A program made the position numbers and the translations under genes. A stretch of DNA of 36,858 nt, taken from the NCBI GenBank assembly GCA_030655015.1, contig JAURWJ010000067.1, forward strand, positions 1-36,858, in the 5' to 3' direction. The notes beneath the pieces were generated by a model. That model saw nothing but the letters and a program-made list of their open reading frames with translations, was not told the DNA's origin and ran no database searches. Below are positions 1-36,858 of this stretch, in pieces (the first letter of the stretch is position 1; every line of letters begins with the position of its first letter). This stretch comes from Methylotenera sp. (GTDB taxonomy: Bacteria > Pseudomonadota > Gammaproteobacteria > Burkholderiales > Methylophilaceae).

Positions 1-154
1 AACGCTGAACCTCAATGTGATTGCCGAAGGTGTTGAAACTGAACAACAACGTCAATTGCTACAAAACAACGGCTGCAAAACCTACCAGGGTTATTTATTT
101 AGCCAGCCGGTGCCGATTGCCGAGTTTGAGGCGCTGTTGGGGCGCTTGTCATGA
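1..154 (+). CDS. EAL-domain cyclic-di-GMP phosphodiesterase, C-terminal end only
   Basis: The open frame enters from outside the window (first full codon at position 2) and stops at TGA 152-154. The roughly 50 visible residues carry hallmarks of the last part of an EAL domain: an EGVET block, followed by a glutamine-rich helix, then [15 protein letters not shown], the usual Q-G-(Y/F)-x-(F/L)-(S/A)-(K/R/Q)-P closing strand. EAL domains hydrolyse cyclic di-GMP to pGpG. The catalytic EAL motif and any GGDEF, PAS or membrane segments lie upstream and cannot be seen, so activity cannot be judged. The stop is 12 bases before the RND adaptor start, but there is no sign of a functional link. Confidence 0.85.
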
Positions 155-166
155 CAGAAGAATAAC

Positions 167-1234
167 ATGAAGAAAACGATTATATTTTTAGGCTTAATTT
201 TATCTTTAGCCGCTTGTGATAAGCCCATAGAGCCGCTACAGCCGCCCCGCCCAGCATTAGTCGCTATTGTGGGCGTATCTTCAACCCATCACAGCATGGT
301 GTTAGTGGGGGAGGTGAAATCTCGTTATGAAGCCAACCTTGGCTTTAGAGTCAACGGCAAAATTATTGAGCGTAAGGTTGAAGTGGGTAGCCTTGTTAAA
401 AAAGGCCAAGTATTGGCACGCCTAGATGCGACCGATGCTCAATTAAGTGCCACAGCTGCGGTGGCAGATGTTCGTGCAGCGGAGGCAAGTCATGCCTTAG
501 TGCAGGCAGAAGTTGCCCGCCAGCGCATACTGTTTGATAAAAAGTTTATTTCAGCTTCAGCTTTGGATATGCGTGAGGCTGAGCTAAAAACGGCACATGC
601 AAGGCTGCAGCAAGTCAAGGCGCGCGCCGATGTATCCAATAATCAATCGCGCTATGCCGTGCTGGTGGCTGATCGTGATGGCGTAGTCACACAAATTCAT
701 GCCGAGCCTGGGCAAGTGGTAGAGGCTGGCGTGATGATTGCTCAAGTGGTGGATACTCAACAAATTGAAGTGTTAGTCGCGGTGCCGGAGTCGCACATGC
801 AACGCTTGAATATTGGCGATCAGGTGACCATCAAGCTGTGGGCTGATCGCGTAAAAACCTATGTTGGCAACGTGCGTGAAATCGCACCAGCTGCGAATGC
901 CGCTACACGTGCTTTTGATGTGCGCGTTACCATTAAAAATGCGGATGATGCCATTAAGCTTGGTATGACGGCTGGGGTGAGCTTTGGGCAGTTTGTGCCA
1001 ACCGAAATAATTATCCCCTCAACTGCGTTGACACAACATAACGGTAAAACCAGCGTTTGGGTGATTGATGAGCACGGAATAGCAAACCCAAGGCAAGTCA
1101 TTGCTGGTGCATATTCTGAGGCAGGGGTCGTGATTGCCAGTGGTTTGCAAGCAGGAGAAATGGTTGCCACGGCTGGTGTGCATACTTTGATTAGCGGGCA
1201 GAAAGTTAAACCAAAACTAGAGCCTGCGCTGTGA
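167..1234 (+). CDS. RND efflux periplasmic adaptor (membrane fusion lipoprotein)
   Basis: A 355-residue adaptor subunit that would bridge the inner-membrane RND pump encoded next and an outer-membrane TolC channel. The N terminus is a lipoprotein signal ending in the lipobox LAAC, so Cys17 is the likely lipidated residue. An HlyD/MFP biotinyl-lipoyl half follows (LGFRVNGKIIERKVEVGSLV and VGSLVKKGQVLARLD), then an alanine-rich coiled-coil hairpin (about residues 90-160), the second lipoyl half (YAVLVADRDGVVTQIHAEPG) and beta-barrel and membrane-proximal domains. Length is typical of the family. An AAGAA purine stretch precedes the ATG. Its stop overlaps the permease start by four bases (GTGA), so the two are translationally coupled. 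The substrate cannot be told from sequence. Confidence 0.92.
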   Translation: MKKTIIFLGLILSLAACDKPIEPLQPPRPALVAIVGVSSTHHSMVLVGEVKSRYEANLGFRVNGKIIERKVEVGSLVKKGQVLARLDATDAQLSATAAVADVRAAEASHALVQAEVARQRILFDKKFISASALDMREAELKTAHARLQQVKARADVSNNQSRYAVLVADRDGVVTQIHAEPGQVVEAGVMIAQVVDTQQIEVLVAVPESHMQRLNIGDQVTIKLWADRVKTYVGNVREIAPAANAATRAFDVRVTIKNADDAIKLGMTAGVSFGQFVPTEIIIPSTALTQHNGKTSVWVIDEHGIANPRQVIAGAYSEAGVVIASGLQAGEMVATAGVHTLISGQKVKPKLEPAL

Positions 1235-4200
1235 GTGAAGGCACCGAGAATCACCGCTTGGAAGCATCAGAAAAATCACGCTTTAACTTATCAGCGTGGG
1301 CATTAAAAAACCAAGTACTCGTGCTGTATGTCATGCTGATGCTTACTGTTTCAGGGTTGTTGGCTTACACCAAGCTTGGGCAATCCGAAGACCCGCCATT
1401 TACTTTTAAGGTGATGCTGGTGCGCACCACTTGGCCAGGCGCGAGCGCGGTTGAGGTTGAGCAGCAAGTGACCGATAAGTTAGAGAAAAAAATCCAGGAA
1501 GTACCGCATTTATATTTCTCTAGCAGTTACTCGCGTCCGGGGGAGTCTGTCATCTTTGTGGTAATTAAAGATGACACATTTTCAAAAGAAATTCCCGAAA
1601 TCTGGTATCAAGTTCGTAAAAAAATTGGCGACATTCGCCATACGTTGCCGCAAAACATTGAGAGCATCACCTTTAATGACGAATTTAGCGATGTTTTTGG
1701 CAGTATGTATGCGCTGACCGGCGATGGCTTTGATAATTTTGCGCTCAAAAAACAGGCTGAAATCATCCGTGCAGAGCTTCTCACCGCGCCCGATGTTGCC
1801 AAAATAGAATTTTTTGGTGAGCGCAAACAGCGTATTTATATTGAGGTTTCAAACGCCAAGCTTTCAACTTTAGGTATTAGTGCTACGCAACTGATTAACA
1901 TTTTACAAACACAAAATGCAGTGGTGAGGGGTGGCACCTATGATTCACCTGATGAGCGCATTCGGATTGAAGTTTCGGGCCGCTACAATACATTGGACGA
2001 CCTGCGTGAGATTAGGTTGCACGCTAATCATCAAGACTTTAAGCTGAGCGATGTGGCGCGCGTTTATCGTGGTTATGAAGATCCGCCACGTGATACCGTG
2101 CGCTATGAGGGCGTCGATGCATTGTTATTGGGTGTAAGTATGCGTCAAGGCGGTGATGTGATTGCGCTTGGACACAATTTAGATGCAAAAATAGTCAAAA
2201 TTAAGCAAAACTTGCCAGTCGGTTTGAGTTTTAACACGGTAACCTCACAGCCAAAACTGGTCGCCGATTCGGTCAATGATTTTGTGAAATCGCTGATTGA
2301 GGCTTTGGTGATTGTGTTAGGTGTGAGCTTAATTTCACTGGGTTTGCGCACCGGCATTGTAGTGGCAATTACCATTCCTGTCGTATTAGCCGCTACATTT
2401 TTAGGCATGAACGCGCTGGATATCGGCTTACATAAAATATCATTAGGTGCGCTGATTTTAGCGCTTGGGCTACTGGTAGATGATGCGATTATTGCGGTTG
2501 AAATGATGTCATCAAAAATGGAGCAAGGCTGGGATAGAGCCAAAGCCGCTTCGTTTGCTTATACTTCAACCGCCATGCCTATGCTCACGGGTACATTGAT
2601 TACCGTTGCGGGCTTTTTGCCGATTGCCACCGCGGTTTCATCGACGGGGGAATACACGCGTTCTATTTTCCAGGTGTCTGCTATTGCTTTGGTGGTTTCG
2701 TGGTTTGCGGCAGTGATTTTTGTGCCTTTTTTGGGGTACCACCTATTGCCGGATTATACGAAAAAACCGCAAGCTTCCAGGGTTGGCACTTGGTTCTGCA
2801 ACAAGCTTAAGCTTAAACAAAAAGCGCAAAATCAACAACAGGTGGTCCACCATCACGACATTTACAATACCAAGTTTTATAGCGCATTTCGCCAATTGGT
2901 CACCGCGTGCGTGCGTTATCGCAAAACGGTGATTGCTATTACGCTGGCCATGTTTGTGCTGTCTATTATTGGCTTTGGCAAAGTGCAGCAGCAGTTTTTC
3001 CCGGATTCTACACGGTTGGAGTTGGTGGTGGATTTACGTTTGACTGAGGGTGCCTCTTATCACGCCACCAGTACTGAGATGCAAAAGCTTGAACATTGGC
3101 TGCGTGGTTGGAATAAACAGCATCAAGGGATTGATAATTTTGTGGCTTACATTGGGACTGGCGCGCCACGTTATTATTTGCCGCTAGATGTGCAGTTGCC
3201 ACATCGCGCTTTTGCGCAACTAGTGATTTTAAGCAAAGATCTAAGCGCTCGTGAAGCTTTACGTGATGATTTGCTCCAGTTGTTTGAGCAAGACTTTCCA
3301 GCGGTAAGGGCTTCGGTATTGCGGCTTGAAAATGGACCGCCAGTGGGCTTTCCTGTGCAGTTTCGGATAGATGGTGCAGACATTCCAAAAATACGTGAAA
3401 TCTCTCATCAGATTGCCGACATCATGCGCGCCAACCCGAATTTGGCTAATGTGCAATTAGGCTGGGAAGAGCCAAGCAAAGTGATGAAAGTGTCGATTGA
3501 CCAATCCAAAGCGCGTCTGTTAGGCGTAAGTTCGGTGGACATTGCCAATCTGCTCAATGCTGCCATGAGCGAGCTTACAATCACTGAGTTTAGAGAGGGC
3601 AATGAACGCGTTGATCTGGTTGCGCGCGGTGCAGAAGTTGAGCGCACCAAATTATCACATTTACCATATTTAATGATTAACACGCAAAATGGCACCAGCG
3701 TGCCGCTATCACAAATGGCGACCATTTCATCTGAGTTTGAAGACGGCGTGATCTGGCGTCGTAACCGCGTGCCATCGATCACCGTGCGTGCGAATTTGCG
3801 TGGCAATATGCAAGCGCCAGTTGTTTCTGCTCAAATTGAAGGAGAGTTAAGAGAAATTAAAGCGAACTTACCTTTAGGCGTTACGGTTGAAACCGGTGGC
3901 GCGGTAGAAGAGTCGGCCAAGGGCGGAGCTTCGGTGGCTAAAGGCTTCCCCTTGTTTTTGGTGGTGGTACTGACGCTGCTTATTTTGCAATTGCGTAGCT
4001 TTTCGCGCACATTTTTGGTGTTGCTCACTGCCCCACTGGGTTTAATTGGTGTCACAATTGCGTTGTTGTTATTTGATAAGCCATTTGGCTTCGTCGCCAT
4101 GTTGGGTAGCATTGCCTTGTCCGGCATGATTATGCGAAATTCTGTGATTTTGGTTGATCAGATTGATCAAGATAAAGCGTCTGGTTTGCCAGAGTGGCAA

Positions 4201-4416
4201 GCCATTATTGAATCGACCATTCGCCGCTTTAGGCCGATTGTGTTAACGGCTGCCGCTGCGATACTGGCGATGATTCCGCTCACGAGAAGCGTATTTTTTG
4301 GCCCGATGGCAGTGGCGATTATGGGTGGGTTGGCTATTGCAACATTGCTGACGGTGCTGTTTTTACCTGCCCTTTATGCCGCATGGTTTAGAGTGAAAAT
4401 GCCAGTAAAGACTTAA
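1231..4416 (+). CDS. RND family efflux permease (inner-membrane pump)
   Basis: A 1061-residue proton-driven RND transporter of the AcrB/MexB superfamily, full length for the family. The first transmembrane segment is near residues 27-48, followed by a large periplasmic porter loop, a TM2-TM6 block (about 350-510), a second loop and TM7-TM12 (about 890-1055). The TM4 motif GLLVDDAIIAVEMM holds the paired aspartates D417 and D418 expected for proton relay. MRNSVILVDQI in the second half is the matching repeat of the internal duplication. The GTG start at 1231 overlaps the adaptor stop. The divergence of the loops resembles the smaller TriC/MexK-like branch more than AcrB, but this is an impression. 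No outer-membrane factor lies in the operon; the TolC homologue 0.8 kb downstream is a plausible partner. Confidence 0.95.
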   Translation: MSEGTENHRLEASEKSRFNLSAWALKNQVLVLYVMLMLTVSGLLAYTKLGQSEDPPFTFKVMLVRTTWPGASAVEVEQQVTDKLEKKIQEVPHLYFSSSYSRPGESVIFVVIKDDTFSKEIPEIWYQVRKKIGDIRHTLPQNIESITFNDEFSDVFGSMYALTGDGFDNFALKKQAEIIRAELLTAPDVAKIEFFGERKQRIYIEVSNAKLSTLGISATQLINILQTQNAVVRGGTYDSPDERIRIEVSGRYNTLDDLREIRLHANHQDFKLSDVARVYRGYEDPPRDTVRYEGVDALLLGVSMRQGGDVIALGHNLDAKIVKIKQNLPVGLSFNTVTSQPKLVADSVNDFVKSLIEALVIVLGVSLISLGLRTGIVVAITIPVVLAATFLGMNALDIGLHKISLGALILALGLLVDDAIIAVEMMSSKMEQGWDRAKAASFAYTSTAMPMLTGTLITVAGFLPIATAVSSTGEYTRSIFQVSAIALVVSWFAAVIFVPFLGYHLLPDYTKKPQASRVGTWFCNKLKLKQKAQNQQQVVHHHDIYNTKFYSAFRQLVTACVRYRKTVIAITLAMFVLSIIGFGKVQQQFFPDSTRLELVVDLRLTEGASYHATSTEMQKLEHWLRGWNKQHQGIDNFVAYIGTGAPRYYLPLDVQLPHRAFAQLVILSKDLSAREALRDDLLQLFEQDFPAVRASVLRLENGPPVGFPVQFRIDGADIPKIREISHQIADIMRANPNLANVQLGWEEPSKVMKVSIDQSKARLLGVSSVDIANLLNAAMSELTITEFREGNERVDLVARGAEVERTKLSHLPYLMINTQNGTSVPLSQMATISSEFEDGVIWRRNRVPSITVRANLRGNMQAPVVSAQIEGELREIKANLPLGVTVETGGAVEESAKGGASVAKGFPLFLVVVLTLLILQLRSFSRTFLVLLTAPLGLIGVTIALLLFDKPFGFVAMLGSIALSGMIMRNSVILVDQIDQDKASGLPEWQAIIESTIRRFRPIVLTAAAAILAMIPLTRSVFFGPMAVAIMGGLAIATLLTVLFLPALYAAWFRVKMPVKT

Positions 4417-4422
4417 AAACTT

Positions 4423-4507
4423 TTGTCCACGAAAAGCACGAAAAAATGCTTCAACTGGTCAAATGAGTATGTTTTTGTTCGTGTCTTTTAGTGCAGTTTG
4501 TGGACAA
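4423..4507 (+). repeat. Imperfect palindromic intergenic repeat / possible terminator
   Basis: TTGTCCAC (4423-4430) pairs with GTGGACAA (4500-4507), and the inner arms CACGAA (4437-4442) and TTCGTG (4478-4483) also pair, giving a long interrupted hairpin a few bases after the RND permease stop. A T-rich stretch follows. It could stop transcription of the efflux operon or be a copy of a dispersed palindromic repeat. Copy number cannot be checked within this window. Confidence 0.5.
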
Positions 4508-4513
4508 TTGCTT

Positions 4514-4543
4514 TTTAGTATCCTTTAACAGTTAAGTTATAAT
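4514..4543 (+). promoter_or_regulatory. Putative sigma70 promoter for the pcm-tolC operon
   Basis: A perfect -10 hexamer TATAAT (4538-4543) is preceded at 18 bases by TTTAGT (4514-4519), a moderate -35. The start site would fall near 4550, about 25 bases before the methyltransferase start. It is the only good promoter-like sequence in the gap after the RND operon. Confidence 0.5.
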
Positions 4544-4576
4544 TGGCACATAGAAAAATATAAGGTTTAGTTGAAT

Positions 4577-5251
4577 ATGATACAAACGGCACAAAATTCG
4601 CCTCGCGAGATCGCAAGATTCAATATGATAGAACAGCAAGTCCGCACTTGGGAGGTGCTAGACCCAGTAGTATTGGCGGTATTAGACCAAGTGCCACGCG
4701 AGAATTTTGTTGCAGAATCGCAAGTCGGCTTGGCATTTGCTGATGTTGAGCTGCCAATCGGTGAAGGTCAAACTATGCTGTCGCCCAAACTAGAAGGGCG
4801 TATTTTGCAGGCGGTAGGAGTTAAAAAAACGGATAAAGTGTTATTAGTGGGCACAGGCAGTGGTTACTTAACGGCCTTGTTGGCCACTTTGGCGGCACAT
4901 GTACATGCTGTTGAAATTTACCCTGCATTATCTGCAATCGCTAAAAGCCGCCTTAATCAACAAAACATTCATAATGTGACGTTGCATGTGGCTGATGCTG
5001 TAAATGGCTATGCTGCCGCCGCACCTTATGACGTGATTATTTTTACCGGCTCATTGCCGCTACGTCCAACAGCGGCGGAAAAAATGTTAAATGTGGGTGG
5101 CCGCTTATTTGCCGTGATTGGAGAGTTGCCGATCATGCAGGCCACGCTCACACAGCGCATTAGCGAAGATATCTATCGACATGAAACCCTTTTTGAAACT
5201 TGTTTGCCCGCGCTCGAAAATGCGCCACAGGCAAACAAGTTTGAGTTCTAA
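4577..5251 (+). CDS. Protein-L-isoaspartate O-methyltransferase family protein
   Basis: A 224-residue SAM-dependent methyltransferase. The N terminus (MIEQQVRTWEVLDPVVLAVLD) and RENFV resemble the pcm family, whose members repair isoaspartyl residues. Motif I (VLLVGTGSGYLTALLA) and the acidic end of beta 2 (VHAVEI) form the SAM pocket. ADAVNGY and YDVIIFTGSLP fill the motif II/III positions. It is close in size to Pcm but its C-terminal half is divergent, so substrate is uncertain. The start is ambiguous: TTG 4571 lies 5 bases from an AAGG site and ATG 4577 lies 11 bases away; ATG was chosen. It is followed within 8 bases by a tolC homologue, an arrangement often seen in betaproteobacteria. 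Confidence 0.85.
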   Translation: MIQTAQNSPREIARFNMIEQQVRTWEVLDPVVLAVLDQVPRENFVAESQVGLAFADVELPIGEGQTMLSPKLEGRILQAVGVKKTDKVLLVGTGSGYLTALLATLAAHVHAVEIYPALSAIAKSRLNQQNIHNVTLHVADAVNGYAAAAPYDVIIFTGSLPLRPTAAEKMLNVGGRLFAVIGELPIMQATLTQRISEDIYRHETLFETCLPALENAPQANKFEF

Positions 5252-5259
5252 ACTAACAA

Positions 5260-6618
5260 ATGCCTAAAAATTTAACAAGTATTGCATTGTTCAGCTTAGT
5301 TTTAGCGTTCACACCATTTGCGAACGCTACAGATAAGCCCTACTCTTTACTTGATATTTATCGCCAAGCGTTAGCGCATGACCCAACGTTAGCCTCTGCG
5401 TTAAGCGCTAATCAAGCTGCGCAAGAAATCATTGAGCAAGGCAAGGCTTTGTATCGGCCAACCGTTAACTTTAATGCTGAGGCCAATGCCATTAGCTCAG
5501 ATATACGCTATTTAAATTCCACTTTGCCCTCAGGTCGATCCAATTTTGAAACTTATAAAGTTGGTGTTGATGCCCGCCAACCTATTTATCGTAAACAAAA
5601 TTTGGTACAAATCGAGCAAACTAAAACGCAGGTGAGCCAAGCCGATAAACAATTACATTTGAGTCAACAAGCGCTTATTCTACGCACCACACAGACCTAT
5701 TTTGAAGTGCTGATTGCGCAAGATAAAATTGATCTGATTATTGCGCAAAAGTCCGCCATTTTGAGTCAGTTAGATCAAGCAAAAGCCACCTTTGAGGTGG
5801 GTTCTGCCACCATTACTGATGTGAATGAAGCGCAAGCACGCTTTGACCTAATCGTAGCGCAAGAAATAGGCGCCGTGAATGAGTATGAAGTCGCTAAACG
5901 TGCGGTGCAGGCGATTACTGGAGAAATTCCGCAAAAATTAGCCACGGTTAAAGCCGATATTAAACCCAACGCTTTAGAGCAGGGGCTGGATAAATGGTTG
6001 GAAGTAGCAGCACAGAACAATTTGAGCATACAAATTCAACAAGAGGCCGTCAAGTTTTCAGAGCAAGACATTGAGCGTGCCAATGCAGGGCATTTGCCCA
6101 CTTTAGATGCCGTAGCAAGCTATACTGATAATTATGCCAATGGCAGTGTTTCTGTCTTTGGTACTGGTAATGAACTTAAAACCGGAACAATCGGCTTGCA
6201 GTTGCAGATTCCTTTGTACCAAGGTGGTGCGACGAGTTCACGCGTTAGACAAGCCGTGCTTAATAAACAAAAAGCACAAGATGATGTTGAAATTGCACGA
6301 CGTAACACGGAGTTAGAAACGCAGCGCGCTTATCTCAACCTAAATACAACTATTGCACAGGTGAGGGCTTATGAGCAAGCGCTCACTTCCAGCCAAAGCC
6401 AGTTAGATTCTACTATGTTAGGTTATGAGGTGGGTGTGCGTACCAGTGTGGATGTCCTTAATGCACAGCAACAATTTTTTAGTGCCAAGCGCGATTTATT
6501 GCAAGCGCGCTACAATTATCTAGTGAATATTATTCGTCTAAAATCTTCTGCTGGCGTGGTGGCAGAAGCTGATTTGGTTGATATAAATCAACAGTTGGTG
6601 CTGGTGAGTGCTCCGTAA
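5260..6618 (+). CDS. tolC: TolC-family outer-membrane efflux protein
   Basis: A 452-residue outer-membrane channel protein. A Sec signal peptide (residues 1-23, ending ANA) precedes the mature start TDKPYSLLDIYRQAL. The protein shows the internal two-fold repeat of the family: long alpha-helical barrel segments rich in A, Q and E alternating with beta strands, and FEVGSATITDVNEAQARFD matched in the second half by YEVGVRTSVDVLNAQQQFF. Such trimers form the exit duct for RND, MFS or type I secretion systems, so this is the likely partner of the adaptor and permease at 167-4416. It sits in one run with the methyltransferase (8-base gap) and the hydrolase downstream (2-base gap). Confidence 0.93.
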   Translation: MPKNLTSIALFSLVLAFTPFANATDKPYSLLDIYRQALAHDPTLASALSANQAAQEIIEQGKALYRPTVNFNAEANAISSDIRYLNSTLPSGRSNFETYKVGVDARQPIYRKQNLVQIEQTKTQVSQADKQLHLSQQALILRTTQTYFEVLIAQDKIDLIIAQKSAILSQLDQAKATFEVGSATITDVNEAQARFDLIVAQEIGAVNEYEVAKRAVQAITGEIPQKLATVKADIKPNALEQGLDKWLEVAAQNNLSIQIQQEAVKFSEQDIERANAGHLPTLDAVASYTDNYANGSVSVFGTGNELKTGTIGLQLQIPLYQGGATSSRVRQAVLNKQKAQDDVEIARRNTELETQRAYLNLNTTIAQVRAYEQALTSSQSQLDSTMLGYEVGVRTSVDVLNAQQQFFSAKRDLLQARYNYLVNIIRLKSSAGVVAEADLVDINQQLVLVSAP

Positions 6619-6620
6619 CT

Positions 6621-7187
6621 ATGGATAGCCCCTATCAAAATCTAAAAGCGAGCGCGACTTTAAGTCAGCTGGCTTTGGTGGATATGCAAGTGCGCTTGGC
6701 ATCGGTTATGCCGCCTGGTGCCATGACGGAGGTTATAAAGAATTGCGGTATTTTGGTGCAAGCTGCCAATATGCTTAATGTACCTTTGCTACTTACCGAG
6801 CAGTATCCTAAGGGTTTAGGGCATATCGTACCAGCGCTTTCTGTCTTGTTGACACATATTCAGCCAGTTGAAAAAACTACATTCTCATGTTTGGCCGCGC
6901 CTAAATTTAAGCGCCAGCTCACCCGTGACCATTCACAAATGATCCTCGCCGGCATGGAGGCGCATATTTGCATTCTGCAAACAGCACTGGATTTAATTGC
7001 CGCTGGTAAACAAGTGTTTGTAGTTGAAGATGCAGTGGTTTCGCGTAACCCGGCTAACAAAGCCAATGCCTTGGCTAGATTGCGAGATGCGGGGTGTATC
7101 GTCACCAATACCGAGTCGCTTGTGTTTGAGTGGTTGGGCGTTGCCGAAGGTGATGCATTTAAGGCGTTAGCCAAACTTATCCGATAA
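6621..7187 (+). CDS. Isochorismatase-like cysteine hydrolase
   Basis: A 188-residue protein of the isochorismatase / YcaC hydrolase superfamily. The catalytic triad can be read off: Asp21 in ALVDMQ, Lys85 in VEKTTFSC and Cys117 in GMEAHICILQT. LLLTEQYPKGLG is the common substrate-loop motif. Length fits the stand-alone hydrolase class. Members act on amides, nicotinamide-like compounds or N-carbamoyl substrates; nothing here fixes the substrate. It starts two bases after the tolC stop and is probably co-transcribed with it, but a role in efflux is not evident. Confidence 0.9.
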   Translation: MDSPYQNLKASATLSQLALVDMQVRLASVMPPGAMTEVIKNCGILVQAANMLNVPLLLTEQYPKGLGHIVPALSVLLTHIQPVEKTTFSCLAAPKFKRQLTRDHSQMILAGMEAHICILQTALDLIAAGKQVFVVEDAVVSRNPANKANALARLRDAGCIVTNTESLVFEWLGVAEGDAFKALAKLIR

Positions 7188-7219
7188 CGCTAGCCAATAC
7201 CAGCCTGTGTGTTAAACGA

Positions 7220-7810
7220 ATGAACTGGAAGCTACTTTTCTTTATCTGTCTGATAGGGTTTGGTGCCTTTCAGCACTTTCAAAAGCGTGAAGTCATTCAT
7301 GGTGCAGGCGAGGTGGTATCAGATCCGCCACAACAAAGAAGTCTTGATATTAGTGATGCTCGAAATATCAACGGTTATGAAATTATCCCCTTGGCAAAAT
7401 TTAGCATTAAAGCGCGCGTGCTCGCGAGCAAGAGCTATCACTTTGGGCGCGAGGCAGAGTTAGCTCCGGTGGATTTTGCTCTTGGCTGGGGCGCGATGTC
7501 TGATGAGGCCGTACTTAACAAAATCGATATCAGTCAAAGTAACCGTTTTTACTTTTGGCATGTAGATGAATTTCCTATCCCGCGTGAGGCAATAGAAACG
7601 CAAAGCGCCAATATGCACATGATTCCAGCTGATAGCCTGATAGAAAAACGCCTAAAATCTGTGCGCGTGGGGCAGGTGGTTCAGATTAACGGCTATTTGG
7701 TTGAGGCTAAAGCGAGCGATGGCTGGCGCTGGAAAAGTTCATTAACACGCAATGACATAGGAAATGGCGCATGCGAGGTGTTGTTGGTGAAAAGTATTGA
7801 AGTGCACTAG
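7220..7810 (+). CDS. Hypothetical protein with N-terminal membrane anchor
   Basis: A 196-residue protein. Residues 3-18 (WKLLFFICLIGFGAFQ) form one hydrophobic segment, either an uncleaved signal anchor or a signal peptide without an obvious cleavage site. The rest is soluble, with FALGWGAMSDE, YFWHVDEFPIP and a closing VGQVVQINGYLVEAKASDGWRWKSSL block that reads like a small beta-barrel (OB-like) fold. No catalytic motif is visible. Similar conserved hypothetical proteins are common in proteobacteria, but I do not know a function. It lies 32 bases after the hydrolase and converges on waaA with a one-base gap. Confidence 0.8.
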   Translation: MNWKLLFFICLIGFGAFQHFQKREVIHGAGEVVSDPPQQRSLDISDARNINGYEIIPLAKFSIKARVLASKSYHFGREAELAPVDFALGWGAMSDEAVLNKIDISQSNRFYFWHVDEFPIPREAIETQSANMHMIPADSLIEKRLKSVRVGQVVQINGYLVEAKASDGWRWKSSLTRNDIGNGACEVLLVKSIEVH

Positions 7811-7811
7811 C

Positions 7812-9095
7812 TTAAGCGCGCAGATGTTGCTCTATCAAGCTTAAGGTGCGTTGCGTGGCGCCGCGACTTTGTGCGCTAAAACTCAAGGCGGCATCGCTCA
7901 TGGTTTGCCGTTTGGCAAAATCCGCAAATAGCGCTTTAATGCTGTTGGCTAATTCGCTCGTATTTTGCACACGCTGTGCTGCGCCTGCCGCAATGGCTAA
8001 CTCCGCCACTTGCGCAAAATTAAAAGTATGCGGTCCGATCAATACGGGTTTACCTAAACTGAATGCTTCAATCAGGTTTTGCCCGCCTAATGGCAATAAA
8101 CTACCGCCAATAAAAGCGACATCACATGCAGCGTAATACGTAAACATTTCACCCATGGAGTCGCCAAGCAAATAGTTGAGCTGGCTTTGCGCTACGGTTT
8201 GATTGGCGAGCGTTGAGCGACGTGTAAAGTTAGCGCTATGCTTTTTAAGTAGCTCCGCTACTTCTTCAAAACGCTGCGGGTGGCGTGGCACAATAATCGT
8301 CAGTAAATTTGGAATATTGGCTTTGGTAACAGCGTCAATAATCAGCACCTCCTCACCCTCTCTGGTGCTGGCAGCTAGAAATATAGGCCGATTCTCTCCA
8401 AGCCTATCCCGCAACAGCTGACCTTGCGTAACGGCGCCATCTTGAGGGGTCACATCAAACTTCAAGTTACCCATAATACTTACGTTGTGCGCACCTAAGT
8501 TTTTTAAACGCTCAGCATCTTGGCTGGTTTGTGCGCCTACTGCGCTCAAACTTTGCAGTCCTTGCTGAACCACTGCACCTAGCTTGCCATAGCCAAGGGC
8601 AGATTTCTCAGATAAGCGTGCGTTCACTAATAACAATGGAATGGCGTATTGTTTGCAGTTAGCAATCAAATTGAACCAAAGCTCGGTTTCCATCAGCACA
8701 CCTACTGCGGGCCTGAAGTGCTTTAAAAACCTCTCCACCGCAAATGGCAAATCGTAAGGTAAATACACTCTAGCGACTAAATCCCCAAACAACTGTTCGC
8801 TAGTGGCGCGCCCGGTGGGTGTGGTGTGCGTGAGTAAAATTTGATGATTAGGGTATTTGTGTAGCAATAATTTGATTAAAGGTTCAGCAGCGCGCGTTTC
8901 GCCCACTGATACGCAATGTAACCAAATGACAGGTTTTGTAAATTGAGGCGCGTAAAATCCATAGCGCTCACGCCAGTGCTGCAGATATTCTGGTTGTTTT
9001 TTGGCGCGCCACAGCAATTTGAGCGGTGTGAATGGCAGCAGCAAATAAAGTAAAAAAGTATAAACGTTACGCGTCATTTTGTTATTTTCGCACAT
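7812..9095 (-). CDS. waaA: 3-deoxy-D-manno-octulosonic acid transferase
   Basis: A 427-residue glycosyltransferase (GT30) that adds Kdo to lipid A precursor at the inner face of the cytoplasmic membrane during lipopolysaccharide synthesis. An N-terminal membrane anchor (YTFLLYLLLPFTPLKLLW) is followed by RERYGFY, then WLHCVSVGETRAAEPLIKLL with the conserved SVGE block. METELW and the C-terminal nucleotide-sugar site (FIGGSLLPLGGQNLIEAFSLGKPVLIGP) are also present. Length matches WaaA/KdtA. ATG at 9095 is used; ATG 9077 (MTRNVY) is also possible and neither has a clear ribosome site. It is transcribed away from nrdJ. Confidence 0.93.
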   Translation of the reverse strand: MCENNKMTRNVYTFLLYLLLPFTPLKLLWRAKKQPEYLQHWRERYGFYAPQFTKPVIWLHCVSVGETRAAEPLIKLLLHKYPNHQILLTHTTPTGRATSEQLFGDLVARVYLPYDLPFAVERFLKHFRPAVGVLMETELWFNLIANCKQYAIPLLLVNARLSEKSALGYGKLGAVVQQGLQSLSAVGAQTSQDAERLKNLGAHNVSIMGNLKFDVTPQDGAVTQGQLLRDRLGENRPIFLAASTREGEEVLIIDAVTKANIPNLLTIIVPRHPQRFEEVAELLKKHSANFTRRSTLANQTVAQSQLNYLLGDSMGEMFTYYAACDVAFIGGSLLPLGGQNLIEAFSLGKPVLIGPHTFNFAQVAELAIAAGAAQRVQNTSELANSIKALFADFAKRQTMSDAALSFSAQSRGATQRTLSLIEQHLRA

Positions 9096-9143
9096 AATTT
9101 TTTAAGGCGTGCAATTGCACTTTTAATTTGCAGCTTTGACGCA

Positions 9144-9174
9144 AGCCAATACCAGTCTTATGCTGGATTTTGGC
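9144..9174. repeat. Small intergenic hairpin
   Basis: GCCAATACCAG and CTGGATTTTGGC form an interrupted hairpin between the divergent waaA and nrdJa genes. The 12-mer AGCCAATACCAG also occurs at about 7193-7204, so this may be a short dispersed repeat. No T tract follows on either strand, so it is not a clear terminator. Confidence 0.35.
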
Positions 9175-9220
9175 AAGTGAAATTATTGCTTTTTAGTTAA
9201 AATAATTGCAAAAAAACCAC

Positions 9221-9249
9221 TTGACCTACCACTACTAAATGATTAAATT
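9221..9249 (+). promoter_or_regulatory. Putative nrdJ promoter
   Basis: TTGACC (9221-9226) and TAAATT (9244-9249) are separated by 17 bases, a good -35 and a moderate -10. The start would be near 9256, directly at the NrdR box, leaving a leader of about 140 bases before nrdJa. Confidence 0.5.
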
Positions 9250-9258
9250 AACAAAAAA

Positions 9259-9274
9259 ACACAATATATTGTGG
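9259..9274 (+). promoter_or_regulatory. NrdR box (ribonucleotide reductase repressor site)
   Basis: ACACAATATATTGTGG is a near-perfect palindrome matching the known NrdR consensus (ACACWATATATWGTGT) except at the last two bases. NrdR is an ATP/dATP-sensing repressor of ribonucleotide reductase genes, and its boxes usually occur as pairs about 30 bp apart. A degenerate partner may begin at 9229, agreeing at 9 of 16 positions and overlapping the promoter. The main box lies just past the predicted start site, where bound repressor would block transcription. Confidence 0.75.
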
Positions 9275-9396
9275 TTTGTTAACATTTTGGCTCAAAAGCT
9301 TGAATTGTTTAAAATCACAATTAATATCGTTAGATCAATACAGACTTAAGTCATTGTAAATAAAGTGGCTTAAGTTAAATAATAAGGAATCAATCC

Positions 9397-11571
9397 ATGC
9401 TAAAAATCGTTGATACTGCTAAAACCTCTAATCTTCAGAGCTCAAGCGCAGACAAAGAAATCCCTGTTCAACCAGTTTCGCTTGATATTTGGGATAAAAA
9501 ATATCGCTTAAAAACTAAAACCGGTGAGTATGTCGATTTGAGCATGGATGACTCCTATGCGCGCGTGGCACGTGCTTTGGCCGATGTAGAAACTACGACA
9601 GAAAAACGTGCTGAGTGGCATGAAAAATTCTTATGGGCATTGCGTCGCGGTGCAATCCCGGCGGGTCGTATTACTTCTAACGCAGGTGCGTTAGAGCACA
9701 AGCCAGCGACTTCTACCATTAACTGCACAGTGTCTGGTGTGATATCAGATAGTATGGATGATATTTTAGGCAAAGTGCACGAGGCAGGTTTAACTCTTAA
9801 AGCAGGTTGCGGTATTGGTTACGAGTTTTCAACATTGCGTCCAAAAGGTGCTTTTGTGGCGGGTGCAGGGGCTTACACTAGCGGCCCACTTTCTTTCATG
9901 GATATCTACGACAAAATGTGTTTCACCGTATCCTCTGCGGGTGGTCGTCGTGGTGCGCAAATGGCAACGTTTGATATTTCACATCCAGATGTGACTGATT
10001 TCATCAAAGCAAAACGTGAAAATGGTCGTTTACGCCAATTCAATTTGTCATGCCTCATCACTAAAGAATTCATGGAAGCAGTCAAAGCAGATGCTGAATG
10101 GAAACTGGCTTTCCCTGTCACTGAAAAAGAAGCGATCGTTGATGGCTTGAATGTGAATGATGACGCTCAAGTAGTGTGGCGTGAGTGGCCAGTAAAAGGC
10201 AAATACCTCGCTAAAACTGAGGGTGTAGATGCAGGCAAAGTAGCATGCCGCGTGTATAAAACCATTAAGGCACGTCGTTTGTGGGATGTGATCATGTCCT
10301 CAACTTACGACTTTGCTGAGCCAGGCTTTATTTTGATTGACCGCGTCAATGAAATGAACAACAACTGGTTCTGCGAGAATATTCGCGCCACCAACCCATG
10401 TGGCGAGCAACCATTGCCACCTTATGGCGCGTGCTTGCTAGGTTCAGTTAACCTCACACGTTTTGTTAAAAAGCCATTTACCGATGAAGCCTACTTCGAT
10501 TGGAAAGAATACCGTGAAGTCGTGGCAATTTTCACCCGTATGCTGGATAACGTGGTTGAAATCAACGGCTTGCCATTACAACAACAGCGCGATGAAATCA
10601 TGCGCAAACGCCGTCACGGCATGGGTTATTTGGGTTTAGGCTCAAGCCTTACCATGATGAAAATGAAATACGGTGAAGATGAGTCTATCAAATTCACCGA
10701 AGAAGTAACGCGCGTGATGGCGGAAGAGGGTTGGAGTGTGGGCGTGCAATTGGCTGAAGAAAAAGGCCCGGCACCTATCATGGATGAGAAATTTGAAGTG
10801 ACAGCAGACATGCTGGCAAAACGTCCGGAAATGGCAGCAGACGGCATTAAAGTCGGCCAAAAAATCGCAGGTAAAGTGTTGTTGGGTAAATACAGCCGTT
10901 ACATGCAACAGTTCCCAGAGGGCTTGCGTAACCAAATTGCAGCTAAAGGCGCACGCTTTACGCACCATAGCTCAATTGCACCAACGGGTACCATTTCATT
11001 ATCACTGGCCAACAATGCAAGTAACGGTATTGAGCCATCATTCGCGCATCACTATGCACGTAACGTGATTCGCGAAGGTAAAAAATCAAAAGAGAAAGTC
11101 GATGTATTCTCTTATGAGCTATTGGCTTACCGTGAGTTGATTAATCCAAACGCCATGCCTTTCAGCGATAAGCCAGAAGAGCAGTTGCCAGATTACTTCT
11201 TGGACTCTTCAACGATTATGGCAAAAGCCCACGTGGATATTCAAGCGGCATCACAAAAATGGATTGATAGCTCGATCTCAAAAACCATCAACGTACCAAC
11301 CGATTACGATTTTGAAGACTTCAAAAACATCTATCTATACGCTTATGACAAAGGCCTAAAAGGTTGCACCACATTCCGCTTTAACCCAGAGGCGTTCCAG
11401 GGCGTGTTGGTGACTGAAAAAGACCTAGAAAGCACCACTTATAAATTTACCTTAGAAGATGGCACCGAGATTGAAGCCAAAGGCAATGAAGAGATTGAAT
11501 ACGATGGTGAAATTCACTCAGCCGCCAATCTTTATGATGCGCTAAAAGAAGGCTATTACGGTAAGTTCTAA
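9397..11571 (+). CDS. nrdJ: Adenosylcobalamin-dependent ribonucleotide reductase, catalytic subunit NrdJa
   Basis: A 724-residue class II ribonucleotide reductase catalytic chain that reduces ribonucleotides to deoxyribonucleotides using adenosylcobalamin, with or without oxygen. Visible motifs are RITSNAG near the N terminus, the first redox cysteine in STINCTVSG (Cys110), and the finger-loop radical site NPCGEQPL (Asn333, Cys335, Glu337). LGSVNLTRFV and the phosphate-binding IAPTGTISL block follow. The C-terminal TSCPD and cysteine-tail part of long NrdJ proteins is missing from this chain and is encoded by the next gene, as in organisms with a split NrdJa/NrdJb. A GGAAT-type ribosome site precedes the ATG. 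It is probably repressed by NrdR (box at 9259). Confidence 0.95.
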   Translation: MLKIVDTAKTSNLQSSSADKEIPVQPVSLDIWDKKYRLKTKTGEYVDLSMDDSYARVARALADVETTTEKRAEWHEKFLWALRRGAIPAGRITSNAGALEHKPATSTINCTVSGVISDSMDDILGKVHEAGLTLKAGCGIGYEFSTLRPKGAFVAGAGAYTSGPLSFMDIYDKMCFTVSSAGGRRGAQMATFDISHPDVTDFIKAKRENGRLRQFNLSCLITKEFMEAVKADAEWKLAFPVTEKEAIVDGLNVNDDAQVVWREWPVKGKYLAKTEGVDAGKVACRVYKTIKARRLWDVIMSSTYDFAEPGFILIDRVNEMNNNWFCENIRATNPCGEQPLPPYGACLLGSVNLTRFVKKPFTDEAYFDWKEYREVVAIFTRMLDNVVEINGLPLQQQRDEIMRKRRHGMGYLGLGSSLTMMKMKYGEDESIKFTEEVTRVMAEEGWSVGVQLAEEKGPAPIMDEKFEVTADMLAKRPEMAADGIKVGQKIAGKVLLGKYSRYMQQFPEGLRNQIAAKGARFTHHSSIAPTGTISLSLANNASNGIEPSFAHHYARNVIREGKKSKEKVDVFSYELLAYRELINPNAMPFSDKPEEQLPDYFLDSSTIMAKAHVDIQAASQKWIDSSISKTINVPTDYDFEDFKNIYLYAYDKGLKGCTTFRFNPEAFQGVLVTEKDLESTTYKFTLEDGTEIEAKGNEEIEYDGEIHSAANLYDALKEGYYGKF

Positions 11572-11601
11572 TTAAGTGAATTTAGGTTAATAAATTTTTA
11601 G

Positions 11602-11727
11602 ATTGTCATTTCGTACTCAACACGGAATCCAGTGACTTATCAGAAAAAACTGATAAGCGCTACTAAGCCAGTAAACTGGCAAGTATTGCTAAAAGACGCT
11701 AGATTCCGACTTTCGTCGGAATGACAA
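11602..11727. repeat. Structured inverted-repeat element between nrdJa and nrdJb
   Basis: Outer arms ATTGTCATTTCG (11602-11613) and CGGAATGACAA (11717-11727) are inverted copies with one mismatch. Inside are three hairpins: CTTATCAG/CTGATAAG (11636-11657), GCCAGT/ACTGGC (about 11667-11680) and ATTCCGAC/GTCGGAAT (11703-11722). The outer arms resemble short non-coding repeats widespread in proteobacterial genomes and suggest a small miniature element in a gap that is otherwise operonic. It could attenuate or process the nrdJa-nrdJb transcript. No transposase is encoded. Confidence 0.6.
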
Positions 11728-11743
11728 CAAAGGAGAAAATAAA

Positions 11744-12448
11744 ATGGCAATTAAAATTGAAAAGAAAATCGTTAGCTACGCGCTAGTGAATGAGCAAGAA
11801 AAAAAAGACGCAGAAGCCAAAGCGGTAGCGCAAAATGCTGAAGCAAAAAACGTCATACAACTGGGCGAGCCACTCAGCCGCCCAGATAAACTGGTGGGCA
11901 ACACCTATAAAATCAAAACCCCGGTGACAGAGCACGCGCTTTACATCACCATTAATGATGTGGTGATGAACGAGGGCACGCCGCAAGAGCACCGTCGCCC
12001 ATTTGAGATATTCATCAACTCTAAAAACATGGAGCACTTTCAGTGGATAGTCGCTCTCACCCGCGTCATGTCTGCCGTGTTCCGCAAAGGTGGCGATATT
12101 ACATTTTTGGTTGAAGAACTCAAAAGTGTGTTTGAGCCAAGTGGCGGCTACTTTAAAAAAGGCGGCAAGTTCATCCCTAGCTTAGTGGCTGAGATTGGCG
12201 AAGTGGTTGAGCAACACCTGCAAGAAATTGGCATGTTGAAAAAACCGGGCTTAGATCAGCACCAACAAAAACTGGTCGATGAGAAAAAAGCAGAATACTT
12301 GGAAAAACACGCTAAACCAGATGAAGAAGTAAATGCGGAAGGCTTTCCAAAAGGCGCAAGCGTATGTGGTAAATGTAGCACCAAAGCGGTGATTATGATG
12401 GATGGCTGTTTGACCTGTTTGAATTGTGGTGAGAGTAAGTGCGGTTAA
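11744..12448 (+). CDS. nrdJb: Ribonucleotide reductase class II companion subunit NrdJb (TSCPD and cysteine tail)
   Basis: A 234-residue protein corresponding to the C-terminal part of long class II reductases. The central TSCPD domain reads LYITINDVVMNEG, RPFEIFINSKN, WIVALTRVMSAVFRKGGDITFLVEEL. The tail carries CGKC and CLTCLNCGESKCG, the zinc-ribbon and redox cysteines that return electrons to the NrdJa active site. A strong AGGAG ribosome site lies 8-9 bases before the ATG. Split NrdJa/NrdJb pairs are known, for example in Pseudomonas aeruginosa. The last codons of this gene lie about 30 bp from the transposon insertion, so its 3' end is the candidate attachment sequence. Confidence 0.92.
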   Translation: MAIKIEKKIVSYALVNEQEKKDAEAKAVAQNAEAKNVIQLGEPLSRPDKLVGNTYKIKTPVTEHALYITINDVVMNEGTPQEHRRPFEIFINSKNMEHFQWIVALTRVMSAVFRKGGDITFLVEELKSVFEPSGGYFKKGGKFIPSLVAEIGEVVEQHLQEIGMLKKPGLDQHQQKLVDEKKAEYLEKHAKPDEEVNAEGFPKGASVCGKCSTKAVIMMDGCLTCLNCGESKCG

Positions 12449-12451
12449 GAA

Positions 12452-12479
12452 ATGACAATTGACGATAATTTTGTATTTA
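12452..12479 (+). pseudogene. Amputated 5' end of the P-loop ATPase gene (codons 1-9)
   Basis: ATG at 12452, four bases after the nrdJb stop, opens a frame reading MTIDDNFVF that runs directly into the transposon at 12480. The broken tenth codon (A at 12479) is completed by AG at 32717-32718 to give lysine. The frame then continues as KKFDTVGSAEAELDE into the ATPase body. Exact frame continuity across the target duplication shows these nine codons are the true start of the gene at 32712-34341. Confidence 0.85.
12475..12479. repeat. Target-site duplication, left copy (ATTTA)
   Basis: ATTTA here is repeated at 32712-32716, directly outside the TGT...ACA tips. Five-base duplications are the hallmark of Tn7-family insertion. 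Confidence 0.9.
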
Positions 12480-12549
12480 TGTAAGTGACCCCATAAGCTG
12501 CAAGTTTGCCCTCATAAGTTGCAAGTAACGCCTTCATAATATGCAACTT
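12480..12549 (+). repeat. Transposon end next to nrdJb with three TnsB-type sites
   Basis: Three directly repeated sites, CATAAGCTGCAAGTT (12492), CATAAGTTGCAAGTA (12513) and CATAATATGCAACTT (12535), are spaced 21-22 bp apart. The first starts 12 bp from the TGT tip. Tight spacing resembles the right end of Tn7, which also lies on the tnsA side and abuts the target gene. Confidence 0.88.
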
Positions 12550-12578
12550 AAACGTAACACTTTATAGTGAGATACTAG

Positions 12579-12821
12579 ATGAAATCCTACACACTAAAGA
12601 AAAATGGTGATACTGAAGAGCTCCATCTATTTGAAGGCGATATGACAACTGAAGGTTGTACATCAAACTCAAAGTCTATTTGTAAAAAGATGGATAAATC
12701 TGAAAGTGGAGGAAATGTCTTTGCTTGTAAAAATGATAAAGATGCAAGAACTAAGTGCGCTGAATCAGGAAGAAAAGTGTGTGGTATTTGTGTAAGCCAT
12801 CTTTATACTACCTACACTTAG
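12579..12821 (+). CDS. Small cysteine-rich hypothetical protein
   Basis: An 80-residue, lysine-rich protein with six cysteines (TEGCTSN, KSICKK, VFACKN, TKCAES, RKVCGICVS). It has no signal peptide or transmembrane segment. The cysteines are not arranged as a standard zinc ribbon. No strong ribosome site is visible before the ATG (weak GAG). It lies 30 bp inside the transposon end, is oriented inward, and is followed by a large hairpin and a terminator, so it forms a complete single-gene unit. I do not recognise a family. It could be a small cargo gene of gene-cassette type or an effector. Confidence 0.55.
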   Translation: MKSYTLKKNGDTEELHLFEGDMTTEGCTSNSKSICKKMDKSESGGNVFACKNDKDARTKCAESGRKVCGICVSHLYTTYT

Positions 12822-12846
12822 GATAGCTCAGTTTAGCTATTTTTAC

Positions 12847-12901
12847 GGTGCCTCATAAGGCGAAGCAATTACTATGCGTAAGTAAATTGTTATGCGGCAC
12901 C
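12847..12901 (+). repeat. 55-bp hairpin with an unpaired bulge, attC-like layout
   Basis: GGTGCC (12847-12852) pairs with GGCACC (12896-12901), CATAA (12854-12858) with TTATG (12890-12894), and CAATT (12866-12870) with AATTG (12885-12889). A seven-base bulge lies on one side. Two paired blocks with extrahelical bases, just after a small ORF, recall an integron attC site. However, the conserved AAC/GTT core bases do not match on the 5' side. It may also be only a structured 3' untranslated region. Confidence 0.4.
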
Positions 12902-12934
12902 ATATTCAATGCAACACGATTTTATCAAACTCAG

Positions 12935-12955
12935 TTGGGCTCACAGCCCAATTTT
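12935..12955 (+). terminator. Rho-independent terminator after the small Cys-rich gene
   Basis: TTGGGCT, a three-base loop CAC and AGCCCAA form a perfect 7-bp stem followed by TTTT on the + strand. It ends the rightward unit from the transposon end, before the convergent reverse operon. Confidence 0.6.
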
Positions 12956-13030
12956 GGACTATGTGAGATTAAAAGATTGAACACGGCTTATCCTGTGTTA
13001 AAGAAGGTGGCTTGAAATTAAAGTGACAAC

Positions 13031-14236
13031 TTAAGATATTAGATTAGTCCATTTCCTGCGTAAAACTGCACCCCTATTTGAAGATAAATAGCTAGCAGCG
13101 CCTCGATTAGCATCTATAGATTCCAGAAAATCTCGCTTTTGTCCTTTGATACCTTTGGCATGAAGCACTTTAAGCGCTTCTTCCGCTTGGTCTAGTTGTT
13201 TTACGTAAGTATCGATAGTTTCATCAAAGGTCTGTTTAACCGAATTTGTTGCTTGATGGTGAAGGCATTGTAAATAATGGCGAAATGCCTGTTGCTCAGT
13301 AAAGCCTGCCAATTGTGGCTGTGGAGCTGTAAATAACTCGTCTGCGAAATTACTACCATATACATCATCTGTTCGGAGGTTATCTAGCACTCCACTTTTC
13401 TTAGCTAAATCCAGATAACCTATTTTGTATTCAGAAAATAAATGTGGAGCGTAGTACCAAATTGATCGCTGTTTAATTTCATCATCATCTTGCAATATAA
13501 ATTTTTCTTCGTTAAATGACCTGACATTCATCCAAGTTCCTGATGCAATTGCAGTTGCTGCTGAGCTCGCCACTAAAAGCATCTGGTGATTACAGTAGCC
13601 TACAATAACTTGTTTACCAGCTAATCTTATTCCCGCTACTACATCTGCAACATTTGCTAGCCATCCAGGATCAGTTACTAAATAATCGCCATTGGGATGC
13701 TCGCATACCAAGTAGATTGATGGCACATCCCATTCTGGCAATGATTCAAGCAATAGCTGAACTTGATCATCATTTCTAAGTGCATCATAACTTAGTGCCA
13801 CCGTCATAATTGTGCTTACGCCCTTTGTGTCACAACGCTGCGACTCTTCAATTACCTGTCTTTGAGACTCTAACCAATCATCGTCAACGCGTTTTGCAAT
13901 CATGCCTGGCAGTATGATTTGCTTAGCGCCAATTCGTTGATTAATATCGATTAGATTTATTAGGCATTTGCTTAATTCAGGTCCATTTGGGAAGCTACTT
14001 GAAGTTGGCCAGAATGAATGAACTATTAATCTATCGTGGTTGGTTAATACTGGATTGTATAATTGAGGGTCTAATACTACGCTACCACCTAACTTTATAG
14101 TTTCTTTAGATAGCCTTTCAAGTTGAGTCTCATTAAGGTCTCTTGGACTTAATATGACAGTACCACTACCCCAATACTTTATTAGTGAACGACTGTGCTC
14201 CATCATTCCATAACCAAACTGTAAATATAATTCCAT
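13031..14236 (-). CDS. Conserved protein of unknown function, last gene of the nuclease-kinase operon
   Basis: A 401-residue soluble protein with no signal or membrane segment. The start MELYLQFGYGMMEHSRSLIK is chosen because AAGGA lies 7 bases before this ATG. A GTG at 14314, directly after the kinase stop, would add 26 residues. Several blocks look like strands and helices of an alpha/beta barrel: TVILSPRDLN, GGSVVLDPQLYNP, KQIILPGMIA, SIYLVCEHPNGDYL, GKQVIVGYCNHQMLLVASSAATAIASGTWMNVRSF. The C-terminal 100 residues are helical and charged. The TIM-barrel reading, perhaps distantly like tRNA-guanine transglycosylases, is inference only; no catalytic signature was identified. The context implies it works with the kinase and nuclease. 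Confidence 0.75.
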   Translation of the reverse strand: MELYLQFGYGMMEHSRSLIKYWGSGTVILSPRDLNETQLERLSKETIKLGGSVVLDPQLYNPVLTNHDRLIVHSFWPTSSSFPNGPELSKCLINLIDINQRIGAKQIILPGMIAKRVDDDWLESQRQVIEESQRCDTKGVSTIMTVALSYDALRNDDQVQLLLESLPEWDVPSIYLVCEHPNGDYLVTDPGWLANVADVVAGIRLAGKQVIVGYCNHQMLLVASSAATAIASGTWMNVRSFNEEKFILQDDDEIKQRSIWYYAPHLFSEYKIGYLDLAKKSGVLDNLRTDDVYGSNFADELFTAPQPQLAGFTEQQAFRHYLQCLHHQATNSVKQTFDETIDTYVKQLDQAEEALKVLHAKGIKGQKRDFLESIDANRGAASYLSSNRGAVLRRKWTNLIS

Positions 14237-14314
14237 TGTTAGGTCCTTAATACTTTGGTTTAGATATTTTGAATGGCGACTAATTATGCGTTCTACATGA
14301 AGCCAAATCTGCAC

Positions 14315-15166
14315 TCAAACAGCTCCCAAATCAAATATTTCACGCATCCATTCGTAAGCCTCGGCTGCAGTTGATATACGGTGGATTCTTTTTTGGCGCG
14401 TCATACTTGTTATTAGATCTTTCAAATCATCCTTGTTATCTACTTGACGGCTAATTTCTGGGCAAATTACTGTGTTCATTCTGTGAATGACTTCGTCTGC
14501 ACTTGTGACGCCATGAGTATAAGGATTTACTCCTTCAATACACTCATAAAGTGTCACACCAAGTGAAAACAAATCTGATCGTGTATCAATCTCTGCCTTG
14601 AGGCAGTTCAACTGTTCTAAGGGGGCATATCCAAGTGTATGTGGCATGAATCCCGCCGTCAATGAAGTGCGTCCCAAGTGACGAGCTATACCGAAATCAA
14701 CAAGCCAGCAAATGCTTTCATCTGGCGCTATAAGAATATTGTCTGGCTTAATATCCCGATGGACAATCTGATGTGCTTCAGCTTCAACTAATACAGCTAA
14801 CATATCAAAAGCTATTTGCAGAATAAGGGCGTTCGAGATAGGGCCTTGTGCTAACTTATCTTTAAGTGACACACCATCGACCCACTGTTCAATTAGCCAT
14901 AAATGATCATGATATGGTTCAGTTAGTCTGCCGGATTCGTAGACCTGAGGAACTCTGCCATTGCCAATGGCATTTACAGAGGCTATTTCTCTATCAAATC
15001 TCTCTGGGCTTGAGCTTGGAATAAGTAATTTAAGTGCAACTCGACCATGTTGCTGATGGTTTGCAGCATAGACGGTTTTTTGTCCGCCAGTCGCTACATA
15101 TTCAAACCCATTTAAACTAGTTAGTTGTTGTGTTAGAACATCCAAGCTATAGGGTTGTGAAGACAT
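14315..15166 (-). CDS. Hanks-type serine/threonine protein kinase
   Basis: A 283-residue kinase made of the catalytic domain only, without transmembrane or PASTA parts. Motifs in order are the glycine-rich loop ATGGQKTVYAA, VALK with Lys46, catalytic loop HRDIKPDN (Asp138, Lys140, Asn143), DFG (157-159) and APLE (181-184) followed by DTRSDLFSLGVTLYE. All residues for phosphotransfer are present, so it should be active. The upstream stop and this ATG share a base (TAATG), and the next gene follows directly, so the three genes form one operon. A cytosolic kinase beside a nuclease on a mobile element suggests a defence role in which phosphorylation controls a partner, as known for single-gene Stk2 and kinase-bearing BREX variants. 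This is inference. Confidence 0.92.
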   Translation of the reverse strand: MSSQPYSLDVLTQQLTSLNGFEYVATGGQKTVYAANHQQHGRVALKLLIPSSSPERFDREIASVNAIGNGRVPQVYESGRLTEPYHDHLWLIEQWVDGVSLKDKLAQGPISNALILQIAFDMLAVLVEAEAHQIVHRDIKPDNILIAPDESICWLVDFGIARHLGRTSLTAGFMPHTLGYAPLEQLNCLKAEIDTRSDLFSLGVTLYECIEGVNPYTHGVTSADEVIHRMNTVICPEISRQVDNKDDLKDLITSMTRQKRIHRISTAAEAYEWMREIFDLGAV

Positions 15167-15900
15167 TAGGCTTCTAGATTATCTGAGAACTTCCACGCCC
15201 ACTCGTTAAATAACCAAGCAGCATGAGAGGTAGGTAATGATCCTACTTTTGACTTTAGGTAAGGTTGTGTGACAGATCGATTTTTATCCAATATTCCAAC
15301 GCCCAGTCTTTCTGCATTTTTGAATAAATTTTGGGAGTTCGGTAATGATTCTAGGAGTAAGTAAGATTCGGAGGCAAACAAAGTATTTTGAAAGGCCTGC
15401 TCTAAACCTTTGCTCCAATCTCTGACTTTAGCCTCGATTGCAACGATTCGTTTTACTGCGAAGGTATTGCTTAAAGGTTTGCGTAAAATCTCATCAGATT
15501 GGACTTCAGCTACTTGTGAGTCTGACAATCGAAGCATCATTTCACTTGTTTTGCGAGTACCAAATCTTTTGACTAACTGCTCTACCGGTATCTGGCCTAC
15601 CAAATTTACATGGTGCACTATGGCCATATCAGAGGATGTAAGGTTGGCGCGAGCTTCAGGCCATGTATGTGATACTTCTTTATCCCAAAATACCGCAACA
15701 ATGTCAGGAAAGCCAGTATTAAGCTTAGGCTCTAAAAAAATAGATAACGACTCATTTACACCCAAGCTAGCAAGGTGCTCCTCGCAATACATGTTAACAA
15801 TGTCTAGCTCAGGGCCATTGGTCGGCTGTCTAAAAATTGTCTCTGCAGTATTGCCTGCTTGCGATGTAAAGTAAGAAATCACGTTAGGAGTATATCGCAT
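15166..15900 (-). CDS. PD-(D/E)XK nuclease-like protein with inserted helix-turn-helix
   Basis: A 244-residue protein. The nuclease signature can be read as Glu57 in EPKL, Asp66 in TGFPDIVAV, Glu156 and Lys158 in VAIEAKVRDW, and Gln168 in LEQAFQNT, followed by a SYLLL strand. This is the order and spacing of PD-(D/E)XK folds. Between the two halves (about residues 92-138) is a region like a winged helix: IVHHVNLVGQIPVEQLVKRFGTRKTSEMMLRL. It is the first gene of the reverse operon and shares one base with the kinase start. The promoter must lie between 15900 and the divergent HTH gene. It could cut DNA or act as a sensor with a nuclease-derived fold. I do not recognise a named family. Confidence 0.75.
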   Translation of the reverse strand: MRYTPNVISYFTSQAGNTAETIFRQPTNGPELDIVNMYCEEHLASLGVNESLSIFLEPKLNTGFPDIVAVFWDKEVSHTWPEARANLTSSDMAIVHHVNLVGQIPVEQLVKRFGTRKTSEMMLRLSDSQVAEVQSDEILRKPLSNTFAVKRIVAIEAKVRDWSKGLEQAFQNTLFASESYLLLESLPNSQNLFKNAERLGVGILDKNRSVTQPYLKSKVGSLPTSHAAWLFNEWAWKFSDNLEA

Positions 15901-15948
15901 CTTTATATTTCTAATAGCTATTTTTCATATTATGTTGAATATTCTTAA

Positions 15949-15965
15949 TGCAATTACATGTTGCA
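15949..15965. promoter_or_regulatory. Candidate operator between the nuclease-kinase operon and its HTH regulator
   Basis: TGCAA (15949-15953) and TTGCA (15961-15965) form a dyad in the divergent intergenic region. Just downstream, repeated ATGCAAA units occur (about 15980-15996). Such AT-rich dyads beside an HTH gene are typical self-regulatory operators. No binding evidence exists beyond position and symmetry. Confidence 0.35.
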
Positions 15966-15996
15966 ATTTTACCAAAATATATGCAAAAATGCAAAT

Positions 15997-16347
15997 ATGA
16001 AAGAATCAACTTGCATAGATACGCCCAAGTCTATTTCCGATGAGCTAACTGCAAAATTTAAACAGGCTGGCATAAAGCAGCCTCTAATAGCTGAAAAAAC
16101 TGAGGTTAATCAATCTCAAGTATCGCTGATACTTTCTGGTAAGTTTAAAAGACGCTCTAAAAACGTAGATAAAATATGCAAATATGCAAAATTAAAAATA
16201 ATTGAGCATAAAGTTGACCAGATAAAAGTTGATCCAATACACAATCAAGTCTTAATGGATGCGCTAAGTAACGCTTGGGATGGAACTGATAGTCATGCCA
16301 AAATAATAGCAAAAATACTTAACGCACTAGGCAGTCTAAAAGCTTAA
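15997..16347 (+). CDS. XRE-like helix-turn-helix regulator
   Basis: A 116-residue protein (129 if the ATG at 15958 is used; neither start has a clear ribosome site). The segment QPLIAEKTEVNQSQVSLILSGKFKRRSKNVDKICKYA is a lambda-Cro/XRE type helix-turn-helix. The recognition helix is about NQSQVSLILSG. The N terminus predicts a helix containing DELTAKFKQAGIK, and the C terminus (QVLMDALSNAWDG...AKIIAKILNAL) is helical and may mediate dimerisation. It is divergent from the nuclease-kinase operon, so it most likely represses that operon and itself. A rho-independent terminator follows at 16431. It is AT-rich relative to the flanking chromosome. Confidence 0.75.
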   Translation: MKESTCIDTPKSISDELTAKFKQAGIKQPLIAEKTEVNQSQVSLILSGKFKRRSKNVDKICKYAKLKIIEHKVDQIKVDPIHNQVLMDALSNAWDGTDSHAKIIAKILNALGSLKA

Positions 16348-16430
16348 CCAATCAGCGAGTGAAATTTAATTACTAACTTAGGACTCACAATTTCTTTAAG
16401 TCATTCAATAAAAATTATTTTGTCAAATCT

Positions 16431-16452
16431 AGCCGCTAAATAAGCGGCTTTT
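16431..16452 (+). terminator. Rho-independent terminator after the HTH gene
   Basis: AGCCGCT (16431-16437) and AGCGGCT (16443-16449) form a perfect 7-bp stem with a 5-base loop, followed by TTTT. It lies about 85 bases past the HTH stop and separates this unit from the tns operon. Confidence 0.75.
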
Positions 16453-16677
16453 CTCATTTTAAAAATACCATTTAGTAACTGCTGGTTCCATATTTTTAAC
16501 TGGCAGTTACAAAATATTATTATTAATCAATAGCTTAATTTTAACTTATTGTTGCAAATCTACTAAATTTAGTTTAATAATTAATTCTTAGCCTAAATTT
16601 GACAAGATTAAAACTCATGCTAATTTGATTTTCAGACCGCTCAGAAAGCAAAACGATTTTGTGCGGTTTGATTAGGC

Positions 16678-16701
16678 GGCAGTTTTAACAACTGCCATTT
16701 T
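16678..16701 (+). terminator. Second terminator-like hairpin upstream of tnsA
   Basis: GGCAGTT (16678-16684) and AACTGCC (16690-16696) enclose a five-base loop and are followed by ATTTTT. It could shield tnsA from upstream transcription, or end a short transcript from the 16.45-16.68 kb AT-rich interval. Confidence 0.55.
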
Positions 16702-16739
16702 TGAAAGGAAGTATCGAAGAAAAGAAGCTTAAGAGTGAA

Positions 16740-16946
16740 GTAGCCAAATTATCAGGCTACTAAAATGCAAAAGACCCAAGCGGAATGCACTTGAGTCGAT
16801 TGAATATTGCTTAACACCTAGCTACCAACTAGTTAAGTACATTCTACGACAATACTGTGTTTTGTCAAATTTAAGACGATAGTCCTGGCTCGCTTGCACC
16901 CCAAACTCTCTAATTAGTAAAAAATACTAATTGGCAAGACGGGACT
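16740..16946 (+). ncRNA. Chain of hairpins in the tnsA leader, possible structured RNA
   Basis: Several stems follow each other: GTAGCC/GGCTAC (16740-16760), GACCCAAG/CTTGAGTC (16773-16797), CTTAAC/GTTAAG (about 16810-16837) and a nested structure at 16881-16946. The nested one pairs AGTCC with GGACT, CTTGC with GCAAG, and AATTAGTA with TACTAATT around an AAAAA loop. There is no ORF of note in 16348-16999. The block ends 54 bases before tnsA and may be an mRNA leader that limits transposase expression, or a small RNA. No known riboswitch was recognised. Confidence 0.4.
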
Positions 16947-16999
16947 CCCTACGCCCAAATTTCTGAGTTACTCCGTTTGATGCAAATTAGGAGTTAACA

Positions 17000-17680
17000 A
17001 TGAATCAATTAATAGCAGTACCTAAGATACAAATAATTTTCCCTAAAGATGGAAAAATCCGCAGCCGTAAAGTAGTAAAACGTTCAAACGCACGCAATAC
17101 CGGCAAATATCCTAGCTGGAAAATGCAACGCATGATGCAGTGGGAATCGGTGCATGAAGGTAACGCCATGCGTATCCTAGATGCGACACCCAATGTCACT
17201 TCGTTCACGGAGCAGCCGTGTGAAATCATTTATACACTTAACGATATTCAGCATCGGCATTACCCAGATCTGATGGTGATTGAAGGTAATTATCGCCAGC
17301 TCTGGGAAGTTAAAACTGAGTCAGATGCTAATAGTCCTGAAGTGGCTGAACGGACCAATTTCTTGATAAAGTACTTGCCAGAATATGGATATACCTATCG
17401 TGTTGTGCTTGCAGAAGTAGTGGCTAAACAACCGCGACTAAATAACATAAAACGACTGAACAAGCTTGGACGACACCCAATTTCTAGTTTTGAGCAAGAG
17501 CGTTTCAGACGCCTCTTTATAAATGAACCGGTCATCTCTTGGGGAGTGTTTGAACAACAATCCCCTCAATCACTACGCCATATCAGTCGCTTGATACTTC
17601 AAGGCAAGCTCAGCATCGACTTTAATCAACCCATTAGTCCAGCTACTTCAATTCGTAGCAACTTCAACGCACAACACTAG
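17000..17680 (+). CDS. tnsA: TnsA-like transposon endonuclease
   Basis: A 226-residue endonuclease that, with TnsB, cuts the transposon free by cleaving the 5' ends. Catalytic residues are visible: Glu49 or Glu53 in WESVHEGN, Asp90 in RHYPDLMV, and Glu103/Lys105 in LWEVKTE. This is the restriction-enzyme-like core. The N-terminal KYPSWKMQRMMQWES is typical. It is shorter than Tn7 TnsA (273 residues), mainly in the C-terminal domain that contacts TnsC. An AGGAG ribosome site lies 7 bases before the ATG. It is the first gene of the tnsA-tnsB-tnsC-tniQ operon, with 9 bases to tnsB. Its presence implies cut-and-paste rather than replicative transposition. Confidence 0.93.
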   Translation: MNQLIAVPKIQIIFPKDGKIRSRKVVKRSNARNTGKYPSWKMQRMMQWESVHEGNAMRILDATPNVTSFTEQPCEIIYTLNDIQHRHYPDLMVIEGNYRQLWEVKTESDANSPEVAERTNFLIKYLPEYGYTYRVVLAEVVAKQPRLNNIKRLNKLGRHPISSFEQERFRRLFINEPVISWGVFEQQSPQSLRHISRLILQGKLSIDFNQPISPATSIRSNFNAQH

Positions 17681-17689
17681 GAGCACATC

Positions 17690-19696
17690 ATGGCAATCGC
17701 ATATTTTTGTAAAAACACGTCTTTTGATATGGACGGACGTGAGTATCAACTCACTCAAGAAATCACTACAGGTCTTTGGCAGGTACATGAAGTACGTACT
17801 GGCAGAATTCATGAATTTAGTATCCAGGAACTACAACAGCATTATTCAGAGGGGAAATTAGTATTTATGGAGGATGCTGAAAAGTCAGCAAAAACCAAAG
17901 AAGCCTTTAAAGAAAAGTCTAAAAAAATTAGTCATCAAACCGATAGTATTGAATGGGAAAAAGCCAAAATTAGACGTATGTATGTCAAGGCAGTTGAGCA
18001 CTTGCCATGTACAGCGGCATTGATGAAAGCAGCTATTCAAGAGGTCTGGAAAAAACGCAACAAAGACAAGAGCGAAGCCGATGCCGAAATTGCTCCTAAC
18101 TGGACCACCGTCTCTAGATGGAAAAAGAAATATCTGACCAACGGTAAAGACGCGTTTGCATTGGTTGACGAGCATCACCATAAGGGCAATCGAAATGATC
18201 GCTATGATGAAGAAGTGATGCATATCGTTTCCGACTGTATTGATAAGATTTATCTTCAGCGCGAACGCAAAACGATAGAGGACACAACTGAGGAAGCAGT
18301 TGTAATGGTAACGCGCGAGAATAAGCAGCGTGCTAGATTAGAGCAATTACCTGTACCAACCAGAAGACTCGTTAGAAGGATGATTGGCTTGATCCCTGCC
18401 TTTGATCGATGTGCAGCAAGATATGGGCGTATTGCAGCCAATCGTATTTATCGAAGCAAATTAAAACATTTAGTCACTAAAAAAGCGCTGGAATCGGCTG
18501 AAATAGATCATACCAAGCTAGACCTATTTGTTATTGATGATGATTCACATATTCCACTCGGTAGACCATGGCTGACCATATGTATAGATAGCCATACACG
18601 CTGCATATTAGGGATATACATCGGCTTCGAACCACCTAGCTATCTCACCGTTGGTAAATGCTTAAAGCACGCATTCCTGCCTAAATCTGACTTGCAACAG
18701 CAATATCCAGATATCCGGAATTCATGGGAGGCACACGGCGTTATGGAGCAATTGTTTGTAGATAACGGTTTAGAGTTTCACAGCATTAGCTTAGAGAAGG
18801 CCTGCTTCGCTTTTGGTGTAGAGATTATTTACACGCCACGTAAGCAACCATGGTTTAAGGGCAAGATTGAACGCTTCAATCGCACACTCAATGAAGGGAT
18901 TAGCCATGGCATATCAGGTACTACTTTCAGTAATATCTTTGAAAAAGATGATTACGATCCTGCCAAACATGCAGTCGTGACATTAAGTTCGCTACGACTC
19001 ATTATCCATAAATGGATTGCTGATTATTATCACCAAAAGCCACATCGTAGTTTAGATGAACAGACTCCAGCAATCATGTGGTCAAGTAGTGTTCACACAG
19101 AGGATATTGCGCTAGCACACAACCCGGCAGAAATGGATGTATTGCTAGGTAAAGCAGTTCGAGACAAACGAGTCACTCACAAAGGGATTGAGATTAACAA
19201 TTTGTTATATAACTCACCAGAATTGATGCAACTAAGACGTAAGTACGGTGAGGAGTTAACAGTAGAGATCCGCATCGACGAAAGCGATATTGGCCATCTA
19301 TATGTCATCTTAAAAGACCATCAGGGTCATATTGAAGTACCCGCACTCGACAAGGATTACGCATCAGGTACGACCCTATGGCAACACAAGATTTGTCGTA
19401 AATATGCAAAAGAAAATTTCAATAAAGTTGATGTGTATAGCTATGCACGTGCAAAGACTGAGATTCGTGAGATTGTCGAAAACGAACTGAAGCTTAAACG
19501 CAAAAAATCTAACTCTAAAATCGCGCGTCATAACGATGCCAATCAGCAAGCTGCAATTAAGGCTGCAGCTAAATCAGCTGTAAATAAAGCCCAAAAAATT
19601 GGCAGTAAAAAACCAGATAAGTCACTCGGTTCAAACAAGCCTGCTGTAGCAAAGATTCGTCCTAGCTACACCCCTGTTATCGACCAACGCGCTTAA
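17690..19696 (+). CDS. tnsB: TnsB-like DDE transposase
   Basis: A 668-residue transposase of the retroviral-integrase superfamily that binds the end repeats and joins 3' ends to target DNA. N-terminal helix-turn-helix domains (about residues 90-260) contain NWTTVSRWKKKYLTNG. The rve core gives the DDE triad: Asp273 in EIDHTKLDL, Asp358 in LFVDNGLEF, and Glu394 in KGKIERFNRTL. HSRSLDE-like residues (PHRSLDEQTPA) and a mu-type beta-barrel region follow. The basic C-terminal tail (about 600-668) would hold the TnsC-interacting peptide. Length is close to Tn7 TnsB (702). A GGAG site precedes the ATG. Its binding sites are the CATAAGYTGCAAGT repeats at both ends of the element. Confidence 0.95.
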   Translation: MAIAYFCKNTSFDMDGREYQLTQEITTGLWQVHEVRTGRIHEFSIQELQQHYSEGKLVFMEDAEKSAKTKEAFKEKSKKISHQTDSIEWEKAKIRRMYVKAVEHLPCTAALMKAAIQEVWKKRNKDKSEADAEIAPNWTTVSRWKKKYLTNGKDAFALVDEHHHKGNRNDRYDEEVMHIVSDCIDKIYLQRERKTIEDTTEEAVVMVTRENKQRARLEQLPVPTRRLVRRMIGLIPAFDRCAARYGRIAANRIYRSKLKHLVTKKALESAEIDHTKLDLFVIDDDSHIPLGRPWLTICIDSHTRCILGIYIGFEPPSYLTVGKCLKHAFLPKSDLQQQYPDIRNSWEAHGVMEQLFVDNGLEFHSISLEKACFAFGVEIIYTPRKQPWFKGKIERFNRTLNEGISHGISGTTFSNIFEKDDYDPAKHAVVTLSSLRLIIHKWIADYYHQKPHRSLDEQTPAIMWSSSVHTEDIALAHNPAEMDVLLGKAVRDKRVTHKGIEINNLLYNSPELMQLRRKYGEELTVEIRIDESDIGHLYVILKDHQGHIEVPALDKDYASGTTLWQHKICRKYAKENFNKVDVYSYARAKTEIREIVENELKLKRKKSNSKIARHNDANQQAAIKAAAKSAVNKAQKIGSKKPDKSLGSNKPAVAKIRPSYTPVIDQRA

Positions 19697-19709
19697 TAAA
19701 CCCAAAGAT

Positions 19710-20741
19710 ATGAAAGATACCATCATGAATAAAACAATTTATATTCCAACAACAGTTGATCAAATACTAGTGCCGCATGAGATGTTTCAAAAAGCAAAAT
19801 CACGTATAGAAGCACATTTGCTAGCGGCTCAGAACTATCAAGAACCCATATGTATTGCAGTAATCGGTGAATCACGCACTGGTAAATCACGTTTGCTTGA
19901 GCACATTACCAAGCCATATCCTAAACAACGTAATTCCGAGGGTGCTGTAGTTCCTGTACTCATTATTCGCACCCCTTCCAAACCCACTGTTAAGGGTTTA
20001 GTTGAAGTGATGTTGAGAGAAATCGGTGACCCGCTATGGTTCAAGCGCGGCTCAGAAAACGAAAAGACCGAACAACTTTATACCTTGCTCAAAAAAGCCA
20101 AGACCCATACAGTAATTATTGATGAGTTCCAGCACTTCTATGACAAGGTGTCGCATAAGGTACAGCACTACTTATCTGACTGGCTGAAGATCTTTGTGGA
20201 TCGCTCCGGGTTAATGTTGATTGTTGCAGGCCTGCCAAATTGCATGGCAGTAATTAACCAAAATGAACAATTACGTGGACGCTTCTTGGCACCTATTCGT
20301 ATGCCTCGTTTTGATTGGGGAAATGAGGGCTCTCAAGCTGAATTCATCGCCTGTTTAGAGTCTTTTCAACAGGGCTTGAGGAGATATGATTTACCGGCTT
20401 TGGATTCTGATGAGATGGCCTTTAGATTCTATTGCGCTACGGGTGGATTGATTGGTTATGTAGCCAAGATACTCCATCAAGCATGTCTTAACGCACAAAT
20501 GGATGACAAGCTAAGTATCACCCTAGACGATCTTGCTAGGGCTTATGAAGAGTCAGTGTGGATCGATGAGATGACATCAATTATGAACCCGTTCTGGATA
20601 GATTTTGATACAAATCCTACTGCATATTTGTTAGGGGAAGTTCAGCTGATTGGCACGGCAAGTCCTGAAGTGAGTAAGCCCCGTGCAAGCCGCTCAAAAT
20701 CAAAAAATAAAATGACTGCGGCGGAGGTGCTTTCTCTATGA
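19710..20741 (+). CDS. tnsC: TnsC-like AAA+ transposition regulator
   Basis: A 343-residue ATPase that links target selection by TniQ/TnsD to TnsAB. Walker A is GESRTGKS (residues 53-60) and Walker B is TVIIDEF (134-140). LMLIVAGLPN (about 168-177) is the sensor strand and RGRF (in LRGRFLAPIRMPRF) is an arginine-finger region. TnsC-type proteins form helical filaments on DNA. It is smaller than Tn7 TnsC (555) and closer to the TniB-like and compact TnsC proteins. ATG 19710 is used; ATG 19725 (MNKTIYIP) is equally possible. Its last bases overlap tniQ by four (ATGA). Confidence 0.93.
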   Translation: MKDTIMNKTIYIPTTVDQILVPHEMFQKAKSRIEAHLLAAQNYQEPICIAVIGESRTGKSRLLEHITKPYPKQRNSEGAVVPVLIIRTPSKPTVKGLVEVMLREIGDPLWFKRGSENEKTEQLYTLLKKAKTHTVIIDEFQHFYDKVSHKVQHYLSDWLKIFVDRSGLMLIVAGLPNCMAVINQNEQLRGRFLAPIRMPRFDWGNEGSQAEFIACLESFQQGLRRYDLPALDSDEMAFRFYCATGGLIGYVAKILHQACLNAQMDDKLSITLDDLARAYEESVWIDEMTSIMNPFWIDFDTNPTAYLLGEVQLIGTASPEVSKPRASRSKSKNKMTAAEVLSL

Positions 20742-21898
20742 CATGCTCTTGTGAACATCACGTGCTTGAGCAATCCATCCAGCCATTGGTGATCACACCC
20801 TCCCCCTATAAGGGGGAGAGCTTGCCTGGCTTTATTTTAAGGGCAGCTGAAGACAATGGGTATGAATCACCACTGAAGTTATTGCATTATGCTGGCATGG
20901 ATGACAATGAAGCGCGCTCAGCCAGACCCTCACTGGATAAGCTGGCTCCATTGTTTGGAAAATCTATAGAAGATTTCAAGGCCACAGGGCTGGATAGTGG
21001 CAGTGAGTCGAGGGGCCGTTATGTACAAATCATGGGGCATAGCATTCCCTCCATGTTTACCAGCTGTAAACACGCAAGCCTATGCGTTGAATGCGTCAAG
21101 GAAAATGGTTTCATAGATGGCTATCACGAAATCAAATACGCTCTCGCTTGCCCTAAGCATAAGATCAAAACATTAAACAGTTGCCCGGTATGTCACAAAA
21201 CTTTGAGTTGGCATCGTTTGGGACTCACTAAATGTAAATGTGGTGCAGGCCTCGCCCAGTTTAACCCTGAAAAAATTGATATTCCTGAGGTATTGGCTTT
21301 GCTAGGAGTGTTGTATTCAAAATTGATGAATCAGAGCTTAAATCATCAACAAATTGATCAAGTAGGCTTTCCTAGCGAAGCGATGGAGCATATATCAGTT
21401 CAGACCTTATTATCAGTCATCTATCGTTTTGGACTTTTCAATAGCAAACTGGCAGATTCAGCAGATGTAGATATGGCAGCGGTCGAAACGACAGCAAAAG
21501 TATTCTCTAATTGGCCACACAACTTTTATGATTACTTGGAAGAAAATCAGGCACCAGGCGCAAATTTCAAAGTCAGTGGTTTACGTGGGCAATTTAACTC
21601 CTTCTATGAGTCGTTCTTCAAAAATATCGCACGAGATCAAGAATTGCAGTTCATGCGAGATGCTTTCATTAGCTTTGGGCAAGAGCGGTGGAAACTAGCT
21701 GCCATTCATCCAAGTTTTATGACGAATGAAACAGCCAGAGTCTTGGGCATAAATGCCTTATCGAAAAAAATAAACAAGCACCCTCGTACCATTAAAAAAC
21801 TAATCAATGAAGGGCTAATTAAGGTGTTGCCAAGCTGTGAAGGTCAAACGCGAAATTTATTTGATTTAGCGGATCAAGAACAAATTGAGCTTGTTTAA
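20738..21898 (+). CDS. tniQ: TniQ/TnsD-like target-selection protein
   Basis: A 386-residue target selector. The TniQ signature starts at PSPYKGESLPGFILRAAEDNGY. Two zinc-binding groups follow: Cys116/Cys119 with Cys138/His141, and Cys149/Cys152 with Cys166/Cys168 (SCPVCHKTL...KCKCGAGL). The C-terminal half holds helix-turn-helix-like segments, including LGINALSKKINKHPRTIKKLINEGLI. It is longer than the Cascade-bound TniQ of CRISPR-guided elements and shorter than TnsD (508), so it probably binds DNA itself. There is one copy only and no tnsE, so this protein should determine the insertion site, which here is the 3' end of nrdJb. ATGA overlap with tnsC implies coupled expression. Confidence 0.9.
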   Translation: MTCSCEHHVLEQSIQPLVITPSPYKGESLPGFILRAAEDNGYESPLKLLHYAGMDDNEARSARPSLDKLAPLFGKSIEDFKATGLDSGSESRGRYVQIMGHSIPSMFTSCKHASLCVECVKENGFIDGYHEIKYALACPKHKIKTLNSCPVCHKTLSWHRLGLTKCKCGAGLAQFNPEKIDIPEVLALLGVLYSKLMNQSLNHQQIDQVGFPSEAMEHISVQTLLSVIYRFGLFNSKLADSADVDMAAVETTAKVFSNWPHNFYDYLEENQAPGANFKVSGLRGQFNSFYESFFKNIARDQELQFMRDAFISFGQERWKLAAIHPSFMTNETARVLGINALSKKINKHPRTIKKLINEGLIKVLPSCEGQTRNLFDLADQEQIELV

Positions 21899-21962
21899 GC
21901 GAGAGCTGATTATTAGTCAGGAAGTTACTTGGAAAATACAGATAAATGTAGTCACTACTTTC

Positions 21963-22144
21963 CACGGCATGTTCCGACTCTGCTGACCGGTTGCGGGACG
22001 AGAGGTTACTTACTTCCATTTATTTACGGCCAAATATGCTCAGAGAAGCGTCATCGACATCGAAGTTATTTTTTCTGTATAATTTACATATAGGTTATAA
22101 ATTTAACGTCCCGCAACCGGTCAGCAGAGTCGGAACATGCCGTG
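21963..22144. repeat. Perfect 38-bp inverted repeat flanking a 106-bp spacer
   Basis: Arms 21963-22000 and 22107-22144 are exact reverse complements over 38 bases (CACGGCATGTTCC... and ...GGAACATGCCGTG), and identity stops sharply on both sides. No target duplication flanks it and no ORF of note lies in it. The gap from tniQ to the next gene (21899-22204) consists mainly of this structure. It might be a miniature element, an invertible switch or an antisense pair. Confidence 0.85.
22054..22083 (+). promoter_or_regulatory. Near-consensus sigma70 promoter inside the inverted repeat
   Basis: TCGACA (22054-22059, five of six consensus bases) is followed after 18 bases by a perfect TATAAT (22078-22083). 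The predicted start near 22090 reads through the right 38-bp arm and then antisense into the 3' end of the HEPN/zinc gene. Confidence 0.55.
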
Positions 22145-22158
22145 TTAAATTTGTAACC
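22093..22158 (+). ncRNA. Candidate small RNA: 14-bp stem presenting the 38-nt arm as a loop
   Basis: GGTTATAAATTTAA (22093-22106) and TTAAATTTGTAACC (22145-22158) pair over 14 positions with one U-G wobble, placing exactly the 38-base right arm in the loop. The promoter at 22054 would start transcription 3 bases upstream. The loop would be fully complementary to RNA from the left arm, which lies in the tail of the tns operon transcript. No terminator with a T tract is obvious nearby. This is inferred from sequence only. Confidence 0.35.
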
Positions 22159-22204
22159 TTCTTTGTTTCGCGGTATGGGCTCGAAATGTTTCTGTAATTA
22201 GCTG

Positions 22205-23266
22205 TCAATCATTTTCATGCCAACCTGACATTCCTTCACATTGATTACATCCTCTGACATAGCTACCTTCCATATCCACAGAGCTTAGTTCATTACACCA
22301 TTCGCATGTAACCATTTGTTTGGGTTCAATAAAGCATTCCGTACAGAACCAAGTTTCTGTTTCTTTTACCTGTACAACTGTATGATATCCATCACAGTCT
22401 GCACAGTTTCCAATGTAAGCATCATAATTACCCTCTTTTGCTGCGATGAATGCAACCCCTTGATCAATTAAGGCTTCAGCTAAATCTTCATGATTGTGAT
22501 ATGCGCCGCAACCAAGACAATTAGTGTGTCCTTCATCAGAAAATGTAACTACTTCATTACAATTTTTACATTCTATTTTTACGCATGTCTCTATTAATCC
22601 GCATACGAGGCAATCAGCAACATATATAACTTCGATATCGGGCTCATGTTCCTGTGCTTTGAATTTACAAGACGGACATTCCGTAAAAACAAAGCCAGCA
22701 TATTCTGCTTCAAGGATTTTTGCTTTTAAGTTATCAAATATAACTTGTAAGAAATCATGTAGCCCCCGAAGCTCTTGGTCAATTTCTGAGATTTTATTTG
22801 AATGGCTTGCAAAGACATCCCTCCAACGTTCACCAATTAACTGATGTAGGTAATACCATGCTTTGAGTTGCTGTCTAGCAATATCCTGCTTTAAAGATTG
22901 GTCACTTTTGTCTGCTACATGAAAGAAATGCAGCATTTTATTACGGTGTTTTGCAATATTCCTGAATGACTCGATTTCTGTTTGGGTCAAACCGCTTTGA
23001 ACAATCCTTTGAAGTCTATTTGCAGCTTCATCCAGTGTCACTGACTGAAAATCACCGGCAACAAATTTATCCCAATCAGGTTCATTGCCTTTTGCTACGA
23101 TTAGTGACCAATGCTCATGCATAAGCCGGGCTTTAATAATTAACTCTACAGCTGCATGAAAATGAATAACCGAATATTTGGGATGTGTATCGAACTCTTC
23201 GATTGCTTTGGATAAAAAATCCATTGCGTTTCCTACAAGGCTATCAAACATCTCATTTTTATTCAC
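22205..23266 (-). CDS. HEPN-like protein with eight CxxC zinc knuckles
   Basis: A 353-residue protein. The helical N-terminal domain (about 1-185) has an AAVELIIKARLM helix and ends its core with AKHRNKMLHF, where Arg108 and His113 match the R-x4-H motif of HEPN ribonucleases. The C-terminal 155 residues hold eight CxxC pairs (197/200, 219/222, 233/236, 250/253, 288/291, 308/311, 321/324, 340/343), enough for four zinc ribbons that may bind nucleic acid or protein. HEPN proteins are frequent toxins and defence RNases, though some are only scaffolds. It is divergent from the Mrr-like gene (97-base gap). I do not know a named family for this combination. Confidence 0.75.
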   Translation of the reverse strand: MNKNEMFDSLVGNAMDFLSKAIEEFDTHPKYSVIHFHAAVELIIKARLMHEHWSLIVAKGNEPDWDKFVAGDFQSVTLDEAANRLQRIVQSGLTQTEIESFRNIAKHRNKMLHFFHVADKSDQSLKQDIARQQLKAWYYLHQLIGERWRDVFASHSNKISEIDQELRGLHDFLQVIFDNLKAKILEAEYAGFVFTECPSCKFKAQEHEPDIEVIYVADCLVCGLIETCVKIECKNCNEVVTFSDEGHTNCLGCGAYHNHEDLAEALIDQGVAFIAAKEGNYDAYIGNCADCDGYHTVVQVKETETWFCTECFIEPKQMVTCEWCNELSSVDMEGSYVRGCNQCEGMSGWHEND

Positions 23267-23363
23267 TCTAACGACCTTTTCTATTTTTTATATCGATTGC
23301 CAGATTTTAATAAATGACTTCTGTTGTTATAGTACTGATTAGTTTAACAACAAAAAAATAATC

Positions 23364-24197
23364 ATGGCTAGAAGAAAGAATGACTCCCTACTTGATGTTC
23401 TCTTAGAACTAGCTGCGAGCTTATCCTGGAAAACCAGTGCTTTAATCGCTATCTTCAGCTTCCTGATATTCCACTATGTTTCCGGCCTTCCTTTAGAACA
23501 AACGAAAGATATACATTCATTCAATCAGAACCTATATAAGAATTTGTTCATTACGTTTTCTGGCTTCTTACAATATGTCTTCCCGATGATATTTTTGGCT
23601 GGAGCGCTTGTTTCAGCAATCAAAGGTAAACGCCGTCGTAAATTATTAGATAAGCAATCTAGCATTCAAAGCATTCGCACTTTGTCCTGGCAGGAGTTTG
23701 AGCTCTTAGTCGCAGAGGCTTTCAGCCGCAAAGGATTCAAGGTGTTAGAAAATGGTGGCGGTGGTCCAGATGGTGGTATAGATCTTATTCTTCAAAAGGA
23801 TGGCAAAAAATCGATTGTGCAGTGTAAGCGGTGGCGTACTGTTTCGATAGGCGTGACCCATATCCGTGAGCTTTATGGTGTCATGACAGGAGTGCAAGCC
23901 AATGACTGCATCTTCGTGAGCAGTGGCAACTACACAGCAGAAGCTAGATTGTTTGCTGAAGAGAAGCCAATTTGGTTGATAGATAGTACTGAGTTAATTG
24001 AGCTTGTTGGAACTGTTCAAGTAGAGCCTCGTTTCAGTCCCACCATTCCCAATGTCCAAACCAAGCTTGCAACTCCAACATGCCCAATTTGTTCTTCAGT
24101 AATGATCAAGCGGACAGCACGCAAGGGCAACAATGTTGGAAATGAATTCTGGGGTTGCTCAACCTTCCCTCGTTGCAAAGGTACTGTTCAAATCTAA
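23364..24197 (+). CDS. Membrane-anchored Mrr-like restriction endonuclease with topoisomerase-type zinc finger
   Basis: A 277-residue protein in three parts. Two transmembrane helices come first (about 23-42 and 61-85). An Mrr_cat domain follows: LSWQEFELLVAEAFSRKGFKV, GPDGGIDLIL with Asp140, and IVQCKRW with Gln153 and Lys155, which complete the PD-(D/E)XK-type site. IRELYGVMTG and CIFVSSGNYTAEA are usual Mrr strands. The C terminus is a C4 zinc finger of the topoisomerase I kind (CPIC...FWGCSTFPRCKGT). Mrr enzymes cut modified or foreign DNA; membrane anchoring suggests action on DNA entering the cell. It precedes the giant NTPase by 21 bases and may be co-transcribed with it. Confidence 0.88.
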   Translation: MARRKNDSLLDVLLELAASLSWKTSALIAIFSFLIFHYVSGLPLEQTKDIHSFNQNLYKNLFITFSGFLQYVFPMIFLAGALVSAIKGKRRRKLLDKQSSIQSIRTLSWQEFELLVAEAFSRKGFKVLENGGGGPDGGIDLILQKDGKKSIVQCKRWRTVSIGVTHIRELYGVMTGVQANDCIFVSSGNYTAEARLFAEEKPIWLIDSTELIELVGTVQVEPRFSPTIPNVQTKLATPTCPICSSVMIKRTARKGNNVGNEFWGCSTFPRCKGTVQI

Positions 24198-24218
24198 GCT
24201 CGATGCCATCACTAAAAA

Positions 24219-27200
24219 ATGTCTATAAACAATAAATTTGACTCAGTTCGTGCTTCAAAAGACGGTCACGAGTTCCATGAAGCTTGGGTAGCACGAAAAT
24301 GCTTAGGTTTATTGCTACCCAGAGACGACTTTATCGGCATCGCGATCGAAGGTTTTTCAAACGTCGACCAGAAATCAACATCAAAAGAAGCAAATGAAAT
24401 CGCGGATGCTGTTTTGTACTATGGGAAGCATACATCCTTTGATGAAGCTCGTCAGATTGTTGTTATACAAGTCAAATATTCAAAGGCTGCCGAATTAAAT
24501 CCCTTCCGCGCCGCAGATGCTAAGAAAACTCTTAAAAAGTTTGCAGGTACTTACCAATCCCATAAAAAGCAACATGGTGTACATGCAGCCAGGGAGAAGC
24601 TTCGCTTCGAATTAATTACTAATCGTCCGATTCTGTCAGAACTTAACGAAGCAATACTTGGACTGCGTTCAGGAGCCGAATTACAAGGAGTGGCCAAAAC
24701 TCAGGCAAACCAGATTAAGTCTGCATGTGGACTTCAAGGAACAGATCTCATTGAGTTTGTCGATCGCCTCCAAATGATTAGTCTTACAGGCGATTTGAGC
24801 GACATCAAACATAAATTAGCAATGGCCATTGCGGACTGGTCGCCTGCACGTGATTTATTGGCCAGAGTCAGATTAAATGCTGTAAGAGAATTAGCTAGAA
24901 ACAAAGCAAATCTAGTCAATCAAAATAAAAATGTCATTATGCGAGCCGATGTTCTTACAGCCCTTGAGCTGCAAGACGAAGGTGAACTTTTACCATGCCC
25001 CACAAGCTTTCCAGATATAGGTCCAGTAGTCGAAAGGCAGCAACTCGCCGAAACAGTTATTAGTATCCCTAGCCTGAATAGACCTTTAGTTATCCATGCG
25101 GATGGAGGTGTTGGTAAGACGGTCTTTATAAACTCGGTCGCAAGTCACCTTTCACAGCTTCATGAAGTTGTTCTATTTGATTGCTTTGGCATGGGCCAGT
25201 ATCGTGCCCCGGGGGACGCAAGGCATCTGCCAGCCAGAGGGTTGCTTCAAATCATTAACGAACTTGCTTGTCGTGGATTATGCGATCCGCTTTTACCAAC
25301 CACAGACAATAGCGACGATTTAATTCGAATCTTCCGAATTAGAATTGCTCAAGCAGCGGAAACGGTTTGTAGAGTAGCGTCAAATCGACAATTAGTGCTT
25401 CTTATAGATGCTATCGACAACGCTAGTGAGCATGCTAGAGATCGAGATGAGCCATCTTTCCCAAGGCTTCTTATAGAGAGTATTGACCGTACTGGACCCA
25501 TTGAAGGCGTTCAGCTAGTGGTCAGTTCACGTACCCATCGCAGACTTGCAGCAACTGGCGGTATTCGATGTGAGGAAGTTGAGTTGCAGCCGTTCACTGT
25601 TGATGAAACTGCTCAGTTTTTACAAAGTCGTGTAAAGAATTTAACGGATGTCACCATTCAGGTTGCGCAATCCAGATCACGTGGCAATGCCAGAATTCTC
25701 GAGCATCTAGCAAATGATGAGAAGAGTCTTCTAGCTCCATCGGAGCTTAACAATATTATTAAACTAGATGATCTATTGAGGAAGCGAATTGAAAATGCTC
25801 TCGCAATCGCTCGAAGACAAGGTTATCGAGATGAAGATATCAAAGCATTCCTAGCTGGATTAGCCACCTTACCACCGCCAGTTCCAGTGTCAGAGTTCGC
25901 TGAAGCAAATGGCTTGGCTGTAGGAGCAGTTAATAGTTTTGCTGCTGATCTTTCCCCACTTCTTGAACAAACCAAGCATGGCTTAATGTTCCGCGATGAA
26001 CCCACAGAAACATTAATAAGAGAAGATTATTCGGCTGATAAAGACACCCTACGGGCGCTCGCAAAAAACCTGAATAACATGCAGGCAGTATCGGTATATG
26101 CAGCGACGACGTTACCAGACCTTCTTCAGCAATTGGATGATGGGGAGCAGTTATTTAATCTTGCCTTTGATGAAAGAGTCCCGGCAACAATCAAAAGCGC
26201 AGTGGGTAGGCAAGCGATCAGACATGCTCGTATTCGGGCAGCAGTGGCACATGCAGCTGCCCATAACGACTCTGATCGGCTTGTACATCTTCTTGTGGAG
26301 CTATCGACTTTGGCCGCTGTTGATCAGCGAGGTACCAAATACATACAAGACCATCCAGAGTTAACTGTCCTTTCAGGTGACATAGATTCAATTAGGCGCC
26401 TATTCGAGGCTCGTACAAGTTGGCCTGGAAAACGTCATGCTCGATTGGCAATTGCGCACATCTTAATGGGTGATGTCGCAGACGCATACCGACATGCGCA
26501 GCGGGTATACGAATGGAGAAGACACTATTTCCAACAGAATGAAGAATATCGAAGAGAACAAGATGGGCCAACACCGTTAGATATGTGTGCTATTCCGTTT
26601 AGTCGGATAGCCAAGGGAGATAGCAAGAAAGCGGCTGAAGACCTTGCTGGGTGGAATGATTGGTATGCTTTTGAAATTGCAAAATTACTTTTTCCATTGT
26701 TGCAGTTGGGAGTGTCGACAGGGATTATTCAACAAGAACCGATTTTTAGATTTCTCGAGTTTTGTAATGATCAATGTGGTGTTCTCGCTGCTGCAATTCC
26801 ATTTACCGAAAGTGATGCATCCTTGCAAAGCTCTCTTATTGCTAATTTGGCTAAAGCCTGCATTAACTCGGAAGGTCTCAAGCTCAAAAATGCTCATCAT
26901 CACTCAGGTGAACCTTCGATTATTCGGGGTCTACTTGGAGCTGCAACATTAGCTTTAAAGCTTGGGCTTAAGACGGAAGCAAGCAGTATCCTGTCTGTGA
27001 TTCAGATTTCTCCACCCTCGCTACACACATTTACGGGCAGTTATTGGGCAGATGAGATTTCCCCATTTCTTGCTAAGCAAATGCTCAGTTGTCTGGCAAA
27101 TGGTACAGCTATTGATGAGAGGAAATTACTTCCTAAAGAACTGGCTGAATTCAGTGAGCACATATCATCCGAATTGCAGGGGCAAGACTTTAAGAAAGCC

Positions 27201-30200
27201 TTGAAGGAGCATCTAGAAAAAGCTTTTCAAGCTCAAAAAGCTAATCCTCCAAACCCACAGAGCATAAGCTATGAAACTAAACAAACTTCAGAGCGGTTTA
27301 TTGATAGCAATTTAGACTCTTGGCTGCAGATCTGTCGTGCATTTGCGGAAGCTTTATACCCACATAATGGACGTAAGGTCTCAATTGATCCATTGCTTGA
27401 TCTCTGGAACAAGCTGCGCACCAAAAATGATTATTACGCTGGGGGCGCTACTGCTCAACGTAGATATGGTGCAGTAGGAGAAAGGTTGTTGACGCTAGTA
27501 CTCAAAGCCGATCGTATGTTGGATAAATCGGAAGTACAACGATATGTTGACATCATTAGTGAGGAGGGGGTCACAACAATATCAAATGCCATTGAGATTA
27601 TCGAAATTCTGGCTGTTCGGGATCCACTCCATTTTTTGGCAGGTACCGCCGCTGTAAAAATAAGGAATGTGATCGAGCGAGAGCATGAAGTCGATCAGAG
27701 AGCCTCTTTTTTTGCAGATTTGGCTATTGCTATGTCGCCAGCCAGTCCGAGTGAGGCTTCGGAATATTTCCGGATGGGCCTAGAGCAAATGGATGCAATT
27801 GGGTCAGGCGATTATCAATTCGTAAATGAATTAATGCAATTCGCCAGCTCTCTGCAAGGTGATGAGCTCACTGATCCAGATAGTCATACCCTTTCAAATA
27901 TCTGTGATCTCAACCTAGGTGAGGAGCATAAGTTCCATTGGGGATTGTATGGAACAGCAATGGCTAAGACATCAGGAGTGAAAGGGGTGGCTAAGCTAGC
28001 TCGTTGGGAGGATCGTGACAGAGTTTCATTAGACTATACTCTACTACCCTACCTGAGGGCTTTATTGGATAGTGACAAAATTGATCCTGCGATCGCGCTT
28101 ACGATGCTGCGCGTGTCTAAACCGGCAGAACTATATGTCTGTGGTACTGAGCAAATAGTCGAAACAATTGAAAGTAAACCATTCGATTCAAAGGATGAAC
28201 TGACCAGAGAACTTATCGCGCAGTATTCGCGAAATAACCCAGGATCATTCGGATCCGAGACCCCACGCGCTCTGTCACGGCTTGCAGAGATAACCTTGGG
28301 CAAGGCTTCGCCAGAATATGTTTATCTATATTCTTCAGCGGCTCAAATCAAAAAAACGACAACTGAATACAACGAACTAAACAATTGGCGGAGTATGCGA
28401 CCCAAACATGGGATTCATCATCGCAACGCTGAAGAAAACCTGACTCCGTTATCGATAACAACCCTTGTCGCAGAAACAGACCCATTAAATGACGTGTCAA
28501 TTGCCAAGGCAATTGAAGCCTTAGACGGTATGCAAACCTTCATGCATTTGCAGCGTGATTTTCTTGAGCAGCTAAGGACAAAAGTATCGTTTAGTGCATG
28601 CCCTTTGTATATTGAAATCATTGCAAGACATGAAAGACTCTCCCTCTTTGATAAATTGCATGAATTAGCTGAGTGTAAGAAAGCTTGGTCTAGTTCATCA
28701 AATGCTATTGCACTAGCTTTACGTGCTAGTGCTGAAATTATCATCCGAGAAAACGCATTCGATTTTATTTCATACGAGTATCTTTCCATCTCTAATCTCA
28801 AAGAGCTATCGGAAATTTCCTGCGTTAATTGCGAGATGTTGATTCTGGGACTAATCAGAGAATTTTCTCGTCCAGGTAACGATGTTCCTGCTGCTGTTTG
28901 GTTAGGCTTAGCTACTATATTCAACGGAGTAGCTACTAGAAATGTAGGACAAGCGGCTCTAAAACGGCTGCTTAACAGTGGGCCTGCGAAACTTGCATCG
29001 ACGGTAGCCGATGGTGCTTGGCAATCTACACTTTATCCTGATGATGACCAAACTGAATGCGCCGCCGGCTTAATATGGTTTGCTCTTGGATCACCTCGTG
29101 CTGAACGTCGATGGATGGGTGCAGAAAGTCTTCGAACAGCCGTACGCTTGAATAGAGTAGATGTGTTAGTCCAAGTTATTGCCAAGTTCACTAGTAATAG
29201 CTCGGGGCCTTTCCAAGCGGGGGAATTACCATTCTTCTATTTACATGCACAACTGTGGCTACTAATAGCATTGGCACGAATAGCAATAGATGCCCCAAAT
29301 GTAATTGCGGTACATAGAGCTTTTCTTGAAAGTATTGCATTCAATGAAAGTGATAGACATGTTTTATTTAAACATTTTGCTACCTCTGCACTCATTACAT
29401 GTAAAAGCAGTGGTCATCTAACATTCGATACTGCATTTAATGATGCACTAGCAGAGGTTAATCACTCGCCGTTCGATTTGCAAGTTACAGATCAATATCA
29501 TGGAACTTCGTATTATCAATCTCGCCCAGAAGGCATTCCTGAGCCTGCGGAGAAACTCTATCTAGATTATGACTTTGATAAATATCAGGTCTCGAGTTTA
29601 TGTGATTTGTTCAATAGATTTCGTTGGGATATTACAGATGCGATGCTTGGCTGGATAGGGAATCATGATAAGAAAGTCGATTCTATGTACGACTCTGGTA
29701 ATCGGCCTGAAAGCCACCGCCGTCGGGGCAACGATTTTTCCGATGATTATCATTCATATGGAGAATATCTTTGCTGGCATGCTTTATATGGAGTCGCCGG
29801 AGAATTTATAAAAAAATACCCTATCGTCCGACGGCCCTATGATGAGCATAATCCGTGGAATGACTGGCTACGTCGACAAGTTCTGACTCGAGAAGATGGT
29901 CTGTGGCTCTCCGACGGCACCGATTTGTCACCAGTTGATTTACGTATAAATCTTCGCGAAGTAATCGATGATCAAGTAGTTTTGACAGGATCTGTGGAGA
30001 AATTGCTTTCCTTAATAGGTATCAAAAATGCTATAGGCGAATGGGTAACAGTGGACGCAGACTGGTGTTCAATCGATAATATTAAGGTACATATCAGTTC
30101 TGCATTAGTTCCAAAGGGAAAAAGTGCAAGTATTGCAGGCGACCTGGCAAAACAAAATCCTTTTCAAGCATATCTGCCACATCTCGATGTTTATGAAGAT

Positions 30201-30680
30201 GAAGATGTTGAAGCCATGCGTTCTCATAAACCCTATATTCCTTGGATAACTAGCCCTTCTGCGGAAGCTAAGCTTGATGAGGGTGATACTTTAGGTATTG
30301 TAGGAGCGATGCGAAGATCAAGACTGTCCAAAGCTGTAAATACATTTGGGCAGCTAATTTCGAAAGATCCGTTCGGTCGGAGTTGGATTGATCCCGCTGG
30401 TAAGGTTATAGTTAGTTCCGAAGCGTGGTGTCAATATTCCGATCGTAGGAATGAGGGACCTTTTAGTGGCTTACGGATGCAATGTAAATCTGATTTCATT
30501 AAAGATTATCTTGTGGCTAACAACAGCCACTTATTGGTCCTAATAATCCTTCGGCGTTATGAATCAGGATTTGGCGGAGATAAAGCTAAATACTGGCATT
30601 CCACTGCTGTTGTTCGGGTGACCGAAACATTGGATTATGAATATTATCCTGGTCGTATTAATGAGATGGAAAAATTGTAA
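24219..30680 (+). CDS. Giant STAND-type NTPase with nuclease-like N terminus (candidate defence sensor)
   Basis: A 2153-residue protein. The N-terminal domain (about 1-210) looks like a DUF4297/Cap4-type nuclease: Glu44 in IAIEGF, Asp63 in EIADAVLYYG, and Gln84-x-Lys86 in VVIQVKYSKA. The NTPase follows: Walker A HADGGVGKT (Lys300), Walker B LVLLIDAIDNA (Asp397, Asp400), and sensor strand VQLVVSSRTHRR, typical of STAND proteins. About 1500 residues of helical, probably repeat-containing sequence follow and end in a compact domain rich in aromatics. The layout effector-NTPase-long sensor is that of Avs/AVAST proteins, which recognise phage proteins and become active nucleases. Assignment to a known Avs type is not possible from sequence alone. 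No membrane segments are seen. Confidence 0.82.
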   Translation: MSINNKFDSVRASKDGHEFHEAWVARKCLGLLLPRDDFIGIAIEGFSNVDQKSTSKEANEIADAVLYYGKHTSFDEARQIVVIQVKYSKAAELNPFRAADAKKTLKKFAGTYQSHKKQHGVHAAREKLRFELITNRPILSELNEAILGLRSGAELQGVAKTQANQIKSACGLQGTDLIEFVDRLQMISLTGDLSDIKHKLAMAIADWSPARDLLARVRLNAVRELARNKANLVNQNKNVIMRADVLTALELQDEGELLPCPTSFPDIGPVVERQQLAETVISIPSLNRPLVIHADGGVGKTVFINSVASHLSQLHEVVLFDCFGMGQYRAPGDARHLPARGLLQIINELACRGLCDPLLPTTDNSDDLIRIFRIRIAQAAETVCRVASNRQLVLLIDAIDNASEHARDRDEPSFPRLLIESIDRTGPIEGVQLVVSSRTHRRLAATGGIRCEEVELQPFTVDETAQFLQSRVKNLTDVTIQVAQSRSRGNARILEHLANDEKSLLAPSELNNIIKLDDLLRKRIENALAIARRQGYRDEDIKAFLAGLATLPPPVPVSEFAEANGLAVGAVNSFAADLSPLLEQTKHGLMFRDEPTETLIREDYSADKDTLRALAKNLNNMQAVSVYAATTLPDLLQQLDDGEQLFNLAFDERVPATIKSAVGRQAIRHARIRAAVAHAAAHNDSDRLVHLLVELSTLAAVDQRGTKYIQDHPELTVLSGDIDSIRRLFEARTSWPGKRHARLAIAHILMGDVADAYRHAQRVYEWRRHYFQQNEEYRREQDGPTPLDMCAIPFSRIAKGDSKKAAEDLAGWNDWYAFEIAKLLFPLLQLGVSTGIIQQEPIFRFLEFCNDQCGVLAAAIPFTESDASLQSSLIANLAKACINSEGLKLKNAHHHSGEPSIIRGLLGAATLALKLGLKTEASSILSVIQISPPSLHTFTGSYWADEISPFLAKQMLSCLANGTAIDERKLLPKELAEFSEHISSELQGQDFKKALKEHLEKAFQAQKANPPNPQSISYETKQTSERFIDSNLDSWLQICRAFAEALYPHNGRKVSIDPLLDLWNKLRTKNDYYAGGATAQRRYGAVGERLLTLVLKADRMLDKSEVQRYVDIISEEGVTTISNAIEIIEILAVRDPLHFLAGTAAVKIRNVIEREHEVDQRASFFADLAIAMSPASPSEASEYFRMGLEQMDAIGSGDYQFVNELMQFASSLQGDELTDPDSHTLSNICDLNLGEEHKFHWGLYGTAMAKTSGVKGVAKLARWEDRDRVSLDYTLLPYLRALLDSDKIDPAIALTMLRVSKPAELYVCGTEQIVETIESKPFDSKDELTRELIAQYSRNNPGSFGSETPRALSRLAEITLGKASPEYVYLYSSAAQIKKTTTEYNELNNWRSMRPKHGIHHRNAEENLTPLSITTLVAETDPLNDVSIAKAIEALDGMQTFMHLQRDFLEQLRTKVSFSACPLYIEIIARHERLSLFDKLHELAECKKAWSSSSNAIALALRASAEIIIRENAFDFISYEYLSISNLKELSEISCVNCEMLILGLIREFSRPGNDVPAAVWLGLATIFNGVATRNVGQAALKRLLNSGPAKLASTVADGAWQSTLYPDDDQTECAAGLIWFALGSPRAERRWMGAESLRTAVRLNRVDVLVQVIAKFTSNSSGPFQAGELPFFYLHAQLWLLIALARIAIDAPNVIAVHRAFLESIAFNESDRHVLFKHFATSALITCKSSGHLTFDTAFNDALAEVNHSPFDLQVTDQYHGTSYYQSRPEGIPEPAEKLYLDYDFDKYQVSSLCDLFNRFRWDITDAMLGWIGNHDKKVDSMYDSGNRPESHRRRGNDFSDDYHSYGEYLCWHALYGVAGEFIKKYPIVRRPYDEHNPWNDWLRRQVLTREDGLWLSDGTDLSPVDLRINLREVIDDQVVLTGSVEKLLSLIGIKNAIGEWVTVDADWCSIDNIKVHISSALVPKGKSASIAGDLAKQNPFQAYLPHLDVYEDEDVEAMRSHKPYIPWITSPSAEAKLDEGDTLGIVGAMRRSRLSKAVNTFGQLISKDPFGRSWIDPAGKVIVSSEAWCQYSDRRNEGPFSGLRMQCKSDFIKDYLVANNSHLLVLIILRRYESGFGGDKAKYWHSTAVVRVTETLDYEYYPGRINEMEKL

Positions 30681-30765
30681 TTTTGACTCTTACAGAAGCT
30701 TAGAGGTTTGAACTAGTTGTAATAAGTAACAATAGTAATTTCAGCAAAAATTATAAAAGGTTGTT

Positions 30766-31314
30766 ATGGAAGGATTAAAGAAATTAGATCAGCTGACAAA
30801 GATGGATGAAATGCATCAGCTTACCTCTCAAATTACAGGGCAATTAATCGAACTTGAATTACTTCATAAAGCCGTTTCATCTATAACGCTCCACGAGGGA
30901 GTCCCTGAAGAGATACAGGGGCAGTTTAATGTTGCTCGCAACATGGCTTTATATCAATACTTTCACTATGCGCTGGCTCCAGAGATACAATTAAAAACGT
31001 ATACGATAATAGAGTTTGCGTTACGACTAAGGGCAAATTCAACTAAAAGGCTAATGCTCAGCGCGCTTGTGGAAATGGCCGTCAAAAAAAGCTGGATTAC
31101 TGACGCAGGATTCCGACACATCAAAAATCCTCAGCCTGATAATCTTTATTGTAAGCAACTCAAAGAGGTACTACCAAGACTTCGTAATGGAGCAGCGCAT
31201 GGCTCTAGCAATCTAACCCCTGAGAGTGTTGGTCATCTTGCAATATGTGCCGATTTAGTAAATCAGCTGTTTAGCGAAAAGGCACAAACTACAAGTCTTA
31301 GCCTAATTTGCTGA
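30766..31314 (+). CDS. Small HEPN-like helical protein
   Basis: A 182-residue all-helical protein. RLRNGAAHGSSNLTPES contains Arg140, Asn141 and His145, the R-N-x3-H form of the HEPN motif, followed by a closing helix (HLAICADLVNQLF). The N-terminal third is amphipathic and may be a coiled coil. An AAGG site lies about 8 bases before the ATG. It follows the giant NTPase by 85 bases on the same strand and could be a partner, effector or unrelated cargo. The motif is also found in non-catalytic HEPN-type proteins annotated as hypothetical or Apea-like, so RNase activity is uncertain. Confidence 0.65.
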   Translation: MEGLKKLDQLTKMDEMHQLTSQITGQLIELELLHKAVSSITLHEGVPEEIQGQFNVARNMALYQYFHYALAPEIQLKTYTIIEFALRLRANSTKRLMLSALVEMAVKKSWITDAGFRHIKNPQPDNLYCKQLKEVLPRLRNGAAHGSSNLTPESVGHLAICADLVNQLFSEKAQTTSLSLIC

Positions 31315-31365
31315 TATTCTTGTGCCATCTTAAAAGACTGTGACCAACATATATTCCTAAGTAAT

Positions 31366-32427
31366 TTATTTGATCTCGAAGAAAAGCGTGATCAATAAAC
31401 TCTTCTGCTTCTCTATTTCAGGTTTAGAGAGGTACTCAATATTTTTATTACTTACTTGGTTTTTCCATTCTGTAATAAACGGTGGCCCCAATTCATTGAG
31501 GCAAGTTGATACTTTAGCATTCCATTGAGCCCACATATTTTTACACTGACTGTTAAGAGCCCGAGCGCAGATATTCTGGACCTCAGCTGCTTCTGAAACT
31601 AGCCCGATTATTTGCTTGCGAATAGTTTTGTGCGCGGCGGAAGTGTTTGGGCCTGAAGATGGTTCGGGTCCAAAATAAATACCAATAGTTTTTGGCGGTA
31701 GAGAATCGTCTTCAACACTACGGACTGGAATTGCCATCTGAGTAAATGCCATATTAATAATAATTTGGCTTGAACTCATGACTTTCCAACGACCAAGATG
31801 AGGTGGCAATTTCTCTTGATTTATAATGCCATTGCTAGAAGCTATGGCCATACCATCTACTGGAATATCGGGATCCATTCTATAAACCCGATCCGAATCA
31901 ATTTTCCATCCTGCCTGACTAAAAAGAATGAGGAACTTTCCAGCTACTACACAAGAAGCGTCACTCCAACTTATACAGCCGATTCTTACAGTGTCACGCG
32001 GCTCGAATTGTTTGGTTTTCAATAGCTCTAAGAAATACCCTCTTCTTGGTTCAGATAAATCATATGGCCTTTGTGAGTATTCTAACGAAGGTATCTTCTT
32101 TTTTGATTCTTGAAATTGGGTTTTTGCAACTTGCTGATGTTGGAAATACCAAACTAATCCAATTACAAGGATGAAAATAAAAAATAACGCTATATGCTTT
32201 ATGGATATACGGCGCAATCTTTTCCATAATGATTGTTGAGTGTCGTATTCAATATGACCATGTTCAATTTTAACGTCGCAAATAAGTAAGAGAACACCTA
32301 TCACAACAAATGAAACCCCAACCCACAATGCCTCTGGGTAAATCACTAATAAACCTGTGCCAATCATAGAAAGCCCCTCAAATAAGGAGCCTGAGGTAAA
32401 ACTAAATCGCACGATCTCTTTTCCCAA
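31366..32427 (-). CDS. Membrane protein of unknown function
   Basis: A 353-residue protein (338-350 with later starts). Three hydrophobic helices lie in the first 95 residues: GLSMIGTGLLVIYP, ALWVGVSFVVIGVLLLICDV and HIALFFIFILVIGLVWYF. A large soluble domain follows, with GCISWSDASCVVAGKFLILFSQAGWKID and a C-terminal helical part with several cysteines. TTG 32427 has no ribosome site; GTG 32412 has a better purine stretch before it. The soluble part recalls two-transmembrane proteins that precede a receiver or effector domain, but no family was recognised. It is the last gene before the distal transposon end and points inward, converging on the HEPN-like gene. 32428-32574 contains nothing else of note. 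Confidence 0.6.
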   Translation of the reverse strand: MGKEIVRFSFTSGSLFEGLSMIGTGLLVIYPEALWVGVSFVVIGVLLLICDVKIEHGHIEYDTQQSLWKRLRRISIKHIALFFIFILVIGLVWYFQHQQVAKTQFQESKKKIPSLEYSQRPYDLSEPRRGYFLELLKTKQFEPRDTVRIGCISWSDASCVVAGKFLILFSQAGWKIDSDRVYRMDPDIPVDGMAIASSNGIINQEKLPPHLGRWKVMSSSQIIINMAFTQMAIPVRSVEDDSLPPKTIGIYFGPEPSSGPNTSAAHKTIRKQIIGLVSEAAEVQNICARALNSQCKNMWAQWNAKVSTCLNELGPPFITEWKNQVSNKNIEYLSKPEIEKQKSLLITLFFEIK

Positions 32428-32574
32428 AAAAGAAAGTCACATGATACATTACTTAGAATTAGGAACGATTCATTAGTTAATGGCCTATCATTTTTAAATC
32501 GAATAATCAGCGCGATGCAGTAAGATTGTGTTGAATGTAAAGCATTCATGCTCTGAGCTAACCAGCTTGGGAGC

Positions 32575-32711
32575 AATTGCAACTTATGTGTAAATTTTTG
32601 AGGAAACTTGCAGTTTATGGCGGTAATAAATTGCAGCTTATGCCGTAACTCAATACATGCAGATGATTGATTATGTGGGGATCTTAATTGCATCTTATGA
32701 TGCCTCCCACA
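32575..32711 (-). repeat. Distal transposon end with four inverted TnsB-type sites
   Basis: Four sites in inverse orientation relative to the left end: AATTGCAACTTATG (32575-32588), ACTTGCAGTTTATG (32606-32619), AATTGCAGCTTATG (32629-32642) and AATTGCATCTTATG (32686-32699). The outermost ends 12 bp before the terminal ACA, exactly as at the other end. Spacing is loose (31, 23 and 57 bp), like the left end of Tn7. A degenerate extra site may lie in the 57-bp interval near 32657. Confidence 0.88.
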
Positions 32712-32716
32712 ATTTA
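32712..32716. repeat. Target-site duplication, right copy (ATTTA)
   Basis: ATTTA directly follows the terminal ACA and matches 12475-12479. Confidence 0.9.
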
Positions 32717-34341
32717 AGAAATTCGATACGGTTGGCTCAGCAGAGGCTGAGCTAGACGAAAGCTTTTTAGATACATGTTTTGTTGATACTGGTAATGTTA
32801 ATCAACTTTTGGACTGTAAAAGTCAAAAAAGTATAATTGTTGGTAGAACAGGCGCTGGTAAATCTGCGCTTCTTTACCAATTAACAAGGTCTTGTGAACA
32901 TATAGTAAAACTCTCACCCCATAGTTTGTCTTTAAATTTTATTGCTTCAAATAAAGTAATAGCGTTCTTTGAAGAAGCGGGCGTAAATTTATCGCCATTT
33001 TATGTTCTGTTATGGCGACATCTTTTAGTTGTCGAACTGTTAAAAGATAAATTTCGAATTGTAAACGAAGATAATCAAAGAAAATTTATACAAAATATCA
33101 AAGCGGCCTTACATAAAGGAGATAGATATAAAGATCTTGCACTTGAGTATCTTGAAAATTGGGGCGATAAGTTTTGGCTAACTACCGAGCAGAGAGTACA
33201 TGAGCTTACAGAGAGAGTTGAAACAAGCTTAAAAGCAGGTGCTAGTTTTGGTATTGCAGAGCAAAAATTATCAGGTGAAGCCGCGAGAAACCTATCTTCA
33301 GAGCAAAAGAAAAACGTAATCGAGCATGGTTTAGATGTTGTTAACAAAGTGCAGATACGTGAACTTGATAATATGCTTATAGTTCTTGAGCAAAATGTTT
33401 TTGATGACTCTAGAAATCCGTATTACATAACAATTGATATGCTCGATGAGGATTGGGCAGATGAAAGAATTAAATATAAATTAATAAGAGCATTGATAGA
33501 TGTAGTAAAAAGATTTAGATGCCTGACAAATGTCAAAATAATATTGGCTATAAGGCAAGATTTACTACATAAAGTTATTTACTTAGAGGCTGCGCCAGGA
33601 TTTCAGGAAGAAAAATATAAGTCGCTATACCTTAACCTTGGCTGGGATAAAAAGGCATTAACTGAAATAGTTGAAACTAGAATTAAATCTCTTGTAGAGC
33701 GAAGATATACAAGAAAACCAGTTTGTTTTTATGATATCTTCCCAGCAAAAGTAGACCACCAAAACACTTTAGATTACATGTTAGATAGAACTTTTATGCG
33801 GCCTAGAGACATAATTGTTTTTATCAATGAATGCTTGGAGTTGGCAGAAGGTAAAAATCAAATTACTGCAGAAATAGTAAAAGATGCTGAGTTAAACTAT
33901 TCAAAAGAAAGACTTATATCACTTGCATATGAGTGGTCGTTATTTTTGCCGTATCTGAATGTAACTGCGAGATTGTTTTATGGGTTGCCTACTAGTTTCG
34001 AACTCGGGGTTCTAGATGAAAAGTATTTCACGGATAAATATGATGAGTTAATGGCTGAAATCACAGATGATACAAGAGATCCAATTACCAGACAGTTAAG
34101 CTCTATTTATCAATCAGGAAGTAATTTCCAAAGTATTCGAAATTACATCATCAGAGAGTTTTATCGAATTGGATTAATTGGGATAAAATCATCACCCAAT
34201 GAGCCAAAAAAATGGTCATATTTAAATAATCAAACTACTCTAGTGGCAAGTGAGGTTAAATCAACGTCAATTGTTTATATTCATCCTATTTTTTATAGAG
34301 CGCTAGGAATAAACCTAAGACCAAATAAACATGCTCAGTAA
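32712..34341 (+). pseudogene. Sll1717-type P-loop ATPase, body of a gene split by the transposon
   Basis: The frame is open from 32701 inside the transposon tip to the stop at 34341. Joined to codons 1-9 at 12452 it would make a 550-residue protein. The N-terminal VGSAEAELDESFLDTCFVDTG block, Walker A GRTGAGKS (53-60 of the joined protein) and Walker B-like ITIDMLDE (about 247-254) fit the Sll1717-family ATPases, often found in defence loci. No ATG or GTG precedes Walker A on this side; TTG 32809 would give a 510-residue product lacking 40 residues, so activity is doubtful. The gene is strikingly AT-rich next to nrdJ and rimP, suggesting it was itself acquired before the transposon arrived. 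Confidence 0.85.
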
Positions 34342-34380
34342 TTTATAGAAAATGTGTGTTGATAGCTAATTTACTTACAT

Positions 34381-34636
34381 GAGAGGGTGTAAATAATTTT
34401 GTGTAAACGTCATTTTGCAGGAAACTGCTATTTTCAGAAATGGATAAAAAATGACGTTACCAAAAGCCTTACCCAACGATTTAATTGATAGCCTGCTATC
34501 AAACTATAAGAAACCTGAAGACCTGATCGGTGAGAATGGTCTTCTCAAACAACTCACCAAAGCACTGGTTGAACGTGCGCTGCAAGCCGAGATGGCTGAA
34601 CACCTTGGCCATGACAAGCATTATCCAGCCAAGTAG
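34381..34636 (+). mobile_element. Truncated IS256-family insertion sequence (left end and transposase N terminus)
   Basis: GAGGGTGTAAATAATTTTGT at 34383 onward resembles an IS256-type terminal repeat. An ORF at 34451-34636 reads MTLPKALPNDLIDSLLSNY, then KKPEDLIGENGLLKQLTKALVERALQAEMAEHLG, the conserved N terminus of Mutator/IS256 transposases (about 400 residues when intact). It breaks off after 61 residues at the GTAGGGTG repeat. The rest of the transposase and the right end are absent, so this is a dead fragment. Confidence 0.8.
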
Positions 34637-34717
34637 GGTGGGTAACTCGTTACCCACGCGCAACAATCTAAATCTTCACCATTCATTTCCGCGTGGGCAG
34701 AAATCTGTTCACCCTAC
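34633..34717. repeat. 85-bp palindromic repeat (REP/MITE-like) truncating the IS fragment
   Basis: GTAGGGTG (34633-34640) and CACCCTAC (34710-34717) are inverted ends. Inside, GTGGGTAA/TTACCCAC (34638-34657) forms a perfect hairpin, and CCCACGCG (34653-34660) pairs with CGCGTGGG (34690-34697). The alternate pairings and sharp ends fit a short non-autonomous element inserted into the IS256 transposase gene. Confidence 0.65.
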
Positions 34718-34732
34718 ATGCCGCATTAAGCA

Positions 34733-34882
34733 CTAGGCCATTAGCACAAGTATGCTGCCTGCAATCATGACTAAACAGGCGAGTGATTTTCTGGCGATGT
34801 GTTTTTCGTTAAAGACTTTGTAGCCTGCAAATACTTGAAAAATCATGCCTAGCTGAAATAGCGCGAGTGCGCAGAATGGTGA
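34733..34882 (-). pseudogene. C-terminal remnant of a DMT/EamA-like transporter
   Basis: The last 49 residues of a reverse frame read like two transmembrane helices: ALALFQLGMIFQVFAG and SLACLVMIAGSILVLM, separated by YKVFNEKHIARK. Such a pair with a short basic loop is typical of the end of drug/metabolite transporters. Upstream the frame continues (to 35017) as AT-rich, lysine-rich sequence without family character, so the rest of the gene has been lost. Confidence 0.45.
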
Positions 34883-35053
34883 GCGGTTGCATGTTTTAGC
34901 CTTAATCAAATGTTTACAAATTGCAAGTTCAGCATTATATAAAGTGGTTTTTAATAAGTTAAAAGAATTATTTTTTACAAATTTATAACTAAAAACAATA
35001 AACAAGCGGCGACGCACTAAAAACTAGAAAAAGACAACTTTTTAAAGGTTGTG

Positions 35054-35083
35054 TTTCCAATTCATTGAATTGATTGGTATAAT
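35054..35083 (+). promoter_or_regulatory. Putative rimP-nusA operon promoter
   Basis: A perfect TATAAT (35078-35083) has TTTCCA (35054-35059) 18 bases upstream as a weak -35. Transcription would start near 35090, just before the leader hairpin. 34883-35053 shows nothing else of note. Confidence 0.55.
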
Positions 35084-35099
35084 GCGGATGAAATTTTTT

Positions 35100-35124
35100 G
35101 ATGGGCTTTGTGCCCATTTTTTGT
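35100..35124 (+). promoter_or_regulatory. rimP leader hairpin (attenuator-like)
   Basis: ATGGGC (35101-35106), loop TTTGT and GCCCAT (35112-35117) are followed by TTTTTTG. A terminator-like stem at the very start of the transcript, about 65 bases before rimP, is characteristic of the rimP leader. The operon encodes NusA, which acts at such pause and termination hairpins, so autoregulation is plausible. Confidence 0.6.
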
Positions 35125-35190
35125 TTCTGCAACTTGCGTAGGCTTTGCTAGCGAGTTGCGGGCGAGCAGTGAGATTGAGGGGTTTTGGCC

Positions 35191-35676
35191 ATGCAAGATT
35201 TGCATACATTGGTAGAGCAGTCGGTAAGTCAGTTAGGCTATGAGCTGGTTGATTTGGAGATTTCTAATCGCGGCAAGCTGTTGCGCGTGTTTATTGATAA
35301 GCAAAACCCTGTGGATATTAAAGATAGCGTTAACATTGATGATTGCGTGCTGGTGAGCAATCAGCTGGGTAATTTGTTAACTGTGGAGCATGAAATTGAT
35401 TATGACCGCATGGAGGTTTCTTCACCTGGTATGGATCGTGTGTTGAAAAAAGAAGCGGATTTTTTACGTTTTGCAGGTGAGCGTGCCGCCATTAAGTTGC
35501 GCGTTGGCATCCAAGACCAAAGTGCAAATGCTGCGCCAACCACTTTGCCACGCAAGACCTTTTTAGGGGTTATAAAAGGGGTGGAAGATGGCAATTTGCT
35601 ACTTGAGTTTGAAGGCGTGGTTTATAAAATGGCGCTAAGTAATATCGATAAAGCACGACTTAGTCCTGAGTTTTAA
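35191..35676 (+). CDS. rimP: Ribosome maturation factor RimP
   Basis: A 161-residue protein needed for late 30S ribosomal subunit assembly. MQDLHTLVEQSVSQLGYELVDLEI is the start of the N-terminal domain, and NIDDCVLVSNQLGNLLTVE with YDRMEVSSPGMDRVLKKEADFLRF is the family signature. The C-terminal part is a small Sm-like barrel (TFLGVIKGVEDGNLLLEFEG). ATG 35191 is preferred over an in-frame TTG at 35185 because GAGGGG lies 8 bases before it. It is followed by nusA after 85 bases, the standard rimP-nusA-infB order. Confidence 0.95.
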   Translation: MQDLHTLVEQSVSQLGYELVDLEISNRGKLLRVFIDKQNPVDIKDSVNIDDCVLVSNQLGNLLTVEHEIDYDRMEVSSPGMDRVLKKEADFLRFAGERAAIKLRVGIQDQSANAAPTTLPRKTFLGVIKGVEDGNLLLEFEGVVYKMALSNIDKARLSPEF

Positions 35677-35761
35677 GGGCTTTAGTTTTAAGCATGAGTT
35701 TTTATTGTAAGAATTTAATAAATAAGGCAGTTTAGCTGCAATATATAGTCGGAGATGGAAA

Positions 35762-36858
35762 ATGAGTCGTGAAATTTTATTGTTGGTAGATGCCTTGGCG
35801 CATGAAAAAAACGTGAGTAAAGAAGTGATCTTTACTGCGCTAGAGCTTGCTTTGGCTTCAGCCACTAAGAAAAAACATCATGATGATGCTGATGTGCGCG
35901 TGGCGATTAACCGTGAAACTGGCGAGTATGAAACATTTAGACGCTGGCAGTATGTGGATTATGATTTGCTGGAGAATTCAGCTTATCAAATCGATGAAGA
36001 GAGCGAGCATGCAAAAGGGCTGAATATCGGTGATTATTATGAAGAGCCGTTAGAGAGCATTGAGTTTGGTCGCATTGGCGCACAGGCTGCAAAGCAGGTG
36101 ATTTTGCAAAAAGTGCGTGAAGCTGAACGCGAGCAGATTCTAGAAGACTTTTTAGCGCGTGACGAGAAGCTGGTGACAGGCGTGATCAAGCGTATGGAAA
36201 AAGGGAGTGCGATTATTGAAGTGGGTCGTATTGAGTCTTTGTTGCCACGTGATCAAATGATCCCAAAAGAAAATTTACGTGTAGGCGACCGCGTACGTGC
36301 TTACCTTTCACGTATAGAGCGCGGTGGTCGCGGTCCGCAATTGATTTTATCAAGAATTACACCTGACTTTTTGGTGCGCTTGTTTGAGTTAGAGGTGCCG
36401 GAAATTGAAGAGGGTTTGTTGGAGATTCGCGCTGCGGCACGTGACCCAGGCTTGCGTTCAAAAATCGCTGTAAAAAGCAATGACCAGCGTATTGATCCGG
36501 TGGGTACTTGTGTGGGTATGCGTGGCTCACGTGTGCAAGCAGTCACTGGCGAGTTGGCTGGTGAGCGCGTGGATATTGTGTTATGGAGCATGGAGCCTGC
36601 GCAGTTTGTCATTAACGCGATGTCGCCAGCTGAAGTGTCCAGTATTGTGGTGGATGAAGATGCACACAGTATGGATGTAGTAGTAGAAGAAGAGCAGTTG
36701 GCATTGGCGATTGGCCGCAGCGGGCAAAATGTACGTTTGGCTTCTGAGCTCACAGGTTGGACCTTGAACATTCTAACGGTGGATCAAGCCGCACAGAAAA
36801 ACCAAGCCGAGTATGCGGGTGTTAGCCAGCTCTTTATGGAAAAATTAGACGTTGACGA
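35762..36858 (+). CDS. nusA: Transcription termination/antitermination factor NusA (runs off window)
   Basis: The frame opens at ATG 35762 after a GGAG site 7 bases upstream and is still open at the last base, giving 365 residues of an expected roughly 490. [28 protein letters not shown] is the RNA-polymerase-binding N-terminal domain. [19 protein letters not shown] is the S1 domain (about 135-200). [28 protein letters not shown] is KH1 and [19 protein letters not shown] is KH2. The betaproteobacterial C-terminal acidic repeats lie outside the window. NusA modulates pausing, termination and antitermination. Confidence 0.95.

Follow-up and report, generated by a model that had tools for sequence, protein, structure and literature searches.

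The window, the whole stretch of DNA analysed (36,858 nucleotides of Methylotenera sp.), carries a set of transposition genes and a block of cargo next to a ribonucleotide reductase gene. This locus raises the question of what kind of element lies here, what placed it at this position, and whether it can still move.

Boundaries of the element

A first-pass annotation had proposed a Tn7-like element defined to the base. The TGT and ACA tips (at 12480 and 32711), the ATTTA duplication, and the equal distance of 12 bp from the tip to the first TnsB-like site at both ends were all confirmed by a check of the sequence, giving an element length of 20,232 bp. The left end reads ATTTA at 12475–12479, followed by TGTAAGTGACCC and then by CATAAGCTGCAAGT at 12492. 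At the right end, CTTATG ATGCCTCCCACA ends at 32711 and is followed by ATTTA at 32712–32716. The boundary features are:

12475..12479, left target duplication ATTTA (sequence check)
12480..12548, + strand, tnsA-proximal (target-proximal) end: TGT tip; TnsB-like sites at 12492, 12513 and 12535 (weak), spaced 21–22 bp
32575..32711, − strand, distal end: dispersed TnsB-like sites at 32575, 32606, 32629 and 32686; ACA tip
32712..32716, right target duplication ATTTA (sequence check)

The left end of the window element is thus its tnsA-proximal, target-proximal end, which we take to correspond to the 'right' end of Tn7 by convention. The proposed three left and four right copies of the site were upheld in part. 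Compared to CATAAGYTGCAAGT, the left sites at 12492 and 12513 have no mismatches and that at 12535 has three; on the minus strand at the right end, the site at 32686 has two mismatches and those at 32629, 32606 and 32575 have one each. There are therefore two exact copies, four close copies, and one weak copy, the latter (12535) being no better than seven other three-mismatch matches elsewhere in the window. The pattern CATAAGYTGCAAKT, in which K was permitted after the right end had been seen, gave six matches in the window at up to one mismatch, all at the two ends, compared to a mean of 0.11 and a maximum of 2 in 100 shuffled controls. The region thus has TGT...ACA tips, arrays of TnsB sites at both ends, and a 5-bp duplication, as found for Tn7-like elements.

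Transposition genes and cargo

Four transposition genes lie on one strand in the order A-B-C-Q:

17000..17680, + strand, tnsA: Pfam Tn7_TnsA-like_N, 6e-7; 81% identical to TnsA of Methylotenera sp. WB-IL-03 (G039)
17690..19696, + strand, tnsB, DDE transposase: Pfam rve_3 and Mu-transpos_C; 84% identical to G039
19710..20741, + strand, tnsC, AAA+ ATPase: Pfam TniB, 2e-25
20738..21898, + strand, tniQ/tnsD, short form of 386 aa: Pfam TniQ, 3e-16; core kept, residues 331–386 diverged

The element thus encodes the TnsA endonuclease and TnsB DDE transposase, the TnsC AAA+ regulator, and the TniQ-domain protein of a Tn7-like system, all four recognised by Pfam. Catalytic or metal-binding residues were said to be kept in all four proteins; the motif residues, which we take to be of the DDE, PD-(D/E)xK, Walker and zinc types, can indeed be read in each, but TniQ is incomplete.

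The remaining genes of the element are an HTH regulator-like gene and the cargo:

13031..14314, − strand, 427-aa protein, no family found (profile scans)
14315..15166, − strand, Ser/Thr kinase-like protein (best PADLOC models PD-T4-6)
15166..15900, − strand, 244-aa protein, no family found (profile scans)
15958..16347, + strand, HTH regulator-like protein (Pfam HTH_37 weak, below cut-off; PHROG transcriptional regulator, 8.4e-6)
22205..23266, − strand, HEC-08/DUF3644 candidate defence protein (PADLOC HEC-08, 3e-95)
23364..24197, + strand, Mrr-type restriction endonuclease-like protein (Pfam Mrr_cat, 7e-31)
24219..30680, + strand, Avs3a-like STAND NTPase, 2153 aa (NCBIfam Avs3a, 7.8e-230; PADLOC Avs3a, 6e-196)
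30766..31314, + strand, 182-aa protein, no firm family (profile scans)
31366..32427, − strand, 353-aa protein, phrog_23803, unknown function (PHROG)

Based on these matches, the cargo likely consists of defence-type, anti-phage genes. The product of 24219–30680 matches the models for Avs3a (AVAST type 3) over about residues 10–1000 (the first ~800–1000), and its score of 766 bits lies below the curated NCBIfam cut-off of 2800; we therefore consider it a relative of Avs3a, not a member.

Related elements and an element-free genome

Using the same rule we bounded six related elements, each with its own 5-bp duplication, which supports the base-precise definition of the window element. All seven elements have matching duplications, a single orientation and the same gene order; they are 20–36 kb in length, and each has one partner end with a matching duplication within the stretch examined. 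The left-end layout of the window element recurs at related elements. Further support comes from genome G024, which is 99.5% identical to G039 until the base preceding G039's element and which has no element; this comparison covers the left junction. For the window's own insertion no empty site could be demonstrated: a search of the 51 further genomes of the genus, in which five first-look candidates were scored per genome, gave no listed match to the initial 1,652 bases of the right flank. Continuity across 12480 in a relative had been named in advance as evidence against the element. Such continuity does occur in G039 (83.6% identity over window positions 9926–12547), because G039 has its own related element there with a different duplication, CACGT, and the window element is still upheld.

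The elements of Methylotenera mobilis 13 (G037), G039, and Betaproteobacteria HGW-1 (G225) agree with that of the window in site, orientation, gene order, and end architecture, and the window TnsB is 84% identical to that of G039, 82% to that of G037, and 51% to that of G225. These elements differ from the window's in length (29–36 kb) and in having full-length TnsD frames of 638–650 aa. In G039 and G037 they are also stacked with second elements, an arrangement that reflects repeated insertion within a few bases. A further copy of nrdJb lies on a different contig of G039, whose assembly may therefore be mixed.

Position behind nrdJb

The gene adjoining the element is:

11744..12448, + strand, nrdJb, TSCPD-domain subunit gene of class II ribonucleotide reductase (Pfam TSCPD, 3.6e-9)

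The element starts exactly 31 bases behind nrdJb. We surveyed 187 Methylophilaceae genomes with an end-only pattern and obtained 30 matching ends, 22 of which sit 26–33 bp after the nrdJb stop codon, in nine genera; an end in G011, missed by the pattern and found by eye, is the 23rd adjacent to nrdJb. Exceptions are the ends in G014 and G052a, which are located elsewhere, and the TniQ of G052, which is on the opposite strand. Where TniQ was at least 32% identical to that of the window, 11 of 13 places were on the same strand and no more than 45 kb downstream of nrdJb; below 32% identity, none of 8 was shown to share this position. Such a constant spacing (22 of 30 ends) and a constant orientation (7 of 7 bounded elements) behind a conserved gene are as expected for TnsD homing, and suggest that the nrdJb 3' end is a conserved attachment site of these elements. 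The first-pass annotation had named neither nrdJb as the attachment gene nor which end of the element faces the target. The wobble positions of the last nrdJb codons show no unusual conservation among 46 distinct genes, so no TnsD footprint is readable there.

Tn7-like elements are a known kind; an attachment site at nrdJb was not found in the literature searched. Tn7 itself is directed by TnsABCD to attTn7 at glmS, with characteristic tips, end arrays, 5-bp duplication, and orientation. The window element shares with Tn7 the TnsA and TnsB proteins, TnsC, a TniQ-domain selector, TGT/ACA tips, one compact and one dispersed end array, and a 5-bp duplication, and both insert just behind a conserved gene in a fixed orientation with the tnsA-proximal end next to the gene. 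The window element differs in its attachment gene, nrdJb rather than glmS, in that no TnsE was recognised, and in that this copy is without the long TnsD C-terminus. In Tn7, according to PMC11406308, it is the TnsD C-terminus that recognises the glmS 3' end.

A short TniQ with a diverged tail

The TniQ of the window has 386 aa, whereas the frames of the other six bounded elements measure 588–650 aa; it lacks the long C-terminal target-binding extension of a homing selector. A weak prediction, together with the literature, hints that this C-terminus may be a DNA-binding array; AlphaFold modelled the full-length TnsD poorly (mean pLDDT 51.8). The C-terminus of the relatives' TnsD (about 245 aa) was present in four of four relatives and had no match in the assembly of the source genome (G000). 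We can rule out that it is hidden behind a frameshift, as a six-frame tblastn of the last 240 residues from seven relatives against the window gave a best E of 0.087 and the G039 C-terminus is matchless in G000. Plain truncation by a recent stop is also ruled out. Residues 20–330 are 65–68% identical to close relatives and residues 331–386 are 27–30% identical to G039, G037 and G011, identity to the G039 TniQ falling sharply from 73% to 24% at about alignment column 331. A recent stop would have kept residues 331–386 as similar as the rest, indicating that replacement or divergence of the tail came first. Across these residues the TnsD of G039 is 80% identical to that of G037 and 88% to that of G011. 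The diverged tail by itself is no proof of replacement, because full-length selectors at the nrdJb site also vary here (G051, G052 and G225 are 28–53% identical to G039 over columns 331–390).

A potential concern is whether the short TniQ is instead a working, long-standing form that recruits TnsC and is directed by a different selector (a protein or an RNA) in the manner of CASTs and Tn6022, the element being still mobile with changed targeting. We consider this unlikely, although several features agree with it. Solved TniQ chains, presumably from CASTs, are 358–432 aa in length, similar to the window TniQ (the matches cover profile positions 33–191 only). The TniQ core is under purifying selection, with a dN/dS of 0.12–0.13 against G039 and G037 and of 0.13 for the G039–G037 pair; the lack of decay fits a still-working short TniQ, in a comparison too old to reveal a recent loss. 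The tail is diverged rather than merely cut, a decayed relative of it is present in another element, and an unusual structured motif lies directly behind the gene. The TniQ of CASTs and of Tn6022 is likewise core-only and of similar length (369 aa in Tn6022), and Faure et al. take a small TniQ as a hallmark of extra selectors (PMC10293859). However, the window element has no recognised Cas, CRISPR, or TnsF partner. PADLOC gave only weak matches among the scanned proteins (Csm6, 0.002; Csx21, 0.006) and the element contains no CRISPR repeat array, ruling out its identity as a CAST. Neither TnsE nor TnsF was named among the matches of the element proteins scanned, from libraries that may hold no TnsF model. 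In addition, the gene that follows tniQ is encoded on the opposite strand, long frames are found in each of the six other bounded elements, and the element occupies the position behind nrdJb that its relatives use, with the usual spacing. Among 399 sampled genomes of the order, seven matched the short TniQ at 1e-15, including its own, the best other at 32% identity; plasmids yielded no close relative (nine records, 21.6–30.1% identity).

The source genome is represented by a draft assembly of 156 contigs (completeness 85.22%, contamination 5.56%), which could have missed a full TnsD or could be at fault where TniQ breaks. That the break is a chimera and the true element has a normal TnsD is improbable: the assembly is fragmented and contaminated, nucleotide similarity to G039 breaks off abruptly at 21711, and a repeat-like motif pair follows the break, but the tail continues the reading frame, shows homology to the same HTH-like unit and is closed by a stop, the rest of the element retains its matching ends and duplication, and nothing in all of G000 matches the last 240 residues of the G039 TnsD.

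The motif pair is located directly 3' of tniQ:

21963..22144, inverted pair of a 38-bp RNA-like motif

In G011 the 38-bp motif also occurs, 66 bp downstream of a TniQ gene. A match of the pair to MIR168 (E 0.0018; 23.5 bits, the gathering score being 66) was rejected because a long inverted repeat yields it as a by-product, and no Rfam match was obtained for one copy of the motif taken alone, from L143. It is very improbable that the core-only TniQ with its changed tail is functional through a switch from protein homing, its target coming from a non-TnsD selector that may be a small structured RNA whose gene lies immediately 3' of tniQ.

Placement and present mobility

We consider it probable that this is a homing Tn7-like element, placed at nrdJb by the TnsD route, whose selector has since become core-only, so that the ability to home alone has most likely been lost. 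The least credible alternative is that nrdJb marks an island hotspot where elements accumulate through selection against insertion elsewhere; sequence after nrdJb does vary widely in relatives without such an end, but the spacing of 26–33 bp in 22 of 30 ends, the one orientation of all seven bounded elements, the re-insertion of stacked elements within a few bases, and the location at nrdJb of close TnsD lineages, distant ones not being shown there, argue against it.

Under TnsD homing, the element would belong to a Methylophilaceae clade of cut-and-paste elements, with a TnsA and TnsB transposase, a TnsC ATPase, and a TniQ/TnsD selector, homing to one chromosomal site. The full-length TnsD of this clade (about 510–640 aa) would read the 3' coding end of nrdJb and deliver the element 26–33 bp behind the stop codon, tnsA-proximal end leading, with a 5-bp duplication and nrdJb left intact. 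The window copy was probably placed in this manner, using its own full TnsD at that time or one acting in trans. The C-terminal array of the selector would have been lost later, leaving a core-only TniQ whose tail was replaced or diverged strongly. The ends and TnsABC appear usable today. The earlier proposal that intact genes leave the element possibly still mobile is not supported, as a core-only TniQ with a diverged tail makes self-directed homing to nrdJb doubtful; the element would most likely be fixed, or mobile only with the selector of another element.

These data suggest that, in nine genera of a single family, Tn7-like elements use the nrdJb 3' end as an attachment site on the chromosome. 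The TnsD proteins at this site differ down to 32–33% identity, and stacked insertions and an element-free relative are known, so that naturally occurring TnsD proteins and variant targets are at hand for working out how TnsD reads its target. The nrdJb 3' end may also offer a new safe landing site. With its homing selector apparently reduced to the TniQ core, the window copy would represent an intermediate expected under the modular-selector view of Tn7 evolution.

Boundaries and gene content of the element

The element lies between two copies of ATTTA: the left copy (12475–12479) is followed by TGT, the right copy is preceded by ACA (32709–32711), and the first CATAAG-type site is 12 bp from the tip at both ends. 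A search of the window with CATAAGYTGCAAKT, allowing at most one mismatch, found six sites, all at the element ends (mean of 0.11 in 100 shuffles). The first-pass annotation had described these tips, the duplication, the spacing and the site copies at both ends, and its account of the ends is borne out. The third left site, at 12535, has three mismatches to the consensus then given, the level of seven background matches elsewhere in the window. The left end is compact, with sites 21–22 bp apart, and is closest to tnsA; the right end is dispersed. In Tn7 the compact, tnsA-near end is named the right end and the dispersed end the left, so the window's left end corresponds to a Tn7-type right end, and vice versa.

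Features of the window and cargo of the element
9397–11571, reductase gene, partner of nrdJb
11744–12448, nrdJb, TSCPD-domain subunit of class II ribonucleotide reductase
17000–17680, tnsA (Pfam)
17690–19696, tnsB (Pfam)
19710–20741, tnsC (Pfam)
20738–21898, tniQ (Pfam)
Cargo, Avs3a-like STAND NTPase, 2153 aa (NCBIfam 766 bits, under the model cut-off of 2800; PADLOC 6e-196)
Cargo, Mrr-type nuclease (profile match)
Cargo, HEC-08/DUF3644 candidate defence protein (PADLOC, 3e-95)
Cargo, kinase-like protein
Cargo, HTH regulator-like protein
Cargo, several further proteins without family

No CRISPR array was found within the element.

Recurrent insertion behind nrdJb

The element begins 31 bp past the stop codon of nrdJb. 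When the sequence 3' of this gene was viewed in 30 loci of the genus, similar ends were present in several genomes. An end-only pattern (TGT-N9-CATAAG plus a second site), containing neither target bases nor nrdJb sequence, gave 30 matches in 26 of 187 Methylophilaceae genomes and one match when reversed; it is biased to this element group because it was composed after the ends at nrdJb were known. Twenty-two of the 30 matched ends, from nine genera, sit 26–33 bp past the nrdJb stop. By eye, three of the remaining eight come after the far end of another element (G037-E2, G039-E2 and G034a), two lie further past nrdJb beyond older end-like sequence (G052b, 197 bp; G019, 327 bp), one is at a contig edge (G028) and two are located elsewhere (G014 and G052a). 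The end in genome G011, 29 bp past nrdJb, was not caught by the pattern. The final 16 residues of NrdJb (219–234) are at least 91% conserved among 46 distinct genes, but their codons differ freely at wobble positions, a variation that any selector recognising this conserved gene end has to accommodate. Near the attachment site, part of the nrdJb 3' end is repeated at G154:C8:542002-542286 and G225:C10:143611-143730, one of these extra copies being broken by stops; they are possibly duplicated attachment sites.

Relatives were bounded by matching the five bases before a tip to ACA plus the same five bases, with two or more sites close by. Across 15 stretches, exactly one partner end was found for each of seven elements; none was found for nine further tips, including those of the second elements in G039 and G037, several stretches stopping 4–20 kb past the tip.

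Bounded elements, with length and target duplication
Window, 20,232 bp, ATTTA
G039 (Methylotenera sp. WB-IL-03), 36,220 bp, CACGT
G037 (Methylotenera mobilis 13), 28,677 bp, TTGTT
G011, 21,073 bp, AATAT
G051, 30,396 bp, TTGTT
G225 (Betaproteobacteria HGW-1), 29,314 bp, GATAT
G157, 24,549 bp, CCTTT

In all seven, the tnsA-proximal end is towards nrdJb and tnsA-B-C-Q are transcribed away from it. An empty site was found in G024, which reads ...ACACGTATGCG... and is 99.5% identical to G039 across 2,295 bp, the identity stopping at the base preceding the G039 tip; the far end of the second G039 element is off the contig, and the comparison covers the left-hand junction only. The first G039 element lies between two copies of CACGT and is followed directly by the tip of the second, preceded by CGTAT; each pentamer occurs once in G024, the two overlapping. 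The G039 assembly may be mixed, since its contig C27 carries a second nrdJb (85% identical) near sequence 89% identical to that downstream of nrdJb in G024. In G037 a second element likewise stands directly behind the first, with nested duplications GTTGT, then TTGTT, as judged by eye; automatic pairing gave this second element no partner.

TniQ was found at 21 places in 19 of the 187 genomes. Thirteen are at least 32% identical to the window's, and 11 of these (window, G039, two in G037, G011, G051, G225, G157, G162, G154 and G148) are on the same strand as nrdJb and at most 45 kb downstream; the other two are split over contigs (G007) or on the opposite strand (G052). None of the eight below 32% was shown downstream of nrdJb, five being on other contigs than nrdJb and hence possibly still belonging there.

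A second end type, TGTGCGACA...CATAAGNGACTAG, is carried by G164, G051, G017, G039 (in the stacked element), G007, G207, G210, G215 and G014, and stands at the nrdJb site in eight of these nine. TnsB of G051, with this end type, and of G011, with a TGTGCGCCA end, is 70–75% identical to the window's; G007 has a 72% TnsB on another contig. TnsB and its end sites may co-vary.

The shortened selector

The window TniQ has 386 residues, compared with frames of 588–650 in the six other bounded elements, whose proteins run approximately 245 residues past its end in alignment. No trace of these extra C-terminal residues was found in the window, and the last 240 residues of the G039 selector had no match in the window's genome, though matched in all four relatives searched. 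Identity between window and G039 is 81% for TnsA, 84% for TnsB, 79% for TnsC and 68% for TniQ residues 20–330. A simple cut of TniQ is ruled out by residues 331–386, which are just 27% identical to G039, whereas G039 is 80% identical there to G037 and 88% to G011. The drop, from 73% to 24% in adjoining 30-column blocks, falls at column 331, and nucleotide similarity to G039 ends at 21711. The more distant full-length selectors of G051, G052 and G225 are also just 28–53% identical to G039 in that region. Among the loci compared, the window tail is 42% identical to the G051 TnsD; its best match otherwise is a decayed 36-residue stretch of the same G051 element (58%). From these sequences we infer that the tail was replaced, or diverged fast, and that the C-terminus was lost. 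The TniQ core has a dN/dS of 0.12–0.13, equal to the control pair, and so gives no sign of long neglect.

TnsD proteins have long C-terminal regions with multiple HTH domains, and a small TniQ is a hallmark of additional selectors, according to Faure et al. (PMC10293859). In a poor model of a full TnsD (pLDDT 51.8), the C-terminal half has predicted short, repeated helix-helix-strand units, as would be expected of HTH arrays.

A 38-bp motif and the region right of the element

An inverted pair of a 38-bp motif (core CGTCCCGCAACCGGTC...AGAGTCGG...AATGCCGTG) follows tniQ at 21963–22000 and 22107–22144. The motif occurs at 24 places in 18 of the 187 genomes (reversed control, 0), outside ORFs of at least 90 aa in the loci viewed, many copies having a TATAAT-like box upstream. 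Its outer stem covaries, with 8 of 12 pairs changed on both sides and 89% of cells paired compared with at most 51% when slid, as calculated from 17 of the 21 sequences; among the four excluded, the stem is out of register in three. One copy had no match in Rfam. The motif resembles either a small structured RNA not described before or a recombination site. It may mark cassette boundaries. In locus L159 (G206:C6), two same-orientation copies (1169 and 10465–10500) stand either side of a four-gene operon that, from gene sizes and sequence, resembles Wadjet JetABCD. Another copy, in G011 (L157), follows a TniQ gene at a distance of 66 bp. The decayed stretch resembling the window TniQ tail (L060, 7555–7659, G051 element) is flanked by two copies of the motif in inverted orientation, an arrangement that would fit joint movement of tail and motif.

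Directly past the element, 32809–34341 encodes a P-loop ATPase of the Sll1717 family (NCBIfam 5.6e-56), which probably belongs to an older island; 32712–34363 had no DNA match among those listed for 51 other genomes of the genus, five candidates per genome being scored. A dispersed repeat of about 240 bp (34382–34631) has copies up to 94% identical in several genomes, with five places in G037. In G003 and G013 the counterpart of 34733–34871 is found 15–21 kb past nrdJb; 34950–35140 (within 34871–35140), just before rimP, matches sequence 138–177 kb from nrdJb in the single-contig genomes G051, G050 and G011. This mismatch of map positions reflects either a rearrangement or an assembly join.

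Discussion

Tn7-like elements carrying defence cargo are well known (PMC8649781, main text). Among titles and abstract beginnings of the papers listed from the open literature, we found no report of such elements with a ribonucleotide reductase or nrdJ site, or in Methylotenera or Methylophil- taxa, and 'nrd' and 'ribonucleo' are absent from the main texts, as distinct from the supplements, of PMC10293859 and PMC8649781. The kind of element is thus known, and the nrdJb site is apparently new within the main texts and open-access literature searched.

The TniQ Pfam model had no match in 12 of 28 genomes (the 26 with pattern-matched ends plus G011 and G024), many of them drafts, in keeping with disabled or borrowed element copies being common. 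The sequences directly establish the ends and duplication, the insertion site with its spacing and orientation, the repeated use of that site and the shortening of the selector. By inference, a full TnsD would bind the nrdJb 3' end; the window copy would have landed by such binding, and would now be unable to home unaided.
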